Assembly: GCA_040881685.1 (NCBI GenBank) | Contig: JBBECS010000036.1 | Location: 1 to 64,000 of the forward strand | Source: Acidimicrobiia bacterium | GTDB lineage: Bacteria; Actinomycetota; Acidimicrobiia; IMCC26256; PALSA-555 | Direction of reading: 5' to 3' | DNA length: 64,000 bases | Part shown: one piece after another, positions 1-64,000 of the stretch | Layout of the letters: each line of letters begins with the position of its first letter | Numbering within the stretch: the stretch's first letter is position 1 | The notes under the pieces: model-generated | Database searches by the model: none | What the model was told of the DNA's origin: nothing | Seen by the model: the letters and a program-made list of their open reading frames with translations, nothing else | Translations under genes and position numbers: made by a program

Positions 1-9
1 ACACGTTCT

Positions 10-1191
10 ATGTTTCTGGATTACACCGACGAGCAGCGCGCGCTCCGCAAGGAGCTACGGGAGTACTTCGCCGCGCTGATGACCCCGGAGCTCCGTGAGG
101 AGCTGGGCCCGCCGGGCGAGGGCAGCCCCAAGTACCGAGACGTGGTGCGCCAGATGGGCGCCGACGGGTGGCTCGGCATCGGCTGGCCGAAGGAGTTCGG
201 CGGCCAGGGGCGCGGTGAGCTCGACCAGTTCGTGTTCTTCGACGAGGTGCAACGCGCCGGCGCGCCGTTCCCGTTCGTGACGATCAACACGGTCGGGCCC
301 ACGATCATGACGTACGGCTCGCAGACGCAGAAGGAGCAGTTCCTCCCCGGCATCCTGCGGGGTGAGATCAACTTCGCGATCGGTTACACCGAGCCGGAGG
401 CCGGCACCGATCTCGCGTCACTCCACACCCGGGCCTTCGACGACGGCGACGAGTGGGTCATCAACGGCAACAAGGTCTTCACGAGCGGCGCCAACCAGGC
501 CGACTACATCTGGCTCGCGTGCCGCACCGATCCTGACGCGCCGAAGCACAAGGGCATCTCGATCATCATCGTCCCCACGTCGTCGCCCGGGTTCAAGTGC
601 ACGCCGATCGTCACCGTCGGCAGCGTCGTCACCCAGGCCTCGTACTACGACGACGTGCGTGTGCCCAAGGAGAACATCGTCGGCGACGTGAACGCGGGCT
701 GGCGGCTCATCACGAACCAGCTGAACCACGAGCGCGTCGGGTTGGCCGCACTCGGCGGCAGCACGCACCGCCTGTACGACGACATGGTGGCCTGGTGCCG
801 CGACACGAAGTCGGGTGACGGCGATCAGCGCATGATCGACGTGCCGTGGGTGCAGATGGATCTGGCCAAGGCGCACGCCTTGCTCGAGGCGATGAAGCTC
901 CTCAACTGGCGCATGGCCGCGGCGGTGGCCAACGGAACGCTCACGCCCACCGACGCGTCGGCGGCCAAGGTGTTCGGGGTGGAGACGCAGATCGACGCGT
1001 ACCGCCTGTTCCTCGGCATCCTCGGCGCGGCGGGCTACCTCCCCGACGGGTCGGCCGGCGCCGTGCTCCAAGGTGACGTGGAGCGCATGGCGCGCTCGGC
1101 GCAGATCAACACCTTCGGTGGCGGCGTGGTCGAGGTGCTGCGCGAGATCGTTGCGACGACCGGGCTCGGCATGGTGCGGAGCGGTCGATGA
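10..1191 (+). CDS. chsE2: ChsE2/FadE29-like acyl-CoA dehydrogenase subunit
   Basis: This 393-aa flavoprotein dehydrogenase probably desaturates the 3-carbon steroid side chain (3-oxo-4-pregnene-20-carboxyl-CoA type substrate). It has the acyl-CoA dehydrogenase fold: an N-terminal helical domain, the FAD-contact segment GYTEPEAGTDLAS (about residues 125-137), a central beta domain and a C-terminal helical domain. The N-terminus (MFLDYTDEQ) and segments such as IGWPKEFGG, NTVGPTI and DYIWLACRTDP match my recollection of mycobacterial FadE29. The segment QLNHERV keeps the Glu expected of the catalytic subunit. It opens an operon in the igr order, and the partner dehydrogenase at 2329-3444 lacks the equivalent Glu, as expected for an alpha2-beta2 ChsE1-ChsE2 complex. 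The ATG lies 9 bases from the window edge, so its promoter and RBS are not visible. The steroid substrate is inferred from homology and synteny. Confidence 0.85.
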   Translation: MFLDYTDEQRALRKELREYFAALMTPELREELGPPGEGSPKYRDVVRQMGADGWLGIGWPKEFGGQGRGELDQFVFFDEVQRAGAPFPFVTINTVGPTIMTYGSQTQKEQFLPGILRGEINFAIGYTEPEAGTDLASLHTRAFDDGDEWVINGNKVFTSGANQADYIWLACRTDPDAPKHKGISIIIVPTSSPGFKCTPIVTVGSVVTQASYYDDVRVPKENIVGDVNAGWRLITNQLNHERVGLAALGGSTHRLYDDMVAWCRDTKSGDGDQRMIDVPWVQMDLAKAHALLEAMKLLNWRMAAAVANGTLTPTDASAAKVFGVETQIDAYRLFLGILGAAGYLPDGSAGAVLQGDVERMARSAQINTFGGGVVEVLREIVATTGLGMVRSGR

Positions 1192-1277
1192 GGATCGACG
1201 AAGTCGATGCGCTGCGAACGGAGCGCATGGAGCGAGCGCAGCGAGTGGAAGTAGCGGAGTGGGAGCAGCGCCAATAG
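1188..1277 (+). CDS. Bridging mini-ORF 1 (29 codons) between chsE2 and chsH2
   Basis: The ATG at 1188 overlaps the upstream stop (ATGA) and the TAG at 1275-1277 shares its last G with the GTG start of the next gene (TAGTG). The frame is rich in Arg and Glu (MRIDEVDALRTERMERAQRV, then nine more residues) and contains the repeat-like string GAGCGAGCGCAGCGAG. I do not recognise the peptide. Its exact fit to the gap suggests a role in translational coupling rather than a peptide function. It could be chance, since stops are rare at this GC content, but the same fit recurs in four other gaps. Confidence 0.4.
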   Translation: MRIDEVDALRTERMERAQRVEVAEWEQRQ

Positions 1278-2230
1278 TGACGGACAAGCATTCCTTCCTG
1301 GCCAAGCTGAAGGAGTTCGAGGGGCGCGAGGTCGGCACGCAGGACGGTGCGGACGAGGTGAACCAAGCGATGATCCGGCATTGGGTCGAGGCGATGGGTG
1401 ACCAGAACCCCGTCTACACGGAGCCCGACGTCGCGGCGAAGACGGTGCACGGACAGGTGATCGCGCCGGCGGTGATGCTCCAGGCGTGGGTGATGCGCGG
1501 GATCGCGCCACGGCCGAGCGCGAATCCGTCGGCCCAGGACGATCTCATGGCGCTGGTGGAGAGTGAGGGCTTCACGTCGGTCGTCGCTACGAACTGTGAG
1601 CAGGAGTACGACCGGATGCTGCACCTCGGCGATCACCTGCGGAACCGCACGGTCATCGACTCCGTGTCCGAGGAGAAGGCCACGGGTCTCGGTGTCGGTC
1701 ACTTCATCACGACGCGCGTGGAGTACGAGACGCTCGACGGCGAGCCGGTCGGGCGGCAGATGTTCCGCATCCTCAAGTTCAGGCCGGGTACCGGACGACA
1801 GGCGGCGAAAGCCGAGCCCGAGCAGCACGACCGCCCGAAGCGCCCGCGCCCCGCCATCACGCTCGACAACAAGTTCTGGTTCGATGCCGCGACGGAGCAC
1901 CGCTTGGTGATCCAGCGTTGCTCGGGTTGCGGCGTGCTTCGTCACCCACCCCGCCCGCGTTGCGACAAGTGCGGTTCGTACGAGTGGGACGCGGTCGAGG
2001 CGGGTGGGCGGGGAACCGTCTACAGCTTCGTCGTGAACCACTACCCGCAGGTTCCGGCGTTCGACTACCCGCTCGCCGTCGGTCTCATCGAGCTGGAAGA
2101 GGGCACGCGTCTCGTCGCCAACATCGTGGGCATCGAGCCGGCCGACGTCACGATCGGAATGTCCGTGGAAGTCGAGTGGGTGGAGCACGATCCCGACCTC
2201 ACGCTCCCGGCGTTCCACCCAGCGAAATGA
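1277..2230 (+). CDS. chsH2: ChsH2-like MaoC/DUF35 fusion, steroid enoyl-CoA hydratase subunit
   Basis: The 317-aa protein joins an N-terminal MaoC hot-dog domain (about residues 1-175) to a C-terminal DUF35 domain with a zinc ribbon (CSGCGVLRHPPRPRCDKCGS) and an OB fold. This matches ChsH2 of the igr operon, which pairs with ChsH1 for hydration and whose DUF35 domain binds the Ltp2 aldolase. The hydratase motif reads GDQNPVYTEP: the His expected after the Asp is Tyr, so this half should be the non-catalytic partner, with catalysis supplied by the MaoC protein at 3441-3857. I chose the GTG at 1277 because it overlaps the preceding mini-ORF stop; GTG 1259 in the same frame is an alternative. 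Confidence 0.85.
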   Translation: MTDKHSFLAKLKEFEGREVGTQDGADEVNQAMIRHWVEAMGDQNPVYTEPDVAAKTVHGQVIAPAVMLQAWVMRGIAPRPSANPSAQDDLMALVESEGFTSVVATNCEQEYDRMLHLGDHLRNRTVIDSVSEEKATGLGVGHFITTRVEYETLDGEPVGRQMFRILKFRPGTGRQAAKAEPEQHDRPKRPRPAITLDNKFWFDAATEHRLVIQRCSGCGVLRHPPRPRCDKCGSYEWDAVEAGGRGTVYSFVVNHYPQVPAFDYPLAVGLIELEEGTRLVANIVGIEPADVTIGMSVEVEWVEHDPDLTLPAFHPAK

Positions 2231-2328
2231 TCATCGGAACGAGTGCGACGCGGCGACCGAAGGTCGCTCGCCAGCGAGCGAACGCCCGCGGCTCGGGTAT
2301 CCCGAGCCGCAGTGAGCGAGCGCGTTAG
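2227..2328 (+). CDS. Bridging mini-ORF 2 (33 codons) between chsH2 and chsE1
   Basis: The ATG at 2227 overlaps the chsH2 stop (ATGA), and the TAG at 2326-2328 directly abuts the ATG of chsE1 at 2329. The second half is encoded by a perfect hairpin repeat (2288-2310) read as ARGSGIPSRSERAR. No function is recognised. The geometry suggests ribosomes can pass from chsH2 to chsE1 without dissociating, which would help balance subunits of a hetero-oligomeric pathway. Confidence 0.4.
   Translation: MIIGTSATRRPKVARQRANARGSGIPSRSERAR
2288..2310 (+). repeat. Type-1 palindromic repeat, copy 1
   Basis: Perfect 10-bp inverted repeat GCGGCTCGGG / CCCGAGCCGC around a TAT loop, followed by AGTGAGCGAGCG. 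The same architecture (GCGG..GGGTAYCCC..CCGC, then CAGCGAGCG) recurs at 3868, 32755 and 36169. Here it lies inside mini-ORF 2. Confidence 0.75.
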
Positions 2329-3444
2329 ATGGACTTCAGCCTCAGCGAAGAGCAGCAGGCGGTTCGCGACCTGGCTGAGCAGATCTTCCAGGGCCAGGCG
2401 ACCGTCGAGCGCGTCAAGGCGTGCGAAGCGGGCGAGGAGCGCGTCGACCGTGACCTCTGGCGCGCGCTCGCCGACGCGAACCTGCTCAGCATCGCCGTTC
2501 CCGAACGGGACGGCGGCAGCGGCCTCGGGATGATCGAGACATGCCTCGTGCTGGAACAGCAGGGGCGCACGGTCGCGCCCGTTCCCTACTGGGCCACGAT
2601 CGTGTGCGGCGCGCTGCCGATCGCCGAGCTCGGCACGCCGGCCCAACGTGAGCGCTGGCTTCCACCGATCGTGGGCGGAACCGCGTTCGTGAGCGCGGCC
2701 GTGGCCGAGTCCGGGCTGAACGATCCGTTCCGCCCCGGTGTACGGGCCACGCCCGACGGCAACGGGTGGCGCCTCGACGGTATGAAGCCGTCCGTGCCCG
2801 CCGGCCATGTCGCCGACGCGTTGCTCGTGCCCGCGGCGACGGACGACGGCGTCCGCGTGTGCCTCGTCGAGAGCGGCGCGGCCGGTGTGAGCCGCGAGTC
2901 GGCCGAGACGACCGACCGGTCGCTCGTCGCCCACTTCACGTTCGATGGCGCGCCCGCCGAGCTGCTCGGTGACGAAGCATCGCCTGACCGAGCGCTCGCT
3001 TGGATCCTCGACCGGGCGCTCCTCGGTCTCGCGGCCATCCAGGTGGGAGTGTGCGAAGCCGCGCTGGCCATGGCCGCCGAGTACACGAACGGGCGAACCC
3101 AGTTCGAGCGTCCGCTGGCGAGCTTCCAGGGCGCGCAGATCCGAGCCGCGGATGCATACATCGACACCGAGGGCATCCGGGTCACCACGCTCCAGGCCGC
3201 GTGGAAGCTCGACGCCGGTCGTGACGCGACCACTGACGTGATGGTCGCCAAGTGGTGGGCGTCGGAGGCCGGGCAGCACGCGGTGCACAACACGCAGCAC
3301 TTGCACGGCGGTATGGGCGCGGATGTCGACTACCCGGTCCATCGGTACTTCCTCTGGGGCAAGCAGATCGAGGACACCCTCGGCGGCGCGAGCGCGCAGC
3401 TCGCACGGCTGGGCCGAGCATTGGCGGAGGCGACGACCACGTGA
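2329..3444 (+). CDS. chsE1: ChsE1/FadE28-like acyl-CoA dehydrogenase subunit
   Basis: This 371-aa acyl-CoA dehydrogenase is the probable non-catalytic partner of the 393-aa subunit at 10-1191. It has the N-terminal motif MDFSLSEEQQ, the C-terminal FAD/interface segments RTQFERPLASFQ and HLHGGMGADVDYPVHRY, and a shortened, poorly conserved central FAD loop (AVAESGLNDP instead of TEPxAGSD). At the position of the catalytic Glu in the partner (ERV), this protein reads DRALLGLA. In the mycobacterial ChsE1-ChsE2 heterotetramer only one subunit type carries the base, so the pairing fits. It follows mini-ORF 2 directly and its stop overlaps the next start (GTGA). Confidence 0.82.
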   Translation: MDFSLSEEQQAVRDLAEQIFQGQATVERVKACEAGEERVDRDLWRALADANLLSIAVPERDGGSGLGMIETCLVLEQQGRTVAPVPYWATIVCGALPIAELGTPAQRERWLPPIVGGTAFVSAAVAESGLNDPFRPGVRATPDGNGWRLDGMKPSVPAGHVADALLVPAATDDGVRVCLVESGAAGVSRESAETTDRSLVAHFTFDGAPAELLGDEASPDRALAWILDRALLGLAAIQVGVCEAALAMAAEYTNGRTQFERPLASFQGAQIRAADAYIDTEGIRVTTLQAAWKLDAGRDATTDVMVAKWWASEAGQHAVHNTQHLHGGMGADVDYPVHRYFLWGKQIEDTLGGASAQLARLGRALAEATTT

Positions 3445-3857
3445 GCGCCACGACCTCACTCAAGTACGGCGACGTGAACGTCGGCGACGAGCTCCCCAAG
3501 CTCGAGATCCCGCTGACCCGTACGTTGATCGTGGCCACCGCGATCGCCTCCCGCGACTACCAGGACGTGCACCACGACCCGGGCCTCGCCCAGGAGCGTG
3601 GCTCGCCCGACATATTCATGAACATCCTCGCGAGCAACGGCTTCGTCGGTCGCTACGTCACCGACTGGGCCGGGCCCGACGCGCTCCTCAAGTCGGTGAA
3701 GATCCGCCTCGGTGCGCCCAACTATCCGGGCGACACGATGGTGATGAGCGGTCAGGTCACCAAGAAGGAGGACGGTGTGGTCGAAGTGTCGCTGCGTGGC
3801 GCCAACAACCTCGGCGACCACCTATTGGGCACCGTCGTGCTGGAGCTCCCGAAATGA
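3441..3857 (+). CDS. chsH1: ChsH1-like MaoC hydratase subunit
   Basis: A 138-aa single MaoC hot-dog domain. The motif ASRDYQDVHHDP keeps the Asp (Asp39) and His (His44) in the D-x4-H spacing of hydratase-2 enzymes, so this is the catalytic half that should pair with the His-lacking MaoC domain at 1277-2230. The predicted reaction is hydration of the 17(20)-enoyl-CoA side chain to a 17-hydroxy acyl-CoA. The GTG start at 3441 overlaps the chsE1 stop (GTGA), and its own TGA overlaps the ATG of mini-ORF 3. Length and order match Rv3541c-type genes. Confidence 0.85.
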   Translation: MSATTSLKYGDVNVGDELPKLEIPLTRTLIVATAIASRDYQDVHHDPGLAQERGSPDIFMNILASNGFVGRYVTDWAGPDALLKSVKIRLGAPNYPGDTMVMSGQVTKKEDGVVEVSLRGANNLGDHLLGTVVLELPK

Positions 3858-3943
3858 GCGAGCGTGAGCGGACCGGGTATCCCGGTCCGCAGCGAGCGGG
3901 GCCTGAGCGGCCCGGCGCTGTGCGCCGGGAGCGGGAACGATGA
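3854..3943 (+). CDS. Bridging mini-ORF 3 (29 codons) between chsH1 and ltp2
   Basis: It starts at ATGA over the chsH1 stop and ends at ATGA over the ltp2 start, so it is coupled on both sides. The peptide core GYPGPQRAGPERP is encoded by a type-1 palindromic repeat and is nearly identical to the core of mini-ORF 5 (36050-36205), which also lies immediately upstream of an Ltp2-like gene. No protein family is recognised. The recurrence of frame, position and both overlaps argues against coincidence. Confidence 0.5.
   Translation: MSERERTGYPGPQRAGPERPGAVRRERER
3868..3890 (+). repeat. Type-1 palindromic repeat, copy 2
   Basis: Perfect 10-bp inverted repeat GCGGACCGGG / CCCGGTCCGC around TAT, followed by AGCGAGCGGGGCCTGAGCGG. 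A second GC-rich stem (CCCGGCGC, then GCGCCGGG) follows at 3911-3929. Compare 36143-36191, where the same two-hairpin arrangement occurs on the other strand. Confidence 0.8.
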
Positions 3944-5124
3944 GCGAGAAGCACCGCTTGCTCGACGCAGGCGCCATCGTGGGCATCGGCGCGACGGAGT
4001 TCTCCAAAGAGTCGGGTCGCTCCGACCTCAAGCTGGCGATCGAAGCGTGCGAAGCCGCGATCGCCGACGCGGGCCTGAAGCCCAGCCAGGTGGACGGCAT
4101 GGTCACGTTCACCCAGGACACCAACCCGGAGATCGAGATCGCCAAGAGTCTGGGCGTAGGCGAACTCAGCTTCTTCTCGCGTATCCATCACGGCGGCGGC
4201 GCAGCGTGCGGCACGATCCAGCAGGCGGTGCTCGCGGTGAACGCAGGTGTCGCCGACTACGTCGTCTGCTACCGCGCGTTCAACGAGCGTTCCGGGCACC
4301 GGTTCGGGACTGGCGTACAGGACCGCCAGCCCGCGGCCACCGCCGACACCGCGCACTTCTCCTGGTACTCGCCGCACGGTTTGCTCACACCGGCACAGTG
4401 GGTTGCGATGTTCGCTGCCCGCTATTTGCACGAGTATGGGGCGACCAGCGAAGACTTCGGTCGCATCGCGGTAGCCGACCGTAAGCATGCGGCCAAGAAC
4501 CCGAAAGCGTGGTTCTACGAGAAGCCGATCACCCTCGAGGACCACCAGGAGAGCCGGTGGATCGTCGAGCCGTTGCATCTCTTGGACTGCTGCCAAGAGA
4601 GCGACGGGGGCCAGGCACTCGTGGTGACGACACCCGAGCGCGCGCGCGATCTCAAGGGCGTTCCCGCGATCGTGCGTTCCGCGGCGCAGGGCGCGGGCGA
4701 GAACCAGGACATGATGACGAGCTACTACCGCCCGTCGATCACCGGGCTTCCCGAGATGGGGCTCATCGCCCGGCAGCTGTGGAACACGACTGGCCTCGGG
4801 CCCGACGACATGCAGGCCGCGATCATCTACGACCACTTCACCCCGCTCGCGCTCCCGCAGCTCGAGGAGTTCGGGTTCTGCGGCCGCGGCGAGGCGAAGG
4901 ACTTCATCGCCGACGGCAACATCGAGCTCGGCGGCCGTCTCCCGATCAACACCAACGGCGGTCAGCTCGGTGAGGCGTATATCCACGGGATGAATGGCAT
5001 CGCCGAGGGTGTGCGCCTCATCCGCGGAGACTCGTACAACCAGCCGCCAAACGTCGAGCATGTACTGGTCACCGCGGGAACGATGGTGCCGACGAGCGCA
5101 CTGGTCTTCGGCAAGGCGGCGTAG
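3940..5124 (+). CDS. ltp2: Ltp2-like steroid side-chain aldolase (SCP2-thiolase fold)
   Basis: A 394-aa member of the SCP-x/thiolase superfamily. It closes the igr-like operon, where Ltp2 performs a retro-aldol cleavage of the 17-hydroxy C22-CoA ester to androstenedione and propionyl-CoA, together with the DUF35 domain of ChsH2. The nucleophilic Cys of true thiolases is not conserved: GGGAACGTIQQA has Ala at the aligned position by my reading. The C-terminal loop is NTNGGQLGEAYIHGMNG rather than the GHPxGATG of thiolases. Both features fit an aldolase. The start overlaps the stop of mini-ORF 3 (ATGA). Two further paralogues lie at 13572-14753 and 34845-36053, each with its own DUF35 partner. 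Confidence 0.82.
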   Translation: MSEKHRLLDAGAIVGIGATEFSKESGRSDLKLAIEACEAAIADAGLKPSQVDGMVTFTQDTNPEIEIAKSLGVGELSFFSRIHHGGGAACGTIQQAVLAVNAGVADYVVCYRAFNERSGHRFGTGVQDRQPAATADTAHFSWYSPHGLLTPAQWVAMFAARYLHEYGATSEDFGRIAVADRKHAAKNPKAWFYEKPITLEDHQESRWIVEPLHLLDCCQESDGGQALVVTTPERARDLKGVPAIVRSAAQGAGENQDMMTSYYRPSITGLPEMGLIARQLWNTTGLGPDDMQAAIIYDHFTPLALPQLEEFGFCGRGEAKDFIADGNIELGGRLPINTNGGQLGEAYIHGMNGIAEGVRLIRGDSYNQPPNVEHVLVTAGTMVPTSALVFGKAA

Positions 5125-5133
5125 TCCTCAACA

Positions 5134-6387
5134 TCACGCCGGGCAGTTGACTCCGCCTCGTGCGGCGATCTCGCAGAACGTGCCGCGGCCGATTCGCCAG
5201 AACCCGTCTTCGAATACCGCGTACCCCGTCGTGTTGGCGGTCGCGAGCTCGCCGTCGTTGAACACGTCGAAGTTCAAGCGCGCGTAGGTCGGGCTGTCGA
5301 ACTCGATCCAGTTGATGTGCGCGACGAGCTTTCCTTCTAGCGAGCCTTCGTACGAGCTCCGCGTGAGTGGGTCGGAGCTCTTTGCCTTTTCGGCCGCGGC
5401 CTCCGCCGCGACAGGATCGGCGAATGGGTGACCACCCTCGACCGAGAGCTCGGACGGAGTGGGGCTCGGGGTCCCCATCGAGGCATTGATGGCGTCGACG
5501 ATCTGCTGTTCCGCCGCCTCCTCGTCGAATCCCGGTGCCATTGTCGTGGTCGTGGGGGCCTCGACGGCGTTGATCACCAGGCTGTTGAGCACCGCGAAGC
5601 CCTGCGCGAGCAGCTCCTCGGAGGGATCCTGCACGCTGATGATGCGCGCGAGGAACATCCGATCGCCGTCGGTGAAGGTGATCTGGCGGAAGTGGTTCAC
5701 GGGGGCAGCATCCGGACCTGTGATCGGCGGCAACGTCAACGACGTCGACGTCGTCGGGGCGGTGTTGTCCGGCACCGAATCCGGAGTGGTCGTTGCCGAT
5801 GTGAGCGGCGTTTGTGCAGCGAAGAGCGTTTCGAGTGGCACGTTCGGGCAGTCGCCGCTGGCGGGCATGTTCGCGTTCGTGAAGTCGTCCGGACGGATCT
5901 GGAACGACTCGGGCGAGTACGTGCCGAGGTCGCCGACCATGTTGAGCGCGTCGCCGGGGCGGTACTCGTAGAGCGTCACGTACGCAGACCTGGTCGAAGG
6001 CGTGTGCTCATCGATCGCGCAGGCCTGCATCGGCTCGCCTGCCGGCCGTTCGGCCGTACCCACGACGAGCACCTCGCCGGGGCTCATCGCCCGCTCGACG
6101 AGCGGCAGCTGCTGCCAGCCATCCAGGAGCTCGACGGTCACCGCCGCATCGGCGTTCGACGCCTGGGAACCCGCGGCGATCTCCACCCGACGCCCGTCGT
6201 CTCCGCCGAATGCGGCGGAAACCCCGACGCCGGCGAGCACGACGACCGCAGCAATCGCACCGGCACGAATCGTGAACCGTCGTCGCCGCAGTCGCGCGTG
6301 AGCGATGGCGGCCGTTGCTCCGACGTCGATCCGACGCTTTGGTGGAGGTACGGCTCCGTGCAGGAGATCTCGTACGTGGTCACTCAT
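5134..6387 (-). CDS. Single-pass membrane protein coupled to a sigma factor
   Basis: A 417-aa protein with a basic N-terminus, one transmembrane segment (about residues 42-60, AGAIAAVVVLAGVGVSAAFG) and a long exported part. Thr/Pro-rich linkers (TTSTSLTLPP, TTTTMAP) separate two regions, and the C-terminal part ends in a Cys-containing segment (FWRIGRGTFCEIAARGGVNC). It overlaps the sigma-factor gene by 4 bp (ATGA) and is translated with it. By position it may be an anti-sigma or signal-sensing partner, but I see no zinc-binding anti-sigma motif in the about 40 cytoplasmic residues. Its specific family is unknown to me. Confidence 0.7.
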   Translation of the reverse strand: MSDHVRDLLHGAVPPPKRRIDVGATAAIAHARLRRRRFTIRAGAIAAVVVLAGVGVSAAFGGDDGRRVEIAAGSQASNADAAVTVELLDGWQQLPLVERAMSPGEVLVVGTAERPAGEPMQACAIDEHTPSTRSAYVTLYEYRPGDALNMVGDLGTYSPESFQIRPDDFTNANMPASGDCPNVPLETLFAAQTPLTSATTTPDSVPDNTAPTTSTSLTLPPITGPDAAPVNHFRQITFTDGDRMFLARIISVQDPSEELLAQGFAVLNSLVINAVEAPTTTTMAPGFDEEAAEQQIVDAINASMGTPSPTPSELSVEGGHPFADPVAAEAAAEKAKSSDPLTRSSYEGSLEGKLVAHINWIEFDSPTYARLNFDVFNDGELATANTTGYAVFEDGFWRIGRGTFCEIAARGGVNCPA

Positions 6388-6935
6388 CGCATACCTCCGG
6401 TGGCTAGACGGCCTGGCCTGGTCACGGGGTCAGTGACCAGACCGGCTGTTCGCAGGGCTTCGAGCGCGCGACGCGTGTGCGTCTTGACGGTGTTCTCCGG
6501 GCAACCCATCAATGCCGCGACCTCGAGTACGGAGAGGTCGGCGAAGTAACGGAGCACGAGCGCGCGTCGTTGGGGCTCGGGCAGCGCTGCGAGGGCAGAT
6601 CGAACCGCGATGCGGGTCGAGGTGTCGGGATCGTGCACCACGAGTTCGAGCTGTTCGAGGTGTTGGTAGCGCCGACGAACGGCCCGGCGCCGGAACTGGG
6701 ACTTGGCCAGGTTGAAAGCCACTCGGTGGGCCCACGCGGACCTGGACGCCTCGCTGCGCACCGTCAACCAGTGCTGACACGCGCGCACGAGCGTCTCCTG
6801 GGCAAGATCTTCCGCCAAGTCGCGGTCACCGGTGTACAGGGAGAGGGAGCCCACGAGGCGGGGCCATTCGAGCCGGCAGAACTCGGCCAGCTGCGGTTCG
6901 ACCTCCACATGGTGCAAGACGTCCAGGTCCCCCAC
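6384..6935 (-). CDS. ECF RNA polymerase sigma factor, SigE-type
   Basis: A 183-aa sigma-70 factor with region 2 (DRDLAEDLAQETLVRACQHW, about residues 37-56) and region 4 with the helix-turn-helix ALPEPQRRALVLRYFADLSVLEVAALMGCPENTVKTHTRRALEALR. This is the two-domain organisation of ECF factors, in the style of the actinobacterial SigE/SigK-like group. It directs core polymerase to alternative promoters. Its gene leads a two-gene unit with the membrane protein at 5134-6387, the usual arrangement of a sigma factor and its regulator. The start is uncertain by a few codons (an ATG is used; a Val codon lies 10 codons further in). Confidence 0.85.
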   Translation of the reverse strand: MGDLDVLHHVEVEPQLAEFCRLEWPRLVGSLSLYTGDRDLAEDLAQETLVRACQHWLTVRSEASRSAWAHRVAFNLAKSQFRRRAVRRRYQHLEQLELVVHDPDTSTRIAVRSALAALPEPQRRALVLRYFADLSVLEVAALMGCPENTVKTHTRRALEALRTAGLVTDPVTRPGRLATGGMR

Positions 6936-6978
6936 GAGGTTTCACGCTGGGCGAGCACCGGCTCGCTACGGTCAGGGG

Positions 6979-7443
6979 GTGAGCATCCGGCTCAGTCGTG
7001 AGGAAGCGTGGGCCGTCCTGACCGAAGCCCACACCGGCATCTTCACCACAATGCGGGCCGACGGTGTGCCGATCACGTTGCCGGTGTGGTTCGTGGCGCT
7101 CGACGAGCGGATCTATGTGGCGTCACCGGTACACCGCAAGAAGGTCGCCCGCATCGAGCGCGACCCGCGAGTGTCGTTCCTCGTCGAGTCGGGGGAGCGG
7201 TGGGCCGAGCTTCGCGGGGTCCACCTCACCGGCCAGGCGCACCGGATCAGCGATCCCGAGCGGATCGCGCGGGTACGCGAGCTTCTCGACCAGAAGTACG
7301 GGAGCTTCCGCAGCAAGCGGGCAGCGATGCCCGACGTAACCCGGTCGCAGTACGAGGTCGAGATCGCGGTCATGGAGATCGTTCCCGACGATCGCATCCT
7401 GAGCTTCGACAACGCGCGCATCGAGCTGTCTCCCGATGAGTGA
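6979..7443 (+). CDS. Pyridoxamine-phosphate-oxidase-like split-barrel flavin/F420 protein
   Basis: A 154-aa PNPOx-like split barrel (ITLPVWFVALDERIYVASP, then KKVARIERDPRVSFLVESGERW). Actinobacterial members bind FMN or F420 and often reduce quinones or other hydrophobic substrates; which applies here cannot be told. The start is GTG 6979, 43 bp from the divergent sigma-factor gene. The stop overlaps the following hydratase gene by 8 bp, so the two are probably co-expressed. Confidence 0.8.
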   Translation: MSIRLSREEAWAVLTEAHTGIFTTMRADGVPITLPVWFVALDERIYVASPVHRKKVARIERDPRVSFLVESGERWAELRGVHLTGQAHRISDPERIARVRELLDQKYGSFRSKRAAMPDVTRSQYEVEIAVMEIVPDDRILSFDNARIELSPDE

Positions 7444-8155
7444 CGAGCATCTGCGCGTCGCCACCGACGACGGCATCTGCACGATCACCATCGATCGGCC
7501 CGACGCCCGGAACGCGCTCAGCCTCGCGATGCGGCGCAGCTTGAAGGAGCAGTTCGCGGCGGCCGGGACCGACGACGGGGTGGCCGTGATCGTGCTGACC
7601 GGTGCGGATCCGGCGTTCTGCGCGGGTGTCGATGTCAAAGAGCTGCGGTCGGGTGAGGCGCGGGAGGGTGGCGGCGAGATCATCGATCCGGCCGCCGCGT
7701 TGCATGCCGTGCCGAAGCCCGTGCTCGGTGCGATCAACGGCGTGTGCGTCACGGGCGGCCTCGAGCTGGCCTTGGCGTGCGACGTATTGATCGCGTCGGA
7801 GCACGCCAGATTCGCCGACACCCATGTGAAGCTCGGGCTCGTCCCGGCGTGGGGGATGAGCGCGTTCCTTGCCCACGCCGTCGGTACGCGCAAAGCCGTC
7901 GAGCTCTCGCTCACCGGGGAGTTCATCGACGCTGGTGAGGCTCTGCGGATCGGGCTCGTGAACCACGTGTTGACGCACGACGACCTGATGCCCCGCACGT
8001 ACGAGATCGCGGCGGCGATGCGCGATGCCGATGCGATTGCGACCGGCACCGTCCTCGACATCTACCGACGAGCGGCCGGTCGATCCGTGGAAGACGCGCT
8101 CGAGCTCGAGCACGAAGCGTTCGAGCGGTGGCTCGCCAGTCGGTCAGGTAGGTAG
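7436..8155 (+). CDS. Enoyl-CoA hydratase/isomerase family protein
   Basis: A 239-aa crotonase-fold protein. It has the oxyanion-hole segments DPAFCAGVDVKEL and INGVCVTGGLELALACDVLIAS and the C-terminal trimerisation helices. A Glu is present in the first catalytic region (GGLELAL), while the second canonical Glu region reads VKLGLVPAWG, so whether it hydrates or acts as an isomerase/hydrolase is open. It is co-transcribed with the PNPOx-like gene upstream (8-bp overlap). Confidence 0.8.
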   Translation: MSDEHLRVATDDGICTITIDRPDARNALSLAMRRSLKEQFAAAGTDDGVAVIVLTGADPAFCAGVDVKELRSGEAREGGGEIIDPAAALHAVPKPVLGAINGVCVTGGLELALACDVLIASEHARFADTHVKLGLVPAWGMSAFLAHAVGTRKAVELSLTGEFIDAGEALRIGLVNHVLTHDDLMPRTYEIAAAMRDADAIATGTVLDIYRRAAGRSVEDALELEHEAFERWLASRSGR

Positions 8156-8191
8156 CGGTCTGCCCAGAGTCCAGATGGAAGAGGGGGAGCG

Positions 8192-9331
8192 GTGCAGTTC
8201 TCGATGATCTTCGAAGCCCAGATGGCTGACCCGAGTGCGGCCAACGAGCGCCGGGTCCTTGCCGACTGCGTCGAGCAAGCGGTGTTCGCCGAGGAGATGG
8301 GCTTCGACCGCGTGTGGGCCGTCGAGCATCACTGCCTGCGGTGGTACGCGCACATGAGTGCGCCCGAGATCTTCCTCACATGGGTGGCGGCACGGACCTC
8401 ACGCATCCGCGTCGGTCACGGCGTGGTGTGCATGCCCTTCAACTACAACCATCCGGTGCGCGTCGCCGAGCGAGTCGCGATGCTCGACTCGCTCTCAGGC
8501 GGCCGTCTCGACCTCGGCGCCGGGCGAGGCGCGACGCTCCAAGAGATGTCCGCGATGGGTGTGGATCCCGACCGCACGTATGCCGAGGTCGAAGAGGCGC
8601 TGCGCATGATCGGGTCGATGTGGCGCGGCAAGGACGGCGAGGAAGACTTCGAGTGGCACGGCGAGTTGTTGCAGGTTTCGCCGCATCCGATCCTGCCGCG
8701 CCCGGTACAGCTGCCGCACCCGCCGCTGTACCTCGCATGCACGAAGAACGAAACGGTTGGTCTCGCGGCGGAGTACGGCATCGGTGCGTTGGTGCTCGGC
8801 TTCTCCGGACCCGAGGATGTCGCGAGCTTGCGCACGATCTACGACGACGGGATAGCCGCCCGTTCCAAGAAGCGGTTCGTGTCGACGGAGGTCAACGACC
8901 ACTTCTCGGCGTTGTGCCCGACGATCGTGCTCGACGACAAGGACCACGCGTTCCAGATCGGCGCGCGCGGTCAGCGGTTCTTCGCCGAGGCGATCGCGCA
9001 CTGGTACGGCGGCGGCCCGCCCCCGAATCCCGGTGATGAGGACGCCGACCAACGCGCAGAGATCGAGCACGCGGCCGAGCGCATGGTTGCCCACCTGCAC
9101 GAAGCCAAGATCCCCGTCGGGCCGAACAGCACGTTCACGTTCAACCTCGTGGAGCACGCGTACGGCGATTGGCGCGACGCGATCGCCTATGCCGAGCGTC
9201 TTCAGGACGCCGGCGCCGACGAGATCATGTGCCTCATCCAGATGGGCACGGTGCCGCACGCGGCGTGCATGGAGACCATCCGCCAGTGGGGTGAGAAGGT
9301 CATCCCCCATTTCCGCAAGAAGGGGAGCTGA
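8192..9331 (+). CDS. LLM-class flavin/F420-dependent monooxygenase
   Basis: A 379-aa bacterial-luciferase-like TIM-barrel protein. Seen features are MIFEAQMADPS at the N-terminus, GFDRVWAVEHHCLRWYAHMSAPEIFLTWVAARTSRIRVGHGVVCMPF, and the LSGGRLDLGAGRGA loop typical of LLM proteins. The family uses FMNH2 or F420 and oxidises small organics or CoA-linked and terpene-like substrates. The start is GTG 8192 with a clear purine-rich RBS (GAGGGGGAG at 8181). The substrate is unknown. Confidence 0.82.
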   Translation: MQFSMIFEAQMADPSAANERRVLADCVEQAVFAEEMGFDRVWAVEHHCLRWYAHMSAPEIFLTWVAARTSRIRVGHGVVCMPFNYNHPVRVAERVAMLDSLSGGRLDLGAGRGATLQEMSAMGVDPDRTYAEVEEALRMIGSMWRGKDGEEDFEWHGELLQVSPHPILPRPVQLPHPPLYLACTKNETVGLAAEYGIGALVLGFSGPEDVASLRTIYDDGIAARSKKRFVSTEVNDHFSALCPTIVLDDKDHAFQIGARGQRFFAEAIAHWYGGGPPPNPGDEDADQRAEIEHAAERMVAHLHEAKIPVGPNSTFTFNLVEHAYGDWRDAIAYAERLQDAGADEIMCLIQMGTVPHAACMETIRQWGEKVIPHFRKKGS

Positions 9332-9352
9332 CCAACCCAAGGCGGTGCTCTG

Positions 9353-9994
9353 TCAGGTGCTCGTGTCGTCGATGGTGAACGAGAGCTGCTTGGTCGCCTC
9401 CGGCCCGTTCGGTCCCTTGGCCGTGACCTTGAAGGTGTGCGTCTGGTCCGAACAGTCGTAGTTGAACGACTGCGACCCATTTCCTCCCCCATAGCTCTGG
9501 TAGAGGCCGGGCCCGTCCACGGCGAGATCGACAGAAGACGTGTTCTGCGTCTGCCAGGACACGGTGAAGTTGATGCCAGGGATCGATGTCGACACATCCG
9601 GCGCGGGCGATGTGCACGTGTACGGGGAGTTCTTGTTGCCACTGAAGGTGATTGAGGGGTCGTCGCTGGGTTGACCACCACCACCACTACCACCACCACC
9701 CGGTGTGGTGGCCCCGAGCGTCGTGGACGTCGAGCTGCTGGTCGACGTGGACGAGCTGGTCGATGTGCTGTCGGCCTCCTTCTTGTCGTCGCCGCCACCA
9801 CTGGCGACCGCGATCCCGGCGCCGACGATCACGCCGACGAACAAGAGGGCGAGCGGGATGAGCCACCACTTGCGGCCCTCACCCGAGTCGTCGGGACCAT
9901 TCCCACCGCTGTCCCCGGTGGGCGGACCACCGCCGGCCATGGTCTGATCGCTCCCGCCGCCGGCCATGGTCTCATCTGTCCCGCTCATCTCCAC
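9353..9994 (-). CDS. Single-pass membrane protein with exported Ig-like domain
   Basis: A 213-aa protein. Its Gly-rich cytoplasmic N-terminus has a near-repeat (ETMAGGG, then QTMAGGG), followed by a charged stop (GEGRKWW), a transmembrane helix (LIPLALLFVGVIVGAGIAVA, about residues 44-63), a Ser/Thr-rich linker (STSTSSSTSTSSSTSTT) with poly-Gly, and a beta-rich exported domain with two Cys (SPYTCTSP and FNYDCSDQ). The exported domain resembles Ig-like surface domains of actinobacteria. No function is assigned. It stands alone between convergent and same-strand neighbours. Confidence 0.7.
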   Translation of the reverse strand: MEMSGTDETMAGGGSDQTMAGGGPPTGDSGGNGPDDSGEGRKWWLIPLALLFVGVIVGAGIAVASGGGDDKKEADSTSTSSSTSTSSSTSTTLGATTPGGGGSGGGGQPSDDPSITFSGNKNSPYTCTSPAPDVSTSIPGINFTVSWQTQNTSSVDLAVDGPGLYQSYGGGNGSQSFNYDCSDQTHTFKVTAKGPNGPEATKQLSFTIDDTST

Positions 9995-10051
9995 CCCTCT
10001 CGACGCGCGGAGGCTACCTTCGCCGGTCCTGACGCACTCGGGACCCTCCGC

Positions 10052-12280
<2,229 letters not shown>

Positions 12281-12284
12281 GCGC

Positions 12285-13118
12285 GTGGCCTATCACGAGC
12301 TCACCGTGATCGGCGTCGAAGTCGAACGCGGTGTTGCGTGGGCCACCATCGATCACCCGCCGATGAACCTCTGGGACCGGGCGTTCACCGGTGATCTCGT
12401 GCGCCTCATCGGTGACTTCGAGGCCGATGTCGACGCACGGGTCCTCGTGTTGGCCAGCGCCGACCGCGACTACTTCATCGCGCATGCCGACGTGCAGATG
12501 ATCCGGGACATGCCTTCGGACGTGCAGGGCACGCCCGGCGAGCCCGCCCCGGTGAACCTCTTGCTGGAGCGGTTCCGACTGATGCCCAAGGTGTCGATCG
12601 CCGCGATCGGCGGCATCGCGCGAGGCGGCGGTTCGGAGATCGCGCTGGCCTGCGACCTCCGGTTCGCGACCCGTTCCGCCCGGCTCGGCCAGCCGGAAGT
12701 CGCACTCGGGATCATCCCTGGTGCAGGCGGCACACAGCGCCTCACGCGCCTCGTCGGCCGGGCGCGTGCACTCGAGATCATCCTCGGGTGTGCGGATGTA
12801 ACCGGCGAAGAGGCGGCCACGATCGGTTACGTGAACCGCGTCGTCGACGACGAACAGCTCGACTCGGTCGTACGTGACGTCGCCGTTCGCATCGCGGCCA
12901 TGCCACCCGATGCGGTGGCGTCAGCGAAGGAAGCCGTGAACGCGGTGTCCGGCGACTTCAATGCTGGGTTCGCCGTCGAAGCCGAGCAGTTCCGTGCCGC
13001 GATGTCGGACGACGCGCGCGAGCGGATGGGCCGCTTTCTCGACGCGGGTGGACAGACCCGCGAGGGCGAACTCGATCTCGACGAAGTGCTCGAGCGGCTC
13101 GCTCCACCGAACAGGTGA
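12285..13118 (+). CDS. Enoyl-CoA hydratase/isomerase
   Basis: A 277-aa crotonase-family protein. Both canonical regions are present: IGGIARGGGSEIALACDLRFA (oxyanion hole, first Glu) and LGQPEVALGIIPGAGGTQRLTRLVGRARALEI (second Glu region, as in true hydratases), so hydration of an enoyl-CoA is likely. The start is GTG 12285, 4 bp after the SDR stop. The pair could hydrate and then oxidise a beta-hydroxyacyl-CoA. Confidence 0.83.
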   Translation: MAYHELTVIGVEVERGVAWATIDHPPMNLWDRAFTGDLVRLIGDFEADVDARVLVLASADRDYFIAHADVQMIRDMPSDVQGTPGEPAPVNLLLERFRLMPKVSIAAIGGIARGGGSEIALACDLRFATRSARLGQPEVALGIIPGAGGTQRLTRLVGRARALEIILGCADVTGEEAATIGYVNRVVDDEQLDSVVRDVAVRIAAMPPDAVASAKEAVNAVSGDFNAGFAVEAEQFRAAMSDDARERMGRFLDAGGQTREGELDLDEVLERLAPPNR

Positions 13119-13155
13119 CGTTGGAGCCGGAGAGAGCAGCTGGCATGTCGCATGG

Positions 13156-13575
13156 TCAGGCTGGCGCCTCGACCGCGCGGAACAGCGGCAGATAGAGCCC
13201 CGGCTCGACCTCGGTGATCGTGGCTTCGACGAGCATTCCGACGGTGACTTCGTCAGGGCGAAGGTCGACGACGTTGCTGACCATGAACACGCCTTCGTCG
13301 AGTCGTACGACGACTGCGCAATACGGCGTTCGTGATGCGAACGCCGGCAGCGTCGGTGGATGGATCACGGTACGTGTCCACACCTCGCCACGTCCCGAGA
13401 TCGGAACCCACTCCACCGCGAGCGATCCGCACGCAGCACAAAGTGGGCGGGGCGGATGCCGGTGTGCTCCACAGTCGGAACAGCGCTGGATGCGCAGCTG
13501 ACGGTCGGCGACGTAAGACCAGAAGCGCGCATCCTCGGCACCGGCCGGATCCGGGCGCGGGATCGGCGGGCTCAA
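13156..13575 (-). CDS. DUF35 zinc-ribbon/OB-fold protein, aldolase partner 2
   Basis: A 139-aa stand-alone DUF35 protein. The N-terminal helix is followed by the rubredoxin-like zinc ribbon CSDCG...CAACG (about residues 33-49) and an OB fold (GRGEVWTRTVIH, GVFMVSNVVDL). Such proteins bind SCP2-thiolase-fold aldolases, as in the Ltp2-ChsH2 complex. Here the gene follows the aldolase gene and overlaps it by 4 bp (ATGA), the reverse order to the pair at 34845-36612. Confidence 0.85.
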   Translation of the reverse strand: MSPPIPRPDPAGAEDARFWSYVADRQLRIQRCSDCGAHRHPPRPLCAACGSLAVEWVPISGRGEVWTRTVIHPPTLPAFASRTPYCAVVVRLDEGVFMVSNVVDLRPDEVTVGMLVEATITEVEPGLYLPLFRAVEAPA

Positions 13576-14753
13576 CGGTCGACCCCGAGCAGCACCGCGC
13601 CGGATGGGTCACTGATCGCGCCGCAAACGAACGCGACCTCGGCGTCGGCCACTTGGTTCACGGCGGTGCCGCGCACCTGACGCACGGCTTCGGGTAGATG
13701 GTTCATGCCGTGGACGAACGCCTCCGCCGTCGAACCTCCGTGGGTGTTCACCGGCAGGGCGCCGTCGGGCCATCGCGTGGCGCCGCTCTCGATGAAGGGC
13801 CCTCCCGCGCCGCGCTCACAGAACCCGTACTGCTCGAGTGCAAGCGGCACTGCGACGGTGAAGGGTTCGACGATCATCGCGACGTCGACGTCAGCGGGGG
13901 CGACGCCAGCTTCGGTGAAGAGTCGTCGGCTCGCGGTCACGGCGCCGCCCTCGCGCTCACCGAATGCGGCCGTCGTGCCGAAGAAGTCACAGAGCTGCAC
14001 ATGGATCGGTGCGCCGTACTGCACCTGCGAGAGCACCCGGACCGCTGGTCGCTGGAGATCGCGGGCGCGTTCGAGTGAAGTGACGATTACCGCCGCCGCG
14101 CCGTCATTCTCGAGCGAGCAGTCGAAGAGCCGGATCGGCTCGGCGATCGGCCGCGATGCCTGCCAGTCCTCGAGCGTGATCGGGTCGCGCATGATCGCGT
14201 CGGGGTTGCGGCTCGCATGGAAGCGCTGCGCCACCGCCTGCATGCCGAAGTGCTCCGGACGCGTGCCGTACACGTGCATGTGTCGACTCGCGATCAACGC
14301 AAACTCGTGCGCCGGTGCGGCGATGCCAAAGGGGTAGTGCCACTGGCGCGCGTCCGAGACGCGGTCGCCTCCCTTCGCCCACGGGCGACCGCCTTGGTTC
14401 GGATCACTCCCATACGAAGCTGACTTCGAGCGGTTCCGTGCACGGAACGCGACGACGCACTCTGCAGCGCCCTGGGCAACCGCGAGCGCCGCGAGCCCCA
14501 GCAGCGATGCCGCGCCGCCGCCGCCAGATGGCGTCCGGGCCATGAGGCGCAGCTCGGGGATGCCGAGCGCGGTCATGAGATCGAGCTCGGCGACCTGTTC
14601 GACGTGGTAGCTGACGAAGCCGTCGATCGCCGCGACGGGAAGCCCGGCATCGAGGCAGGCAGCCCGGATGGCCTCGCACGCGAGATCGAGCTCGCTCCGT
14701 CCCATGTTCTTTGCGTACGTGGTCTGGCCGATCCCGGCGACGGCGGCGTTCAT
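13572..14753 (-). CDS. Ltp2-like acyl-CoA aldolase/thiolase-fold protein 2
   Basis: A 393-aa SCP-x/thiolase superfamily protein. The region equivalent to the thiolase nucleophile reads SGGGGAASLLGLAALAV with no Cys, and the C-terminal loop is PVNTHGGSTAEAFVHGMNHL, so it is more likely a retro-aldolase than a thiolase. It forms a two-gene unit with the DUF35 gene at 13156-13575. It is divergent from the alcohol dehydrogenase at 14827, with a short palindrome between them. The substrate is unknown; a CoA-linked branched or ring-attached side chain is a reasonable inference. Confidence 0.8.
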   Translation of the reverse strand: MNAAVAGIGQTTYAKNMGRSELDLACEAIRAACLDAGLPVAAIDGFVSYHVEQVAELDLMTALGIPELRLMARTPSGGGGAASLLGLAALAVAQGAAECVVAFRARNRSKSASYGSDPNQGGRPWAKGGDRVSDARQWHYPFGIAAPAHEFALIASRHMHVYGTRPEHFGMQAVAQRFHASRNPDAIMRDPITLEDWQASRPIAEPIRLFDCSLENDGAAAVIVTSLERARDLQRPAVRVLSQVQYGAPIHVQLCDFFGTTAAFGEREGGAVTASRRLFTEAGVAPADVDVAMIVEPFTVAVPLALEQYGFCERGAGGPFIESGATRWPDGALPVNTHGGSTAEAFVHGMNHLPEAVRQVRGTAVNQVADAEVAFVCGAISDPSGAVLLGVDR

Positions 14754-14774
14754 CGACGGCTTCCTAACACCGAA

Positions 14775-14790
14775 CTGACGGCGGCGTCAG
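14775..14790. promoter_or_regulatory. Inverted repeat in divergent promoter region
   Basis: CTGACG, four bases, CGTCAG: a perfect 6-bp inverted repeat centred between the start of the aldolase gene (14753, minus) and the alcohol dehydrogenase gene (14827, plus). Size and placement fit a dimeric repressor operator serving both directions. No second copy was found. Confidence 0.4.
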
Positions 14791-14826
14791 GCCGATGGGA
14801 GACTCACGCCGAACGAGGGGGAGTGC

Positions 14827-15912
14827 GTGAGGGCCGCGGTGCTGCGCGAGGTCGGCGGGAAGATGCCCGTCGAGGAGATCGAGCTGCGCGCGCTCGCGGC
14901 GCACGAAGTGCGAATCAGCGTCTCCGCGTGCGGTGTGTGCCACTCCGATCTGTCGGTGCAACAGGGCGTGATGCCGGTGGCGCTGCCATCGGTGCTCGGG
15001 CACGAAGGTACGGGCACCGTGGTCGAGGTCGGGAGCGCCGTGAGCAACGTCGTGGCGGGCGACCACGTGATCATGGCGCCGATCGCCGCATGTCGCACCT
15101 GCTTCCACTGCTTGCGTGGTGAGCCGACGCTCTGCGACCAGGGCTTTCAGCACATGTTCCTGTCTCACGCGCGTGCAGGTGACGAGCAGATCCATCCCGG
15201 CCTTGGCCCCGCGGCGTTCGCCGACGAGACGATCGTTCCGGCGACGTCAGTCGTCCCGCTCGATCCTTCGTTCCCGATCGAGATCGCGGCGCTCATCGGA
15301 TGCGGCGTGGTGACCGGCGTCGGATCGGTCGTGAACTCGGCGAAGGTCGAGGCCGGTGCGACGGTCGCGGTCATTGGCTGTGGCGGTGTCGGCCTCGCCG
15401 CGATCCAGGCGGCGCGGATGTCCGGCGCCTCACAGATCATCGCGGTCGACCGCATCGCCGAGCGGCTGGAGCATGCCTGTGGCAACGGCGCCACCGAGAC
15501 GGTCGACGCCAGCAGCGGCGATCCGATCGCAGGCGTGCGCGAGCTCACGGACGGCCGAGGAGTCGATTACTCGTTCGAGGTCGTCGGACTGTCGGCAACG
15601 ATCCGCCAGGCGTACGAGATGGCGCGTCGGGGCGGCACGGTGACCGTGGTCGGTGCCGGGGCGTTTGACGACATGGTCTCGATCTCCGCGGCGAATCTCA
15701 TGGTGGACGCCCGCACGATTCGCGGATGCGTGTTCGGATCGACGGACCCGTTGCGGGACTTCCCGCGACTCGTCCGTTGGCAAGAGCGAGGCTTGCTCGA
15801 CCTCGAGCGCCTTGTGACGCGACGAATCGGACTGGACGACATCGACGAGGCGTTCGACGAGATGCTCGACGGCAAGGGTGCACGCAGCGTGGTGGTACTC
15901 GGGTCGAGATGA
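14827..15912 (+). CDS. Zinc-dependent alcohol dehydrogenase (MDR family)
   Basis: A 361-aa medium-chain dehydrogenase. Catalytic zinc ligands are in CGVCHSD and GHEGTG, the structural zinc site is CRTCFHCLRGEPTLC (C-x2-C-x2-C-x7-C), and the Rossmann motif is VIGCGGVGLAAIQAA followed by an Asp (AVDR), which favours NAD. It is similar in layout to the mycothiol/NDMA-type alcohol dehydrogenases of actinobacteria. It leads a four-gene operon (ADH, SDR, P450, SDR) in which each stop overlaps the next start, so it likely oxidises an alcohol made or used by the P450. Confidence 0.85.
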   Translation: MRAAVLREVGGKMPVEEIELRALAAHEVRISVSACGVCHSDLSVQQGVMPVALPSVLGHEGTGTVVEVGSAVSNVVAGDHVIMAPIAACRTCFHCLRGEPTLCDQGFQHMFLSHARAGDEQIHPGLGPAAFADETIVPATSVVPLDPSFPIEIAALIGCGVVTGVGSVVNSAKVEAGATVAVIGCGGVGLAAIQAARMSGASQIIAVDRIAERLEHACGNGATETVDASSGDPIAGVRELTDGRGVDYSFEVVGLSATIRQAYEMARRGGTVTVVGAGAFDDMVSISAANLMVDARTIRGCVFGSTDPLRDFPRLVRWQERGLLDLERLVTRRIGLDDIDEAFDEMLDGKGARSVVVLGSR

Positions 15913-16703
15913 CGGCCATGGCGCCAACCGTGGACTGGGGCGCGCTGCTCGATGGACGGGTTGCCGTCATCACGGGCGCCGGCTCAGGGCAGGGACGCGC
16001 CGCGGCCTTGCTGTTCGGAGCACACGGTGCCCATGTGGTCGTTGCCGACTTCGACGACGTCGGCGCCGCCGAGACGATCGAGCTGCTGCGAACGCAGGGG
16101 AGCGACTCCGCCGCGGTGCACGCCGACGTGTCTCGATCGACCGAATGCGACGCGATGGTGCGATCGGCGCTCGAGACCTATGGCTGCATCGACGTGCTCT
16201 ACAACAACGCGGCACTCCAGATGTCAGGTCGGCTCACGGACTGCGCCGAGGACGACTGGGACCGGACCATCGCGACGAACCTTTCCGCGATCTTCTACGC
16301 CTGCCGTGCCGCCATCCCGCACATGCTCGCGGGCGACGGCGGCAGCATCATCAACACTGCCTCCGTCATGGGGTACATCGGCGCGCCAGGGTACGCGGCG
16401 TATGGGCCGTCGAAGGCCGGCCTCGTCACGCTCACCCGTCAGATCGCGGTCGAGTACGGACCGAGGGTCCGGGCAAACATCATCGCCCCGGGCGGAATCG
16501 AGACTCCCCGCTTCCGCAAGGCGCATGCCGACGAACCCGACTACGAGGGCTACGTCGCCGGCCTCACGCGGCACAACCCGGCGCGCCGCTTGGGTCAGCC
16601 CGAGGACGTTGCTCGCATCGCGCTTTTCCTGGCGAGCGACGCCAGCGCCTACATTTCGGGCGCAGTGATCCCGGCCGACGGCGGATTGGCGGCGATGCGA
16701 TGA
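15909..16703 (+). CDS. Short-chain dehydrogenase/reductase
   Basis: A 264-aa classical SDR with TGAGSGQGRAAA (coenzyme loop), Asp after beta-2 (VADFDD, NAD-preferring), YNNAALQ, Ser (TASVMG), YAAYGPSKAG (YxxxK) and the C-terminal SGAVIPADGGLAAM. It is the second gene of the P450 operon: its ATG overlaps the ADH stop and its stop overlaps the P450 ATG. Confidence 0.85.
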   Translation: MTAMAPTVDWGALLDGRVAVITGAGSGQGRAAALLFGAHGAHVVVADFDDVGAAETIELLRTQGSDSAAVHADVSRSTECDAMVRSALETYGCIDVLYNNAALQMSGRLTDCAEDDWDRTIATNLSAIFYACRAAIPHMLAGDGGSIINTASVMGYIGAPGYAAYGPSKAGLVTLTRQIAVEYGPRVRANIIAPGGIETPRFRKAHADEPDYEGYVAGLTRHNPARRLGQPEDVARIALFLASDASAYISGAVIPADGGLAAMR

Positions 16704-17971
16704 CCGAGATCCTCGACCACGACTACTTCGGCAACGACCCGGATCTGATCCGCGATCCGGCGCCATGGTTCGAGGCGGCTCGCGAGCACGGGCCGGTTTG
16801 GCAAGAGCCGTTCCAGGGCGTGTTCATCGTGACGGGTCACGAGGAGTACATCCAAGTGGCCAGCGATACGGAGAACTTCTCCAACCTGGTTGTGTCGTTC
16901 GGTCCGTTCACCGGCGTGACGTTCGAAGCTGAAGGCAAAGAAGACATCTCGGAGCTGCTCGAAGAACGACGAGCGCAGATCCCGCTCAACAACATGCTGA
17001 TCACGTTCGATCCGCCGAAGCACACCGATCACCGAGCGCTCCTGCGCCGGCTTCTCACCCCACGACGTGTCGCCGAGAATGAGGAGTTCATGCTGCGCTG
17101 TGCGCACGAGCTGATCGATGCGTTCGTCGACGACGGCAAGGTGGAGTTCAATCGCCAGTTCGCCGGGCCGTACACCTTGCTGGTGGTGGCCGACCTGCTC
17201 GGCGTGCCCGACGAAGACAAGCCCGAACTGCTCTCGTACTTCCAGCGCGGTCAGGGGCAGGGAGTGAGCGGTCGGTCGTTGGAAGAGGAGATCGCAGAGC
17301 ACGGTGGCGGGCTCGTCGACCACATCGCTCACATGTTCGAGCGCTACGTGCACGAGCGCCGGGCCGATCCCCGCGATGACATCGTCACTGCGATCGCCAC
17401 CACGACGTTTCCCGACGGGTCACTCCCGTCGGTTGAGGATCTCGTCTCGCTCGCCTACATGTTGACGGCCGCCGGGCAGGAGACCACGGCCAAGTTCCTA
17501 TGCTCGGCCATGTGCCATCTCATTCACGACCCCGACCTCATGAAGCGGCTCCGCGGTGATCGCACCGCGGTCCCCAACTTCGTCGAGGAGGGATTGCGGA
17601 TGCTGAGCCCAGTGAAGGGGAGCTTTCGCATCGCGCGCCGCACAGTGCAGCTCGGTGGCACCAACGTGCCAGCCGGGTCGATTCTCATGATCAGCAACAG
17701 CGCGGCCAACCGCGATCCAGCGTGCTTCGCAGCGCCGCAGGAGTTCGACCCCGACCGCGAGGACCTGCGGTGGCATCTGGCGTTCGGTCACGGCGCGCAC
17801 TACTGCATCGGGGCATCGTTGGCGCGCTCGGAGTCGCGCACCGGCTTGGAGGCGCTGTTCGACCGGCTCGACGAAATCCGCCTCGCACCGGATGCCGACC
17901 TCAAGTACGTGTCGAGTCTCAATCTTCGTGGGTTGCGCTCGTTACCTCTCGAGTTCACCGCCGCGAAGTGA
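16700..17971 (+). CDS. Cytochrome P450
   Basis: A 423-aa soluble class I P450. I-helix acid-alcohol pair AAGQETT, K-helix ExxR in EEGLRM, and heme-binding loop HLAFGHGAHYCIGASLAR with the proximal Cys at about residue 369. It hydroxylates a hydrophobic substrate using a ferredoxin and reductase; none is encoded beside it, though a ferredoxin lies at 46513. The start ATG 16700 overlaps the preceding stop (ATGA). It does not carry the FGGTGAHYCIG loop I associate with CYP125, so I do not call it a cholesterol C26 hydroxylase. Its operon context suggests a hydroxylation followed by dehydrogenation of the new alcohol. Confidence 0.87.
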   Translation: MTEILDHDYFGNDPDLIRDPAPWFEAAREHGPVWQEPFQGVFIVTGHEEYIQVASDTENFSNLVVSFGPFTGVTFEAEGKEDISELLEERRAQIPLNNMLITFDPPKHTDHRALLRRLLTPRRVAENEEFMLRCAHELIDAFVDDGKVEFNRQFAGPYTLLVVADLLGVPDEDKPELLSYFQRGQGQGVSGRSLEEEIAEHGGGLVDHIAHMFERYVHERRADPRDDIVTAIATTTFPDGSLPSVEDLVSLAYMLTAAGQETTAKFLCSAMCHLIHDPDLMKRLRGDRTAVPNFVEEGLRMLSPVKGSFRIARRTVQLGGTNVPAGSILMISNSAANRDPACFAAPQEFDPDREDLRWHLAFGHGAHYCIGASLARSESRTGLEALFDRLDEIRLAPDADLKYVSSLNLRGLRSLPLEFTAAK

Positions 17972-18747
17972 ACGTCCTCGTCACCGGAGCGTCGTCGGGC
18001 ATCGGCGCTGCGCTTGTCCGCGCACTCGCAGCGCGTGGTGACACGGTCGGCCTGGTTGCCCGGCGGGAAGACCGGCTCGACGCCGTGCTCGCCGAGTGCC
18101 GCGCGTCGTCGCCAGAGTCACAGCGCTGGGTCGCTGATCTCGAAGACCTCGATCGGGCCGAGGCGGTGGCACGAGAGGCTTGGGACGCCTTCGGCGGACT
18201 CGATGTGCTCGTAAACAACGCGGCCATCCCGCAGGTGTGCCACGTCACGAAGCTCACTCGTGCGGAGATCGAGCGGCAAATGCGGGTGAACTACATGTCG
18301 CCGGTGTGCATCACGATGGCGCTCATCCCGCGCATGTTGAAGCAGGGGAGCGGCACGATCGTCAACGTCGGCAGCGTCGGTGGCCGACTGGGCATCGCAC
18401 GCGAGGCCGCGTACAGCGGAGCCAAGTTCGCCCTCACCGGCTGGAGCGAGGCGCTCGCGCTCGACCTCTGGGGCAGCGGCGTGAAGGTGAAGGTGGTCAC
18501 GCCCGGCGCGGTCGACACCGAGATCTGGACCCACCCCGACGTCGAGCCAACCGTCTATGACGGCCTGAAGTCACCGCCGGAAGAGGTCGCGGCCGAGATC
18601 GTCCCGTTCCTGACCGACGACCGCTTCGAGCTGTTCACCCCGGCCAGCCAGCACATGGACGCCATCGTGAAAGGCAAGTCCAACGATGTCGACGCCTTCC
18701 TCAAGGGCGTCGCCGACTGGGAAGCCCAAGAGCGCGCCAAGGGCTAG
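17968..18747 (+). CDS. Short-chain dehydrogenase/reductase
   Basis: A 259-aa SDR with TGASSGIGAALV, an Arg pair after beta-2 (VARREDR, NADP-preferring), VNNAAIP, Ser (VGSVGG) and YSGAKFA (YxxxK). The C-terminus is of the type with a membrane- or substrate-facing tail (SQHMDAIVKGKSND). It is the last gene of the ADH-SDR-P450-SDR operon, starting at GTG 17968 overlapping the P450 stop (GTGA). Confidence 0.83.
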   Translation: MNVLVTGASSGIGAALVRALAARGDTVGLVARREDRLDAVLAECRASSPESQRWVADLEDLDRAEAVAREAWDAFGGLDVLVNNAAIPQVCHVTKLTRAEIERQMRVNYMSPVCITMALIPRMLKQGSGTIVNVGSVGGRLGIAREAAYSGAKFALTGWSEALALDLWGSGVKVKVVTPGAVDTEIWTHPDVEPTVYDGLKSPPEEVAAEIVPFLTDDRFELFTPASQHMDAIVKGKSNDVDAFLKGVADWEAQERAKG

Positions 18748-18791
18748 CCGAGAGGCAACCGCGTGGCTCCGTGAGGCGTCGGGTAGTGGAC

Positions 18792-20036
18792 ATGAGGATC
18801 AGCAGAACCCGACGTCATCGCTGTTCAACCGCCGTGCTCGGTATCGCATTGGCCGGGATCAGCATCGGGGCATCGAGCACGGGTGCGGGCACCGAGATCG
18901 TGTCGTTCCGCAAGGTGGACGACGGTGCGAACACGCTCAGCGATCTGCGGGCTCGCGAGCTCAGCCTCCCGAGGCTTGGATCCGAGGACATCTGTCCAGT
19001 GCCGGCGTATCCCGAGCCCGTGGTCGACGGTGCTGGGAACGGGGTACGCGCGGGGCCGGTCGCCGCGGTCGGCATCGGCGTGAACGGCGTGTTGCCCTTC
19101 CATGCCGACAGCGCTTCTGATTCCAAATGGCTCGCGGGCAAGATCCTATGGCTCCTCGACGCCGACCTTCCGCCGCTGCTCGTGCGCGGGCGTCGGCTCG
19201 ACGGTCCTGGGAGCGTCCGCTTCCGAAACGGCGAGAGCAGCGTCTCGGGGCTTGTGCTCGACGAAGACGTGATGAGCACCGTCGGTCCCGAGTGGCGGGA
19301 CCAGCCCTCGGGACCACAGGTGAAGGAACCGGGTTGCTACGCGCTCCAGGTCGACGGTTCCGACTTCCAGTCAGTGATCGTGTTCCGTGCGATCGCGGGA
19401 GACGTCGAGACTCCCTCAAGACGCATGTTCGAACTGCGGGACCTTCGGCTCGACGCCGGTGAAGCCGTCGCGTTCGGGTTCCATCCGACGCGTGATCCGG
19501 TGACGATCGGCGTAACGGCCGATGGCCTGGAGGTCTGTCCGGCCGAGCTTGCAGACGTGTTCGACGGAGTCCAAACGGTCGGGCCGTACTGGTTCGACGT
19601 GTGCCTGCCCCTCGAGAAGGGGGTTGCCCTGGACCTGCCCACCCCGCCTGTAGCTCACATCGCGCTGCTCGTTCGCGCGAGGACCGACGCGTCGGTGCGT
19701 GTAGCGAGACTCTCCGTGACCTACGAGGCCGGCGATGAGTTCTTCCATCTGGCACCGCCTCCGCTCGATCCCGGCGAACGCAGTGCGGCACTCATCATCA
19801 CACCTTCGAGATGGGACGTCGTCGTGGCCGGTCCACCGGAGTCCGAGGCATCAGGGACCGGCGTGCGGGTCGTGGTCACGCAGCGTGGTGAGCGCGTTCG
19901 CGTGGTGAACGTCGAGAATGTCGGCCGGGACGGCGCGGGCCATGGTCCCGTCGTGCTCGGCGAGCCAGTCGTCGTCCGGATGCAGAACAAGGCGGGGCTG
20001 CGACAGCCCGTCTCTCTGGCGGTGTACTGGGTGTAA
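18792..20036 (+). CDS. Secreted protein of unknown function
   Basis: A 414-aa protein with a classical signal peptide: basic n-region (RTRRHR), hydrophobic core (STAVLGIALAGISIGAS) and a short polar stretch. The mature part is beta-rich, repeats short Val/Gly segments and ends ASLRQPVSLAVYW-like (residues QPVSLAVYWV). No enzyme motif is visible. ATG 18792 is chosen because it gives the best signal peptide; upstream GTG codons in frame are possible. It stands alone after the P450 operon. Confidence 0.6.
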   Translation: MRISRTRRHRCSTAVLGIALAGISIGASSTGAGTEIVSFRKVDDGANTLSDLRARELSLPRLGSEDICPVPAYPEPVVDGAGNGVRAGPVAAVGIGVNGVLPFHADSASDSKWLAGKILWLLDADLPPLLVRGRRLDGPGSVRFRNGESSVSGLVLDEDVMSTVGPEWRDQPSGPQVKEPGCYALQVDGSDFQSVIVFRAIAGDVETPSRRMFELRDLRLDAGEAVAFGFHPTRDPVTIGVTADGLEVCPAELADVFDGVQTVGPYWFDVCLPLEKGVALDLPTPPVAHIALLVRARTDASVRVARLSVTYEAGDEFFHLAPPPLDPGERSAALIITPSRWDVVVAGPPESEASGTGVRVVVTQRGERVRVVNVENVGRDGAGHGPVVLGEPVVVRMQNKAGLRQPVSLAVYWV

Positions 20037-20127
20037 ACGCCGAGCGAACGGTGATCCAGCCGCTTGACGGGAGCCGAACGGGACCACAGGCTGGCCCGAG
20101 TAGGGGACCACAAACGGAGGGACACCG

Positions 20128-20517
20128 ATGGCAGACGCGAACGAGCAGCTGATCCGGGACGGCTACGACGCCTTCAGCGCCGGCGACATGGAGAAGCTCG
20201 GCTCTCTGTTCAAGCCCGACATCGTGCACAGCGTGCCGGGCAACAACCAGCTGACCGGGGACTACAAGGGTATCGACGAAGTGCTCGGCCTCTACGGGAA
20301 GCTGTTCGAGATCACCGGCGGCAACATGTCGGTCGACCTCAAGAGCGTCACGGTCGACGGTGACAAGGTTGCTGCGGTGCACACGAACAAGGCGGAGCGT
20401 GACGGCAAGACGCTGAACAGCGACACCACGCTGAACTTCACGATCGACGGCGGCAAGATCGCCCGCATCGACGAAGTTCCGTCCGACCAGGCCGCCGAAG
20501 ACGCGTTCTGGGGATAG
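20128..20517 (+). CDS. SnoaL-like/NTF2-fold protein, copy 1
   Basis: A 129-aa alpha+beta cone protein of the SnoaL/NTF2 superfamily: N-terminal helices (NEQLIRDGYDAFSAGDMEKL) followed by the strands LFKPDIVHSVPGNN, GDYKGIDEVLGLYGKLFE, MSVDLKSVTVDGDKVAAVH and TTLNFTIDGGKIARI. Family members are small isomerases, cyclases or binding proteins. It has a strong RBS (GGAGGGA at 20116). It is followed by a close paralogue after 35 bp. Confidence 0.8.
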   Translation: MADANEQLIRDGYDAFSAGDMEKLGSLFKPDIVHSVPGNNQLTGDYKGIDEVLGLYGKLFEITGGNMSVDLKSVTVDGDKVAAVHTNKAERDGKTLNSDTTLNFTIDGGKIARIDEVPSDQAAEDAFWG

Positions 20518-20552
20518 AGCGCGCAGGGGCAATCAAACGGAGGGAATCCGAA

Positions 20553-20951
20553 ATGGCAAACGCCAACGAGGACCTGGTTCGGGACGGCTACGCAGCCTTC
20601 AGTGCCGGCGACATGGAGAAGCTCGGCTCGCTGTACACGGATGATTTCGTGCACAGCGTTGGTGGCAACAACCAGCTCACAGGCGACTACAAGGGTGTCC
20701 CCGCGGCCATGGGCTTCTACGGCCAGCTTTTCGAGCAGAGTGGCGGGACGTTCTCCGTCGACCTCAAGAGCGTGAAGGCCGACAGCGACAACGGCGTGGT
20801 CTCGGTGCACAGGAGCAAGGCCGAGCGCGACGGCAAGAAGCTTGACGCCGACACGACGCTCAACTTCACGGTCAAGGACGGCAAGATCGCTCGCATCGAC
20901 GAGGCCCCGTCCGACCAGGCCGCCGAGGACGACTTCTGGGGCAAGGCCTAA
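20553..20951 (+). CDS. SnoaL-like/NTF2-fold protein, copy 2
   Basis: A 132-aa paralogue of the preceding gene. The two share segments such as GYAAFSAGDMEKLGSL, NNQLTGDYKG, SVDLKSV and the C-terminal KIARIDEAPSDQAAED. Both leaders contain AAACGGAGGGA just before the start, so the duplication included the translation signals. An extra glycine/asparagine insertion (DSDNGVVS) distinguishes it. A tandem duplication allowing hetero-dimers is plausible; function unknown. Confidence 0.8.
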   Translation: MANANEDLVRDGYAAFSAGDMEKLGSLYTDDFVHSVGGNNQLTGDYKGVPAAMGFYGQLFEQSGGTFSVDLKSVKADSDNGVVSVHRSKAERDGKKLDADTTLNFTVKDGKIARIDEAPSDQAAEDDFWGKA

Positions 20952-20960
20952 CTCAAACCA

Positions 20961-21371
20961 TCACGTCGACGGCGCGCCGACCAATCGGCGCGCCGTCGCG
21001 ATGATGTCCTCGTTCGACGAGCCGGGTGGGAACACGTCAACGCCTCGCTCGGCGAGTCGCTTCGCCGCCCAGGGCGGCACCGTGCCGCCTGCGAACACCG
21101 GTACATCGCCCGCGACCTCGCGCACCCGGTCGAGGACGCGCTCCACTACCTCAACCCGCCCGCCCACGTTGAGGCCCACCAGCTGGACGTCCTCGTCGCG
21201 CGCCGCGGCTGCGATCTGATCGGCCGTGGCCATGCCTACGTTCACCACTTCGAACCCGACGTCGCGGAGGATCCGAGCCACGACCATCACGCCTCGCCAA
21301 TGACCGTCGAGGCTCGTCTTGGCGAGCAGCACCCGAGCCGGACGGCTCGAGCCACCCGGCGCCGCGGTCAC
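20961..21371 (-). CDS. B12-binding subunit of a split acyl-CoA mutase
   Basis: A 136-aa cobalamin-binding domain with the base-off signature SLDGHWRG (DxHxxG, His as lower cobalt ligand), followed by GLNVGGRVEVVERV and GGTVPPWAAKRLAERGVDVFPPG, as in the small subunits of archaeal-type methylmalonyl- and isobutyryl-CoA mutases. The GTG start at 21371 overlaps the large-subunit stop (GTGA), so the subunits are made together. Confidence 0.87.
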   Translation of the reverse strand: MTAAPGGSSRPARVLLAKTSLDGHWRGVMVVARILRDVGFEVVNVGMATADQIAAAARDEDVQLVGLNVGGRVEVVERVLDRVREVAGDVPVFAGGTVPPWAAKRLAERGVDVFPPGSSNEDIIATARRLVGAPST

Positions 21372-23032
21372 AGCTGAACCGGAACCTTCCAGCTCCCGAA
21401 CGCCTCGCGGTACACCGCGCCCACCTCGCCGATGGTCACATCCGCGTCGAGCGCGTCGAGCATCAACGGGATCACGTTGTCGTCGGCTCGACAAGCCGCC
21501 TCGAGCGCACGCAGCGCGTCGCCGGCCGCCGCCTCGTGACGCTCGCGCCGCACGCCGGCGACCCGATCCATCCCTCGGTCCCATGCGTCGGAGCCACCAG
21601 CGAACCCGTCGATCTCCCAGGGCGTCGCGTCGTCGGTGTGGATGTCCACGCCCACGATCGAGCCGGAACGCATGCTCTCTGCTATCTGGTTGTCGGCGGC
21701 GCGCTGGAGTAGCCAGCCATCGTCGATCGACTCGATGAAGCCGCCCCGCGCCTGGACCTCCTCGAAGAACTCCCAGGCGCGCGTCTCCAGCGCCTCGGTG
21801 AGCGACTCCACGAAGTACGACCCACCCAGCGGGTCAGCCACGTCCACCAGCCCGCCGCACTCCTCCTGGAGGATCTGCTGGATGCGGATCGACATCTGGT
21901 GCGCGTGGTCCGAGGGGATGGAGATCGCCTCGTCGTAGCCCGAAACGCCGAGCGACTGCACGCCGCCGAGACCAGCCGCGAGCGCCATCAACGTGCCGCG
22001 AACGAGGTTGTTCAGCGGCTGCTGGTAGGTCATCGCCGACCCCGCGGTCACCACGTGGATGCGCAGCGCAAGTGCCTTCTCATCGGTCACGCCGTACCGC
22101 TGCGAGAGCAGGTCGTGCCACATCTTGCGAGCCGCGCGGAGCTTGGCGATGTCCTCGAAGAACGCCATTGACGTACGGAAGCTCACGCCGCCGATCCCGC
22201 GGGCGAACCCGTCGATGACCAGCCCGCGATCGCGCACCGCGTCGAGGTACTCGACCGCGTTGGCCATCACCGCCCCGAGCTCCTCGTGCGCGACGAGCCC
22301 CGAGTCAGCACCGTTGTAACCCGCGACCGACACCGGTACCCATCGGGGCATGCGCTCGGTGCAGAACTCGATGAGATCGCGGTTGAGGCGCAACCCCTCG
22401 CGTGGCGGGATCTGGTCCTTGGTGAGACAACCCACGTAGGTGAGGAAGAAGTCGCTCTGGCCGGTCCCGGCGAGCTTCGTGAAGTCGACGCCCCGCCGCT
22501 TCGCCGCCACCCAGTACGACCCGAGGCACCACGGTGCGGCCTGCACCACGCCGGCGCCCGGGTGGGCGTACGTCTGCTCGATCGGAAGCCCGTCGATCGC
22601 TACCTGCACGTCGCGCGCGCTCAGGAGGACCGAGCCGGTCTGCCCGACGTCTTCGCGCCGGGCGTCGACCTCGGGATGGTCGGGGTCGTAGAGGTGGTCG
22701 TTCGTGACCCGGTCCCGCTTCATGATGAAACCGGTCTCGCCCTGCTCGAGCAGGAACCGCAACCGTTGGTTCAGTTCTTCAGGGCTGCCGTATCCGCTGA
22801 GCTGAAAGATGCGCCACGGCTTCCCGCGGTACATCTGCAGGTATGCGCCCCGAACGAACGGCGCTTCACCGGGCGGCGCGGCGCGAGCGCCGTGGTCGGC
22901 CGGGAGGTCGTCAGGTCCGTAGACGGGTCGGAGCGGGATCCCCGACGGTGTCGTCGGCTCGTCCGCCTTGCTGGGTCGACTCCGCTGTGCCCTCCCGGCC
23001 GTCCGGCCAGGGCTCCGCTTCGTCTCCGCCAT
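21368..23032 (-). CDS. Divergent B12-dependent acyl-CoA mutase, large subunit
   Basis: A 554-aa methylmalonyl-CoA-mutase-family TIM barrel with the B12 domain on a separate gene. Fold markers are clear: WRIFQLSGYGSPEELNQRLRFLLEQGETG, KLAGTGQSDFFLTY, FFEDIAKLRAARKMW, NNLVRGTLMALAAGLGGVQSLGVSGYDEAISIPSDHAHQ. The active site differs from characterised members: GYHxxEAG, with the catalytic His, is GYNGADSG (Asn240), the FDLPTxxGYDSD strand reads KRDRVTNDHLYDPD, and the RQYAGF Tyr is Leu. The first about 20 residues (TKRSPGRTAGRAQRSRP) come from a palindromic repeat shared with the amidohydrolase at 23915. No MeaB-like chaperone is adjacent. The substrate cannot be assigned. Confidence 0.82.
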   Translation of the reverse strand: MAETKRSPGRTAGRAQRSRPSKADEPTTPSGIPLRPVYGPDDLPADHGARAAPPGEAPFVRGAYLQMYRGKPWRIFQLSGYGSPEELNQRLRFLLEQGETGFIMKRDRVTNDHLYDPDHPEVDARREDVGQTGSVLLSARDVQVAIDGLPIEQTYAHPGAGVVQAAPWCLGSYWVAAKRRGVDFTKLAGTGQSDFFLTYVGCLTKDQIPPREGLRLNRDLIEFCTERMPRWVPVSVAGYNGADSGLVAHEELGAVMANAVEYLDAVRDRGLVIDGFARGIGGVSFRTSMAFFEDIAKLRAARKMWHDLLSQRYGVTDEKALALRIHVVTAGSAMTYQQPLNNLVRGTLMALAAGLGGVQSLGVSGYDEAISIPSDHAHQMSIRIQQILQEECGGLVDVADPLGGSYFVESLTEALETRAWEFFEEVQARGGFIESIDDGWLLQRAADNQIAESMRSGSIVGVDIHTDDATPWEIDGFAGGSDAWDRGMDRVAGVRRERHEAAAGDALRALEAACRADDNVIPLMLDALDADVTIGEVGAVYREAFGSWKVPVQL

Positions 23033-23822
23033 CGCGTCCCTTTCCGTCCCCCTGGACACCGTCGCGCCCCTCGAAGCGGGGGGAGCGCTTCTCCACGAAG
23101 GCCCGTGCGCCCTCGATCATGTCGTACGAGCCGATCGCCTGCGTGAGCAGCGCCATCCCGTGCATGTACGCGTCGCGGTGCTGGTTCCAGAGCGTGTTGG
23201 ACGACACCTTGGTGATCTCGAGGTACCGGGGGCTCAACGCCAGCAGCTCCTCGGCCCACTTCAGGACCTCGGCCTCAAGCTGGTCATCGGGCACCACCGC
23301 GTTGATGAGACCAAGGTCCTTGGCTTCGTGGGCGCTGTATCGCCGGCACAGGAACGCGATCTCCTTCGCACGCTTCTCACCCACGGAGTGCGTGAGGAAG
23401 TTGGCACCGCCGAAGACGGGGGAGCTGCCGACGCGGGGCCCGGTCTGACCGAACGTGGCGCTCTCGGCTGCGATCGCGAGGTCGCAGGAGACCACGAGCT
23501 CGTTGCCACCGCCCGCGGCGACGCCGTTGACGGCCGCGATCACCGGGCGCGGGCTCGAGCGGATGGCCTCGAACAGCTCGAGCGAGCAGCGGAAGAGCTT
23601 GCGGAGCTCATCGGGTTCGGGGTCGGCCAGCTCGGCGAGGTAGCCACCGGCGCAGAATCCTCGACCCGAGCCGGTGATCACGATCACACCGGCATCGGTC
23701 GACGCGTCGACCAGTCGGCGCAGCTCGTCGCCCATCATCCGGTCGTACGCATTGAGACGCTCGGGGTGATCGAGCACCAACCAGGCGACCTCGCCCCGCC
23801 GCTCGGCCCGGACGTCGGCCAT
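22911..23822 (-). CDS. MenB-like enoyl-CoA hydratase/ring hydrolase family protein
   Basis: A 303-aa crotonase-fold protein closest by eye to the DHNA-CoA synthase / 2-ketocyclohexanecarboxyl-CoA hydrolase branch: NELVVSCDLAIAAESATFGQTGPRVGS, then GEKRAKEIAFLCRRYSAHEAKDLGLINAVVP and a C-terminal AFVEKRSPRFEGR. The family normally ends there. Here the frame runs on about 45 residues through a palindromic repeat and overlaps the mutase gene by 122 bp. The start ATG is 18 bp from a 20-bp palindrome. Operon order (hydratase, mutase, B12 subunit) suggests the three act on one CoA ester. Confidence 0.8.
   Translation of the reverse strand: MADVRAERRGEVAWLVLDHPERLNAYDRMMGDELRRLVDASTDAGVIVITGSGRGFCAGGYLAELADPEPDELRKLFRCSLELFEAIRSSPRPVIAAVNGVAAGGGNELVVSCDLAIAAESATFGQTGPRVGSSPVFGGANFLTHSVGEKRAKEIAFLCRRYSAHEAKDLGLINAVVPDDQLEAEVLKWAEELLALSPRYLEITKVSSNTLWNQHRDAYMHGMALLTQAIGSYDMIEGARAFVEKRSPRFEGRDGVQGDGKGRDGGDEAEPWPDGREGTAESTQQGGRADDTVGDPAPTRLRT
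22973..23026 (-). repeat. Type-2 palindromic repeat, copy A
   Basis: 54 bp beginning GAGACGAAGCGGAG on the minus strand, containing the imperfect palindrome CCTGGCCGGACGGCCGGGAGG and ending GTCGACCC. It is 50/54 identical by hand count to copy B (23924-23977). It is read in two frames here: as the N-terminus of the mutase and as the C-terminal tail of the overlapping hydratase. Confidence 0.8.
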
Positions 23823-23839
23823 CAGGCGACCGCTATGAT

Positions 23840-23859
23840 CGTCAACACTGGCGTTGACG
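23840..23859. promoter_or_regulatory. Palindromic operator, site 1 of 4
   Basis: CGTCAAC, six bases, GTTGACG: perfect 7-bp arms. It lies in the 92-bp divergent region between the hydratase-mutase operon (start 23822) and the amidohydrolase (start 23915). The same 20-bp pattern occurs at 37418, 62446 and 63847. It probably binds a dimeric TetR/GntR-type repressor. Confidence 0.7.
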
Positions 23860-23914
23860 ATACCAGCGGGCCTCGCGACACGGCAATGCTTCGGCCACAT
23901 CGGGGGATTGGTCC

Positions 23915-25072
23915 ATGGCGAAGGAGACGAAGCGGAGTCCTGGCCGGACGGCCGGGAGGCCGGAGCGGAGTCGACCCGTGCAGAAGGAACGGATCATCTC
24001 AGCCGACTCGCATGTGACGATCCGTGACGCCGCGGTCCTCGAGCACCTTCCCGCGAAGCACCACGACGCGTACCGCGCCGGCAAGCTCGCTGCACTGCGC
24101 AAGTTCGTCGGTGATGAGGCCGAGAAGATGATCGAGTCCGACCAGCTCGGGCTCGACGACGACGAAGAGCAGCACCGCTGGGAGTCGGCCGGCCGCCCCG
24201 GCGCGTTCGACCCGCACGCACGCCTCGTCGATATGGACACCGACCAGGTCGACGCCGAGATCCTGTACACGGATTCGTGGGCGGGTGCCGCGTTCTACGA
24301 GATGCCCAATGGTGGTTGGCTCGCCGGCTTCCAAGCGTTCAACTCGGCGGCCATCGACTTCGCCTCGGTCGATCCCGAGCGCCTGCTTCCCGTGTACATC
24401 ATCCCGATCGCCGACATCGACGAGGCGGTGAAGGAGGTGCAGCGTGTCGCCAACGAGGGTGCCCGCGCCGCGCACCTGCCGCTGTACCCGATGGACCTCG
24501 GGTTTCCCGGCTATTGGGACGAGACCTACGACCCGCTGTGGTCGGTGCTTTCCGAGGTGGGCATGCCGGTGAGCCAGCACGTGGCGAGCAACGCGTACCT
24601 CGCCACGTTGCGCGCCGCCGACCCCACGCCGATGCGGGGCGTGATGCACGCGCTGCCCAACATCTTCATGGCCGAGTCGATCGGTTTCTGGATCGTCGCC
24701 GGCATCCTCGAGCGGTTCCCGAGGCTCAAGGTTGTGATGGTCGAGGCCGGCCTCGGTTGGCTCCCGTACTGGCTGGCGCGCCTTGACCGCATGATGACCA
24801 AGCACGGCTGGGACCACTTCGACATGTTGAAGGAGAAGCCGAGCGTCTACTGGCACCGCCAGATGGCCGCCACGTTCGAGGAGGACGAGCTCGGCATGGA
24901 GCTCCGCGAGCTCATCGGCGTCGAGAACATGATGTGGGCGACCGACTACCCGCACCCCGACAGCACCTGGCCGCACTCGCAGGACGTCATCCACACGCAC
25001 TTCGACGGCCTGCCACTCGACGAGACCCGCCTCATGATCGGCGGCAACGCCGCCCGCCTCTACAACCTCTAG
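23915..25072 (+). CDS. Amidohydrolase-2 family protein with repeat-derived N-terminus
   Basis: A 385-aa metal-dependent hydrolase/decarboxylase-like TIM barrel (ACMSD/amidohydrolase-2 type). Metal-site regions are IISADSHVT (about residues 26-34), a central His (MPVSQHVASN) and a late Asp (MWATDYPHPDSTWPHS). Related proteins in this window start within a few residues of SADSHV; this one carries about 22 extra residues (KETKRSPGRTAGRPERSRP) supplied by repeat copy B. An RBS-like GGGGGA precedes the ATG. It is divergent from the hydratase-mutase operon and shares the operator at 23840. Confidence 0.83.
   Translation: MAKETKRSPGRTAGRPERSRPVQKERIISADSHVTIRDAAVLEHLPAKHHDAYRAGKLAALRKFVGDEAEKMIESDQLGLDDDEEQHRWESAGRPGAFDPHARLVDMDTDQVDAEILYTDSWAGAAFYEMPNGGWLAGFQAFNSAAIDFASVDPERLLPVYIIPIADIDEAVKEVQRVANEGARAAHLPLYPMDLGFPGYWDETYDPLWSVLSEVGMPVSQHVASNAYLATLRAADPTPMRGVMHALPNIFMAESIGFWIVAGILERFPRLKVVMVEAGLGWLPYWLARLDRMMTKHGWDHFDMLKEKPSVYWHRQMAATFEEDELGMELRELIGVENMMWATDYPHPDSTWPHSQDVIHTHFDGLPLDETRLMIGGNAARLYNL
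23924..23977 (+). repeat. Type-2 palindromic repeat, copy B
   Basis: 54 bp, 50/54 identical to copy A by hand alignment, starting three codons after the ATG of the amidohydrolase and read in the same frame as in the mutase (TKRSPGRTAGR then RSRP). Copies A and B lie about 900 bp apart on opposite strands. Confidence 0.8.
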
Positions 25073-26031
25073 CGAAACTCGGGAATGACCTGTTGCGCGA
25101 ACAACGTCAGCGTCTCGTGCGACGGGTAATCCGACGGCCAGATCACGATCGCTCGGCACCCGGCGTCGACGTACCGCTGGATCCGGTCGCAGACCTGTTC
25201 GGGCGTGCCGACGAGGTTGGCGTCGCGCCAGTCGTCGGGCGCGCCGCCCCAGATGTCGAGCGAGCCCGCCTCTTCGATCGCGGCCGTCGACTCCCTCACC
25301 AGCGCGTCGTGCTGCCACGACTTGACGATGGTCTCGGGGTCGCGCCCGACGTCACGACAGTGCCGGGCGAGCACCTCGCACTTGTGGGCGAACTCCTCGG
25401 GGGTCCCACCGAAGTTGGAGCAGTCAGCCCGTTCGGCGACGATGCGCAGCGTGCGGCGCTCGCCGGCGCCGCCGATCCAGATCGGCGGGTGGGGCTGTTG
25501 GAGCGGCTTGGGGTCGCACTGCGCGCTGGCCACTCGGTAGTAGGCGCCGTCGTACGTGGCGTCGGCCTCCGTCCACATCGCCCGGACGACGTCGACAGCC
25601 TCGGCCAGCCGGTCGAGGCGCTCGCGGGCGGTGGGGAAGTCGTAGCCATACGCCCGCAGCTCGCGCTCGTCCCACCCGGCACCGAGACCGAAGTCAAGGC
25701 GGCCACCGCTGATCACGTCGAGCGTCGCCGCCATCTTGGCGACGAGCGCGGGGTGACGGACGAGGTTGCAGGCGACCATGTGCCCGAGTCGCACACGGTT
25801 GGTGTGTTGCGAGAGCGCACCGAGCGCGGCCCACGACTCGAACACGGTCTCGTGCGCAGGCTCGGGCACGTTGTGGAGGTGGTCGTACACCCACACCGAG
25901 TCGTAGCCCATCTCTTCGGCGCGCTGCGCGGCCGCAATGGTCGCCAGCCACTTGGTCTCGGGCAGGGGGATGTCTCGCAGCTCCATGCGCCGGCCGATGG
26001 GGAGGATCAGGCCGAACGACACCCCTGTCAC
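25069..26031 (-). CDS. LLM-class F420-dependent oxidoreductase
   Basis: A 320-aa luciferase-like TIM-barrel enzyme: SFGLILPIGRR, EEMGYDSVWVYDHLHNVPEP, TNRVRLGHMVACNLVRHPALVAKMAATLDVISGGRLDFGLGAGWDERELRAYG and PPIWIGGAGERRTLRIVAE are typical of the F420-binding group. GTG 26031 is preferred since it gives VTGVSFGLILP; an ATG at 26085 would add 18 residues encoded by GC-rich repeat-like DNA. It is convergent with the amidohydrolase, the two stops overlapping by 3 bp. Confidence 0.83.
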   Translation of the reverse strand: MTGVSFGLILPIGRRMELRDIPLPETKWLATIAAAQRAEEMGYDSVWVYDHLHNVPEPAHETVFESWAALGALSQHTNRVRLGHMVACNLVRHPALVAKMAATLDVISGGRLDFGLGAGWDERELRAYGYDFPTARERLDRLAEAVDVVRAMWTEADATYDGAYYRVASAQCDPKPLQQPHPPIWIGGAGERRTLRIVAERADCSNFGGTPEEFAHKCEVLARHCRDVGRDPETIVKSWQHDALVRESTAAIEEAGSLDIWGGAPDDWRDANLVGTPEQVCDRIQRYVDAGCRAIVIWPSDYPSHETLTLFAQQVIPEFR

Positions 26032-26093
26032 GGCGGACAACCTATTTCCCACTCTCGGCCCTTCGGGTCGGGCCGTTCGGGCCACGGCTGGCT

Positions 26094-26116
26094 GCGCCGC
26101 AGGGTACCTGCGGCGC
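26094..26116. repeat. GC-rich hairpin, type-1-like
   Basis: Perfect 10-bp inverted repeat GCGCCGCAGG / CCTGCGGCGC around GTA. It has the size and GGGTA core of the type-1 repeats but lacks the CAGCGAGCG tail. It lies between divergent genes, upstream of the acyl-CoA dehydrogenase at 26169. Confidence 0.6.
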
Positions 26117-26168
26117 CGACGCCCGCCTCTGGCTCGTGCACCGTCAAGCCGAGCTGAGGCACGCAGAG

Positions 26169-27443
26169 ATGTGGGACTTCTCGACCGAACCCGAATTCCA
26201 GGAGAAGCTCGACTGGATCGAACGGTTCATGGAGGACGAGGTCTATCCGCTCGAGACGCTTGACCTCACGCCAGACCAGCTCCTGCGCGCGACCGCGCCG
26301 CTCAAGCAGCAGGTGAAGGACGCCGGCCTGTGGGCGTGCCACCTCGACCCCGAGCTCGGCGGGCAGGGCTTCGGACAGATGAAGCTCGCGCTGATGAACG
26401 AGACCATCGGCCGTTCGCTGATCCTGGCCCCGCCGATCTTCGGCAGCCAGGCGCCCGACTCGGGCAATGCCGAGATCCTCGCCATCGCGGGCACTGATGA
26501 GCAGAAGGACCGCTGGCTCTGGCCGCTGCTCGACGGGAGTCTGCGCTCCTGTTACTCGATGACCGAGCCCGGTGCCGGCTCCGACCCCACGCTCCTCACC
26601 ACACGCGCGGTGCGCGACGGCGACGAGTGGGTGATCAACGGCCACAAGTGGTTCTCGTCGCGCGCGGCCAAGGCCGACATCATCATCGTCATGTGTGTGA
26701 CCGACCCCGAGCAGCCGCCGATCTCTCGAATGTCGATGTTCGTGGTGCCGGCCGACGCGCCGGGCGTCAACGTCGTACGCGAGGTGGGTGTGCTCGGCCT
26801 CGGCGAGGCACACCACGCCGAGGTCATCTACGACAACGTGCGGGTTCCCGCTGACCATCTGCTCGGCGATGAGGGTGGCGCGTTTGTGATCGCGCAGAAG
26901 CGACTTGGGCCCGGCCGCATCCATCACTGCATGCGCTGGCTCGGTCAAGGCCGTCGCGCGTTCGACATGCTCTGCGAGCGGGCACTCACCCGGGTCACGC
27001 ACGGCAGCGTGCTGTCGGAGAAGCAGACGATCCAGAACTGGATCGCCGACTCCTACGCGGAGATGCAGGCCGCTCGCCTCATGACCCTGCACGCCGCGTG
27101 GACGATCGATCAGCGCGGCACCTCGAAGGCTCGCACCGAGATCGCCGCCATCAAGTTCTTCGGAGCGAAGGTGCTCCACGACGTCATTGATCGGGCCATG
27201 CAGATCCATGGCTCGCTCGGCATGTCGAACGACCTGCCGCTCGAGACCATGTATCGACACGCGCGTGTCGCGCGCGTCGTCGATGGCCCCGACGAGGTCC
27301 ACCGCGTCACGGTCGCTCGGCGTGTGCTCAAGGGCTACAAGCCCCACGACGGCCTCTGGCCCCGTGAGCACATACCCACGAGACGCCAGGCTGCCCGGCA
27401 GAAGTTCGCAGCCCTCCTCGATGAAGCGACCAGCGATCTCTAG
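26169..27443 (+). CDS. Acyl-CoA dehydrogenase (ACAD11/LvaC-like)
   Basis: A 424-aa acyl-CoA dehydrogenase with the FAD loop CYSMTEPGAGSDPTLL (about residues 130-145), NGHKWFSSRAAKAD, VRVPADHLLG, IHGSLGMSNDLPLETMYRHARVARVVDGPDEVH and RRVLKGY. The C-terminal DGPDEVHR is typical of the long-chain/ACAD10-11 branch. Nine bp downstream is an APH-like kinase. In ACAD10/11 and bacterial LvaA/LvaC the two activities act together on 4-hydroxyacyl-CoAs (phosphorylation, then elimination). ATG 26169 (MWDFSTEP) is chosen; ATG 26136 is possible. Confidence 0.85.
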   Translation: MWDFSTEPEFQEKLDWIERFMEDEVYPLETLDLTPDQLLRATAPLKQQVKDAGLWACHLDPELGGQGFGQMKLALMNETIGRSLILAPPIFGSQAPDSGNAEILAIAGTDEQKDRWLWPLLDGSLRSCYSMTEPGAGSDPTLLTTRAVRDGDEWVINGHKWFSSRAAKADIIIVMCVTDPEQPPISRMSMFVVPADAPGVNVVREVGVLGLGEAHHAEVIYDNVRVPADHLLGDEGGAFVIAQKRLGPGRIHHCMRWLGQGRRAFDMLCERALTRVTHGSVLSEKQTIQNWIADSYAEMQAARLMTLHAAWTIDQRGTSKARTEIAAIKFFGAKVLHDVIDRAMQIHGSLGMSNDLPLETMYRHARVARVVDGPDEVHRVTVARRVLKGYKPHDGLWPREHIPTRRQAARQKFAALLDEATSDL

Positions 27444-27452
27444 TAGGGCGGA

Positions 27453-28496
27453 ATGACAGGCGAGCTCGTCGACCCGCTCCGGCTCGCGGCGTGGCTGGAC
27501 GAGCAGCTCCTGGACACTGGGGATGGGGAGCCGCTCGACGTGGAGCGAATCACCACCGGGGCGTCGAACGAGGTGTTCGTCGTACGGCGCGGTGGGGCCG
27601 AGTGGGTGCTCCGTCGGCCGTCACCGAACTCACCCGCTCCGCCCACGACGATGGGTCGTGAGTTCCTCGTGCTCTCGGCGCTGGAGGGCACGCCCGTGCC
27701 GCACCCGAAACCGCATGCGATGTGCAACGACGTCGAGGTGATCGGCGCGCCCTTCTATCTCATGGAGCGCGTGGACGGCTTCCCGGCGCGCATCCCCTTA
27801 CCGCCGCCGTTCGATGCCGACGTTGGTGAGCGCCACGGCATGGGGACCACGCTCGTGGACGCCCTCGCCGACCTCTCCCAGGTGGACTGGCGTGGCCGTG
27901 GCCTCGAGGAGTTCGGCCGCCCCGACGGATATCTCGATCGACAGGTCGACCGTTGGCTCGGCCAGCTTGAACGTGCCCGCAACCGAGACCTTCCCGCCGT
28001 CGACGGCGTTTCCACGTGGCTGCGGGAGCACACACCCGTGATGGGCGAGCCCGGGATCCTCCACGGAGACGTGCACTTCGGCAACGTGATGTTCCATCAC
28101 GGCGGGCCGGCGCGCATTGCCGCAATCGTCGACTGGGAGCAGTCCACGATCGGTGATCCGCTCGTCGACCTCGGGTGGCTGCTCGCGCTTTGGGACGAGT
28201 CAGGCGAAGAGCCGATTCGCGGCCTCTCCGAGATGCGCGTCACGCACGAGGTTGGGTTCCCCACCCGCGCCGAGCTCGCCGAGCGCTACGCCCGCGTGAC
28301 CAGCCGGGAGCTCGAGCACCTCGGTTGGTACGAGGTGCTCGCGCTGTTCAAGCTGGGGTGCGTGCTCGAAGGCGCGTACGCCCGATATGCGACAGGGGAG
28401 AGCACGAACCCGGCGCATGCCAGGCTGGAGCAGATGGTCCCGAGCCTGTTCCGCAGTGCGGCGGCCATCGTCGAGGGAGGCGGGAACCCGCGATGA
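27453..28496 (+). CDS. APH-family phosphotransferase next to acyl-CoA dehydrogenase
   Basis: A 347-aa kinase-fold protein of the aminoglycoside phosphotransferase family. Seen are the N-lobe (ITTGASNEVFVVRRGGAEWVLRRP), catalytic loop HGDVHFGNVMFH (Asp base and Asn) and metal-binding IVDWEQSTIGDPLVDLGWLLALW. Antibiotic resistance is unlikely: the adjacent acyl-CoA dehydrogenase points to the ACAD10/11-type kinases that phosphorylate 4-hydroxyacyl-CoA. An AGGGCGG stretch precedes the ATG. Its stop overlaps the VOC gene start (ATGA), so the three form one unit. Confidence 0.82.
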   Translation: MTGELVDPLRLAAWLDEQLLDTGDGEPLDVERITTGASNEVFVVRRGGAEWVLRRPSPNSPAPPTTMGREFLVLSALEGTPVPHPKPHAMCNDVEVIGAPFYLMERVDGFPARIPLPPPFDADVGERHGMGTTLVDALADLSQVDWRGRGLEEFGRPDGYLDRQVDRWLGQLERARNRDLPAVDGVSTWLREHTPVMGEPGILHGDVHFGNVMFHHGGPARIAAIVDWEQSTIGDPLVDLGWLLALWDESGEEPIRGLSEMRVTHEVGFPTRAELAERYARVTSRELEHLGWYEVLALFKLGCVLEGAYARYATGESTNPAHARLEQMVPSLFRSAAAIVEGGGNPR

Positions 28497-28876
28497 CCGT
28501 GCAGCTCGACCACTTGGTCCTCGCGGTCAACGTCCTCGACGAAAGCCTCGCCTTCTACACCGGCATCCTCGGTCTCGAGCGTGACGGCGAGGACGGTCCG
28601 TTCACGGTCGTACGGGTCACGCCCGACTTCGTGCTCCTCGTCGCGCCCTGGGGAACCGAAGGCGGGCAGCACCTCGCGTTCTCGATGTCAGCCGCCGAGT
28701 TCGGAGACACCTTCCAGCGGATCAAGGACGCCGGACTCGCGTACGGCGACGATCCGCACGCCGCCGACAACATGCACGACCCCGGCGACGAGACCGGCGC
28801 CCACGGCTTGGGGACAACCCTCTACGTCAACGACCCGAACAACCACCTGATCGAGATCCGCCACTACGAGCGTTAG
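28493..28876 (+). CDS. VOC/glyoxalase-family protein
   Basis: A 127-aa vicinal-oxygen-chelate protein: QLDHLVLAVNVLDESLAFYTGILGLERD at the N-terminus, VLLVAPWGTEGGQHLAFSM in the middle and TLYVNDPNNHLIEIRHY at the C-terminus, giving the His...Glu metal-ligand pattern of two babb modules. It is the third gene after the dehydrogenase and kinase (ATGA overlap), possibly an epimerase or lyase for the same pathway. Its stop overlaps the convergent P450 stop. Confidence 0.8.
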   Translation: MTVQLDHLVLAVNVLDESLAFYTGILGLERDGEDGPFTVVRVTPDFVLLVAPWGTEGGQHLAFSMSAAEFGDTFQRIKDAGLAYGDDPHAADNMHDPGDETGAHGLGTTLYVNDPNNHLIEIRHYER

Positions 28877-30057
28877 CTGCGCGGGGTGAACGTGACCGGG
28901 AGGTTGCGCGGACCCCAGATCTGCCCGTGCGACCACTCGATGGTGGTGCCGGGCACGAGCTCGTAGTCGGGGAGTCGGCGCAAGATCTCCTGGACCGCGA
29001 CCTCCGACTCGAGTCGCGCCAGGTGCATCCCGAGGCACCGGTGGATACCCATGCCGAAACCGAGGTGCTTGTTCGGCTTGCGCTCGAAGATCACCTCATC
29101 GGAATCCTCGAAGATCGTGTCGTCCCGGTTGGCCGACGCAGTGAGCAGCAGAACCGGATCGCCCTCGCGCAACTGCTGTCCGCGCAGCTCGGTGTCCTTC
29201 TTCATGACGCGTGCCGGCGACCCGGGAGGGAAGCAACGCAACAGCTCGTCCACTGCTGCGGGAATGAGCGATCGGTCGGACACCAGACGCGCCCGCTGAT
29301 CGGGGTGTTCGGCCAACCACCAGAGCATGCTGGCGATAAACGACGACGTCGTGTCGAACCCCGCCATCATGATGAGGATGCAAAACATCACCCGCTCCTC
29401 GTCGGTGAGCGGGCGGTCGTCAACAGTGGCCTGCACGAGCAGCGTGATCAGGTCGTCGCGTGGCTCGTGCTCGCGCTGGGCGAGGAGTGCCATGAAGTAC
29501 TCGTTCATCTCTTCGTAGGCCAGGGCCGCGCTCTCGGGCTCAGTGGCTGTCGCCTGCGTGATCCGGTGCGCCCAGTCCTCAAACTTCACTCCGTCGTCGT
29601 ACGGCGTCCCCATGATGTCGGCGATGACGCTCGCCGGAAGCTTGCGGGCGAAGTCCCAGAACAGGTCCGCTTCACCTGTCTCGATGAATGCGTCGATCAG
29701 CACACTCACGCGTTTGCGGATCTCGGGCTCGTACTCGGTCATCTTCTGCTGCGTGAAGTACGGCTGCACGATCTGGCGGTAGAACGAGTGATCCGGAGGG
29801 TCAGACATCGTGAGCGGGAATCGACGCTCGCCATGTCCGCTGTTCGGGATCGTCACGACAAACGACGAGAAGTGGTCGGTGTCGAAGTAGACCTCGTGCA
29901 GGTCGTCGTAGGTGGTGATGATCCAGAAGCCGCCGTGTTGGTCGCTGCGCGCCACCGGGCACTGCTCACGCAAGACCGCGTACGCGTCCAGCGGGTCCTG
30001 CATGAACGCGACGTCGTGATGGTCGAAATGCTCGGTGACCTTCTCGACGTCGCTCAT
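28873..30057 (-). CDS. Cytochrome P450
   Basis: A 394-aa soluble P450: I-helix MAGFDTTSSF (acid-alcohol pair intact), ExxR in VDELLRCF, heme loop HLGFGMGIHRCLGMHLAR. The ATG at 30057 follows a G-rich RBS region (GGGGGG at 30061-30066). The upstream region holds a degenerate copy of the 20-bp palindrome (30072-30091). No redox partner is adjacent. The open frame extends upstream without P450 homology, so the ATG is preferred. Confidence 0.87.
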   Translation of the reverse strand: MSDVEKVTEHFDHHDVAFMQDPLDAYAVLREQCPVARSDQHGGFWIITTYDDLHEVYFDTDHFSSFVVTIPNSGHGERRFPLTMSDPPDHSFYRQIVQPYFTQQKMTEYEPEIRKRVSVLIDAFIETGEADLFWDFARKLPASVIADIMGTPYDDGVKFEDWAHRITQATATEPESAALAYEEMNEYFMALLAQREHEPRDDLITLLVQATVDDRPLTDEERVMFCILIMMAGFDTTSSFIASMLWWLAEHPDQRARLVSDRSLIPAAVDELLRCFPPGSPARVMKKDTELRGQQLREGDPVLLLTASANRDDTIFEDSDEVIFERKPNKHLGFGMGIHRCLGMHLARLESEVAVQEILRRLPDYELVPGTTIEWSHGQIWGPRNLPVTFTPRS

Positions 30058-30071
30058 CGATCCCCCCTCGC

Positions 30072-30091
30072 GATCAACGCCGTGGTCGATG
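30072..30091. promoter_or_regulatory. Degenerate copy of the 20-bp palindromic operator
   Basis: GATCAAC, six bases, GTCGATG. Arms match the consensus at 12 of 14 positions with the correct 6-bp spacer. It is 14 bp upstream of the P450 start (30057, minus). It may be a weak site or coincidence. Confidence 0.3.
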
Positions 30092-30121
30092 AAAGTAGAG
30101 GGGCGCGGGCATGCTGTCCAG

Positions 30122-30370
30122 ATGAACATCCCGAAGCGGTGGGCGCGGTTCGCGACCTGGAGCGCCATCGTCGTTCTCATCCCGGTTGCGCTCGTCATGC
30201 TGGGTACTGGGATCGCCGACTACGAGAGCGCCGGCAAGCTTGACGAGCGTGGCGCCGAGGTGCCGGCTGAGGTCGTGCACGTGACGGTGAACACCGGCGG
30301 GGAGGACGGCCCGACGAGCACGCTGACCATTCGGTTCAAGCCGCGAGGCGATGACCCCACGAAGACATGA
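30122..30370 (+). CDS. N-terminal part of a split DUF3592-like membrane protein
   Basis: An 82-aa protein with one transmembrane helix (WSAIVVLIPVALVMLGTGIA, about residues 13-32), then GAEVPAEVVHVTVNTGGEDGPTSTLTIRFKPRGDDPTKT and stop. The end falls in the middle of what looks like a single small beta domain: DUF3592-like proteins continue with a segment like that opening the next frame. It overlaps the next ORF at ATGA. Either a real split or a frameshift (mutation or sequencing error). Confidence 0.6.
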   Translation: MNIPKRWARFATWSAIVVLIPVALVMLGTGIADYESAGKLDERGAEVPAEVVHVTVNTGGEDGPTSTLTIRFKPRGDDPTKT

Positions 30371-30588
30371 CGAACGTTTCGTACGACGGCGACTTCGAGC
30401 ACGACCACCCGCGGGCCGACCGTCAAGGCATCCGCATCGAGTACGACCCCGAGAACCCGGAACATGCCCGGGTCGTGGGCCAGTCGGGCGACGCGCTGGA
30501 CCGGATGATCGGCGGCGCCGTCTTCACCAGGGTGATCGTGGCGTTCGCGATCGTCTCCCGCCGCCGCCCCGACCTCCTCGGCGGGTGA
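30367..30588 (+). CDS. C-terminal part of a split DUF3592-like protein
   Basis: A 73-aa frame beginning TNVSYDGDFEHDHPRADRQGIRIEYDPENPEHARVVGQSGD, which reads as the direct continuation of the preceding ORF (compare the usual order: variable strand, then V.YDP..P..ARV in DUF3592 proteins). Its ATG overlaps the upstream stop (ATGA). The C-terminal part (FTRVIVAFAIVSRR) could be a second membrane segment. It should be considered one gene with 30122-30370 until the frame is verified. Confidence 0.5.
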   Translation: MTNVSYDGDFEHDHPRADRQGIRIEYDPENPEHARVVGQSGDALDRMIGGAVFTRVIVAFAIVSRRRPDLLGG

Positions 30589-30639
30589 GCGGGGACAGCG
30601 TTGGGGCCCGAGCGGGGAGCCCCTGCCCCGGCCAATTCC

Positions 30640-30667
30640 CCAATCCCACTTAAAGTGGGCAGATTGG
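30640..30667. promoter_or_regulatory. Inverted repeat upstream of L,D-transpeptidase
   Basis: CCCACTT, A, AAGTGGG (30645-30659) nested in the wider arms CCAAT (30640) and ATTGG (30663). It lies 39 bp before the start of the transpeptidase gene and 52 bp after the preceding stop. No T-run follows, so an operator is as likely as a terminator. Confidence 0.4.
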
Positions 30668-30705
30668 CCCTCAAACCAGCACTCTGAGTGGTCGAAGGGG
30701 TGGGC

Positions 30706-31512
30706 ATGCGCTCGCCCCGTCGACTGTCGGCCCTCCGGCTGGTCCTCTCGATCTTGGTGCCTGTCGGCCTCGTGGCGGGCGTGGTCTTCAGCGTCACCGC
30801 GGAGGCAGCCACGACCTTCCGCCGCGACGTGGCCCAGCAGCCGGTCGCCAACACCCGCGTGGAGCCAACGGCGCCAGCCCAGCCCGTCCAGCCGGTCGAG
30901 CCCGCCGATCCCCGGGTCATCGTCACCCCGCCCGTCGGGGCTGGCCTCGACATCTACCCGGCGGCCGGAGCTCCGGTCCCAAGCCAAGGTCTGCCCGCGT
31001 TCAACGAGCTCGGATCCCCGCTCGTGCTCTTGGGAGTTCAGCAGTACGGAGACTGGATCCAGGTGCTGCTGCCTACCCGACCCAACGGGTCCACCGGATG
31101 GGTGCGCGCGCAGGATGTGAGCAGGTCGGTGCCGGCCCACCGCGTCGAGATCTCGCTCGCCGCTCACGAGCTGAAGGTCGTTCGCATGAGCGACGACGCG
31201 GTTCTCCTGACGACCGCGGTGGGGATCGGGCGGCCAACGACCCCCACACCGTCGGGCCAGTTCTTCGTGCGCGATCACTTCCCGACGGGCTCGATGAACC
31301 ACCCGTACGGGCCGTTCGCCTTCGGCCTCTCCGGTCACTCCGACGTCTTCTACCAGTTCGGCACCGGTGACGGACGGATCGCGATCCACGGCACGAACCA
31401 GCCGTCGAGCATCGGAGCCGACGCCTCGAACGGTTGCCCGCACGTGGCGAACGACATCGTGCTCGCGCTGATCGACTACCTCCCGCTCGGCACTCCCGTC
31501 ATCATCTCGTAG
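30706..31512 (+). CDS. L,D-transpeptidase (YkuD) with SH3-like domain
   Basis: A 268-aa exported peptidoglycan cross-linking enzyme. Signal anchor LRLVLSILVPVGLVAGVVFSV near the N-terminus, a Pro-rich linker (APAQPVQPVEPADP), an SH3-like segment ending GWVRAQDVSRSV, and a C-terminal YkuD domain (VEISLAAHELKVVRMSDD through HGTNQPSSIGADASNGCPHVAND). The catalytic Cys lies in SNGCPH, a variant of the usual SHGCIR. It forms 3-3 cross-links in the cell wall. ATG 30706 is chosen over GTG 30688. Confidence 0.85.
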   Translation: MRSPRRLSALRLVLSILVPVGLVAGVVFSVTAEAATTFRRDVAQQPVANTRVEPTAPAQPVQPVEPADPRVIVTPPVGAGLDIYPAAGAPVPSQGLPAFNELGSPLVLLGVQQYGDWIQVLLPTRPNGSTGWVRAQDVSRSVPAHRVEISLAAHELKVVRMSDDAVLLTTAVGIGRPTTPTPSGQFFVRDHFPTGSMNHPYGPFAFGLSGHSDVFYQFGTGDGRIAIHGTNQPSSIGADASNGCPHVANDIVLALIDYLPLGTPVIIS

Positions 31513-31527
31513 CCCCGAACGTCGGTT

Positions 31528-32727
31528 TCAGACGACGCCGGACTCCCTGAGCTTCTCAAGATCCTCAGCGGTGACGCCAAGCAGGCCGCAGTAGATCTCT
31601 TCGTTGTGCGCGCCGATGTCGGGCCCGGTCCAACGCACGGAGCCCGGCGATGCAGACAGGCGCGGTACCGCGTTCGGCATCTTGACCGGGCCGAGATACG
31701 GGTCGTCGACGGTGATGATCGCGTCGCGGTCCTTGTAGGCGGGGGAGTCGACAATGTCGGCGGCGTCGTGGGCCATGGCGATCACTGCGCCGGCCTCCTC
31801 GAACGCGTCGAGCACTTCCTGTGCCGAGCGTGCCGCGATCCACTCGCCGACCGCGTCGAGTAGGGCTTGCATGTTCTCGGGCACGTTGCGCGACACGGGT
31901 GTGGCGAACCGTGGATCATCGGCGAGCTGCCCGCCGCCCACGAGCAACAGCATCCGACGGATGACGGTCTCGGCTGCCGCTGACATCGAGAGCCATTTGC
32001 CGTCGGCCGACTGGTAGACGTTGCCAACCATCAAGCCGAGCGGGAAGCGGTTCCCGGCGCGCTCGGTGACGACGCCGAGCTGGTCGTACGTGGGGATGTG
32101 CCACTCGATCATGCGGAACAGCGTCTCGAACAAGGCCAGGTCGACGATCTGCCCGGTGCCCGTGCGTTCGCGGTCGTGGAGCGCGGCCAGCACGCCGTAT
32201 GCACCCATCAGCGCCGTAGACGTGTCGCCGAGCGAGAAGCCGATGTGATTCGGCGGTCCCTGGGGAAAGCCAGACAGGTGCAGCGCACCACTCAATGCCT
32301 CGGATGGGCGTCCGAACATCGGCTTGGGGTTCGACGCGGCGCTCTGCTGCCCGTAGCCGCTGATGCGGAGCATGATCAGGCGCGGGTTCTCGGCGTGCAG
32401 CCGCTCCCACCCGATGTTCCAGCGCTCCATCGTTCCTGGACGGAAGTTCTCGACGAGCACGTCGGCGTCGCGCGCCAGGCGCATCAACAGCTCCTGACCC
32501 TCTGGCGTGCGCAAGTCGAGAGTGATGCAGCGCTTGTTCCGGCCGGCCACCGTCCACCACAGAGGGCGGTCGTCCTTCCGCGGTCCGAGCCGGCGCAGCC
32601 CGTCGCCCTCCGGCGGCTCGATCTTGATCACGTCGGCGCCCAGGTCGCCGAGGAGCGTGGCGGCGAACGGCCCGGCGAGCACGTGACCCACGTCGATGAC
32701 GCGCAGGTCGTCGAGCGCCTCGCTCAT
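31528..32727 (-). CDS. CaiB/BaiF family CoA-transferase
   Basis: A 399-aa class III CoA-transferase: LRVIDVGHVLAGPFAATLLGDLGADVIKIEPPEGDGLR at the N-terminus, NKRCITLDLRTPEGQELLMRLARDADVLVENFRPG, and QIVDLALFETLFRM with the catalytic Asp. It moves CoA between acyl groups, usually activating a carboxylate with succinyl-CoA or similar. It is the last gene of the six-gene minus-strand operon, and its ATG overlaps the CitE-like stop (ATGA). Confidence 0.87.
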   Translation of the reverse strand: MSEALDDLRVIDVGHVLAGPFAATLLGDLGADVIKIEPPEGDGLRRLGPRKDDRPLWWTVAGRNKRCITLDLRTPEGQELLMRLARDADVLVENFRPGTMERWNIGWERLHAENPRLIMLRISGYGQQSAASNPKPMFGRPSEALSGALHLSGFPQGPPNHIGFSLGDTSTALMGAYGVLAALHDRERTGTGQIVDLALFETLFRMIEWHIPTYDQLGVVTERAGNRFPLGLMVGNVYQSADGKWLSMSAAAETVIRRMLLLVGGGQLADDPRFATPVSRNVPENMQALLDAVGEWIAARSAQEVLDAFEEAGAVIAMAHDAADIVDSPAYKDRDAIITVDDPYLGPVKMPNAVPRLSASPGSVRWTGPDIGAHNEEIYCGLLGVTAEDLEKLRESGVV

Positions 32728-33683
32728 GTGTCCTCCTGCATTGCCTCGCTCGCTGCGGTCGGGGATACCCCGCCCGCGGGCGCTCGCTCGGTCGGCGCGG
32801 AGTGCGCGTGGCGAGTCAGGAGGTCGCGGGCGACGCGCACCATCGCCGCGTCGACCATCTGGCCCTCGTGATCGAGGGCGCCCATGCCGTCCCGCGCCGC
32901 GCCGTCCCACGCCTCGAGGAGACGCTTGGCTGCCGCCACATCGTCGGGCGTTGCGCCGAACACTTCGTTGACGATCTCAACGTGTGATGGGTGGATGACC
33001 ATCATCCCTTCGTAGCCGATGGCTCGTGATTGCCGGGCGAACGCCTCGACCTCGTCGAGCTCTCGAAGGTTGGTCACGACGCCGGTCATCGGGTTGGGGA
33101 CACCAGCCGCCCGCATGTCGACGAGGATCTCCGAACGCAGGTACAGCGTCTCCAGGAACAGCGGTGGCGTCCAGCCGAAGCCGAGCGCATGGGCCAAGTC
33201 ACCGTTCAGCGCCGCGGCTCCACCCATGTACGCCACCCGGGGAGACGACGACGCCAGGTCGAAGGCGCGGCGAGCGGCCGCCGCATTCTCCACGCTTGGC
33301 CACACGCGCACCGAGCCGCTGGGGAGTCCGGCCCGACGTTCGCGCTTGTCGAGACCTTTGGCCACGCGCTGCACCTCGGCGGGCTCGGTCACTTTGGGCA
33401 CCATCACGGCGACGAGACCCTGCTGCACGATGGCGTCGAGATCGGCATCGAGGCAGCTCTCGGAGAGCGCGTTGATGCGGACGCAGACGGCGGGCGCTGC
33501 ATCACCGGCACCGAGCCACTCCGCCACGACGGCGCGGGCGTCACCACGCTCGGTCGCGGGCACGGAGTCCTCGAGGTCGAGGATGACCGCGTCTGCGCCC
33601 GATGCAACCGCTCGCTCGCGGAAGTCGCGTCGATGTCCGGGGACGAACAGCGCGGAGCGGATCCGCGGTGGCGCCGCGCTCAT
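32724..33683 (-). CDS. HpcH/HpaI-CitE-like C-C lyase with repeat-derived tail
   Basis: A 319-aa TIM-barrel lyase of the citrate-lyase-beta/malyl-CoA lyase family: RSALFVPGHRRDFRERAVASGADAVILDLEDSVP (Asp and metal-binding Glu region), VWPSVENAAAARRAF, YMGGAAALNGDLAHALG and GMMVIHPSHVEIVNEVF. It cleaves or forms a beta-hydroxy- or beta-methylmalyl-type CoA. The last about 20 residues (TERAPAGGVSPTAASEAMQ) are encoded by a type-1 palindromic repeat and are not family sequence. The start overlaps the amidohydrolase stop and the stop overlaps the CaiB start (both ATGA). Confidence 0.85.
   Translation of the reverse strand: MSAAPPRIRSALFVPGHRRDFRERAVASGADAVILDLEDSVPATERGDARAVVAEWLGAGDAAPAVCVRINALSESCLDADLDAIVQQGLVAVMVPKVTEPAEVQRVAKGLDKRERRAGLPSGSVRVWPSVENAAAARRAFDLASSSPRVAYMGGAAALNGDLAHALGFGWTPPLFLETLYLRSEILVDMRAAGVPNPMTGVVTNLRELDEVEAFARQSRAIGYEGMMVIHPSHVEIVNEVFGATPDDVAAAKRLLEAWDGAARDGMGALDHEGQMVDAAMVRVARDLLTRHAHSAPTERAPAGGVSPTAASEAMQEDT
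32755..32777 (-). repeat. Type-1 palindromic repeat, copy 3
   Basis: On the minus strand GCGGGCGGGG, TAT, CCCCGACCGC (9 of 10 pairs), followed by AGCGAGCGAGGC. It lies in frame inside the 3' end of the CitE-like gene, in the third reading frame relative to copies 1 and 2. Confidence 0.7.
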
Positions 33684-34783
33684 CGCGACTCGCCGAGGCG
33701 ATACAGGTGGCGGGCGTTCCCGGCCAGGATCAGGTCGCGCTCGTCCTCGGGCACACCCGAGAAGTCGGCGTTGATCGTGCGCCAGGAGTTCGGCCAGTCC
33801 GCGCCCACGTGCGGGTAGTCGCTCGACCACATCATCCGGTCGGGCCCGATGTCGGCCCGGTTGCGCACCGCGAAATGATCCGTGATGTACGTGTACGAGA
33901 AGTTGCGGTCCATGTACTCACTCGGCGGCATCGTGAGCTTGAGGCCCGAGCCTCGGCCCAGCCGGTGGTAGCGGTCGTCGATCTGCTCCTTGAAGTACGG
34001 GATCCAGCCGCAATCCACTTCCGCGAGTACCACTTGGAGCTCGGGGAAGCGGTCGAGCACGCCGGAGAAGATGAGCTGGAGGATGCGCTGCGGCACGTCG
34101 TAAAAGCGCACGTCGCCCGGCAGCTTCGTCTTGTGTGACGTGGGCATGCCGGCCACGAGCGTGACGTGGATGGACAGCGGGACGCCGGCGTCGACCGCAA
34201 GGCTCCACAGCGCGTCGTCTTCGGGCTCGATGTCGAGTCCCCCATGCGGGTATCGGCTGAGGAGCCCCCCGACGATCCCGGGGTTGACGACGGCCCGTTC
34301 GAGCTCGCCGACGGCGTCGGCCACGCCGCTGTTCGGGATCATCGCGAGCCCGCATAGGCGGTTGGGCGCGTGACCGCAGTACTCGGCGAGCCAGTCGTTG
34401 TACGCGCGCACCATCGCGAGGTGGTACTCGGCGTCTTCGTTGGCGGCAATGGCCCACGAGAGACGGGGGGTGGGGTAAAGGATCTCGGCGTCGACGAAGT
34501 CACGGTCCTGCTCCGCGAGTCGCCCGGCCGGGTTGTGCGCGCCCTCCCGCACGTCCTCCCACTTGATCCATGGCCGCATCGCGTCGGGATCCATGCCAGC
34601 TGAGGCGTTGAGCCCGAAGTTGATCGGATCCTCGACCCCTTCGATGACCCACGCGTCGCCCTCGGCGAACCGCTCCATGCGCGGCGCTCGGTCGCGCAAC
34701 TTCGCCGGTACCCGTGAGGTGTAGAGGTCGGGTGGCTCGAGCACGTGGCTGTCAGCCGAGATGAGCCGGTACTGGTGCTCCAT
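33680..34783 (-). CDS. Amidohydrolase-2 family protein
   Basis: A 367-aa ACMSD-like metal-dependent hydrolase or decarboxylase. The N-terminus is LISADSHVLEPPDLYTSRVP, a central His lies in GVPLSIHVTLVAG, and a late Asp in MMWSSDYPHVGADWPNSW. It is closely related in layout to the protein at 23915 but has no N-terminal extension: its ATG overlaps the stop of a mini-ORF made from the same type-2 repeat (TGATG). It belongs to an operon of SDR, DUF35, aldolase, amidohydrolase, lyase and CoA-transferase. Confidence 0.85.
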   Translation of the reverse strand: MEHQYRLISADSHVLEPPDLYTSRVPAKLRDRAPRMERFAEGDAWVIEGVEDPINFGLNASAGMDPDAMRPWIKWEDVREGAHNPAGRLAEQDRDFVDAEILYPTPRLSWAIAANEDAEYHLAMVRAYNDWLAEYCGHAPNRLCGLAMIPNSGVADAVGELERAVVNPGIVGGLLSRYPHGGLDIEPEDDALWSLAVDAGVPLSIHVTLVAGMPTSHKTKLPGDVRFYDVPQRILQLIFSGVLDRFPELQVVLAEVDCGWIPYFKEQIDDRYHRLGRGSGLKLTMPPSEYMDRNFSYTYITDHFAVRNRADIGPDRMMWSSDYPHVGADWPNSWRTINADFSGVPEDERDLILAGNARHLYRLGESR

Positions 34784-34845
34784 CAGTTCGGGTCGATTCC
34801 GTTACGGCGTCCCGGCCTCCGGCCACGCCTCCACTGCATCTCCAT
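34783..34845 (-). CDS. Bridging mini-ORF 4 (20 codons) between aldolase and amidohydrolase
   Basis: The frame MEMQWRRGRRPGRRNGIDPN starts by TGATG overlap with the aldolase stop and ends by TGATG overlap with the amidohydrolase start, so it fits the gap to the base at both ends. It consists almost entirely of type-2 repeat copy C. Very basic; not recognised. Confidence 0.45.
   Translation of the reverse strand: MEMQWRRGRRPGRRNGIDPN
34790..34842 (-). repeat. Type-2 palindromic repeat, copy C
   Basis: 53 bp on the minus strand, GAGATGCAGTGGAGG through GGAATCGACCC, aligning to copies A and B with about nine substitutions and a one-base deletion (hand alignment). The deletion changes the frame relative to A and B, and the frame closes exactly at the downstream start. 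Confidence 0.65.
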
Positions 34846-36053
34846 CAGGGCGTGCCTCTCGTGAGCAGCATGCACCCGGCCACCGGCCCGCCACCGTTGG
34901 CGACCACGGCAGTCTGCGGCGCGTCGAGCTGGCGATCACCGCTGTCACCGCGGAGCTGGAGGCAGGCCTCGTGCAGAAGGCCGAAGCCGTGGAGTCGGCC
35001 GGCCGAGAGCTGACCGCCGCAGGTGTTCAGCGGGACATCACCGTCGCGTGCGATGCGCTTGCCACCTTCGACGAACTCGCCGCCGGTGCCTGGTTCGCAG
35101 AAGCCGAGCGCCTCGAGCCAGGCCAGCGCCAGAAAGCTGAAGCCGTCGTAGAGCTGGGCGAGGTCGACGTCCGCCGTCGTCAGGTCGGAGCGAGACCACA
35201 GGTGCGCGGCCGCGTCGCGCGCCGCCATCGTGGTGAGGTCATCGAACTGGTCCCACGACGGGCGACCGCGCATCGCAGTGCCCACGGCGTGCACGTGAGC
35301 CGCCGGGCGGCGCGCGTCGGGCGCCGCATCGACGTGCGAGACGACGACTGCCGTTGCACCGTCGACCGGCAGGTCGCAGTCGAACAAGCACAGCGGCGTA
35401 CTGATCATGCGAGCGCCGAGGTACTCGTCCAGCGAGAGCGGCTCGCGGAACACTGCCCTTGGGTTGTCTGCCGCGTTGGCTCGGTCGGTCAGTGCGATCT
35501 GCGCAAGCTGCTCGCGGGTGGTGCCGTACCGGTCGAAGTGAGCCTGGGTGTAGAGCGCGAGCAGGTTGGCGCTCGAACCAGCACCGAACGGGATCGACCA
35601 TTGCCGGTACCCGTCGACTCGCGCGTTGCCGAGACCAGCCGCATGCGCTACCTCGGCGCGAGACCCCGAGCCCTGCTGACTCGACTCGGTGACCGTCCTC
35701 CAGACGACGACGTGGCGCGCCAGCCCGGATGCGATCGCTAGGCACGCGGCGACCACGGCGCCCAACGGCGCCGGACCCTCGGCGCCGCCGTGGCTCCATC
35801 CCAGCTCGAGGCGGAGCGCATCTTGCACATCGCGCACGCCGGCGCTCGCGTACCGGCCCGCGTCACGAGCATTGAGGGCGCCGCCGGGGAACGTGGCCAG
35901 ACCGTCGATGTCGGCGCGGGCGAGGCCGGCGTCCTCGATCGCGGCGAGCACCGCTTCGAGCGTGAGGTCGAGGTTCGTCCGCTCGAGGTTCCGGCCAATC
36001 GCGGACTGGCCCAGACCCGTGATTGCCGAACGCCGCTCGAGGATCTCAGTCAT
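34845..36053 (-). CDS. Ltp2-like acyl-CoA aldolase/thiolase-fold protein 3
   Basis: A 402-aa SCP-x/thiolase superfamily protein. The nucleophile region reads SHGGAEGPAPLGAVVAACLAIASG without the CxxG Cys, and the C-terminal loop is PLNTCGGQLSAGRLHGFGLLHE, as in the two other Ltp2-like proteins of this window. Its DUF35 partner is encoded just upstream (36202-36612) with a coupled mini-ORF between. By analogy it performs a retro-aldol or related C-C cleavage on a CoA ester. Confidence 0.8.
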   Translation of the reverse strand: MTEILERRSAITGLGQSAIGRNLERTNLDLTLEAVLAAIEDAGLARADIDGLATFPGGALNARDAGRYASAGVRDVQDALRLELGWSHGGAEGPAPLGAVVAACLAIASGLARHVVVWRTVTESSQQGSGSRAEVAHAAGLGNARVDGYRQWSIPFGAGSSANLLALYTQAHFDRYGTTREQLAQIALTDRANAADNPRAVFREPLSLDEYLGARMISTPLCLFDCDLPVDGATAVVVSHVDAAPDARRPAAHVHAVGTAMRGRPSWDQFDDLTTMAARDAAAHLWSRSDLTTADVDLAQLYDGFSFLALAWLEALGFCEPGTGGEFVEGGKRIARDGDVPLNTCGGQLSAGRLHGFGLLHEACLQLRGDSGDRQLDAPQTAVVANGGGPVAGCMLLTRGTP

Positions 36054-36205
36054 CGCTTCCGCTCTCGGCGCTTCGCGCCTCCATGGATCGTCGTCGCAAG
36101 CGACGACTCGGTGCTCCGGCGGTCGGCGGAGCCGCCGCCTGCGCGGGGCCGCTCCGGCCCCGCTCGCTGCGGGCCGGGGTACCCGACCCGCGGACGCGCG
36201 CTCAT
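36050..36205 (-). CDS. Bridging mini-ORF 5 (51 codons) between DUF35 and aldolase genes
   Basis: The ATG overlaps the DUF35 stop and the TGA overlaps the aldolase ATG (ATGA at both ends). The N-terminal part, with the core GYPGPQRAGPERP, matches mini-ORF 3 at 3854-3943, encoded by the same two-hairpin repeat in the same frame and position. The C-terminal half (SADRRSTESSLATTIHGGAK and RRERKR) is different and also ends in an Arg-rich run, as mini-ORF 3 does. No family is recognised. Confidence 0.5.
   Translation of the reverse strand: MSARPRVGYPGPQRAGPERPRAGGGSADRRSTESSLATTIHGGAKRRERKR
36143..36191 (-). repeat. Type-1 palindromic repeat, copy 4 (double hairpin)
   Basis: Two adjacent inverted repeats: GCGGGGCCG / CGGCCCCGC around CTC (36143-36163) and a 10-bp arm pair with one mismatch around the TAC core (36169-36191). 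Read on the minus strand from 36205, ATGAGCG...GGGTACCCCGG..CCGCAGCGAGCGGGGCC matches 3854-3907 in order and spacing. Confidence 0.75.
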
Positions 36206-36612
36206 GTGGCCGGCTCGAAGAGTGGGAACCACACGTCGTCCACTTGCTCGAAGCAGACCTGGACAGCCATGCCGCCGGCGACCGCGCCCGCCTCGACGTT
36301 CACGAGGTTCGTGGTCAGCCGGAGCCCCGGCTGCTCGACGAGCTCGACGATCGCGATCACGTACGGCGGGTCCATCAAGCCCCAGTCCTGATGGTTCACC
36401 GTGAAAGTCGCGACCGTGCCGCGGCCGGTCACTGGTTCTGGTGCGACGGAGCGCGATGCGCACTGCGGACACACCGGCGCCGGCGGGTGCACGTACGAGT
36501 AGCAGTCGCCACAACGCAGGAAGCGCAACCGCCCGTCGACACCGGATGTCCAGAAGAACTCGGTCTCGGGCGTGAGCGCGGGGAGCGGGCGCGTCGGTGC
36601 GTCGGTGCTCAT
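36202..36612 (-). CDS. DUF35 zinc-ribbon/OB-fold protein, aldolase partner 3
   Basis: A 136-aa DUF35 protein with zinc ribbon CGDCYSYVHPPAPVCPQCAS (about residues 34-53) and OB fold (GRGTVATFTVNH, GLRLTTNLVNV). It is the probable partner of the aldolase at 34845-36053. It starts inside the SDR stop (ATGA, 36609-36612), and its own stop overlaps mini-ORF 5. Confidence 0.86.
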   Translation of the reverse strand: MSTDAPTRPLPALTPETEFFWTSGVDGRLRFLRCGDCYSYVHPPAPVCPQCASRSVAPEPVTGRGTVATFTVNHQDWGLMDPPYVIAIVELVEQPGLRLTTNLVNVEAGAVAGGMAVQVCFEQVDDVWFPLFEPAT

Positions 36613-37391
36613 GCTGGCATGCAGAGGCCGGCATCGACGCAGAGCACCTGGCCGGTGATCATCGACGCGTCGTCACTGGCAAAGAACACCGCCGCGCCGG
36701 TGAGGTCTTCGGGCTCCAAGGTGCGGTGCAACGCCGCCTTGCGCCGTAGCTCTTCGATGCGCGCCGGCTCGAGGTCGGCCTTCATCGCGTCGGTGAGTAC
36801 GGGGCCGGGGGAAATGCAGTTCACGGTGATCCCGTACTGGCCGAGCTGCACCGCGAGGAACTTCGTGAGCCCGACGATGCCCCACTTCGTCTGGTTGTAC
36901 CCGAAGGAGTTGAGACCTTCATACACGGGTGCTTCGAACCGGTCGGGCGCGTAGATGTACGCCGCGTCCGACGCCTGCATGATCACGCGGCCGCGGGCTT
37001 GCTCGACCATCGGGACCGCGGCGGCGCGCGTCATGAGCCACGCGCCGTGCAGGTTCACGTCGAACACCTTCTTCAGGTAGGCGAGGCTGTGGTCGGTCTT
37101 GTCGAGATCGCCGAAGAGGGCCGCGTTGTTGAGCAGCACGTCCACGGTGCCGAAGCGCTCGACGCTCTGGCGCACGCACGCCGCCGCCGACTCCTCGTCG
37201 GCCACGTCGGTGGGCACGAAGATGGCTTCGCCACGGCTCGAGAGCTCCTCGAGGGTCGCCTCACCGTCCTCCTTGTTGAGGTCGGCGATCACCACGTGAG
37301 CGCCCTCGTCGAGGAGCCGGGTCGCGTAGGCCTTGCCGATGCCACGCCCCGCGCCGGTGACGATGGCGACCTTGCCCTGCAGCCGCACCAA
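36609..37391 (-). CDS. Short-chain dehydrogenase/reductase
   Basis: A 260-aa SDR and first gene of the operon: RLQGKVAIVTGAGRGIGKAYA, Asp after beta-2 (IADLNKEDG, NAD-preferring), LNNAALFG, QASDAAYIYAP with a Ser/Asp active-site loop, and FGYNQTKWGIVGL (YxxxK). The C-terminus is GQVLCVDAGLCMPA. It likely oxidises a hydroxyacyl intermediate before cleavage by the aldolase. The ATG is 26 bp from palindromic operator site 2. Confidence 0.84.
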   Translation of the reverse strand: MVRLQGKVAIVTGAGRGIGKAYATRLLDEGAHVVIADLNKEDGEATLEELSSRGEAIFVPTDVADEESAAACVRQSVERFGTVDVLLNNAALFGDLDKTDHSLAYLKKVFDVNLHGAWLMTRAAAVPMVEQARGRVIMQASDAAYIYAPDRFEAPVYEGLNSFGYNQTKWGIVGLTKFLAVQLGQYGITVNCISPGPVLTDAMKADLEPARIEELRRKAALHRTLEPEDLTGAAVFFASDDASMITGQVLCVDAGLCMPA

Positions 37392-37417
37392 CCGATGTTC
37401 CCACGGGCCTTCCCGAG

Positions 37418-37437
37418 CGTCAACACCCGCGTTGACG
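37418..37437. promoter_or_regulatory. Palindromic operator, site 2 of 4
   Basis: CGTCAAC, six bases, GTTGACG: same arms as site 1 (23840). It is the only notable element between the VOC gene stop (37450) and the SDR start (37391), hence in the promoter of the six-gene operon. Confidence 0.7.
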
Positions 37438-37449
37438 ACAATGGGACTG

Positions 37450-37917
37450 TTACGAGTAGCGCGCCGCCGGTGTGCCGGGCGGGTTGGAGACGCCGGGCTT
37501 CGCGTCGGGGTTGGTCACGCAGATCTCGCACTCGAGACCATCCGGATCGCGGAAGAAGACGCTCAGGATCGAGCCGAAGTCGGTGACGAACTCATCGGCC
37601 GCGCCTCGCGCGATCAGCCGCTCGCGGATCGTCTCGAACGCCTCGATCGACTCCGCGTGCAAGGCTAGATGGTCGATGCGCCCCCGCTCGAACATCGGGA
37701 CCTGTCGCTCGGCTTCGGCGTTGCCCTCGACCTGGAACACGTTGAACGCCGAGTGCGGACCGACGTGGACGGTCGACATGCGGACGCCCGACGGCACGGC
37801 AGGGTCTTCCGGGCCGTCGCGCTCGACCACGGCGCCGAACACCTCCTCATAGAAGGCGTGGAGCCGATCCGTGTCGTGCGTGAGGATCGCAACGTGGTTG
37901 AAGCCGTCGACCAGCAT
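37450..37917 (-). CDS. VOC/glyoxalase-family protein
   Basis: A 155-aa VOC protein: MLVDGFNHVAILTHDTDRLHAFYEEVFGAVVER, SAFNVFQVEG, RIDHLALHAESIEAFETIRERL and SVFFRDPDGLECEICVTNPD carry the metal-ligand pattern. It has a good RBS (GGAGG just upstream of ATG 37917). It sits upstream of the six-gene operon on the same strand but is separated from it by the operator, so it is probably its own unit. Confidence 0.8.
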   Translation of the reverse strand: MLVDGFNHVAILTHDTDRLHAFYEEVFGAVVERDGPEDPAVPSGVRMSTVHVGPHSAFNVFQVEGNAEAERQVPMFERGRIDHLALHAESIEAFETIRERLIARGAADEFVTDFGSILSVFFRDPDGLECEICVTNPDAKPGVSNPPGTPAARYS

Positions 37918-37970
37918 CGAGCCTCCTTCGACATCGAGCATAGAGAAACGGTTGGGTGGGGCCGGCACCG

Positions 37971-38543
37971 ATGAGGCATGGTGATGCCGTGGATCACCGC
38001 GACGCCGACACGCTCGAGGCGGGCATCGCCGAGGTGCGTCTGGCGGCGAAGGACGACGGACGCGTCGAGCTGATCGTCGCTCGACCTGACGTGGAAGAGC
38101 GGGCAGTTCTCGACGAGGCGACGCTCGACGCCCGCGCAGGGTTGGTCGGTGACAACTGGCTCCCGCGGGGCAATCGCCGACGGGAGGACGGGTCCGCGGA
38201 TCCCGAAGCCCAGGTCACGCTGATGAACGCACGAGCCGCCGCGCTCATCGCCGGCGATCGCCAGCTGTGGCCGCTCGCGGGCGACCAGCTCTACGTCGAC
38301 TTCGATCTCGGTGTCGAGAACCTCCCGCCCGGAAGCCGTCTCGCGATCGGTGACGCGGTCGTCGAGGTAAGCGCGACGCCGCACACGGGGTGCGCAAAGT
38401 TCCAGGCCCGATTCGGGAAGGACGCGCTGCGGTTCGTCAACTCACCCGTGGGTCGCGACCTGAACCTTCGGGGCATCAACACCAAGGTGATCGCCGGTGG
38501 TGTGGTCCGCGTCGGTGACGTCGTCCGGAAAGCGGGACCCTGA
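37971..38543 (+). CDS. MOSC-domain protein
   Basis: About 190 aa. TLEAGIAEVRLAAKDDGRVELIVARP, GLVGDNWLPRG, QVTLMNARAAALIAG, DQLYVDFDLGVENLPPGSRLAIGDAVVEVSATPHTGCAKFQARFG and NLRGINTKVIAGGVVRVGD are typical MOSC features, including the conserved Cys (HTGCAKF) that binds molybdenum-cofactor sulfur in relatives. Family members handle molybdopterin or reduce N-hydroxylated compounds. ATG 37971 and GTG 37989 are both possible. Confidence 0.8.
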   Translation: MRHGDAVDHRDADTLEAGIAEVRLAAKDDGRVELIVARPDVEERAVLDEATLDARAGLVGDNWLPRGNRRREDGSADPEAQVTLMNARAAALIAGDRQLWPLAGDQLYVDFDLGVENLPPGSRLAIGDAVVEVSATPHTGCAKFQARFGKDALRFVNSPVGRDLNLRGINTKVIAGGVVRVGDVVRKAGP

Positions 38544-38544
38544 A

Positions 38545-38949
38545 TCAGCTGGCATCGGTGATCTTGAACACCGGGTGCTGCGCCGGGTCTGGGAGCTGCT
38601 CGAAGAAGCGCTTCACCTCACCGTCCCACTTGGCGCGGTACGCGGCGATGATCGGCGGGCGTTCCGCCGCAGGAACTTCGGTCGCCGTGAAGCGTTGCCG
38701 CTTCCGTCGCCGACGGATCTCGCCACCGCCAGCCGCGCGCAGGTTCTGCACCCATTCCGACTCGCCCCGGGCAGACATCAAGTAGCGCTCTCCACCCAGC
38801 TCGAGGACGTTCACCGGGAGCAGCTGGGGCTTGCCGCTGCGCCGGCCCACCACCGAAAGCGTCGGAACGGCACCCGACCAGCGCACCATCGAGTTGGCGA
38901 CCTTGCGGAGCAACCACCCGGGACGGATGCGACGAGCCGGTTCGCTCAT
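38545..38949 (-). CDS. DDN-like F420-dependent nitroreductase/quinone reductase
   Basis: A 134-aa split-barrel protein of the deazaflavin-dependent nitroreductase family: VPTLSVVGRRSGKPQLLPVNVLELGGERYLMSARGESEWVQNLRAAGGGEIRRRRKRQRF. This pattern (GRRSG, then the strand and W/N motif before the basic loop) is characteristic of Ddn-type enzymes, which use F420H2. The ATG overlaps the stop of the upstream esterase gene (ATGA). Confidence 0.82.
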   Translation of the reverse strand: MSEPARRIRPGWLLRKVANSMVRWSGAVPTLSVVGRRSGKPQLLPVNVLELGGERYLMSARGESEWVQNLRAAGGGEIRRRRKRQRFTATEVPAAERPPIIAAYRAKWDGEVKRFFEQLPDPAQHPVFKITDAS

Positions 38950-39896
38950 CCCTTGATGCACTCGCGGAGGAAGTCTTGGAGCCTTGGGAACCAGTGCGCG
39001 CCGACCGTCGGCATGCCGATGCAGGCATGCGGTGACTCGGGGTACACGAGGAGCTTGGTCGTGTTGGCGGCGAGCTCCCAGCGTGCGGCCATGAAGAGGT
39101 TGTCGTCGATGAAGTGGTCGTCGGTCCCTACCGTGAACAGTGCGGGCGGGAGGTTCCGCAGGTCGGCGTATAGCGGAGAGATGTCGGGAGCGCGCCGCTG
39201 ATCGCTCGACATTCCCGGTACGAAGCACTCCTCGATTCTCCGCAGGGTGGCGTTCGACAGGACGTCGGGACGCTCGGGCTCGGCGCATTGACTCGGCAGG
39301 GTGCCGCTGTGTTCGTACTGGCCGAAGACGAGGTTGGCGCCGACGAACCGGTCGACCGCGTCGTGCTTGTCCCGCACACGGACCAACGTGCACGCCGACA
39401 GGTGCGCACCGGCTGACTCCCCGCCGATGAGCAGGCGTGCCGAGCCGTACTCCTTCTCGGCGTGCTCGAGCAGCCACAGTGCTGCGGCTTCACAGTCGTC
39501 CGTAGCCGCGGGATAGGGATGTTCGGGCGCGAGCCGATAGTCGACGCTCACGAAGGCGAGGTTCAGCTCGGCGCTCAGCATCTCGTGCAGGAGATCGGTC
39601 ATCTCTGGCTCGCCAGTGACCCATCCGCCACCGTGGATGTGCAGCATCACCGCGTCGACCTGGTCCGGCACGAAGGTGCGGAGACGCATCGGCCCGGCGG
39701 GGCCATGGATCGTCCGGTCGATCCCTTTGTCGGACGGGAACGTCTGTCCCACGTGCGCGGCTCGCCACGCAGTCACCCACTCATCGAGCGGCATCGACGG
39801 ATCGTCGGGCGCCTGCGCGAACGAAGCGATGTATGCGTCGGCTTCCTCACGCAGCGCGGGGCGGAGCGCTTCCCATTCGTCGTCCCAGAGCTTCAC
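38946..39896 (-). CDS. HSL-type alpha/beta hydrolase (esterase)
   Basis: A 316-aa alpha/beta hydrolase-3 protein: oxyanion HIHGGGWVTG, nucleophile elbow GGESAGAHLS, acid TVGTDDHFIDD and C-terminal His in ESPHACIGM. Hormone-sensitive-lipase-type enzymes hydrolyse short acyl or aryl esters. It forms a two-gene unit with the DDN-like reductase downstream. Confidence 0.86.
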   Translation of the reverse strand: MKLWDDEWEALRPALREEADAYIASFAQAPDDPSMPLDEWVTAWRAAHVGQTFPSDKGIDRTIHGPAGPMRLRTFVPDQVDAVMLHIHGGGWVTGEPEMTDLLHEMLSAELNLAFVSVDYRLAPEHPYPAATDDCEAAALWLLEHAEKEYGSARLLIGGESAGAHLSACTLVRVRDKHDAVDRFVGANLVFGQYEHSGTLPSQCAEPERPDVLSNATLRRIEECFVPGMSSDQRRAPDISPLYADLRNLPPALFTVGTDDHFIDDNLFMAARWELAANTTKLLVYPESPHACIGMPTVGAHWFPRLQDFLRECIKG

Positions 39897-39987
39897 GGTC
39901 GGGCAGGCTATCCATCAGCCGTCCAGATCGGTCGAGGCTTCGCGCCGTTGCTCCCATGGCGCAAGGACGCCCGGTACCCTCGCCGCC

Positions 39988-41298
39988 GTGAGCGAGGGCA
40001 TCCTCTTTCCTGCACCGCGCGATCCGGTGCAGCCGTTCTGGGATCCGCCCGCCCAGACAATGGACCCTGCGCAACGGCGAGCCGTGCAAGACGAGCGGCT
40101 GCGGGATCTCGTGGCCCGCACGCTGGAACGCCCGGTTCCGTTCTTTGCCCACAAGCTCAGCGTGGCCCATATAAAGGGTGCGCGCGACGTCAGCGGTGTG
40201 GACGATCTCGCCGCCATCCCCGTCACCGTCAAGCAGGAGCTGCGCGACTCCGAGCAGGCCACGCCGCCCGTGGGGGACTACCGCTACACGGACCTCTCGC
40301 AATGCGTGCGGATGGGCACGTCGACCGGCACGACCGGCATCCCGACGATCCGGCTCTGGACGAGCCACGACCTCTGGGTGGAATACGAGTCAGCCGCCCG
40401 CCACTGGTGGCGCAACGGCTGGCGCCCGGGCATGAGCATCACGCACGCGCACCCGGGATACCTCTACGGCGGCGGGCTGCTCCTCCAGGGCGCGTACGAG
40501 TACTTCGGGTTCCTCGCCATCTGGGTGCCGCCGCCCGAGACCGACGAGGCCGCGGAACAAGGCATCCGCACGTGGATGCGCATGCGTCCCGACATTCCGT
40601 TCGGTCACTACTCCGTCGGCCGGTTCTGCGAGGTCGCAACCAAGCTCGGGCTGGATCCGTTCGACGATGTCGGACTCGAGCAGTCGCACTACCCCGGACC
40701 GGGCGCCGACGCTCCTCTCACCAGCGGGGGATCGGAGTGCTACGCGTTCGTGTCGAGCCCGTGCGATCAGAGCCCGGGTGGGCACGTGAACGAGGACTGG
40801 GCGGTCATCGAAGCGATCGATCAGTCCACCGGGCGCCCCGTGCCCGACGGGGAGTGGGGGAGCCTCACGCTCACCACCCTCGACCGCGACAACCCATTGC
40901 TGCGATATGACCTCGAGGAAGCGGTCAAGCTCCTCCGCGACCCGTGCCCCTGCGGCGAGACCACCGTGCGCGCCCTCTGGGGCGGCCGGGTGGCCCACCT
41001 GCTGCACGCGCAAGGTGTGTCTTTCCAGGTCGCCGACGTCGAGCGAGCGCTCCTCGCGGTCACCGAGGTTTCGACGCCCTCGCTCGAGTTCGTAGTCGTC
41101 CGTCCGAGCGAGGGAAGCAACGTCCCGGTCGTGGTGCGAGTCGAGCGCGGAGAGTCCACCGGTGATGTCGACGGGCTGCGCGCCCGGTGTGAGGCGGCCA
41201 TCGTCGACGGCATCGGCGTGCGAGCGACGATCGAGCTCGTGGAGCGAGGGTCGCTGCCGCGATCGGGCTACAAGGCGGCCAGGCTCGTCGACGAGTGA
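39988..41298 (+). CDS. Phenylacetate-CoA ligase-like AMP-forming enzyme
   Basis: A 436-aa adenylate-forming ligase of the PaaK type: N-terminal RPVPFFAHKLS, P-loop TSTGTTGIPTIRLWTSHD, C-terminal YDLEEAVKLL and GRVAHLLHAQGVSFQVADVERALL (PaaK uses a short C-terminal domain), ending RSGYKAARLVDE. It activates an aromatic or similar carboxylic acid as CoA ester. The start is GTG 39988. It is divergent from the esterase-reductase pair, separated by 91 bp. Confidence 0.82.
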   Translation: MSEGILFPAPRDPVQPFWDPPAQTMDPAQRRAVQDERLRDLVARTLERPVPFFAHKLSVAHIKGARDVSGVDDLAAIPVTVKQELRDSEQATPPVGDYRYTDLSQCVRMGTSTGTTGIPTIRLWTSHDLWVEYESAARHWWRNGWRPGMSITHAHPGYLYGGGLLLQGAYEYFGFLAIWVPPPETDEAAEQGIRTWMRMRPDIPFGHYSVGRFCEVATKLGLDPFDDVGLEQSHYPGPGADAPLTSGGSECYAFVSSPCDQSPGGHVNEDWAVIEAIDQSTGRPVPDGEWGSLTLTTLDRDNPLLRYDLEEAVKLLRDPCPCGETTVRALWGGRVAHLLHAQGVSFQVADVERALLAVTEVSTPSLEFVVVRPSEGSNVPVVVRVERGESTGDVDGLRARCEAAIVDGIGVRATIELVERGSLPRSGYKAARLVDE

Positions 41299-41497
41299 CC
41301 TCAGTCGAGGTTGCCTGAACCCTCGAATCGGCTGAGACGACACGTCCTCAAGCAGGGCGTTGTGTGCACCGATGATGCCTGGAGAGCCCAGAGGCGGTGG
41401 TACCGTTGGGTTCTTCCGCCGGATCCGCGGCGGAGATCCGAGTTGCACTGCCCTGGACCTCGGTGGTGTGAGTATCGCCACCTCGCGAGGTTGAGAG

Positions 41498-42478
41498 ATG
41501 CAGATCGAGCTCGAGCGCCCCGTTGAAGATCGTCGGTCGGTCGCGCACGTGCCGGCAATCGACGGAGGGCCCAGCCCGAAGAAGAGCTTCTGGCCGGCCC
41601 TGGTCACGACGATCATCATCGTGGCGCCCTTCGCCGCGTTGGGCATCATCATCGCCCAGACGGTGAATGGCGACTTCGCCCTCCGTAACGTGCTCATCGC
41701 CGCGTTCTTCTACGTCCTCGTCGCGCATGGGCTGAGCGTCGGGTTCCATCGCCTGTTCACGCACCGCTCGTTCCAGGCCAACCGGCCCCTGAAGATCGCA
41801 CTGGCCGTCCTCGGATCGATGTCGTTCCAGGGCTCGGTCGTCGGGTGGGTCGCCGACCATCGGCGCCACCACGTGTTCAGCGACCATGAGGGTGACCCGC
41901 ACTCGCCGGTCCGTCCCGCATCGCAGCGGTTCGGTCGTCTCCGTGGCGCGATCCATGCCCATATGGGGTGGTTCTACGACCAAGAGTCCACCAACCGCGA
42001 GAGGTACGCCCCCGACCTGCTGGCCGACCGCGACATCGTCATGATCGATCGCCTGTTCGTGCCGTTGTGTGTGGCGACGCTGGCGATCCCCTTCGGGATC
42101 GGGTGGGCGATCACCGGCAACTTTGGCGACGGCGTCGCGGCGTTCCTGTGGGCCGGTGTGCTTCGGATCGGTCTGTGGCACCACGTCACGTGGGCGACCA
42201 ACTCGCTGTGTCACCTGTTCGGCAAGCGCCCGTTCCGAAGTAGCGACAGCGCCCGCAACGTGCCGTCACTCGCCTTGATCTCGATGGGTGAGGCGTTCCA
42301 CAACGCCCACCACGCGTTCCCGAGCATGGCTCGCTACGGCGTCGATCGGTTCCAGGTCGACACCTCCGCCTCGCTCATCCACCTGTTCGAGAAGCTCGGC
42401 TGGGCGACGCGCGTTCGCTGGCCGAACGCGGCGCGCCTCGACGCAGCGCGCCTCATCCCGGTTCGGTCAAATGCCTGA
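41498..42478 (+). CDS. Membrane fatty-acyl-CoA desaturase (DesA3/stearoyl-CoA delta-9 type)
   Basis: A 326-aa integral membrane di-iron desaturase. Two hydrophobic hairpins flank the three His boxes: FHRLFTH (about residue 84), DHRRHHVFSD and EAFHNAHH. The box order and spacing fit acyl-CoA delta-9 desaturases that introduce a double bond in membrane lipids. ATG 41498 follows a weak GAGAG. The 199 bp upstream contain no other recognised feature; a promoter is presumably there. Confidence 0.87.
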   Translation: MQIELERPVEDRRSVAHVPAIDGGPSPKKSFWPALVTTIIIVAPFAALGIIIAQTVNGDFALRNVLIAAFFYVLVAHGLSVGFHRLFTHRSFQANRPLKIALAVLGSMSFQGSVVGWVADHRRHHVFSDHEGDPHSPVRPASQRFGRLRGAIHAHMGWFYDQESTNRERYAPDLLADRDIVMIDRLFVPLCVATLAIPFGIGWAITGNFGDGVAAFLWAGVLRIGLWHHVTWATNSLCHLFGKRPFRSSDSARNVPSLALISMGEAFHNAHHAFPSMARYGVDRFQVDTSASLIHLFEKLGWATRVRWPNAARLDAARLIPVRSNA

Positions 42479-42487
42479 CGTCACGCC

Positions 42488-43162
42488 GTGAGCACGATCA
42501 CGGCACGCCCGGATTACTGGCGCGATCACGCCGAGCCGACCAGTGTCCGGATCCCATCGTTCGTCCAGCTCGCACGTCGGGCCATCCCGCAGATCCTCGA
42601 GGGCGTACTGATCCCACTCGGGTTGTTCCTGATCACGATGCGCTTCTTCGGCATCTGGCCCGCCATCGTCGCGGGGCTCGGCTGGGAGGCGGCGGCGATC
42701 TCCCGTCGTCTCCTGACGGGGCGCAGGGTGTCCGGCATCATGATCGTCGGCGCGCTCATGCTCACCACCCGCTCGGTGCTCTCCCTGGCAACCGGCAGCA
42801 CGTTCGTGTACTTCGCCCAACCGATCCTCGGCGCCGCGCTCGTCGCGTCGGCGTTTCTGCTGTCGGTCGTCATCGGTCAACCGCTCGCACGACGATTCGC
42901 GAGCGACTACTGCTTCATCCCGGATCATGTCCAGGACGACAAACGCGTCCACGCATTCATGGTGCGCTGCTCGATGATGTGGGCCGCCGTCGGGTTTGCC
43001 AACACAGCGATCACACTCTGGCTGCTCCTCAGCCAATCGACGACGACGTTCATCATGGCGAAGACGTTGTTGTCGTGGGTGCTGTTCCTCGGTCCAGTGG
43101 CGGCGTCGGTCTTCTGGTTCCGCCGCTCGATGACCCGCTTCGGTCTCGTCAGGGCAGCTTGA
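42488..43162 (+). CDS. VC0807-like multi-pass membrane protein
   Basis: A 224-aa membrane protein with about five or six hydrophobic segments (ILEGVLIPLGLFLITMRFF, IVAGLGWEAAAISRRLL, IVGALMLTTRSVLSLATGS, ILGAALVASAFLLSVVIGQPL, then two C-terminal helices). GWEAAAI and the DFA/GQPLARRF loops are typical of the VC0807/intracellular septation-like family in actinobacteria. It starts 9 bp after the desaturase stop (GTG 42488), so co-expression is likely. Function unknown. Confidence 0.7.
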   Translation: MSTITARPDYWRDHAEPTSVRIPSFVQLARRAIPQILEGVLIPLGLFLITMRFFGIWPAIVAGLGWEAAAISRRLLTGRRVSGIMIVGALMLTTRSVLSLATGSTFVYFAQPILGAALVASAFLLSVVIGQPLARRFASDYCFIPDHVQDDKRVHAFMVRCSMMWAAVGFANTAITLWLLLSQSTTTFIMAKTLLSWVLFLGPVAASVFWFRRSMTRFGLVRAA

Positions 43163-43164
43163 AC

Positions 43165-43212
43165 ATGGCTCGACCTCCATCGGGGGTTCCCCTACAGAAC
43201 TCGGCGCGCTGA
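43165..43212 (+). CDS. Possible bridging mini-ORF 6 (15 codons)
   Basis: MARPPSGVPLQNSAR: its ATG lies 2 nt after the membrane-protein stop and its TGA ends 2 nt before the ATG of the GAF-ANTAR gene. It nearly fills the 52-nt gap, as the clearer bridging frames do in other operons, but does not overlap either neighbour. Weak case. Confidence 0.2.
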   Translation: MARPPSGVPLQNSAR

Positions 43213-43214
43213 CG

Positions 43215-43922
43215 ATGCAGCGCCCAGAGCTGGTCGAGCTCCTCACTCGCCTCGAGGGTGATCGCGAACGCGGTGAGCACTTGGGCCCTCATCTGTGCCA
43301 TGCCTGCGTTGAGTTGTTCGCGGTGAGCGGAGCCGCCATCGTCCTGATGAACGATGACGGCAACGGCAGCGCGCTGGCGGCTTCCGACGACGCCATCCGC
43401 GCGGTCGAAGATCTCCAGTTCACACTCGGTGAAGGGCCTGGGATCCAGGCCCACGACTTGGGCCGTCCGGTCTTAGAACCGGACCTGGCGGCGCTGGGCA
43501 GCCGGTGGCCGACCTTCGGCCCGGCAGTGCGCGAGCTCGGTGTGCACGCGGCCTTCGGTTTCCCCTTGCGGGTCGGCGCGGCGCGCATGGGCGCGCTCGA
43601 CCTGTACGCAGATCGCCCCACGGTCCTCGACCCCGAGCGCATCTCCGACGCAATCGTCCTGGCCGAGGTCGTGACCCAAGCCGTGCTCTCGATGCAGGCC
43701 GGTGCGCCGGCGGGCAAGCTCCCCCACGAGATCGACCACGCCGACGGTCTGCGGGCTGAGGTACACCAGGCGTCAGGGATGATCTCCGAGCAGCTGGAGA
43801 TCGGCATCGTGGATGCGCTCGTTCGCCTCCGCGCGTTCGCGTACGCTCGGGGGGAGTCGATCAATGCAGTCGCCCGTGATGTGGTCATGCGGCGCGTCAC
43901 GATGGACGGTCTGACGGAGTGA
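43215..43922 (+). CDS. GAF-ANTAR signalling protein 1
   Basis: A 235-aa protein with an N-terminal GAF domain (VSGAAIVLMNDDGNGSALAASDDAIRAVEDLQFTLGEGPGIQAHDLGRPV, about residues 35-150) and a C-terminal ANTAR domain (VHQASGMISEQLEIGIVDALVRLRAFAYARGESINAVARDVV). ANTAR proteins bind paired hexaloop RNA hairpins and prevent transcription termination; GAF senses an unknown ligand. It is followed by a second GAF-ANTAR gene. Confidence 0.83.
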   Translation: MQRPELVELLTRLEGDRERGEHLGPHLCHACVELFAVSGAAIVLMNDDGNGSALAASDDAIRAVEDLQFTLGEGPGIQAHDLGRPVLEPDLAALGSRWPTFGPAVRELGVHAAFGFPLRVGAARMGALDLYADRPTVLDPERISDAIVLAEVVTQAVLSMQAGAPAGKLPHEIDHADGLRAEVHQASGMISEQLEIGIVDALVRLRAFAYARGESINAVARDVVMRRVTMDGLTE

Positions 43923-43966
43923 CAGGCGAGACGGGTTGAGCACACGAGCGGCGAGAGGAGGGCGCG

Positions 43967-44707
43967 GTGGTCACGAAGCGTGAGACCTTGCTCGCTCAGA
44001 CCTTTGTCGACGTTGCCGACACCCTGGTAGCGGATTTTGACGTCTTGGAGTTCCTGACCGTGCTCACGTCGCGATGCGTCGAGCTCTTCGACCTGGCCGA
44101 GGCAGGGTTGCTCCTCGGCAACGGTCCTGGAGGCGTCCGCGTTGCTGCATCGTCGAGCCACGACGCCCGTCTGCTCGACGTGCTCGAGATCCAGCGCGAC
44201 GAAGGGCCGAGCCTCGACTGCTTCCGCGCCGGCGCGCTGGTTCAGTGCGAGGACTTGCGCACCGCCGCCGATCGCTGGCCACGGTTCGTCGACCAGGCCG
44301 TGGCGTCGGGTTGGCTCTCGTCCTATGCCCTGCCGATGCGCCTGCGCGACGACACGATCGGCTCCCTGAACCTGTTGCGGGCCCAGACGGGCCTGATCGA
44401 CGCGGCCGACCTTGTCGCCGCACAAGCCCTGGCTGATGTCGCGACCATCGGCATCCTCCAGCACCGCGCCGCGGAAGAGCATCGGCTCCTGGCCGAGCAG
44501 CTCCAATACGCGCTCGACAGCCGGGTGGCCATCGAGCAGGCCAAGGGCGTGATCGGCCAGCACGCCGATCTGAGCATGGACACTGCGTTCTCGCTGCTCC
44601 GCGGCCATGCCCGTGACCACAACCTGCGACTCGTCGACGTTGCCCACGCCCTGGTCGACCGCTCGCTCGACGTCGAGTCCGTGGCCCACAAGCAGCGCTT
44701 GAAGTAG
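43967..44707 (+). CDS. GAF-ANTAR signalling protein 2
   Basis: A 246-aa paralogue: GAF domain (VLTSRCVELFDLAEAGLLLGN, DEGPSLDCFRAGALVQCEDL, MRLRDDTIGSLNLLR) and C-terminal ANTAR (LQYALDSRVAIEQAKGVIGQHADLSMDTAFSLLRGHARDHNLRLVDVAHALV), which is closer to the consensus than copy 1. The start is GTG 43967 behind a strong GAGGAGGG. The two probably act as partners or respond to different signals. Hexaloop RNA targets were not evident by eye. Confidence 0.85.
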   Translation: MVTKRETLLAQTFVDVADTLVADFDVLEFLTVLTSRCVELFDLAEAGLLLGNGPGGVRVAASSSHDARLLDVLEIQRDEGPSLDCFRAGALVQCEDLRTAADRWPRFVDQAVASGWLSSYALPMRLRDDTIGSLNLLRAQTGLIDAADLVAAQALADVATIGILQHRAAEEHRLLAEQLQYALDSRVAIEQAKGVIGQHADLSMDTAFSLLRGHARDHNLRLVDVAHALVDRSLDVESVAHKQRLK

Positions 44708-44717
44708 CTCGCGGTCC

Positions 44718-45995
44718 TCAGCCGAGGGAGCGAGCGTGCTCGCGCAGCCCGTCGCGGAAGTCGGGATGGGCAACCTCGGCGAGCGCCAAGGCGCGCTCGC
44801 GCACGGTCCGACCCCTGAGCTCTGCGGTTCCGTGCTCCGTGATCACCACGTCCAACTGATGGCGCGGCGTCGTGACGATCGATCCCGCCGGCAAAGAGGC
44901 GACGATCCGAGAGGTCAGCTGGTCGGCGATCGTGGAGGTCGACGGTAGACACAGGAGCGCACGGTCCTGGAGCTGGATGCCGGACGCGGCGGCGAAGTCC
45001 TCGTGCCCACCGATGCCCGAGTACTGCTTGCCCCCGATGGTGTCGGCCACGATCTGACCGAAGAGATCGATCGTGAGCGCGCTGTTGATCGTGACCATGC
45101 GCTCGTTCTTCGCGATGACGTCAGGCGAGTTGACGACCGACACGGGGAGGAACCGGACCTCTTGGTTGCCGTCGAGCCACGTGTTGAGCTCGGCCGTGCC
45201 GGCCGCGAACGTGCTGATCGAATGGCCGACGAACACGCCTTTTCGCTGATTCGTGATCTTGCCCGCCGCGTGCAGCTTCATGAGGCCGGTCGTGAACATC
45301 TCGGAGTGCACGCCGTAGTCTCCGCCTTGTCCCTGCGCGAGCAGACCGGCGACGGCCGACGGGACACCACCGATACCGGTCTGGAGCGTCGAGCCGTCGA
45401 CCACGAATCCGTCGGCCTGCTCAGCGATCGCGAGCTCCACCGCGGTCGGCTCGACGTCAGCGAGCACGAACATCGGTCGGTCGCTCTCCACGAGGATGTC
45501 CACATCGTCCACGTGCAACCCGTGCGGATGGTCGGGCGGAAGCCCGAGTGTGCGCGGGCAGGCAGGGTTGATCTCCACGATGAGCACCCGATCGGGGTCG
45601 GCGGCAACACGCGTGAGCTCGTCCTGGATCGCACCCGAGTGCAGGCCGAGGCTCATGAAGCCCGACTCATCCGGTGGTGTCGCGAGCGTTGCCACGACTC
45701 GCGACGAGGTCTGCTCCGCGACAGGGCCGAACCGTCGGAAGTCAGCCGGGATGTATTGCACCTCGGCGCCCGAGTCGATGAGGAACCGCTCGGCGGGTCC
45801 GAAGAACCCGGTGCGGTAGTGCACGTTCGGCTTCGTGAGCACCTCGAACAGGTCGACGAGCAGCGCGCCCAGCACATCGAGCTGCTCCCAATCATCGCGT
45901 TCGCCGAGCGCGTGCAGGAACCCGGTCGGTTGCCCCGGTCCAAGTGGGATCGTCAGCGAGTCGCGCGGTCGCAGCTCGCCCACTGCCTCAGCCAT
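44718..45995 (-). CDS. Acetyl-CoA hydrolase/4-hydroxybutyrate CoA-transferase family protein
   Basis: A 425-aa class I-like CoA-transferase: LGPGQPTGFLHAL at the N-terminus, GVHSEMFTTGLM with the catalytic Glu, QTGIGGVPSAVAGLL, and YSGIGGHEDFAAAS with RHQLDVVITEHGTAELRG near the C-terminus. The reaction is CoA exchange between acetyl-CoA and a short acyl or hydroxyacyl group. It is convergent with the GAF-ANTAR gene and divergent from the gene at 46058 across a strong inverted repeat. Confidence 0.84.
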   Translation of the reverse strand: MAEAVGELRPRDSLTIPLGPGQPTGFLHALGERDDWEQLDVLGALLVDLFEVLTKPNVHYRTGFFGPAERFLIDSGAEVQYIPADFRRFGPVAEQTSSRVVATLATPPDESGFMSLGLHSGAIQDELTRVAADPDRVLIVEINPACPRTLGLPPDHPHGLHVDDVDILVESDRPMFVLADVEPTAVELAIAEQADGFVVDGSTLQTGIGGVPSAVAGLLAQGQGGDYGVHSEMFTTGLMKLHAAGKITNQRKGVFVGHSISTFAAGTAELNTWLDGNQEVRFLPVSVVNSPDVIAKNERMVTINSALTIDLFGQIVADTIGGKQYSGIGGHEDFAAASGIQLQDRALLCLPSTSTIADQLTSRIVASLPAGSIVTTPRHQLDVVITEHGTAELRGRTVRERALALAEVAHPDFRDGLREHARSLG

Positions 45996-46012
45996 CGTTC
46001 GGATCGTGGTGT

Positions 46013-46039
46013 TCCCCCGCGCCGCCGTCACGCGGGGGA
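46013..46039. promoter_or_regulatory. Inverted repeat in divergent region
   Basis: TCCCCCGCG, nine bases, CGCGGGGGA: perfect 9-bp arms between the CoA-transferase start (45995, minus) and the small gene start (46058, plus). A candidate operator or hairpin; single copy. Confidence 0.4.
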
Positions 46040-46057
46040 CCGTACACTCGAAGGACC

Positions 46058-46447
46058 ATGGGACGAATGTTCGACAGCTTGCGCGCCGCGCTGCGCGCTC
46101 GCGGTGCAGCGAAGCCGCTCGAGTCGATGGATGCGATCGACCAGGCGGGTGCAACCGGCGCGGCCGAGAGCCTCATGGAGCAAGTTGTGAAGGGCGCCGA
46201 GATCGACCCGAAGGACGCCGACTTCGCGCCGGTCGAGGGTGTCGGGGTCGATGAGTACGCCACGATCTGCAAAGCGATCGTCAACGCCGGCCCGCAAGCC
46301 GACGAGCAGAAGGCGCTGGTTATCGTCGCCGAGCACGGCGTCGACGCTTCCAAGTGGACGCAGATCGTCGAGGTGTGGAACGAGCGCGTCATGCGCAGCA
46401 ACCCGGTCAAGATGCGTTACAGCGCCACGTTCATCAGCCAACCCTGA
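46058..46447 (+). CDS. Conserved-looking hypothetical protein
   Basis: A 129-aa soluble, mostly helical protein (MDAIDQAGATGAAESLMEQVVKGAE, DEYATICKAIVNAGPQADEQKALVIVAEHGVDASKWTQIVEVWNERVMRSNPVKMRYSATF). Charge pattern and codon use look like a real gene, but I do not recognise the family. The ATG follows AAGGA at 46051. It precedes the ferredoxin gene by 65 bp with its own RBS. Confidence 0.65.
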   Translation: MGRMFDSLRAALRARGAAKPLESMDAIDQAGATGAAESLMEQVVKGAEIDPKDADFAPVEGVGVDEYATICKAIVNAGPQADEQKALVIVAEHGVDASKWTQIVEVWNERVMRSNPVKMRYSATFISQP

Positions 46448-46512
46448 TCACAGCGGGGCTTCCTCGAGGGAGCTCCTGGGTAGATCCCCGAGAGCGACCA
46501 GAGGAGTGAGAG

Positions 46513-46908
46513 ATGTCCGGGCTTGCCATCATCACCGAGGCGTGCATCGACGTGAAGGATCGGGCGTGCGTGGACGTATGTCCGGTCCAGTGCATCTACG
46601 AGTTCGACCCGGCGAAGAACATGCTCTTCTCCGAGGCGGAGGCGGGAAGCGGCGTCACCGAGAACACCCATCAGCCGAACCCGGACATGGTCTCGGTCTT
46701 CGCGGACAGCATCCTGTACGTGAACCTCGAGGAGTGCACGTCGTGCACTGCGTGCTACCAGCCCGACGTGTGCCCTGTCGGCGCCATCTATACCGAGGAG
46801 GGCGTCCCCGACGGAAGCGCGAACGCCAAGTACAACGCGAAGGACGAGAACAAGGGCCACGACCACACGTTCTTCATCCAGCTGAGTCGCGAGGTCTTCG
46901 CCGACTAG
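46513..46908 (+). CDS. FdxA-like ferredoxin with an inserted loop
   Basis: A 131-aa ferredoxin. The first cluster motif CIDVKDRACVDVCPVQCIYE (C-x7-C-x3-C-x3-C) is that of 7Fe/FdxA ferredoxins, and the second is CTSCTACYQPDVCPVGAIY (C-x2-C-x2-C-x5-C), with a slightly longer last spacing. About 30 extra residues (FSEAEAGSGVTENTHQPNP and more) separate the two. The RBS is GAGGAG upstream of 46513. It ends 17 bp before a P450 gene, so it is the likely electron donor for it. Confidence 0.86.
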   Translation: MSGLAIITEACIDVKDRACVDVCPVQCIYEFDPAKNMLFSEAEAGSGVTENTHQPNPDMVSVFADSILYVNLEECTSCTACYQPDVCPVGAIYTEEGVPDGSANAKYNAKDENKGHDHTFFIQLSREVFAD

Positions 46909-46925
46909 CGGGATACGTTGTGGCC

Positions 46926-48146
46926 GTGACCGACGACGAGAAGGCGTTCAACCCGTTCGACGCCGAGCAGGTGCAGGACGCATGGCCGTTGCTCGCCGAG
47001 CTTCGGAAGGAAGGACCGGTCGCGTCGATCTCCGGTGGGATGCACTACGTGACCCGTCATGCCGAGTGTCAGGCCGTGCTCCGGGACACGACCTCGTTCT
47101 CGAACGCATCGGGCCTCAAGGAGCCCGGTGTCGTGGTGCCGCTCGAGGATCGGGTGCTGGGCGAGCTCGATCCACCTCTGCACACGCCGGTCCGCCGGGT
47201 GATGGTGACGGCGCTGACCCCGCGCGTGGTGCACGCGGCTGAGCCGTTCATCCGCGAGACGGCCGGTCGTCTGCTCGACGCGATCCCAGTGGCCGGCACG
47301 GCCGACCTGGTGCCGGCGTTCACGGCCCCGCTTCCCAACCGAGTGACCGTGTACCTCCTCGGGTTCCCGCCGGAAGACTCCGACCGGATCGCGGCGTGGA
47401 CCAAGGAGTTCATGGAGAGCGGTTTCCCGCTTACGAACCGAACCGCCCGCGGCGAAGGGTTCGAGAACGCCTTTCCCGAGTTCGTCGGCTACATCGACGA
47501 GCAGATCGACCGACGAGAAGGCGCCGATCTCGACCCTGATGCACCGACCGACGTCGTCACCAAGCTGCTCGCGCTCGAGGTCGAAGGGAGTCGGCTGACC
47601 CGTCGGCAGGTCCGGGCGCTCACGCGCAACCTGATCACCGGCGGGTTCACGACGACGAGCCAGCTGCTGGGGAACTTGCTCAACCAGATGTTGACCAACG
47701 CCAGCGTCGAGCACGCGCTGCGCACCGATGACGCCGCGCTCGATCGCGCGATCGAGGAGAGCCTCCGCCTCTCACCGCCAGTGCTGTTCGTCGCCCGCGG
47801 CTGCGTGCACGACACCACGATCGCCGACGACGTCCCGGTGCACCCGGGGGAGCGCGTGATCGTCGGTTCCGCATCCGCCAACCGCGACAAGCAGCTGTTC
47901 GACGATGCCGACACGTTCCGCATCGACCGTGCGAACGCCGATCAGCACCTCACGTTCGGCTACGGCTCGCACGTCTGTCCCGGTGCGGCGCTTGCCCGAG
48001 CCGAGGCTCGCATCGCGATCGCCGCGTTCCTCGAGCGGTTCCCGCCGGACTCGATCCGCCTCGCGCCCGGCTACGAGTTCGTCAATGTCCCGACGTTCTT
48101 CGAGATCGGCCCGCGATCGCTTCCGGTGGAGATCAGTCGGCACTGA
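46926..48146 (+). CDS. Cytochrome P450, ferredoxin-linked
   Basis: A 406-aa soluble P450: ExxR in EESLRLSPP and heme loop HLTFGYGSHVCPGAALAR with proximal Cys at about residue 351. The I-helix reads ITGGFTTTSQ: the usual acid of the acid-alcohol pair (AGxDTT or AGxETT) is replaced by Thr, which can signal unusual oxygen activation. GTG 46926 is chosen; GTG 46920 is equally placed. It lies directly behind the ferredoxin gene. Confidence 0.87.
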   Translation: MTDDEKAFNPFDAEQVQDAWPLLAELRKEGPVASISGGMHYVTRHAECQAVLRDTTSFSNASGLKEPGVVVPLEDRVLGELDPPLHTPVRRVMVTALTPRVVHAAEPFIRETAGRLLDAIPVAGTADLVPAFTAPLPNRVTVYLLGFPPEDSDRIAAWTKEFMESGFPLTNRTARGEGFENAFPEFVGYIDEQIDRREGADLDPDAPTDVVTKLLALEVEGSRLTRRQVRALTRNLITGGFTTTSQLLGNLLNQMLTNASVEHALRTDDAALDRAIEESLRLSPPVLFVARGCVHDTTIADDVPVHPGERVIVGSASANRDKQLFDDADTFRIDRANADQHLTFGYGSHVCPGAALARAEARIAIAAFLERFPPDSIRLAPGYEFVNVPTFFEIGPRSLPVEISRH

Positions 48147-48230
48147 TCGTCCGCGGGCGTGCCCGGAACCGGGTTCCCGGTCTCCGGTTCAGGCGCACCT
48201 ACCATGGCCCCACGCGGCACCGGAGGATCC

Positions 48231-49106
48231 ATGGGTTCGTTCATCAGTCTCATCGCCAGGCGAGGCAAGCTCGCGTTCCAGACCGCGGTCATCGTCGCGT
48301 TGCTCCTGGGCCTGCGCTTCGCGGTCGAGGAGTTCGACTGGGAGTTCGTCGAGGTCTCGTCGCTGCTCACGGCGCTGGTGTCTGGTGGGATCTTCGTGGT
48401 CGCGCTCGTCGTCGCAGGCACGCTTACTGACTACAAGGAGAGTGAGCGCGTGCCGGCCGAGATCGTCGCCGGCCTGTCGAGCATCCACACCGACGGCACG
48501 ATGTTCAAGAAGGAGAAGGCCCACTTCGACCTCGCAGGCCTCGAGCGCCGGCTGCGCAACGTGGTGCTCACGTTCCGCTCCGATCTGGAGAAGCCAGGGG
48601 AGCGCACGTGTGTCGCGGCGGTGAACGCCATCAGCGAGTCGTTCGCGGAGATGGACCGGCTGGAAGTGATCGCCACGTACATTTCCCGCCTGCGCGGTGA
48701 GCAGTCGGCGATCCGCAAGTCCGTCTTGCGGGTGTACCACATCCAGCAGACCGAGTTCGTGCCCTCGGCGTACATGTTGATCTGGACCGTGCTGTTCGTG
48801 GCGGTCGGCATGCTCACGTTCACCGAGAACTCGTCGAGTGCTGAGGCGTATGTGCTCCTGGGCGCGATCTACTTCCTGCTGCTCTACCTCGCGCGCCTGC
48901 TCCGGATCCTCGACACGCCGTTCCAGCCCCGCCGCTTCACGAACGACGACGTCGACCTGTTCCTGCTCGATGACTTCGCCGCCAGCATGGAGGACAACAA
49001 GGCGTCGACAAACAGCGATGGTGGTGTGCACTGGGACGCCCGCCAGTTCGCCAGCGACGTGGCGGTGGAGCTCGCTCGGCTGACGGAGCACCAGAAGAAC
49101 AGCTGA
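48231..49106 (+). CDS. Multi-pass membrane protein of unknown function
   Basis: A 291-aa protein with two N-terminal hydrophobic segments (FQTAVIVALLLGLRFAVEEF; LLTALVSGGIFVVALVVAGTL), a hydrophilic, charged middle (SIHTDGTMFKKEKAHFDLAGLERRLRNVV), two further segments (MLIWTVLFVAVGMLTF; YVLLGAIYFLLLYLARLL), and a soluble tail. The topology, with a middle loop between two hairpins, resembles DUF4239/bestrophin-like proteins, but I am not certain. The RBS is GGAGGA before ATG 48231. Confidence 0.65.
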   Translation: MGSFISLIARRGKLAFQTAVIVALLLGLRFAVEEFDWEFVEVSSLLTALVSGGIFVVALVVAGTLTDYKESERVPAEIVAGLSSIHTDGTMFKKEKAHFDLAGLERRLRNVVLTFRSDLEKPGERTCVAAVNAISESFAEMDRLEVIATYISRLRGEQSAIRKSVLRVYHIQQTEFVPSAYMLIWTVLFVAVGMLTFTENSSSAEAYVLLGAIYFLLLYLARLLRILDTPFQPRRFTNDDVDLFLLDDFAASMEDNKASTNSDGGVHWDARQFASDVAVELARLTEHQKNS

Positions 49107-49112
49107 CAAGAC

Positions 49113-49508
49113 GTGATCCTCGCCCAGGTGAATCTCTTCGTAGAGGACTTCCCGGCGATGCTCGCGTTCTACCGAGATCAGCTCGGGTGCGAGATCATCG
49201 ACATCGAACCGGGCCCGCCCGCCGTGCCACTCGTCAACTGGGCATCGATGGTGGCCGGGAACATGATTCTGGAGCTCTTCGACGCCGTCGCGTACTGCCG
49301 CGATGTCGACGAGCTCCGCGCCGATGCGCGCTCGGCCATCGAGCTGTGCTTTCTCGTCGACGACGTAGATGCCGAACGCGCTCGCCTCGAGCAGGCCGGG
49401 ATCAGCTGCCACCCAGTGCTCGAAGAGGAATGGGGTCGGTTCTCCTACTTTCGCGATCCCGCAGGCAACCGGCTCCAGATCTACCAAATGTCCGACAAGT
49501 CGCATTGA
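49113..49508 (+). CDS. VOC/glyoxalase-family protein
   Basis: A 131-aa VOC protein: VNLFVEDFPAMLAFYRDQLGCEIIDIE at the N-terminus, NMILELFDAVAY in the middle and FSYFRDPAGNRLQIYQMS at the C-terminus. The start is GTG 49113, 6 bp after the preceding stop, so it is probably co-expressed with the membrane protein. Confidence 0.78.
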   Translation: MILAQVNLFVEDFPAMLAFYRDQLGCEIIDIEPGPPAVPLVNWASMVAGNMILELFDAVAYCRDVDELRADARSAIELCFLVDDVDAERARLEQAGISCHPVLEEEWGRFSYFRDPAGNRLQIYQMSDKSH

Positions 49509-49562
49509 CTTCGTCGGCGTTCCGATGACCCCAGGCCTGGTGCGTCGGTAGCCTCCAGATCG

Positions 49563-50306
49563 ATGTTCGGCGCCGTCGCAACCAGTGACCTTGAGCGCAT
49601 CGTGGTCGTGTCACCGCACTTCGACGATGCCGCGCTCGGCACCGCACACCTGCTCTCGGCGAACCCAGGCTCGACCGTGATCACCGTGTGCGCGGGCAAG
49701 CCGCCGACCTATCCCGCCGAACCGACGGAGTGGGACGCCCTTGGCGGCTTCACGGTCGGGGACGACGTCGTCGAGCTCCGCCGTGTCGAAGAGCGCGCCG
49801 CGATGGCCGTGTTCGAGGCAGAGCCGGTGTGGCTCGACTTCGTCGACTGGCAGTACCAACAGAAGCACGAGCGTGCGACACCCGAGCGGGTCGCGGAAGC
49901 ACTCGAGGCCGCGCTGCGCGCCGCCGCGCCTAGCGCGGTGTTCGTGCCGATGGGGATCGCCAACCCCGACCACGAGCTCACGCAGGATGCGGGCCGCCTC
50001 GTGGTCGACCGCATGCCCGATATCGCGTGGTTCGCGTACGAGGACAGCGGCTACAAGCACATCCCGGGAATGCTCGCCTGGCGCATCTCGAAGTTGTTCC
50101 ACTCCGGTCTCTGGCCCACACCCGCGGTCATCCCTGCGCCGCCCGACCCCGAGCGCAAACGCCGCGCGATGGACTGCTACAAGTCGCAGCTCGGCCCGTT
50201 GGAGCGCGACCACGCGCTGTCCACCCGTCTCAACGCGCCCGTACCCGAGCAGTACTGGCGCCTGGCACCACCGCCTGAGGGCTGGGAGCGGCTGACGGAG
50301 CGGTAG
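49563..50306 (+). CDS. PIG-L family deacetylase
   Basis: A 247-aa LmbE/PIG-L zinc-dependent N-acetyl hydrolase: VVVSPHFDDAALGTAHLL (PHxDD, zinc and base), FVPMGIANPDHELTQ (third zinc His) and VCAGKP as an early strand. Actinobacterial relatives deacetylate GlcNAc-conjugates such as the mycothiol precursor or teicoplanin-type substrates. Starts at ATG 49563. Substrate not assigned. Confidence 0.84.
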   Translation: MFGAVATSDLERIVVVSPHFDDAALGTAHLLSANPGSTVITVCAGKPPTYPAEPTEWDALGGFTVGDDVVELRRVEERAAMAVFEAEPVWLDFVDWQYQQKHERATPERVAEALEAALRAAAPSAVFVPMGIANPDHELTQDAGRLVVDRMPDIAWFAYEDSGYKHIPGMLAWRISKLFHSGLWPTPAVIPAPPDPERKRRAMDCYKSQLGPLERDHALSTRLNAPVPEQYWRLAPPPEGWERLTER

Positions 50307-50433
50307 CCAGCGTGCCGGATAGAGCACCAGATCACGGTCGACTGCACAACGGAGCCCTCGCCCGGACCGACCCCCCTTTGCCTCAGTCGTCTGGTTGACG
50401 CTTCGTGAGGCGCGGCCACAGACTCGCCTGCCG

Positions 50434-52002
50434 ATGGGCGGATCACCGACCGAGCGGGAGCAGGACCATGAGCGGTACCGCTCCGAGGGTTGGTGGCGCG
50501 AGGACAGGCTCACTGACGACGTGCACCGCTGGGCGTCGACGCAGGGTGACCGCGTCGCTGTCATTGACGAGCACCGGCGCATCACGTGGGCCGAGCTGTG
50601 GAACGAGGCCAGGGCCACGGCGGCGGCGCTCCAGCGCCTCGGCATCGGACCGGGCGACATCGTGTCGTCGCAGCTGCCGAACGGCGCGGACGTGGTGGTG
50701 CTGCACGTGGCCGTCGAACTCGTGGGCGGCGTCCACAACCCGCTCGCAGTCCAGTTCCGGGAGCACGAGATCGACCAGGTGTACGGACTGCTCGGCAGTC
50801 GTCTCGTGCTGCACCCGGGCACGTGGCGGGACGTCGACTACGGCGCCATCCAACGTGCGACCCAGGCCGCGACCGATGGACGGGTCGCGGCCGCGAGCGA
50901 CGTCCTGGGCGGGGAAGCGGTCGAAGGCGCGCCTGAGACGACACCATCCAAGGCGTCCGACGGTGCGTACATCCTCAACACGTCAGGCACGGTCGCCATG
51001 AAGGGTGTGCTACACAGCCATGAAGAGGCGCAATACTCGTCGCGCACCGTCGCCGAGATCGTCGCCCTCGGCCCTGATGACGTGGTGATGTGTGCGGTGC
51101 CGATGTCGTGGGGTGCGGGGCTGTGCTGGGGCCTGCGCTTCGCGCTGTTCAGCGGGGCGACCCTCGTCTCGATGGAGCGCTGGGACCCGCGCGCTGCCGC
51201 CGACCTCATCGACGCCGAGGGCGGCACGTTCATCTACGGCCCGCCCACGATGGCGCGCGACCTCGTCGACCTCGCCGACGAATGGCGCCCGGCCGGTCCG
51301 CTGACGATGATCTGCGCAGGCGCGCCGATCCCGCGCCAGATGTGCGTCGACGCCCGCGAGCGCCTCGGTCTGTCGCTCATCCCCGGCTACGGCCAGACCG
51401 AGCACCTCCACTCGGTGCTCGGTCGGCTCGACGACCCGATCGAGAAGCTCACCGGCTCCGACGGCCGCGCGCTGCCGAACGTGCAGGTGCGCGCGGTGGA
51501 CGACGACGGCAACGAGTGCGCTCCGGGCAACCCCGGCGAGCTCGAGTGCCGCGGCCCCAACGTGGCACTCGGCTACTTCAACCAGCCCGACCTCACCAAC
51601 GAGACATTCCGCCCCGACGGCTGGCAGACCACCCAAGACCTCGGCACCTTCGACGCCGACGGTTACCTGCGCATCGCCGGAAGGAAGCGCGACATCATCA
51701 TTCGCGGCGGGCTGAACGTCTCACCGCGAGAGGTGGAGGAGCTGCTGTTGCGCATCCCAGACGTGAAGGACGCCGCCGTGGTCGGTGTACCCGATGCCCG
51801 ATACGGCGAACGCATCTGCGCCTTCATCGTCCCGACGGGCAAGACGCCACCGACGGTGGACGAGATCACCACGGCATTCGGCGAGATGGGCGTCGCCAAG
51901 TACAAGTGGCCTGAGCGCATCGAGTCGATCGACGAGCTCCCCCTGACGACGACGGGGAAGGTCCGCCACCAAACCCTGCGGGATCAGCTCAGTGCCTCCT
52001 GA
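50434..52002 (+). CDS. Acyl-CoA synthetase (AMP-forming) with altered P-loop
   Basis: A 522-aa ANL-superfamily ligase. The A3 P-loop reads LNTSGTVAMKGVLHSHEE, where the usual TSGTTGxPKG is TSGTVAMKG, retaining the Lys. A5 GYGQTEH, A7/A8 TQDLGTFDADGYLRIAGRKRDIIIRGGLNVSPREVEE and A10 TTTGKVRHQTL are intact, so activity is likely. ATG 50434 is preferred; TTG 50395 would add 13 residues. It overlaps the downstream cyclase-ATPase gene by 11 bp, suggesting a regulator co-expressed with a metabolic enzyme. Confidence 0.83.
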   Translation: MGGSPTEREQDHERYRSEGWWREDRLTDDVHRWASTQGDRVAVIDEHRRITWAELWNEARATAAALQRLGIGPGDIVSSQLPNGADVVVLHVAVELVGGVHNPLAVQFREHEIDQVYGLLGSRLVLHPGTWRDVDYGAIQRATQAATDGRVAAASDVLGGEAVEGAPETTPSKASDGAYILNTSGTVAMKGVLHSHEEAQYSSRTVAEIVALGPDDVVMCAVPMSWGAGLCWGLRFALFSGATLVSMERWDPRAAADLIDAEGGTFIYGPPTMARDLVDLADEWRPAGPLTMICAGAPIPRQMCVDARERLGLSLIPGYGQTEHLHSVLGRLDDPIEKLTGSDGRALPNVQVRAVDDDGNECAPGNPGELECRGPNVALGYFNQPDLTNETFRPDGWQTTQDLGTFDADGYLRIAGRKRDIIIRGGLNVSPREVEELLLRIPDVKDAAVVGVPDARYGERICAFIVPTGKTPPTVDEITTAFGEMGVAKYKWPERIESIDELPLTTTGKVRHQTLRDQLSAS

Positions 52003-55000
52003 CGCATCACCGAGCGAGGCGGGCAAGGACGCCAAGGTCCTCCCCAAGGGGCTGGTGACGTTCCTCTTCACCGATCTCGAGGATTCGACCCGCTTGTGGG
52101 ACGAGCACCCCGACGTGATGCCGGCCGCGCTGGCGCGCCATGACGAGCTCCTTCGCGCCGCGGTCGAACGCCATGGCGGAGCAGTGGTCAAGACGACCGG
52201 CGACGGCCTGCTCGCCGTGCTGACGTCGTCGTCCGACGCGGTTGCCGCCGCCGCTGATGCACTCCGGCGACTCGCGACGGAGGAGTGGGGTGGCACCGGA
52301 GCGTTGCGCGTCCGCATCGGCATCCACACGGCCGACGCCGAGCCGCGTGACGGCGACTACCACGGCCCCGCGGTCAACCGCGGCGCTCGGTTGATGGCGG
52401 CGGCGCACGGGGGTCAGATCGTGCTCAGTCGCGCGAGCGCCGACGAGGTGCGCGACGCGCTGCCCCGCGACCTCGGGCTCCTCGATCTCGGCGACCATCG
52501 ACTTCGTGGGCTCAGCGGGCCGGAGCGCGTCTACCAGCTGACGGTCGCCGAGCTGCCCTCGCAGTTCCCGCCCCTCCAGACGCTCGATGCCTTCCCCGGC
52601 AGCTTGCGGCGCAAGGAGCCGTCGTTCGCCCGCCTCGACGATGGGCTCGCGGGCCGCGACGCCGAGGTCGACCGGCTCGAACGCGCGTGGCAGCAAGCCG
52701 GCGACGGCGCGGTGCAGGTGGCGCTCGTTGCGGGGGAGCCGGGGATCGGCAAGACGCGACTCGCGGCCGAGATCGCGCGGCGCGCCCACGAGCAGGGTGG
52801 CGTGGTGCTCTACGGCCGTTGCGACCAGGAGACGATCGTTCCGTACCAGCCCTTCGTCGAGGCGCTGCGCCCGCTGGTTGCCACGATCTCGCCCGCCGCG
52901 ATGCACGAACGGCTGCACGGCCTCGAGCAAGACCTCGCGCGCCTCTTCCCCGAGTTCCTCGGCCGGATCCCCGGAGAGGTGCGACCGATCTCGGGCGACC
53001 CCGAGACCGAGCGGTACCGCCTGTTCGAGGCGATGACGACGATGATCACCGGGGTCGCGGTCGGGCAGCCGGCGCTGCTGGTGCTCGACGACGTGCATTG
53101 GGCCGACCGGCCGACCTTGCAGCTGCTGCGCCACCTCGTGCGGGCGGCGCGCCGCGCCGCGCTGCTCGTCGTCATCTGTTACCGCGACGTCGAGCTCGCG
53201 CGCGACGCTCCGCTCGCCGACCTGCTCGCCGACCTGCGCCGCGAGTCGTTCGCAACGTGGGTGGCATTGCACGGCCTGTCCGTCGCGGAGAGCGCAGCGC
53301 TGCTCCAGGGCATCGCCGGGCACGTGCTCGAGGCCCCGCTCGTCGAGGCGTTGCACCGTGAGACGGGCGGGAACCCACTGTTCCTCGAGGAGCTGCTGCG
53401 CCACCTCATCGAGACGGGCGCGCTGGCGTCGACCGGCGGCGAGACCCGCGCGATCGATGTCGGGGCCCTCGACCTCCCCGCGGGGGTGCGCGAGGTCGTC
53501 GTGCGCCGCCTCGCGCGGCTGTCGCCCGTGGTGAACGACGTGCTGAGCGCGGCGGCCGTCGTGGGCTCGGACTTCGATGCGATGCTCCTCGGTCGCGCGA
53601 TCGAGCGTGCCACGGAGGAGGTCCTCAACGCGCTCGACGAAGCCGGGGCAGCAGGGCTCGTCGCCGAAGATGCGGGCGGCGCGGGGCGGTACACGTTCTC
53701 GCACGCCTTGATCCGCCAGACGCTCTACGGCGAGCTCGGCGTCGCCCGGCGCGCGCAGCTGCATGCCCGGGTGGGCGAGGCGCTGGAAGCGACTCGGGGG
53801 CTTCCGGTCGGTGCCGCCGTGCTCGCACAGCATTTCACCCGGGCCTTGCCACTGGTCGACGTCGGGAAGGCCATCGAGTACACGACGAAGGCGGGCCACG
53901 ACGCGGCGGCCGACCTCGTCTTCGACGATGCCGTCGCGTTCTTCGAGCGTGCGCTCGAGCTACTGGAGCAGCACGCGCCGACCGACGCGATTCGACGCGT
54001 CGACCTGCTCATCGATCGCGCCGAAGCGCTCGTGAGCGTCGACGAGCGCGCGGGCATCGAGGCCGCGTTGGAGGCCGTGCACGAGGCCCGCGCCATGGCC
54101 TCACCGGAGCGCTTGGGGCGCGTGGTCGTGGTGTTCGCGGAGCCTGGCTACGGCGCGATGGCCTACCCCTCCGAGGTGACCGAGTTGCTCCGCGAGGCCG
54201 TCGCCGCGCTCGGCGACGGGCACCCCGCGCTGCGGGCTCGCTTGATCGCCATCCAGGCGTTCAAGAGCGCGTCGTACCAGCTCCCCGTCGGAGCCGGCTG
54301 GGAGCTGACCGGCGAGGCCCTCCGACTAGCGCGCACCGCCGATGACTCCTTCACGCTGGCCAACGCACTGCATGCGCGTGCGACCAGCCTCGAAGGGAGT
54401 CCCGATGTCGCCGATCGCATCGCTCTCGGCGAGGAGCTGGTCGAGCTCGGACGGAGCCTCGGCGCGGCACCGACCACGTTCGGACTCCGTGTCCTCGCGC
54501 GGGCCCACATCGAGGCGGGTGACGCCATCGCGTTGTCGGCGACGATCGCGGAGCTCGGTCGCGTCGGCACCGAGCTCCGGTGGCTGCCCGCCCGGCTCTT
54601 CCACGCGCAATGGAGCGCAACGGTCGCGCTGCTCGAGGGTCGCTTCGACGAGGTCGGCACCTACGCCGAGGCGATGCGGGGGTACGAACGTGCCTACCAG
54701 GCCGCGGCAGGGATGCTCGCGGTCCAGAGCTTCTTCCTGGCACGCGAGCGCGGCGAGGTCAGGGACGCGCACGGGCTGGCCGGAGTAGCAGAGCAGCACG
54801 TCCACACCATCTATCCGCGCGCGCTCTTCGCGGCCTCGTTGCACGCGTCGGGCGACGCGGACGGCGCGCGCGCCGTGCTCGAGCGGCTGGGCGCCGCGGG
54901 GTTCCACCGCGACGCGCGCGAGAGCGGATGGGCGGGCGGCCTCGCCCTCCTGGCCGAGATCGCGAGCGACTGTGATCCGGGTTCGGCCCGCGAGCTCTAC

Positions 55001-55339
55001 GAACTGTTGAGCCCGTACGCAGGCCGCTTGGCGGTTGCCTTGGGTGGCTTGGCCTGTCTCGGCGCGGCCGACCGCTACCTTGGCATGCTTGCCGCCGCGC
55101 GGCGGCAGTGGGATGTCGCCACTGCGCACTTCGACAACGCGCTCGTTCTGGAGGAGCGGATCGGCGGTCGGGCGCTCCTTCCCCGCACGCAGTACTGGCG
55201 GGCACGCGCACTCCGCGCCCGCGGTGCACCTGATGATGTGCGTGACGCGCGAGCGATCCTCGAAGCTGTGGTCGACGAGTCGGCGCGTCTCGGTATGCGT
55301 CAGCTGGGCGAGCAGGCCTCGGCGCTGGCGAACGAGTGA
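51992..55339 (+). CDS. Class III adenylyl cyclase fused to AAA/STAND-type ATPase
   Basis: An 1115-aa signalling protein. Residues about 15-185 are a class III cyclase domain: first metal Asp in FLFTDLEDSTRLW, KTTGDG with the second metal Asp and adenine Lys, and NRGARLMAAAHGGQIVLS. A P-loop NTPase follows, with Walker A GEPGIGKT (about residue 247) and Walker B LLVLDDVHWAD (about 365), then an about 650-residue helical repeat region (TPR-like). It likely senses a signal through the repeats and couples ATP binding to cAMP synthesis. No LuxR HTH is seen at the C-terminus. GTG 51992 overlaps the ligase gene. Confidence 0.85.
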   Translation: MPPDASPSEAGKDAKVLPKGLVTFLFTDLEDSTRLWDEHPDVMPAALARHDELLRAAVERHGGAVVKTTGDGLLAVLTSSSDAVAAAADALRRLATEEWGGTGALRVRIGIHTADAEPRDGDYHGPAVNRGARLMAAAHGGQIVLSRASADEVRDALPRDLGLLDLGDHRLRGLSGPERVYQLTVAELPSQFPPLQTLDAFPGSLRRKEPSFARLDDGLAGRDAEVDRLERAWQQAGDGAVQVALVAGEPGIGKTRLAAEIARRAHEQGGVVLYGRCDQETIVPYQPFVEALRPLVATISPAAMHERLHGLEQDLARLFPEFLGRIPGEVRPISGDPETERYRLFEAMTTMITGVAVGQPALLVLDDVHWADRPTLQLLRHLVRAARRAALLVVICYRDVELARDAPLADLLADLRRESFATWVALHGLSVAESAALLQGIAGHVLEAPLVEALHRETGGNPLFLEELLRHLIETGALASTGGETRAIDVGALDLPAGVREVVVRRLARLSPVVNDVLSAAAVVGSDFDAMLLGRAIERATEEVLNALDEAGAAGLVAEDAGGAGRYTFSHALIRQTLYGELGVARRAQLHARVGEALEATRGLPVGAAVLAQHFTRALPLVDVGKAIEYTTKAGHDAAADLVFDDAVAFFERALELLEQHAPTDAIRRVDLLIDRAEALVSVDERAGIEAALEAVHEARAMASPERLGRVVVVFAEPGYGAMAYPSEVTELLREAVAALGDGHPALRARLIAIQAFKSASYQLPVGAGWELTGEALRLARTADDSFTLANALHARATSLEGSPDVADRIALGEELVELGRSLGAAPTTFGLRVLARAHIEAGDAIALSATIAELGRVGTELRWLPARLFHAQWSATVALLEGRFDEVGTYAEAMRGYERAYQAAAGMLAVQSFFLARERGEVRDAHGLAGVAEQHVHTIYPRALFAASLHASGDADGARAVLERLGAAGFHRDARESGWAGGLALLAEIASDCDPGSARELYELLSPYAGRLAVALGGLACLGAADRYLGMLAAARRQWDVATAHFDNALVLEERIGGRALLPRTQYWRARALRARGAPDDVRDARAILEAVVDESARLGMRQLGEQASALANE

Positions 55340-55397
55340 AGGATGGCGTGGATACGCCGGCGAAGCCTCGGCCCAGACCGCCTGGCTCGATTGCGCG

Positions 55398-55877
55398 TTA
55401 CTTGGCGTTGAGGATGCTGGCCTGGAACTCTTCCTGCGAAAGCGGCACGAAGACCACGACGCTGATCTGTCGCGGACCTGCAGCGCTGTGGATCTCGAAG
55501 TCTTCGGTGACCCCGCTCACCCACACCGTGTCGATCGGCAGCGGCTCGTCACCGCTCATCGCGAGTTCGATCGCAGTCGTGTAGCCGTCGCGGAACACGC
55601 GGTCGACGTTCTTGCCGCCGAGCGCGCTGAAGTCGGCGAGCCAGTGCTCGTAGAAGTGCGATGCCGTGCCCACGTCGCGCGGGAGGCGCTGCGTGGCGTC
55701 CTTGGCTTCGTTGGCCCGCTCGATGTGGGCTGTGATTTCCGACAGCGGCTGGTCGTCGTACTCGCTCATCAAGTCGAGCGCGTGCCGATACGTGGCGCGC
55801 AGCTCGTCGGGTGTGCCACTGAGGTACTCATCGAGGGCCTCGACCTGCGGGATCTTGAACACGTCAGGGTGTGGCAT
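55398..55877 (-). CDS. Hypothetical protein
   Basis: A 159-aa soluble protein: an N-terminal helical half (VEALDEYLSGTPDELRATYRHALDLMSEYDDQPLSEITAHIERANEA) and a C-terminal beta half ending VVVFVPLSQEEFQASILNAK. Its convincing amino-acid composition and isolated minus-strand position suggest a real gene. Family not recognised. Confidence 0.6.
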   Translation of the reverse strand: MPHPDVFKIPQVEALDEYLSGTPDELRATYRHALDLMSEYDDQPLSEITAHIERANEAKDATQRLPRDVGTASHFYEHWLADFSALGGKNVDRVFRDGYTTAIELAMSGDEPLPIDTVWVSGVTEDFEIHSAAGPRQISVVVFVPLSQEEFQASILNAK

Positions 55878-55987
55878 CGGTCGTCTCTCCCCCTCGCCGC
55901 GAAAGGAGCGGCGTCCGCCGGGATCCTAGGTGCCGAGCGTTCTGCGTGCGTCGAGATCATGAAGCGGATCCACGAACTCCGGTACTG

Positions 55988-57430
55988 CTACGCGCCGGGA
56001 AGTACGTCGACAAACCGGACCGTGCGGGGCTTCTTGAACGAAGCCATGCGCTCACCGCAGTAGTGGATCAGCTCGTCCTCGGAAAGACTCATGCCCGGTT
56101 TCGTGACCACGAGTGCTTGCACGACCTCACCCCATTCGGAATTGGCAACTCCAATGACCTCGCAGGCTGCGACCGCTGGGTGTTCCTTGATCCGTGCCGC
56201 CACTTCGGCTGGATAGATGTTTTCGCTCCCTGACTTGATGAGGCGGTCCATCGAGCCGAGCCAGGTGAGCGAGCCGTCTTCTTTTCGGCGCGCGAGGTCA
56301 TTGGTGTGGTGCCAGTGGCCCGTCCGTCGTTTCGCGTTCAGCTCAGCGCGCTCGTAGTACTTCTTCATCGTCGTCGGGCCCCTGGCGATGAGCTCGCCGA
56401 CCTCGTCTGCTGGCAGTTCGGTGCCCTTTTCGTCCACGACGCGTGCCTGCACGCCATGGGGAGGACGGCTGCCCAGTGCGTGGTACGTGAGCATGCCCAT
56501 CGTCTCGGTTTGGCCGTAGCCGCCGGGTTGCGTGTCCCATGGACTTGTGCCGAGGGTGACCATCGCGTCCCATGCGGGGTTGCGGGATGGTGAGCGGAGG
56601 CTCTTGAGGTCGTACTTGCGGACCTTGTTGAGCTCGACGATCTCGTTGATGGTTTTGTCGATGAAGTAGGCCGTGGTGCAGCGCTCGGTCTGGATGAGGC
56701 GGCAGATCTCTTCGCCGTCGACGCGTCGCGCGAAGACGTTCGTGCCGCCCCGGTGGAAGGTGCCGATGAGGTTCATCAGGCCGGCTACATGGAACATCGG
56801 CTCGCTCGCGAGGTACTTGGTCTCGTAGGTGAAGTCGTGGGTTGTGCTCCAGACGAGCGACTGCCAGAGCATCGCCGTCTGGCTGAGCAATGCGCCGTTT
56901 GGGGTGCATTCGAACGCAGCCGTGTAGAGCATGAGTGCCGACGCCGCGGCGTCGACCAGGACGTCCGGATCAACGGGGGAGGCGTCGACAAGTAGCGCCT
57001 CGAACTCGCCGTTGTCGTGCTGGATCCAAGTCGCCGCGTGTGCCGCCTTCTCGCGCGCAGCGCTCACCCGTTCGCCGATCTCCTCCTCTTGCCAGATCAC
57101 GATCTTCGGCTTCGAGTCGTCGAGCACGAACGCCATCTCGTCGGCGCTATTGCGCCAGTTCACCGGGCAACAGATGGCGCCGAGCTTCGCGGTGGCCAGG
57201 AGTGTCTCGAGGAATCGATGGCAGTTCTGCCCCAGCCAAAGCACGCGCTCGCCCTCGGTCACGCCGAGGTCGGCAAGCGCGTTCGCCAGACGGTTCACCC
57301 GTTCGTCGAGCTCGGGATATGTGAAGCGGTGTGTGCCGCAGACAACCGCGGTGCGCTCGGGATACGAGCGGCGCTGCTCGCGCAGGACATCGCCGAGGGT
57401 GAGGGAGTGGATGACGTCGATGCCGGCCAC
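55988..57430 (-). CDS. Degenerate AMP-forming acyl-CoA ligase-like protein
   Basis: A 480-aa ANL-superfamily protein with intact A5 (GGYGQTETMG), A7 (HTNDLARRKEDG) and A8 (LIKSGSENIYPAEVAARI), but the P-loop region reads MLYTAAFECTPNGALLSQ (no SGTTG, no Lys), and the protein stops at PRTVRFVDVLPGA just before the A10 motif, so the catalytic Lys is absent. Bases beyond the stop, in another frame, read ARSSTGVRGS, like a decayed A10. It is either a decaying gene or a ligase-fold protein with another role. It follows an aldehyde dehydrogenase by 6 bp. Confidence 0.78.
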   Translation of the reverse strand: MAGIDVIHSLTLGDVLREQRRSYPERTAVVCGTHRFTYPELDERVNRLANALADLGVTEGERVLWLGQNCHRFLETLLATAKLGAICCPVNWRNSADEMAFVLDDSKPKIVIWQEEEIGERVSAAREKAAHAATWIQHDNGEFEALLVDASPVDPDVLVDAAASALMLYTAAFECTPNGALLSQTAMLWQSLVWSTTHDFTYETKYLASEPMFHVAGLMNLIGTFHRGGTNVFARRVDGEEICRLIQTERCTTAYFIDKTINEIVELNKVRKYDLKSLRSPSRNPAWDAMVTLGTSPWDTQPGGYGQTETMGMLTYHALGSRPPHGVQARVVDEKGTELPADEVGELIARGPTTMKKYYERAELNAKRRTGHWHHTNDLARRKEDGSLTWLGSMDRLIKSGSENIYPAEVAARIKEHPAVAACEVIGVANSEWGEVVQALVVTKPGMSLSEDELIHYCGERMASFKKPRTVRFVDVLPGA

Positions 57431-57436
57431 GATGCC

Positions 57437-58906
57437 TCAGCCGCCCTCCGCGGGCCAGTACACGGTCTTGAGCTCCAGGTACTCGTGCAGCCCGTGGTCG
57501 GAGAGCTCACGGCCGAGGCCGCTGCGCTTGAAGCCGCCGAACGTGCCGTTGAGGCTCAGGCCGCCGGCGCCGCCGTTCACGTTCACCATGCCGATGCGCA
57601 GCCGCTGCGCCACTGCCATCGCCCGCTCGGTGCTGGCGCTCCACACCCACGAGCACAACCCGTAACGCGAGTCGTTGGCGATGCGCACCGCGTCGTCCGC
57701 GTCGCGGAACGGGATCACGCAGGCGACAGGCCCAAAGATCTCGTCCTGGGCGACTGGCCACGAGTTGTCCACGTCGACGAGCAGCGTCGGCTCTAGGAAG
57801 TAGCCGCGTTCGAGGTGCGCCGGCCGCTTGCCCCCGAAGGCGACGGACGCACCATCGTCGAGGCCTGACTGGATGTAGTGCTCGGCCCGGGCGCGCTGCG
57901 ACTCACGGATGAGCGGGCCCATCGCAACGGTCGGGTCGGCCGGGTCGCCCACCTTCACGCCGGCGAGCGTGTCGACCATGCGCGCGACGAAGTCGTCGTG
58001 CACCGACTGCTCCACGAGCATGCGGGTCGGGTTGCCGCAACCCTGCCCCTGGTGGCGGATGTACTGGTTGGCCGCGGCCGCACCGATGGTGTCGATGTCG
58101 GCGTCGGCGAACACGATGTACGGCGCCTTGCCGCCGAGCTCAAGCAGCAAGCGCTTCACCGAGTCGGATGCCTGGCCCATGATGCGGCTGCCGACCACGT
58201 CGGAGCCGGTGAACGTAACCATGTCGACGGCCGGGTGCGACGTGAGCTCCTCGCCCGCGGCGGCGTCGCCGGTAACCACGTTCACCACGCCCGGCGGGAA
58301 GTCGGCCGTCTCGAGCACTTCGGCGAGCGCGAATGCTTCTAGCGGCGTGTACGGCGACGGCTTCAGCACCACCGTGTTGCCCATGGCGAGCGCGGGACCG
58401 AGCTTCCAGAGGTTGAGGTACATCGGGAAGTTGAACGGCGTGATCGCCGCCACCACACCGACCGGCACCTTGAAGATGGCGCCGTCGCCGGCGATCGACG
58501 GGTCGTTCAGCGGTTCGACGTACGGGAACGTGGCGGCACGCTCGGCCCAGTGGGTGAAATGGTTGATGCCGACGGTCGTCTGTGTCGAGTTCGCCAGGTC
58601 GACCACCGAACCGGCTTCGGCGATGTTGAGCTCCGCGAACGCAGGCTGGCGCTTCATCATCTCTTCTGCGGCGCGCAGCATGAGCTTGGATCGTTCTTGC
58701 GGCGTGAGTCGACCCCACGGTCTGTCATCGAACGCGGTGCGCGCCGCGAGGACGGCCTTCGTCACGTCCTTCGTCGACGCCTGCGGTACCTGTCCGATGA
58801 TCTCCTCGGTCGCCGGGTTGATGACCTCGAGAGTTTCCGCGCCGGTCCCGTCCTCCCACTTCCCGTCGATGAAGAGCCGGTACTCCCAACGGAAGCCGGC
58901 ACTCAT
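57437..58906 (-). CDS. Aldehyde dehydrogenase
   Basis: A 489-aa NAD(P)-dependent ALDH: VVAAITPFNFPMYLNLWKLGPALAMGNTVVLKPSPYTPL (coenzyme binding), FTGSDVVGSRI, LLLELGGKAPYIV (Glu base) and RHQGQGCGNPTRMLVE (catalytic Cys in GQGC). The C-terminal ENGLG-like segment is SGLGRELSDHGLHEYLELK. It is of betaine/general aldehyde DH type. It leads the two-gene unit with the ligase-like gene. Confidence 0.88.
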   Translation of the reverse strand: MSAGFRWEYRLFIDGKWEDGTGAETLEVINPATEEIIGQVPQASTKDVTKAVLAARTAFDDRPWGRLTPQERSKLMLRAAEEMMKRQPAFAELNIAEAGSVVDLANSTQTTVGINHFTHWAERAATFPYVEPLNDPSIAGDGAIFKVPVGVVAAITPFNFPMYLNLWKLGPALAMGNTVVLKPSPYTPLEAFALAEVLETADFPPGVVNVVTGDAAAGEELTSHPAVDMVTFTGSDVVGSRIMGQASDSVKRLLLELGGKAPYIVFADADIDTIGAAAANQYIRHQGQGCGNPTRMLVEQSVHDDFVARMVDTLAGVKVGDPADPTVAMGPLIRESQRARAEHYIQSGLDDGASVAFGGKRPAHLERGYFLEPTLLVDVDNSWPVAQDEIFGPVACVIPFRDADDAVRIANDSRYGLCSWVWSASTERAMAVAQRLRIGMVNVNGGAGGLSLNGTFGGFKRSGLGRELSDHGLHEYLELKTVYWPAEGG

Positions 58907-58935
58907 GGCGATGACCTCGCCGTACGCTTGCCGAC

Positions 58936-59145
58936 GTGACGGATCGTTATCGCCGCCGGTACGGCGTCATCTTCCGACGCGGGAACCTCGGCGGACCACC
59001 AGACGGAGACCCACGAATCGGTCCCGTCAACGACGGCGGTCGCGACGCGCCCATGGGACCGCGCGATCAGACCTTCTTCAAGCACTTTTTCTGGGTGGCC
59101 GCGGTCATCGCGGTCGGGCTGATCGTCTGGATTCTTGTCGAGTAG
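58936..59145 (+). CDS. Small single-pass membrane protein
   Basis: A 69-aa protein starting GTG 58936, Gly/Arg-rich N-terminus (GVIFRRGNLGGPPDGDP) and a C-terminal transmembrane helix (FFWVAAVIAVGLIVWILVE). It is divergent from the aldehyde dehydrogenase. The helix and the polarity look genuine. Not recognised. Confidence 0.5.
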   Translation: MTDRYRRRYGVIFRRGNLGGPPDGDPRIGPVNDGGRDAPMGPRDQTFFKHFFWVAAVIAVGLIVWILVE

Positions 59146-59152
59146 CTCGGCT

Positions 59153-59311
59153 TCAGCCCGGCGGGGGAACGAGCTCACGAACTTCCGCGTAGCGCTCGGG
59201 CGCACCGGGTTCACCAGCGGTGAACTGCGCCGCGTCGTCGCCAGACTCGAACGGTCCGACGATCTTGTCCGGCGAGGTGTGCGCCGGACCACACATGACG
59301 ACGTAAGGCAT
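59153..59311 (-). CDS. Small hypothetical protein
   Basis: A 52-aa frame MPYVVMCGPAHTSPDKIVGP... with a compact hydrophobic start and acidic/Ala-rich end (GDDAAQFTAGEPGAPERYAEV). A plausible small cytosolic protein; a longer frame exists upstream without appeal. Low certainty. Confidence 0.4.
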   Translation of the reverse strand: MPYVVMCGPAHTSPDKIVGPFESGDDAAQFTAGEPGAPERYAEVRELVPPPG

Positions 59312-59330
59312 TCGCTCACGATACCGAGCC

Positions 59331-59759
59331 TCAGTTCGCCTTGGCGCGCTCGTTGATCGCGTTGGCCAATGCATCGCCATCGCGCGGCACATGGAGGCCG
59401 CCGGTCGAACCGTCGGCGAATGTGACCGTCAGCATCGGTTTCTCGTACGCGGCACCTGCGACTTGGTCGAAGGACCACGCCGCACTCACCGCCTTCGGCC
59501 TCCCAAGCACGGTCTTCACCGGGAAGAACAGCACTCGTCGATCGGACACGCCAAGGATCCCGGTGCGATCGATCTTGGCTGCTTCACTCCCGGCGGGGTC
59601 ATCCGTCGCCTGGTCGGCCGTGGCCTCGTACCGTGTCGGCGCGATTCGGTCGGCGAGGTGGAGGACGCCCTTCCCGAGCCCGTAGCAGGCATCGATCACG
59701 GCTTCGCCTGGCTCCAGGTCATCGTGGTCGGCGATCTTCTTGACGAACTGCTTCGGCAT
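59331..59759 (-). CDS. PH-like-domain hypothetical protein
   Basis: A 142-aa protein with a bacterial PH-like beta pattern in the second half: GILGVSDRRVLFFPVKTVLGRPKAVSAAWSFDQVAGAAYEKPMLTVTFADGSTGGLHVPRDGDALANAINE. Such domains occur in many actinobacterial proteins of unknown function. Starts at ATG 59759, just after the amidohydrolase gene's stop on the same strand. Confidence 0.68.
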   Translation of the reverse strand: MPKQFVKKIADHDDLEPGEAVIDACYGLGKGVLHLADRIAPTRYEATADQATDDPAGSEAAKIDRTGILGVSDRRVLFFPVKTVLGRPKAVSAAWSFDQVAGAAYEKPMLTVTFADGSTGGLHVPRDGDALANAINERAKAN

Positions 59760-59773
59760 GGGACCAGGATCGC

Positions 59774-61030
59774 TCAGACGCGTGCAGCAATGCCGAAGAG
59801 TGCCGCCGCGTTACCGCCCATGAGCGCGTCGGCGGTCTTCTGGTCGATGCCGTTCCCTCCGAGCATCGACCTTGCTTCGGCGGACGTCGACGTGTCGTGG
59901 TTGGGATACCGGGAGCCGAACGCGGCCTTGGCGGCGATCTCGTCGACGAGGCGTGCGACGGGCGTCTCCCAGGCATCGAACGACAGCAACAGCGGGTGCT
60001 CGGCGATCACGTCTTCAGGTTCGAGGCTGACCGGATTCTCGGGCGGGTTGAGCACGCCCGGGATCGAGAGCCACAAGTAGGTCTCGGCCTTCTCGAGCAC
60101 CAACGGCAGCCACGACGCGCCGGAGTGGAGGAGCGCCAGCTTGAGGGTTGGCATGTCCTCCAACAGGCCGGTGAACAGCGTGGCCGTGAGAAACGTCGCG
60201 TTGTCCTGGAACAGCGCAGTGGGCTCGGCGACCGTGTGGCCGATGCCGAGGCGAGCGGACACGCGCTCGACGAACGAACCGGCTGACGTCGGCTCCGGGT
60301 TCGTGATTCCGAGCGACGGGTGCACGCAGGCCACGAGGCCGAGCGAGTCGAGCTGGCGCCACAGCGGCAGGAAGTGCGCGTCGGTCACGAACACACCGCC
60401 GGTGGGGTGGTCATACGCCATGAACGCCGATCCGCCGGCCGAGCCGTTCATGCTGGCGTTCGGCTCGCGGGCGTAGAACATCGGACGGATCGACACCGAG
60501 CGGAAGCCGCGCTCGGCAGCTCGGTCGAGCTCTCGGCGCGCCAGCAGCACGCTCTGGAGCGGCAACACCGCCGCCGGATGCAGACGGTTGGGCGCGGCCT
60601 GGGCGAAGTCCCACACCCAGTCGTTGTACGCACGGGCGAGCACCGCCGCGACGTCGGGGTTGGCGACGAGCGGGAGGTGCTCGGCAAACAACGTGGGGTG
60701 CAAGACGGCCTGGTCGACGCCCATGGCGTCCATGTCGTGCAGCCGCATCTCGGCGTCCCATGCGCCTGCGTTCGGGTCATGGAACACGTTGGGGTCGAGG
60801 CCGCCGATGTCACTCGGCGTCGTGCCTGGATACCAGATCGCCTCTCGGATGAGTCGGGATCGACCGAGCTCTTGCACCGGTGCGCCATTGCGGATCGTGA
60901 GGCGATGGCCGTCGTCGTCGAAGCCGTGCCACAGCGCGGCACGCGCCGCGGCTTGGTACTCCTTGGGGACGTAGTCCTCCCAGAGGAACTCGGGTTCGTA
61001 GACGTGGGAGTCGATATCGACGACGGTCAT
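59774..61030 (-). CDS. Amidohydrolase-2 family protein (second of a pair)
   Basis: A 418-aa ACMSD-like metal-dependent enzyme: VVDIDSHVYEPEFLWEDYVP, central His in VACVHPSLGITNPEP, HSGASWLPLVLEKAETY, and a late segment LLSFDAWETPVARL, where the usual SSDYPH is modified. ATG 61030 overlaps the upstream gene's stop (ATGA). Together with the protein at 61027 it forms an amidohydrolase pair under operator site 3; the two may act on successive intermediates or form a complex. Confidence 0.82.
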   Translation of the reverse strand: MTVVDIDSHVYEPEFLWEDYVPKEYQAAARAALWHGFDDDGHRLTIRNGAPVQELGRSRLIREAIWYPGTTPSDIGGLDPNVFHDPNAGAWDAEMRLHDMDAMGVDQAVLHPTLFAEHLPLVANPDVAAVLARAYNDWVWDFAQAAPNRLHPAAVLPLQSVLLARRELDRAAERGFRSVSIRPMFYAREPNASMNGSAGGSAFMAYDHPTGGVFVTDAHFLPLWRQLDSLGLVACVHPSLGITNPEPTSAGSFVERVSARLGIGHTVAEPTALFQDNATFLTATLFTGLLEDMPTLKLALLHSGASWLPLVLEKAETYLWLSIPGVLNPPENPVSLEPEDVIAEHPLLLSFDAWETPVARLVDEIAAKAAFGSRYPNHDTSTSAEARSMLGGNGIDQKTADALMGGNAAALFGIAARV

Positions 61031-62412
61031 GTCGTCAGCTCGGTGCGGCGCGCGTGTGCCTGCTGCTCGGCCCACTCGTCAAGCTCGGGACCGCCGGGGA
61101 ACCAGTCGGGCCGCTTGATCGGCGCGGGCTCGTCCTTCACGAACACCCTGGCGTCGATGTTGTACATCCGGCGGGCGTTGCCGCCGAGCAGCTTCGCCTG
61201 CACCTCGTCGGGCACACCGATCTCGCGCATGGCGCGGATGGCGCTCCACGAATCGGCGCCGTCGTGGTGATAGCAGTCCGACGCCCAGATCCCGATCTCC
61301 TCGAACGTGTCCCACTGACGCATCGTCTGCGTCTCGTCGGACTCGAACGAGATGACGCACTGCTCGTGGAACGCCTCCGACGGCAGGCGCTTCGCCTCCC
61401 ACTTCCGCTCGTTGGCGTACAGCTGGAACAGCCGATCGCAGTGCGCGAGGAACGGCACCAGCCACTGCGAGTTTGACTCGAACACCGCCATCCTCAATCC
61501 GGGATAGCGGTCGAGGAACCCACACAACAGCACCTGTGCGAGCCACACCTGGATCTCGAAGATGAAGGAGAGCGTCTGGCTGTCGGCACCCGCGTAGGCC
61601 ACGAGCTCACCGGGCGACGCGAGCAAACCAGGTCCTGCCGTCGACGGCGGATGGTGCGCGGGGAATGTGTGCATGCCGAGCACGACGCCGGTCGCCTCGA
61701 ACGTGCGGAACAGGTTGTCGAGCGTGACCGGCGGCGTGCCGCCGATGCCGAAGCCCGCCGTGTCGAGTCCGAGGTCGTTGGGGTAGCAGCCGGCCGCGTC
61801 GAACGGGCGCATGAGCGCGACCGGGAAGCCACGGTCGGCCACCCGAAGCAGCTCGGTCACGGCGTGCTCGGGGCTTTGGAGGGGGAGGAGCGCGGCGGGG
61901 TAGAGGCGGCGCTTGTTGTGAGAGCACCAGTCGCGGGCGAAGTCGTTGTACGCGCGGCAGAACACGTCGACGCCCGCCACGTTCTCGGCGAACGGCAGGT
62001 TCTGGATCACCTTCGTTGGGATCACCAGCACCTGGTCGATGCCCATGAGGTCGAGGTCGCGCACTCTGGCCTTCGGGTCGGTGGCACCCTTGTGCTCGAG
62101 GTAGTCGCGCTGCTCGGCGGTGAGCGGCACCATGGACGCGAGCCGGCGCACGATCTTCTTATTCATTTGCGGACCGGCGATGCAGATCGGGTTGTACATG
62201 CCCGCCGGCGCGTACTCGCCATTCCCTCCGCCGCTGGCCCTCTCGCCGTTGAGCCAGGCCTGCTCGTTCGTCTTCCAGTACGTGGCCCGCACCAGCTCGC
62301 GCTGGGACTTGGGGACGTAGTCCCAGATCTTCAGGGGGTCGTTGATGTGGGCGTCGCAGTCGAAGACGGCGAAGTCCTTGGTCACCCGCTCCGGCGCAGC
62401 CCCCGATTTCAT
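61027..62412 (-). CDS. Amidohydrolase-2 family protein (first of a pair)
   Basis: A 461-aa member: VFDCDAHINDPLKIWDYVP, central GVVLGMHTFPAHHPP (His), FESNSQWLVPFLAHCDRLF and IWASDCYHHDGADSW (late Asp). It is larger than its relatives in this window because of an insert in the first third (WLNGERASGGGNGEYAPAGM). It is the first gene of the two-gene unit, and its ATG 62412 lies 33 bp from operator site 3. Confidence 0.83.
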   Translation of the reverse strand: MKSGAAPERVTKDFAVFDCDAHINDPLKIWDYVPKSQRELVRATYWKTNEQAWLNGERASGGGNGEYAPAGMYNPICIAGPQMNKKIVRRLASMVPLTAEQRDYLEHKGATDPKARVRDLDLMGIDQVLVIPTKVIQNLPFAENVAGVDVFCRAYNDFARDWCSHNKRRLYPAALLPLQSPEHAVTELLRVADRGFPVALMRPFDAAGCYPNDLGLDTAGFGIGGTPPVTLDNLFRTFEATGVVLGMHTFPAHHPPSTAGPGLLASPGELVAYAGADSQTLSFIFEIQVWLAQVLLCGFLDRYPGLRMAVFESNSQWLVPFLAHCDRLFQLYANERKWEAKRLPSEAFHEQCVISFESDETQTMRQWDTFEEIGIWASDCYHHDGADSWSAIRAMREIGVPDEVQAKLLGGNARRMYNIDARVFVKDEPAPIKRPDWFPGGPELDEWAEQQAHARRTELTT

Positions 62413-62445
62413 GCGGTTCTCATGGTCCCACGGTCGTCGACAATT

Positions 62446-62465
62446 CATCAACGTTCGCGTTGACG
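62446..62465. promoter_or_regulatory. Palindromic operator, site 3 of 4
   Basis: CATCAAC, six bases, GTTGACG. Arms match sites 1 and 2 except one A for G. It lies directly upstream of the amidohydrolase pair, in the 181-bp divergent region shared with the DUF222-HNH gene. Confidence 0.65.
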
Positions 62466-62475
62466 CCAGGCCCCG

Positions 62476-62493
62476 AGATTTCTTGAGAAATCT
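62476..62493. promoter_or_regulatory. AT-rich inverted repeat in divergent region
   Basis: AGATTTCT, TG, AGAAATCT: perfect 8-bp arms. It stands out as an AT-rich block in GC-rich DNA, between operator site 3 and the LexA-type promoter. It may be a further operator or a short hairpin. Confidence 0.45.
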
Positions 62494-62503
62494 GCCCCTG
62501 GGC

Positions 62504-62533
62504 TTGACAAGGCGAACATATGTTCGCTATCGT
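62504..62533 (+). promoter_or_regulatory. Sigma-70-type promoter of the DUF222-HNH gene
   Basis: TTGACA at 62504-62509 and TATCGT at 62528-62533 with an 18-bp spacer. The -35 hexamer is perfect, and the LexA-type box occupies the spacer. The start codon is 61 bp further on behind GAGGAGGG. Confidence 0.65.
62512..62527 (+). promoter_or_regulatory. LexA/SOS box
   Basis: GCGAACATATGTTCGC, a perfect palindrome containing the actinobacterial LexA core CGAAC-N4-GTTCG. It sits in the spacer between -35 and -10, where LexA would block polymerase. Predicts that the downstream nuclease gene is induced by DNA damage. Confidence 0.7.
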
Positions 62534-62593
62534 GTCGACGACAACTTCCCCCATCGGCCCCACCCAGGTGGGCCGTCCCGGAGGAGGGAAGTC

Positions 62594-64000
62594 GTGTCCA
62601 CGAGAGTCCGCCAGGCGATCGAGCTGCTCCTCGCCGAGCTGGCCGACGTCGACCCCTCCTGTGTCGACGGATCTCGCGCCCGAGAGCTCATGGAGGACTT
62701 CGCAGAGGTCCAGCACCTCGGGGGTGCCGGGGTCACGATCATGGCGCGACGGGTGGAAGCGGCGGGCGCGTTCGATCTAGCCAAGCACCGCAGCGCGGCG
62801 CATTACCTTGCCAAGGTCACCGGCACGACGGTCTTTGCTGCCGAGCAGCAGATCCGCACCGCGCGTCAGCTCGAAGACCTGCCGGCCACCCACGCTGCAT
62901 TGCGCGCTGGCCGGCTCTCGGGTGTGCAGGTCAAGGAGGTCGCCGCCGCGGCCGCCGCGGATCCGTCGGCGGAGCCGATGATGCTCCGATGTGCGCAGAT
63001 CGACGGAATCAAGGGCCTCAAGGCCGAGGGTGCCCGCGTGATCGCGGCCGCGGCCCGCGATGCCGACAAGCAGTACGAGCGGATTCATCGCGAGCGGACG
63101 TTCCGGCACTGGAGCGACTATCACGGCTCCGGCCGCATCGATGTGCGCGGCCCACTCGACCTCACCACCCGCGTCGCGCTGGCCCTCGTGCCGTATGAGC
63201 ACGAGCTGTTCGAGGCCGCCCGCAAGAACGACGAGCGCGAGCGCGCCGACGCGCTGATGTTTGACGCGCTGGTGGCCATGGCCGACGCGTCAACCGGAGA
63301 GATGCCCAAGGGCACGGGGCCGATGCCGACCATCGCGGTCCGGATCGACCACCGAGCGTTCGTGACCGGTGACACATTGCCCGGCGAGGTGTGTGAGATC
63401 GCCGGCGTCGGCCCGATCCCGGTGAGCGTGGCGCAGCGCCTCGCGGAAGACGCGTTCCTCAAAGCGCTCGTCACCAATGGTGTCGACGTGCTCGCGGTCT
63501 CGCATCTCGGCCGCACGATCCCCGCACACCTGCGTACCGCGCTCGAGGAGCTCTACCCCGAGTGTGCGATCGCCGGCTGCAACGCCAGCTACGGCCTCGA
63601 GATCGACCACAACCAACCGGTCGAGGTAGGCGGACTGACCGAGCGCCGCAACCTCAACAAGCTCTGTCGCTACCACCACACGTACAAGCACCGCCACAAG
63701 CTGCGCCTGGTCGGCGAAGGCACCAACAAGAGGTTCTTGTCCGCCGCCGAGTGGCTGCCGCCCGATCGACCACCCGACTGCCCAGGTGGCCGACAACCAC
63801 AGGGGCAGCCGCCCCGGGCGCCGGGCTCTCGTGGCCGCATGATGCTCATCAACGCGAACGTTGATGCTTGGGTCATGCCGCCCGTAGGCTGCCACGGCCG
63901 TCCGCCCAGGGGAGCCATGGTCAAGCAGCAGCGCGCCACCGAAGCCGATGCGCCGGTCGCGGCCGACTCTCCGGCGACCTGTGCAACGAACGGTGCGATC
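62594..64000 (+). CDS. DUF222/HNH endonuclease family protein (runs off the window)
   Basis: The frame from GTG 62594 (RBS GAGGAGGG at 62581) has no stop before the window end, 469 codons. It begins TRVRQAIELLLAELADVD, has the DUF222 helical region (FDLAKHRSAAHYLAKVTGTTVFAAEQQIRTARQLEDL) and a C-terminal HNH motif: CAIAGCNASYGLEIDHNQPVEVGG, then NLNKLCRYHHTYKHRH (zinc Cys, HNH His/Asn/His). DUF222-HNH proteins are common multi-copy actinobacterial genes. Homology appears to end near codon 400 (about 63790), after which the frame runs through operator site 4 and a new RBS/ATG at 63917. Confidence 0.84.
   Translation, partial: MSTRVRQAIELLLAELADVDPSCVDGSRARELMEDFAEVQHLGGAGVTIMARRVEAAGAFDLAKHRSAAHYLAKVTGTTVFAAEQQIRTARQLEDLPATHAALRAGRLSGVQVKEVAAAAAADPSAEPMMLRCAQIDGIKGLKAEGARVIAAAARDADKQYERIHRERTFRHWSDYHGSGRIDVRGPLDLTTRVALALVPYEHELFEAARKNDERERADALMFDALVAMADASTGEMPKGTGPMPTIAVRIDHRAFVTGDTLPGEVCEIAGVGPIPVSVAQRLAEDAFLKALVTNGVDVLAVSHLGRTIPAHLRTALEELYPECAIAGCNASYGLEIDHNQPVEVGGLTERRNLNKLCRYHHTYKHRHKLRLVGEGTNKRFLSAAEWLPPDRPPDCPGGRQPQGQPPRAPGSRGRMMLINANVDAWVMPPVGCHGRPPRGAMVKQQRATEADAPVAADSPATCATNGAI
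63847..63866. promoter_or_regulatory. Palindromic operator, site 4 of 4
   Basis: CATCAAC, six bases, GTTGATG: perfect arms, same spacing as sites 1-3. It lies inside the open end of the HNH frame and 50 bp before a candidate start at 63917 with a good RBS. It probably belongs to the gene beginning there. Confidence 0.55.
63917..64000 (+). CDS. Candidate start of the next gene (partial, cut by window end)
   Basis: ATG 63917 follows AGGGGAG at 63908-63914 and begins MVKQQRATEADAPVAADS. It is in the same frame as the DUF222-HNH ORF, so it could be read either as a new gene or as the tail of the HNH protein. The RBS and the operator site 50 bp upstream favour a new gene, perhaps a regulator or an enzyme of the same regulon. 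Too little is visible to name it. Confidence 0.4.
   Translation, partial: MVKQQRATEADAPVAADSPATCATNGAI

Follow-up and report, generated by a model that had tools for sequence, protein, structure and literature searches.

Open frames bridging repeat-filled gaps in two operons of an Acidimicrobiia genome: a possible translational relay

Why should gaps between consecutive genes of an operon be spanned, almost to the base, by short open reading frames? The question is raised by two catabolic operons in a 64,000-nt stretch of DNA from an Acidimicrobiia bacterium (C36:1-64000, here termed the window), part of a genome of 3.11 Mb in 54 contigs. The first operon, which codes for two acyl-CoA dehydrogenases, a MaoC/ChsH2-type protein, a MaoC protein and a thiolase, resembles igr-like side-chain degradation. 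The second codes for an SDR, a ChsH2-type OB/zinc-ribbon (DUF35) protein, a thiolase, an amidohydrolase, an HpcH/HpaI-type protein and, according to a preliminary description of the sequence, a CaiB-type protein. Both operons were singled out post hoc in that description, which proposed that ribosomes pass through dispensable peptides encoded in the gaps, keeping the subunits of complexes coupled.

Five bridged gaps and the repeats that fill them

All five frames are open as originally described, beginning on the upstream stop codon and ending on the downstream start. Mini-ORF 1 (1188..1277, forward strand; ATGA to TAGTG, 29 codons) is flanked by genes for an acyl-CoA dehydrogenase and the MaoC/ChsH2-type protein, and its gap is filled by a repeat of family D (GAACGGAGCG.ATGGAGCGAGCGCAGCGAG.GGAAGTAGCGGAG.GGGAGC) with five repeat partners. 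The gap of mini-ORF 2 (2227..2328, forward; ATGA to TAGATG, 33 codons) is filled by a hairpin of family A, matched by our covariance model R1 at 2265..2333 (forward, E=2.9e-11), and has nine partners. Mini-ORF 3 (3854..3943, forward; ATGAGCGAG at both ends, 29 codons), between the MaoC and thiolase genes, contains hairpins A and B (R1 match at 3845..3913, forward, E=7.5e-9) and has ten partners. On the reverse strand, mini-ORF 4 (34783..34845; TGATG to TGATG, 20 codons) lies between the thiolase and amidohydrolase genes with a family C repeat and three partners, and mini-ORF 5 (36050..36205; ATGA to ATGA, 51 codons) separates the ChsH2-type OB/zinc-ribbon (DUF35) gene from the thiolase gene. 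The latter gap has 15 partners and holds hairpins A/B plus further hairpins, with a family A core on the reverse strand at approximately 36146..36214. Folding energy is low in gaps 2, 3 and 5 (z -3.1 in gap 5). These are the only bridged cases among the 22 window gaps of 40-250 nt, and among the 23 co-directional window gaps of 40-300 nt exactly these five have repeat relatives elsewhere in the genome; gap-against-gap comparison gave no relatives for the other 18. These 18 include a weaker sixth case that had been put forward at 43165-43212, where 2 nt separate the frame from the upstream stop and another 2 nt from the next start, and which we have dropped.

In the best-defined family, the palindromic core is centred on CGGGTAYCCCG and flanked by GAGCGANCGNCCGC and GCAGNGAGC; gaps 1, 3, 4 and 5 are filled or shared by other families. 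When copies are picked by their flanks alone, 91% of mirrored positions are paired, against 44.5% in shuffles, and in an alignment of 32 copies, picked partly for their hairpin, both sides change in 7 of 10 pairs, indicating covariation. Hairpin-core copies are mostly intergenic (82/96); in co-directional gaps, 48 have the direction of the genes and five the opposite one. No known Rfam family matched at gathering score. R1 matches occur in 18 of 61 genomes, and the core is abundant in the own genus, missing from most of the family and abundant again in other families, a patchy distribution, like that of a mobile element, for which no transposase was found. R1-rich relatives from other families of the order are G012 (142 matches), G016 (62), G014, G029 and G052. 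The Y1 transposase domain of RAYTs (PF01797) is absent from the own genome, as it is from all the R1-positive relatives searched, and a RAYT as the mover of the repeats was rejected on that account.

Several loci outside the window deserve mention in their own right. At C2 87483-87622 (L008:7483-7622, reverse strand), a 71-nt unit bounded by GTGA is present twice in exact tandem, giving two chained 25-codon ORFs that lead to the GTGA of the next gene, an arrangement that resembles a tandem MIRU locus; the same site is a plain 4-nt overlap in the sister species, G001. At C36 301727-302014 (L152), tandem ATGA-bounded units with 72-nt ORFs are partly masked by a run of N, which suggests a variable-number array unresolved by the assembly. 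Finally, contigs C17, C45 and C16 carry a hairpin repeat of another kind that is less rich in GC (TTTTGGCGTCGA...TCGACGCCAAAA, for instance at C17 39587); it is often found between convergent genes and in both orientations.

Bridging and reading phase across the genome

The preliminary description held that five gaps out of five ending on the next start exceed chance. Counts were made under our own annotation, obtained with a codon-pair gene caller applied to 1.19 Mb and then to 1.89 Mb (61%) of the genome, and repeat membership was defined by gap-against-gap BLAST, counting same-strand relatives among 428 co-directional gaps of 40-300 nt. A measure based on 12-mers occurring four or more times was passed by 96% of coding segments, and the BLAST comparison replaced it. 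Repeat partners were found in 114 of the 428 gaps, and no coding control had three or more. Bridging was seen in 25 of the 114 repeat-bearing gaps, the bridged ones being 55-163 nt long, against 4 of the 314 non-repeat gaps (1.89 Mb; Fisher 5e-12), counts that are not fully independent because three pairs of bridged copies are near-identical. Adding one or two bases to the repeat gaps left 2.6 and 4.8 bridged, respectively; removal of the window left 20 of 109, and the result was stable under five gene-calling variants. Under a looser definition, 26 of 265 gaps are bridged genome-wide, compared with 12.7 +- 2.8 when tails are swapped. The claim thus stands against both the swapped-tail and the frameshift controls, the excess being concentrated in repeat-bearing gaps and non-repeat gaps lying at chance level. 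In about 78% of repeat-bearing gaps there is no bridging frame.

The tests, reading phase and repeat membership among them, were devised once the five cases were known. Stop-start overlaps are found at the two ends of repeat gaps in 49% and 55% of cases, compared with 22% and 30% otherwise. The 39 repeat gaps with overlap-type codons at both ends fall into phases 0, 1 and 2 as 27, 7 and 5, and the frame is open in 26 of the 27 in phase and in 3 of the 12 out of phase. Phase 1 could be depleted by called N-terminal extensions, but the ratio of phase 0 to phase 2 (27:5, p=6e-5) is immune to start-site extension artefacts, and of the genic copies a single one was close to the start of a gene. Across all gaps of 20-300 nt with relay-permitting ends, 43 of 83 are in phase, and 38 of 77 without the window (p=0.0026); outside the window, such gaps are open in 32 of 38 in-phase and 15 of 39 out-of-phase frames. 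Bridged copies come in many different lengths and encode unrelated peptides, the core being read in frames 0, 1 and 2 in 4, 4 and 3 of them.

Junctions in related genomes

Comparison of 154 orthologous junctions with G001 reveals that coupling, whether by overlap or by bridging, is found in the other species at 10 of 14 bridged junctions and at 22 of 97 unbridged gaps (p=5e-4). All three igr-like junctions are also bridged in G001, at 127, 14 and 22 nt in place of 85, 98 and 82 nt, the third beginning and ending in the same ATGAGCGAG; in G006, as in other members of the family, that third junction is a 4-nt overlap. The second junction overlaps in many other relatives, and in G002 the TAG of the upstream gene directly abuts the ATG. 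Given the states of this junction in G002, G001 and the others, the TAG that ends mini-ORF 2 is probably the former stop codon of the upstream gene. The expectation that aligned gaps keep their frame and overlaps while the peptide drifts was borne out in part: coupling is kept as sequence and length shift, but gap 4 is 8 nt long and unbridged in G003, and gap 1, at 154 nt, is blocked in G002.

The link between repeats and bridging was not reproduced within G001, where bridging occurs in 1 of 20 gaps with repeats, perhaps because numbers are too few. The phase excess over all gaps of 20-300 nt in G001 is 12/21, and Actinomycetia loci present no such excess (6/17). At junctions with a 4-nt overlap in one of G000 and G001 and a gap in the other, gap length modulo 3 is unbiased (7/20). 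Very short gaps, of 1-19 nt, are mostly in phase in the own genome (18/24) and in G001 (9/9); the corresponding figures are 3/11 at other Acidimicrobiia loci and 5/11 in Actinomycetia.

A putative relay through inserted repeats

Termination-reinitiation coupling requires an overlap or a very short distance, with almost none left once a gap measures about 20 nt (PMC10666635); a hairpin following a stop codon can insulate the next gene (PMC7518266). We put at roughly 0.6 the probability of the following account: the repeats moved into stop-start junctions that were coupled, and frames along which ribosomes can be relayed across them were retained by selection or favoured by insertion. Short, GC-rich palindromes of several families lie scattered between operon genes and share their orientation; some copies would have landed where a stop overlaps the next start (ATGA, TGATG), an arrangement under which translation is coupled. 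Coupling would be broken by a gap full of hairpins, and a frame spanning the repeat would restore both overlaps: the ribosome terminating on the upstream gene might re-initiate at once, cross the hairpins while making a throw-away peptide and then re-initiate on the next gene. Selection, or an insertion preference plus selection, would favour in-phase copies in whichever of the three frames works. The repeats, their hairpins and orientation, the end types, the excess of one phase and the kept coupling in one sister genome were observed directly; we infer that the mini-ORFs are translated, that re-initiation takes place at their ends and that selection rather than insertion chemistry sets the phase. 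The five gaps owe their existence to their membership of hairpin repeat families, and the relay makes more sense as an adjustment to repeats that were inserted than as a spacer by design. As regards the relay as initially proposed, its architecture recurs genome-wide and coupling is kept between two species, but it is not universal, most repeat gaps being unbridged. Heteromers are known in the families to which the flanking genes belong, and a role in matching the subunits of complexes is therefore plausible.

The nearest known counterpart is the MIRU of mycobacteria, which reportedly shares the orientation of its flanking genes. MIRUs (Supply et al. 1997, as described in PMC12548453 and PMC2734929) are dispersed mobile repeats of 40-100 bp bearing an ORF that overlaps the adjoining gene by 4 nt and becomes coupled to it (PMC12548453). 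Compared with this description, the repeats reported here are likewise short, dispersed through operon intergenic regions and oriented along the genes, occur in tandem at some sites and correspond to short or overlapping junctions in relatives without the repeat. The likeness is less clear-cut in two further traits: a short ORF coupled to the flanking gene is seen in 25 of 114 repeat gaps, well over the controls, but is lacking in most copies, and overlap-type ends are enriched on both sides, with empty 4-nt-overlap sites at some loci but not all. They differ in being palindromic, with covarying stems, in comprising several families, in residing in an Acidimicrobiia lineage and in filling some gaps longer than classic MIRUs. 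About 22% of repeat-bearing gaps are bridged. The repeats work like MIRUs, but as they lack a fixed intrinsic ORF they are not filed as such. It is possible, if somewhat unlikely, that they are nonetheless MIRU-type elements that bring their own ORF and insert into stop-start overlaps by duplicating NTGA, so that bridging is built in and needs no later selection. The NTGA/TGATG ends enriched on both sides of repeat gaps, the two 71-nt NTGA-bounded tandem units on C2 with their empty 4-nt site in G001, the patchy spread over families and the MIRU precedent itself (PMC12548453) are congruent with such an element. The reading of the core in three frames, the widely varying lengths, the bridging of unrelated families and the large majority of unbridged copies argue against it.

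That the hairpins act as RNA elements (insulators of the RTS or REP kind, stabilisers or leader elements), with open frames as a by-product of stop-poor sequence, is improbable. Covarying stems, low folding energies, the strand bias and the many unbridged copies would all be expected, but a scarcity of stops predicts neither the phase distribution nor the excess of overlapping ends, and few out-of-phase frames in repeat gaps are open. REP/BIME elements are similar in being abundant, oriented hairpin repeats with a conserved stem between genes and differ in having a cognate RAYT; we know of no REP that is bridged by mini-ORFs. A ribosome termination structure (PMC7518266), too, is a stable hairpin shortly past a stop codon; it insulates the next gene, whereas a bridging frame would make the hairpin part of a translated ORF and abolish insulation. 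It is very hard to regard the mini-ORFs as genuine small-protein genes, in spite of their lengths (20-51 codons in the window) and of overlapping start and stop codons being typical of operon genes (PMC6728339): their codon score is -0.15 per codon, compared with 0.20 for genes, none exceeds 0.043, peptides and frames are unrelated and sequences are replaced in relatives. Such non-coding codon usage, together with the reading of one core in three frames, agrees with the proposal that the peptide is dispensable, and makes the act of translation, rather than its product, the likely object of selection. Chance combined with selective attention, gaps with such ends being bridged now and then anyway, is just as hard to credit. 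The post hoc choice of operons, the rarity of stop codons at 68% GC and the chance level of non-repeat gaps speak for it, but the excess in repeat gaps persists without the window and under every gene-calling variant, and holds against shuffled or frameshifted controls.

Under the relay through inserted repeats, the process proposed at each end of a mini-ORF is the termination-reinitiation described at ATGA/TGATG overlaps (PMC6728339, PMC10666635), with the difference that known pairs overlap directly and here an intervening repeat would be translated through. The odds appear about even that the relay is independent of frame and sequence, selection having repeatedly fitted throw-away ORFs over unrelated hairpin families in coupled junctions; if so, ribosome hand-over between genes would shape the invasion of operons by repeats genome-wide. 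Should the relay itself be real, it would show how repeats invade operon interiors without breaking operons, account for a type of 'empty' small ORF seen in compact genomes of high GC and carry the MIRU idea beyond mycobacteria, to a distant class of actinobacteria whose repeats are of a different kind. It would also offer a natural comparative experiment in which selection on translational coupling itself can be set against selection on the encoded peptide.

A variant of the same outcome is found in the second operon, where the tail of the HpcH/HpaI-type gene is a family A copy (32732..32800, reverse strand, E=2.3e-9) read in frame. The resulting C-terminal tail, HAHSAPTERAPAGGVSPTAASEAMQEDT (32734-32792), is kept in G003, and the gene overlaps the next one by 4 nt; coupling is apparently preserved here through a C-terminal extension and not a mini-ORF. 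Repeat cores also lie inside long open frames, at L028 18293-18353 and 18418-18480 and in about ten other genic copies, one 704-codon frame holding two of them. These genic cores recall in-frame insertions of palindromic elements into proteins, or gene fusions via the repeat.

Follow-up and report, generated by a model that had tools for sequence, protein, structure and literature searches.

The locus raises a simple question: why does the same 20-bp palindrome, CRTCAAC-N6-GTTGAYG, stand in front of several scattered catabolic units in an Acidimicrobiia genome, and which regulator would read it? The window, that is, the whole stretch of 64,000 nucleotides analysed here, has the same numbering as contig C36 of this genome (G000). 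An initial annotation of the window, read by eye, had proposed that one dimeric, perhaps TetR-like repressor links all the amidohydrolase units into one regulon.

In the window, the pattern scan showed exact matches only at 23840, 37418, 62446 and 63847, as read by eye. The genome-wide scan that the initial annotation had suggested found these same four and no further exact match in 3.11 Mb. Base composition predicts 0.0004 exact matches per window and 0.02 per genome, so the matches do not occur at a background rate, and the reversed control pattern had 0 matches in the whole genome. The half-sites TCAAC and GTTGA formed 4 pairs at a spacing of 6 in the window; among the other spacings scanned (0 to 15), single matches were found at 5, 11, 12 and 13 and none elsewhere. 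All four sites were located 18–61 bp 5′ of a start codon: 18 bp for the hydratase (23822), approximately 30 bp for the SDR dehydrogenase (37388), 61 bp for the amidohydrolase (62385) and 51 bp for the cupin (63917), whose operon includes a TetR gene. The four sites are real and lie far above chance. The sites and the genes behind them are listed in Table 1.

Table 1. Operator sites, genes behind them and possible promoter; positions with the prefix C36 lie outside the window.
Feature	Position	Strand	Remarks
Site 1	23840-23859		Between divergent hydratase-mutase unit (-) and amidohydrolase (+); exact; 27.1 bits
Site 2	37418-37437		Upstream of six-gene operon (-); exact; 21.9 bits
Site 3	62446-62465		Upstream of amidohydrolase pair (-); exact; 23.1 bits
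Site 4	63847-63866		Upstream of cupin-hydratase-TetR operon (+); exact; 22.9 bits
Enoyl-CoA hydratase/isomerase	22911-23822	-	First gene behind site 1; PF00378 3.8e-55
Acyl-CoA mutase large subunit, methylmalonyl-CoA mutase superfamily	21368-22966	-	PF01642 1.5e-121
B12-binding small subunit	20961-21287	-	PF02310 1.6e-14; the real start is probably farther 5′
Amidohydrolase, other side of site 1	23978-25072	+	PF04909 1.8e-23
SDR dehydrogenase	36609-37388	-	First gene behind site 2; PF13561 3e-56
DUF35/ChsH2-type OB-fold partner	36202-36612	-	PF01796, PF12172
Thiolase-like lipid-transfer protein (aldolase partner)	34845-36053	-	PF22691 1.6e-32
Amidohydrolase, site 2 operon	33680-34783	-	PF04909 3e-30
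CitE/HpcH-like lyase	32724-33683	-	PF03328 1.7e-31
Family III CoA-transferase	31528-32727	-	PF02515 2.3e-111
Amidohydrolase	61027-62385	-	First gene behind site 3; PF04909 6.8e-13
Amidohydrolase	59774-61030	-	Second gene behind site 3; PF04909 2.2e-14
Cupin gene start	63917-64000	+	First gene behind site 4; continues outside window to C36:64717
Enoyl-CoA hydratase	C36:64734-65639	+	PF00378 1.5e-31
TetR gene, candidate repressor of all four sites	C36:65639-66301	+	PF00440 2.4e-11, PF17932 8.3e-29
Possible promoter, cupin-hydratase-TetR operon	63861-63890	+	TTGATG-N18-TAGGCT, read from sequence

Several weaker candidates were rejected. The initial annotation had counted a fifth site at 30072; the 12/14 match is present there, but it is not supported as an operator, having 6.9 bits (background) against 21.9–27.1 for the true sites, and its counterpart in G003 (Acidimicrobiia bacterium Baikal-deep-G33, of the same genus) is not palindromic. 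Six copies of the core TCAAC-N6-GTTGA were counted genome-wide: the four window sites, C2:71463 and C48:10031. The C2 candidate (matrix position C2:71461, downstream of a clpC-like gene and before an ORF without a Pfam family) had 18.9 bits, which is not far above the whole-genome chance range, and is unsupported. C48:10031 falls within an ORF predicted to be coding, in a cluster of ribosomal-protein genes. A candidate in G003 (C83:2280) is located within an AMP-ligase gene, and G000 has no conserved counterpart of it.

The Pfam families agree with the names first given to the acyl-CoA mutase, DUF35-aldolase, CitE-like lyase and CoA-transferase. The claim that all amidohydrolase units stand behind a site holds for the four in the window and fails genome-wide, where 37 Amidohydro_2 genes were found. 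For a genome of 3.1 Mb, this number appears to be a large expansion. The four units would form one pathway. The best solved relative of the mutase is the 2-hydroxyisobutyryl-CoA mutase 4r3u. The window mutase carries Leu at the position of Tyr89/Ile90 and Lys at that of Asp117, and Asn replaces the catalytic His244 of methylmalonyl-CoA mutase. To judge from its sequence, the large subunit (21368-22966) probably has a new substrate specificity.

The genome has 17 TetR_N genes, and the one at C36:65639-66301 is the sole one near the sites. It begins 1.8 kb downstream of site 4, just beyond the window edge, in an operon in which cupin, hydratase and TetR genes all lie on the + strand with intergenic gaps of at most 17 bp. 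The cupin was annotated by PF07883 (4e-7) on an overlapping ORF, and its start codon is common to the G003 gene. The palindrome, more fully CRTCAAC-RYNNRY-GTTGAYG, is very probably the operator of the TetR repressor from this operon (C36:63917-66301), which would control all four units. The single dimeric TetR-like repressor first proposed is thus strongly supported by sequence comparison, with a TetR gene behind site 4, its co-conservation in G003 and a linkage between TetR clade and palindrome across phyla.

A DUF222 gene (62594 onwards) is flanked by sites 3 and 4. It is of the kind related to 13E12 repeat proteins; the DUF222 family includes repeat-associated proteins. In G000 its ORF of 707 aa extends past site 4 and on into the cupin gene, to C36:64717, and in G003 the frame ends a few bases before site 4. 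Upstream of this gene lies GCGAACATATGTTCGC (62512-62527), which resembles a mycobacterial LexA/SOS box, and a similar box is present in G003. The flanking of the DUF222 gene, together with the 19/20 identity between reversed site 3 and site 4, would suit chance or an unrelated repeat such as a hairpin, mobile-element end or recombination site. The probability of such an origin is negligible: 0.02 exact copies are expected per genome, no DUF222-type element lies at sites 1 and 2, the arms are kept while the spacers vary among species, and the TetR linkage across phyla already contradicts it. An inverted-repeat mobile element or hairpin in particular is ruled out by sites 1 and 2 and the cross-genome data.

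Among 149 relatives, a close TetR orthologue (89% identical) and four exact sites were each found only in G003; the other genomes had 0 or 1 exact site, and one genome had 2. Three of the four G003 sites are homologues of sites 1, 3 and 4, so that the palindrome is conserved at homologous positions. Site 1 was kept with its flanks (C28:5405), site 3 was kept with diverged flanks (C83:7231) and site 4 was kept at C83:8624. The spacers changed at all three sites while the arms were kept, and the flanks changed at sites 3 and 4. The site 2 homologue falls beyond the G003 comparison, as the contig ends inside the operon and the assembly has no close SDR orthologue. Within the genus and family, only G000 and G003 were found to have the mutase gene and the amidohydrolase gene behind site 3, and both genes are missing from the congeners that lack the TetR.

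Site 2 has a counterpart in a congener, G001, where a 55-bp block from operator to start codon is 82% identical (C4:124869; L181:3369). Compared with the window, to which it is collinear, G001 lacks 21 kb between the genes at 15.9 and 37.4 kb but retains a remnant with the operator and promoter of site 2. By sequence comparison, G001 probably lost the whole segment in one piece. A further core palindrome of G003 (C70:37421; L180:3421) is located 30 bp before another amidohydrolase gene, adjoins a divergent transporter-type solute-binding protein gene and is kept in a second congener, G002.

No TetR orthologue was found in G001 (96% complete) or G002 (80% complete), and a perfect core persists in both, in the site 2 promoter remnant of G001 and before the amidohydrolase of G002. 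These palindromes are the main loose end of the analysis and may reflect a TetR gene lost recently, gaps in the assemblies or the presence of another regulator. They also favour the idea that a different regulator binds the palindrome and that the TetR is a bystander by operon context. We consider this idea improbable, since distant-phyla loci picked by TetR sequence alone carry the palindrome and control TetR loci do not.

The distant comparison used 80 loci from public genomes, which were chosen by TetR alignment (seeded with two TetR peptides) with the operator DNA unused. They span Mycobacterium, other Actinomycetota, sphingomonads and other Pseudomonadota. TCAAC-N6-GTTGA was observed 125 times in these loci against 0.46 expected, with 0–8 occurrences for each of the other spacers from 0 to 14. 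In an extended set, 107 of 131 sites had a gene start no more than 350 bp downstream, compared with 31% of random positions. A matrix was built from 117 sites of the distant loci, leaving out G000, G003 and nearly all Mycobacterium-type loci. Over 120 kb, it recovered exactly the four window sites at 21.9–27.1 bits, with the next match at 9.5 bits and hence a 12-bit gap; the maximum in simulated sequence of the same length was 14.9 bits.

A site of at least 15 bits within 1.5 kb of the gene was found for 55 of the 80 clade TetRs versus 0 of 24 other TetRs. Among the 25 clade members without a strong site within this distance, the G003 locus itself has sites just past 1.5 kb, and several others have them further off. 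The tree placed 59/59 site-bearing TetRs in one clade (support 99/94). The Mycobacterium orthologues have overlapping variants of the palindrome. In many relatives from Pseudomonadota, the first gene behind the site encodes a Baeyer-Villiger-like flavin monooxygenase, with hydratase, dehydrogenase and acyl-CoA ligase genes nearby.

The protein from C36:65639-66301 is most likely a TetR family member that works as such regulators do. The N-terminal TetR_N helix-turn-helix passed its cut-off (PF00440, 43.7 bits against 24), as did the C-terminal ligand-binding and dimerisation domain (PF17932, 100.6 bits against 26.4). The palindrome lies near the regulator's own gene and its targets, as is typical of the family: site 4 heads its own operon, and the association is kept in relatives. 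An AlphaFold model of the G003 protein (pLDDT 84, 26 sequences) predicted an all-helical C-terminal fold, as in 3dcf and KstR2. The structure search with this model gave 3dcf, KstR2, PfmR, FadR and AibR as nearest neighbours, and several of these folds were solved with acyl-CoA ligands. An acyl-CoA is the likely inducer, and we regard it as the most likely signal because the predicted fold is nearest to acyl-CoA-responsive repressors and because of the enzymes controlled.

The closest solved protein in both sequence and fold is 3dcf, a Thermobifida fusca TetR (E 1.4e-29), for which we know of no operator or function. KstR2 of Mycobacterium tuberculosis (PDB 4w97, 4w1u) is likewise a TetR repressor of a CoA-thioester catabolic regulon. 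It was the third-ranked structure match and a clear match by sequence (E 1.8e-16), at approximately 26% identity a distant relative, and its operator is probably another palindrome. FadR of Bacillus subtilis and PfmR/FadR of Thermus share the fold and are acyl-CoA-released repressors of acyl-CoA catabolism. FadR was also the best NCBIfam match (NF053878), but its 72.9 bits are below the equivalog cut-off of 200, and an assignment as FadR was rejected. AibR (5k7z, solved with isovaleryl-CoA and operator DNA) has the same fold and a small branched acyl-CoA ligand, at 22% identity.

For two other systems, the operators were compared. AtuR/RdmA of Pseudomonas is likewise of the TetR type and represses a gene cluster for the catabolism of terpenes or branched acyl compounds; its operator, AGCAAGCGCTTGG/CCAAGCGCTTGCT (PMC9973270), differs from the palindrome described here. 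SCO7222 of Streptomyces coelicolor adjoins a monooxygenase gene, as do many relatives of this TetR, and its operator TGGAACGNCGTTCCA (PMC3511530) is also different. A search of the open-access literature with several spellings of the motif found no published TetR with this operator.

We propose the following mechanism. The TetR dimer would bind site 4 and thereby regulate its own operon. Bound to sites 1–3, it would cover the promoters from which the hydratase-mutase unit, the divergent amidohydrolase, the SDR-to-CoA-transferase operon and the amidohydrolase pair are transcribed. A pathway intermediate, an acyl-CoA, would probably bind the C-terminal domain and release the repressor. We infer binding, repression and the acyl-CoA ligand alike. 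At site 4, the 3′ half of the palindrome, TTGATG, is the putative -35 element of the possible promoter, and both TTGATG and TAGGCT are identical in G003. If this arm is the -35 element, the bound TetR would block the promoter. The same TetR might instead act at these sites as an activator or dual regulator; in favour of this, site 3 showed no clear -10/-35 pair. This is unlikely, given that the site 4 operator covers the possible -35 of the regulator's own operon and that its structural neighbours KstR2 and FadR are ligand-released repressors.

The analysis turns a palindrome read by eye into a concrete predicted regulator-operator pair and defines the enzymes that would be regulated together, in a lineage for which metagenome assemblies are the main source of knowledge. 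With this motif, one may locate, in several phyla, the operons controlled by a TetR clade that appears to be uncharacterised, and ask what their inducing compound is. We tentatively speculate that TCAAC-N6-GTTGA is an undescribed TetR-operator module that was kept or passed among Acidimicrobiia, other Actinomycetota and Pseudomonadota as the enzymes under its control were exchanged: clusters with Baeyer-Villiger-like monooxygenases in many cases, and amidohydrolase and mutase clusters here. The inducers would all belong to one class of acyl-CoA. In this genus, the pathway that the module controls might be a new one that includes an atypical B12-dependent acyl-CoA mutase.

In SAR92/Porticoccaceae (L133, L139, L142), the TetR clade occurs in a cluster with up to five sites, and the genes of this cluster encode a TonB receptor, PQQ alcohol dehydrogenase, aldehyde dehydrogenase, flavin monooxygenase and beta-oxidation enzymes.

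Follow-up and report, generated by a model that had tools for sequence, protein, structure and literature searches.

A six-gene actinobacterial operon that joins a predicted amidohydrolase-fold oxygenase to an Ltp-type aldolase suggests an uncharacterised breakdown route for steroid- or terpene-like molecules

The described systems with which the present locus can be compared are: 1) The aldolase pairs Ltp2-ChsH2 (igr, sterol side chain) and Sal-Shy (bile acid), in which a thiolase fold devoid of the nucleophilic cysteine is partnered by a DUF35 protein, and the catalytic base is the tyrosine of a YDxF motif. The catalytic residues of Ltp2 are Tyr294 and the general acid Tyr344, and those of Sal are Tyr302 and the general acid Cys304. 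2) PtmU3 and DitZ, the amidohydrolase-related dinuclear oxygenases, and their relative AibH2, whose metal site consists of D25, H27, H211, E265, D337 and H340. PtmU3 is described as a β-hydroxylase that takes CoA-ligated substrates (PMC7782822). 3) The 1sgj, CLYBL and RipC/Ccl lyases and the family III CoA-transferases, with which the lyase and transferase of our locus share their fold families, the metal ligands and the adjacency of a CoA-transferase to a lyase.

Relatives of all these proteins meet in a single operon of a lake actinobacterium, which we analysed within a stretch of 64,000 nucleotides (the window). An original prediction had read this operon as a unit for a pathway that it did not recognise; its observations are partly confirmed and its interpretation is partly supported by the results below. 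We propose that the operon breaks down a bulky carboxylic acid, probably an isoprenoid one derived from a steroid or terpenoid, by a route in which an oxygenase precedes a retro-aldolase, a proposal whose chances we judge to be even.

Gene order, coding evidence and conservation of the neighbourhood

All six genes were confirmed on the minus strand in the order originally predicted, namely SDR, DUF35, aldolase, PF04909 protein, CitE-like lyase and CaiB (Table 1), and the reading of the genes as one CoA-dependent unit, transcribed in a single direction and containing two enzymes that cleave C-C bonds, is likewise supported. The further claim that every junction is tightly coupled stands for three of the five, which are 4-bp overlaps. 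In transcription order the junctions measure -4, +148, +61, -4 and -4 bp (CitE stop at 32724), and the 148-bp spacer, earlier taken for a bridging mini-ORF, was rejected as a gene: it is a dispersed palindromic repeat, with further copies at 2278-2318, 3858-3928, 26070-26126 and 32743-32787, and on other contigs of the genome. Scans for promoters and terminators returned nothing exceeding chance level, and the window contains no RNA families or tRNAs.

Table 1. Features of the operon and of the second operator region
Feature	Coordinates	Strand	Evidence or remark
SDR dehydrogenase, first operon gene, TTG start	36609..37391	-	Pfam adh_short_C2 3e-56
DUF35 protein, ChsH2-type zinc ribbon and OB fold	36202..36612	-	PF01796 1.7e-15, PF12172 1.3e-7
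Dispersed palindromic repeat (148 bp)	36054..36201		repeat copies elsewhere
Ltp-type retro-aldolase (predicted), thiolase fold	34845..36053	-	best PDB match Ltp2 6ok1 4e-50
PF04909 dinuclear oxygenase, PtmU3/DitZ-like (predicted)	33680..34783	-	sequence, fold, metal ligands
CitE-like CoA-ester lyase	32724..33683	-	PF03328 1.6e-31; 1sgj 1.6e-36
Repeat copy within CitE 3' end	32743..32787		encodes CitE C-terminal tail
Family III CoA-transferase (CaiB)	31528..32727	-	PF02515 2.3e-111
Palindromic operator CGTCAACACCCGCGTTGACG (putative)	37418..37437		26 bp upstream of SDR start
Second perfect operator copy	23840..23859		17 bp upstream of ECH start; also in sister species
Second PF04909 oxygenase-like protein	23978..25072	+	DitZ 1.1e-37, PtmU3 1.4e-31
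BadI/MenB-like enoyl-CoA hydratase-family gene (ECH)	22911..23822	-	TIGR03210 badI 7.5e-57
Acyl-CoA mutase large subunit, start uncertain	21368..23059	-	4r3u 2.3e-87; PF01642 4.8e-135

Comparison with a sister species (G003) revealed purifying selection on the genes for CaiB (dN/dS 0.114), the CitE-like lyase (0.135), the predicted oxygenase (0.070) and the aldolase (0.072, over 175 codons only). In G003 the contig breaks off within the gene for the aldolase, and the estimates are therefore limited to these four of the six genes, leaving aside DUF35 and SDR; the four are syntenic in the two species.

The full gene combination was seen in this genus only, and partial versions recur elsewhere. 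Among the 80 GTDB loci kept (at least 370 relatives), a set that includes related genomes and is thus not one of independent cases, CitE lies beside the oxygenase homologue in the sister species only. One further locus at the level of the class, L231, has CitE adjoining the oxygenase, beside two CaiB genes. The original expectation that the neighbourhood matches no characterised pathway was borne out by this survey. The partial versions include Ltp-DUF35-oxygenase neighbours in L117 (with CaiB) and L151, and an oxygenase-CaiB-SDR grouping in eight loci (L108-L113, L115 and L116). Loci L062 and L090-L094 were hand-picked, partly for clustered matches, and so adjacency in them does not amount to a count. 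In the host genome itself, which holds 37 PF04909 matches, a PF04909 gene lies within 1.5 kb of 4 of the 21 Ltp-like genes (1.2 expected, P 0.027), and the proximity falls short of significance when the limit is set at 3 kb or at 5 kb, which gives weak support to a general Ltp-oxygenase adjacency.

This distribution bears on the alternative that two half-pathways are merely co-transcribed, SDR, DUF35, Ltp and the oxygenase acting together on one substrate, and CitE with CaiB on a common C5 dicarboxylate of the citramalate or itaconate kind. It would account for the lack of a linked CitE in 79 of the 80 loci and for L232, where CitE and CaiB are paired with no oxygenase intervening; but the stop/start overlaps at both the oxygenase-CitE and the CitE-CaiB junctions, the synteny retained in the sister species and the independent CitE-oxygenase pair of L231 all tell against it, and we hold it to be somewhat unlikely.

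The PF04909 protein as a candidate dinuclear oxygenase

The original prediction had labelled the fourth protein of the operon a decarboxylase/hydrolase-type amidohydrolase, a view that is not supported: sequence, fold and a full dinuclear ligand set favour an oxygenase, and the protein looks like an O2-using dinuclear metal hydroxylase. Its two best sequence matches are PtmU3 (6e-40) and DitZ (6e-27), to which it is 22-31% identical. Foldseek places the same two first (7e-26; the entry ranked after them has 9e-19) when queried with a model of pLDDT 93, and their VIA Z values are 40.3 and 36.9, as compared with about 30 for ACMSD; an ACMSD-type decarboxylase was accordingly dropped as the best label. 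The TIM-barrel amidohydrolase-2 fold is nearest to those of PtmU3, DitZ, AibH2 and SfbO. The six ligands of the AibH2-type site are all present as D11, H13, H206, E255, D322 and H325, and they are kept in 81 of 81 aligned sequences (the query and 80 homologues, the latter selected with patterns covering some of those positions). We take DitZ, from its name, to belong to the dit cluster for diterpene resin acids, with which the locus shares a DitZ-type oxygenase and was compared via the DitZ structure alone. The present protein differs from PtmU3 and DitZ in its setting, as its catabolic operon also encodes an Ltp-type aldolase, CitE and CaiB.

Assignment to the Pfam family Amidohydro_2, the high fold scores of the ACMSD chains and the abundance of acyl-CoA dehydrogenases in the window would also fit an ACMSD-like enzyme of the ordinary kind, with a mononuclear metal site and hydrolase, hydratase or decarboxylase activity; the β-hydroxyl required by the aldolase would then come, by the customary route, from an acyl-CoA dehydrogenase and a hydratase encoded elsewhere. 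We consider this unlikely, as Glu255 and His325 suit a dinuclear site, their positions being occupied by His and Tyr in the aligned mononuclear 5-carboxyvanillate decarboxylase, and as PtmU3 and DitZ lead by sequence and by fold alike. A Rieske ferredoxin gene, a common but non-defining ARO companion, had no match among the subset of window genes scanned with Pfam.

Proteins of the PF04909 family are routinely annotated as amidohydrolases. If many of them were oxygenases of CoA thioesters adjoining DUF35/Ltp aldolases, numerous so far hidden steps of steroid and terpenoid breakdown, in which C-C bonds are cleaved with the help of O2, would become nameable and testable. A search of one open-licence library yielded no paper joining the oxygenase with DUF35 or Ltp2.

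The DUF35 and predicted aldolase pair

The aldolase scores 276.9 bits against the PRK07855 (Ltp2) profile, under the cut-off of 469, and its N-terminal loop is missing the nucleophilic cysteine of the SCP2-thiolases. It retains the catalytic base as Tyr302, and Gly304 and Arg353 occupy the general-acid positions: Tyr302 and Arg353 are the equivalents of Tyr294 and Tyr344 of Ltp2, and of the Sal residues Tyr302 is present and Cys304 is replaced by Gly304. With both known general acids replaced, the enzyme would need another acid, or else perform other chemistry. Arg353 is common to all six aligned homologues at 57-64% identity, and matches to the aldolase were recovered in 57 of the 61 genomes searched, many at over 50% identity. 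The DUF35 protein has four cysteines (34, 37, 48 and 51); in contrast to the Ltp2-ChsH2 and Sal-Shy systems, it has no MaoC hydratase domain, and the operon encodes no dehydrogenase or hydratase of this kind: the igr-type acyl-CoA dehydrogenase pair and MaoC hydratase are missing from 31528-37391 and present at 10-5124.

We infer that the pair acts as a retro-aldolase. That it works instead in the manner of PhlABC or BbsAB, by decarboxylation or acyl transfer, in a biosynthetic unit or one of Claisen chemistry, is very unlikely, for although NCBIfam calls its relatives thiolase or acetyltransferase and the distant PDB relatives include BbsB and PhlC, the nucleophile loop without Cys, the top match to Ltp2 and the catabolic neighbourhood oppose it.

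Proposed route and the wider catabolic region

The remaining proteins retain their active-site residues. The SDR has Ser141 and Tyr165 with the YxxxK motif, and the CitE-like lyase keeps its metal ligands E132 and D162. A PxYD motif had suggested that CaiB lost its catalytic Asp; alignment with formyl-CoA transferase (FRC) instead puts the conserved Asp168 (in LGDTST) opposite Asp169, the catalytic Asp of that enzyme. The lyase and the CoA-transferase come nowhere near any equivalog cut-off (citE 131 of 443 bits, RipC 110 of 375, mesaconate CoA-transferase 224 of 700).

From these elements the following order of steps can be envisaged: 1) The PF04909 dinuclear hydroxylase would use O2 to place a hydroxyl on the carbon β to the CoA thioester, in the manner of PtmU3. 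2) The DUF35/Ltp-type pair would split the β-hydroxyacyl-CoA by a retro-aldol reaction into a ketone or aldehyde and a short acyl-CoA. 3) The SDR may oxidise or reduce the product, a carbonyl compound or an alcohol. 4) The released (di)carboxylate may receive CoA through the CaiB protein, and the CitE-like lyase would cut the resulting ester into acetyl- or propionyl-CoA and an oxo-acid. A bolder form of the proposal, possible although the chances lie against it, is that the dinuclear oxygenase, a member of the amidohydrolase superfamily, makes β-hydroxyacyl-CoA directly, with no dehydrogenase or hydratase, and delivers it to a DUF35-bound Tyr+Arg aldolase of a third catalytic type, as an oxygenative alternative to β-oxidation. 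Were this so, C-C bonds could be cut even where desaturation is impossible, for instance at the ring-fusion and quaternary carbons of steroids and terpenoids; the fragment would be recycled via CaiB, CitE and a B12 mutase.

An isoprenoid substrate class is suggested by two genomic associations. An igr-like sterol side-chain operon, whose Ltp2 scores 672 bits and so lies well above the cut-off of 469, is situated 26 kb away, at 10-5124. The nearest plasmid homologue (50%) resides in a Novosphingobium cluster that also encodes CoA-transferase A/B, nitronate monooxygenase and several acyl-CoA dehydrogenases, together with one Ltp-like and one OB-fold protein.

The operon was further predicted to have a single operator. 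A palindrome, CGTCAAC-N6-GTTGACG, indeed precedes the SDR gene, but the perfect 14-base form has just one other copy in the 3.11-Mb genome, before the ECH gene, and the operator is thus shared with a second promoter of the same catabolic region and not private to an isolated operon; a loose form (2 mismatches) occurs 61 times. The two units may be co-regulated, in which case the second promoter would add a BadI/MenB-like enzyme, acting as hydrolase or hydratase, along with a mutase-like enzyme closest to 2-hydroxyisobutyryl-CoA mutase. The badI model TIGR03210 gives the ECH gene 192.5 bits, below its cut-off of 467.6. The second PF04909 gene is divergent from ECH, and its open reading frame opens at 23915.

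Gene order, junctions and dispersed repeats

The six minus-strand genes lie where the original prediction placed them (31528-37391), and belong by Pfam to the SDR, DUF35 (zinc ribbon and OB fold), thiolase-fold, Amidohydro_2, HpcH/HpaI (CitE) and CoA_transf_3 families. The operon is real but had been partly misread: of the supposed stop/start overlaps or mini-ORF joints, three are indeed 4-bp overlaps, whereas the gap between DUF35 and the aldolase is filled by one copy of a palindromic repeat family with further copies on other contigs of the draft genome (54 contigs). The CitE tail is itself a translated copy of this repeat. The four genes comparable with the sister species are under purifying selection (dN/dS 0.07-0.14). 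The operon is a new combination of already known kinds of enzyme, and its points of interest are the predicted oxygenase and the atypical aldolase.

Features of the window (junction: distance to the next gene in bp, negative for overlaps)
Feature	Position	Junction
SDR	36609-37391	-4
DUF35	36202-36612	+148
Ltp-type aldolase	34845-36053	+61
Predicted PF04909 oxygenase	33680-34783	-4
CitE	32724-33683	-4
CaiB	31528-32727	
Palindrome upstream of SDR	37418-37437	
Second perfect palindrome	23840-23859	
Dispersed repeat	2278-2318	
Dispersed repeat	3858-3928	
Dispersed repeat	26070-26126	
Dispersed repeat (CitE tail)	32743-32787	
Dispersed repeat (DUF35-aldolase gap)	36054-36201	
igr-like operon	10-5124	
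Ltp2 of igr-like operon	3940-5124	
SnoaL-like duplicates	20128-20517, 20553-20951	
Inverted repeat, 55 nt	22973-23027, 23923-23977	
Palindromes near window end	62446-62465, 63847-63866	

The PF04909 protein and the Ltp-type aldolase

The PF04909 protein, originally called an amidohydrolase, is better predicted to be an oxygenase, given its nearest relatives in sequence and predicted fold and its complete set of dinuclear-site ligands. The closest solved relatives by sequence are PtmU3 (6e-40) and DitZ (6e-27), with 5-carboxyvanillate decarboxylase and ACMSD ranking behind. Searched with an AlphaFold model (pLDDT 93.2), Foldseek placed DitZ and PtmU3 first (7e-26) and SfbO next (9e-19); VIA-align likewise put DitZ (Z 40.3, rmsd 2.9, 351 aligned) and PtmU3 (Z 36.9, rmsd 2.9, 341 aligned) on top, against a Z of about 30 for ACMSD. 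Residues D11, H13, H206, E255, D322 and H325 align with PtmU3 and match the two-metal ligands of AibH2 (Asp25, His27, His211, Glu265, Asp337 and His340; PMC7782822). All six are conserved without exception among seven close orthologues (the query counted), and present in 81/81 sequences of a wider set, whose 80 homologues were picked by patterns containing the first two or last two ligand sites, leaving H206 and E255 as the unbiased positions. Such proteins are covered by the definition of "amidohydrolase-related dinuclear oxygenases" in PMC10811679, and PtmU3 is described in PMC7782822 as a beta-hydroxylase accepting CoA-ligated substrates.

Among solved proteins the aldolase is closest to Ltp2 from the Ltp2-ChsH2 complex (4e-50). 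The thiolase nucleophile loop of the aldolase contains no Cys. PMC12329534 gives the catalytic pairs as Tyr294 (base) and Tyr344 (acid) in Ltp2, and Tyr302 and Cys304 in Sal. In our alignment the aldolase retains the base as Tyr302, but has Arg353 in place of the Ltp2 acid and Gly304 in place of the Sal cysteine. This Arg is common to 6/6 aligned homologues (57-64% identity), and the Tyr is kept in own-genome paralogues of other Ltp types, including the Ltp2 of the window. A Tyr/Arg-type aldolase at locus L061 (9683-12149) stands beside two separate DUF35 genes and a PimC/PimD-like acyl-CoA dehydrogenase pair, and similar sets recur in several of the relatives inspected. With 276.9 bits the aldolase stays below the 469-bit cut-off of the Ltp2 model; we therefore did not file it as Ltp2 and assign it to another Ltp-type subfamily. 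Its nearest relatives adjoin two DUF35 genes and acyl-CoA dehydrogenases; the Ltp/DUF35 pair of the operon was therefore probably copied from such a locus.

CitE retains its metal ligands (E132, D162) and CaiB its Asp168; both proteins score far below every specific model.

Neighbourhood conservation and the palindrome

In a sister species of the same genus, synteny covers CaiB, CitE, the oxygenase and the aldolase, inside which the contig stops, and extends to the flanking SnoaL-mutase-ECH-oxygenase-luciferase-ACAD-APH-P450 genes; no close SDR orthologue was found in this 64%-complete genome (best 55%). Among 61 genomes (our own and 60 relatives) only the sister species has a CitE orthologue above 50% identity, and across the class (395 genomes) the best match after it reaches 48%. 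Neighbours of oxygenase homologues were counted at 80 loci kept from at least 370 relatives, with related genomes not independent. Within 5 kb on either strand, from gene lists read by eye, Ltp-like genes were found at 14/80 of these loci, CaiB at 27/80 and CitE at 1/80, that of the sister species. On the same strand, the zone within 5 kb (660 kb in all) compares with that at 5-10 kb (511 kb) as 15 vs 4 for CaiB, 7 vs 1 for DUF35, 7 vs 3 for Ltp and 36 vs 9 for SDR. Clear partial versions include oxygenase-CaiB-SDR at eight Acidimicrobiia-type loci among the 80, P450-Ltp-DUF35-oxygenase-DLH-epimerase-CMD-CaiB (locus L117), and CitE-oxygenase adjoining two CaiB genes on a complete chromosome from another family (L231). 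The gene set of our genome is unusually catabolic, with 37 PF04909, 21 Ltp-type-query and 25 CaiB-query matches in 3.11 Mb; here a PF04909 gene lies within 1.5 kb of an Ltp-like gene in 4/21 cases (expected 1.2, P 0.027), which lends weak support to the association.

The palindrome CGTCAAC-N6-GTTGACG, the putative operator upstream of the SDR, recurs perfectly at a single further site of the genome. This second copy lies 17 bp before a BadI/MenB-like gene that is divergent from a second oxygenase-like gene and followed by a 2-hydroxyisobutyryl-CoA-mutase-like gene. At this second site both arms are identical in the sister species, but the flanks are conserved as well. Palindromes with up to two mismatches number 7 in the window vs 0.57 in shuffles. 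Genome-wide the loose form is counted 61 times and its reversed control 10 times, so that the perfect form alone carries information. On both sides of the ECH gene lies a 55-nt inverted repeat with 93% complementarity, which apparently provides the N-terminal codons of the mutase and second oxygenase ORFs. Two near-identical palindromes (CATCAACG..CGTTGAYG) near PF04909 genes at the window end are possibly another operator.

Catabolic setting and proposed reactions

The window also carries an igr-like sterol side-chain operon, encoding an acyl-CoA dehydrogenase, MaoC+DUF35, a further acyl-CoA dehydrogenase and a strong Ltp2, in which a separate ChsH1 was not recognised. In igr-type systems an acyl-CoA dehydrogenase and a MaoC hydratase act ahead of Ltp2; the six-gene operon encodes neither, which makes direct hydroxylation attractive. 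The predicted oxygenase would hydroxylate the beta carbon, the predicted aldolase would perform retro-aldol cleavage, the SDR would adjust the redox state, and CoA transfer would precede cleavage by CitE. The proposed hydroxylation and retro-aldol steps rest on families of known chemistry; we infer their order and the substrate. In platensimycin biosynthesis the PtmU3 hydroxyl reportedly prepares A-ring cleavage.

An oxygenase homologue (50%) is encoded on a plasmid of Novosphingobium sp. EMRT-2, and the surrounding cluster contains genes for CoA-transferase A/B, nitronate monooxygenase, acyl-CoA dehydrogenases, an Ltp-like protein and an OB-fold protein. This cluster, which has no naming match in NCBIfam, presumably resembles steroid C/D-ring genes. 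The tandem SnoaL-like genes of the window are duplicates with 78-84% DNA identity.
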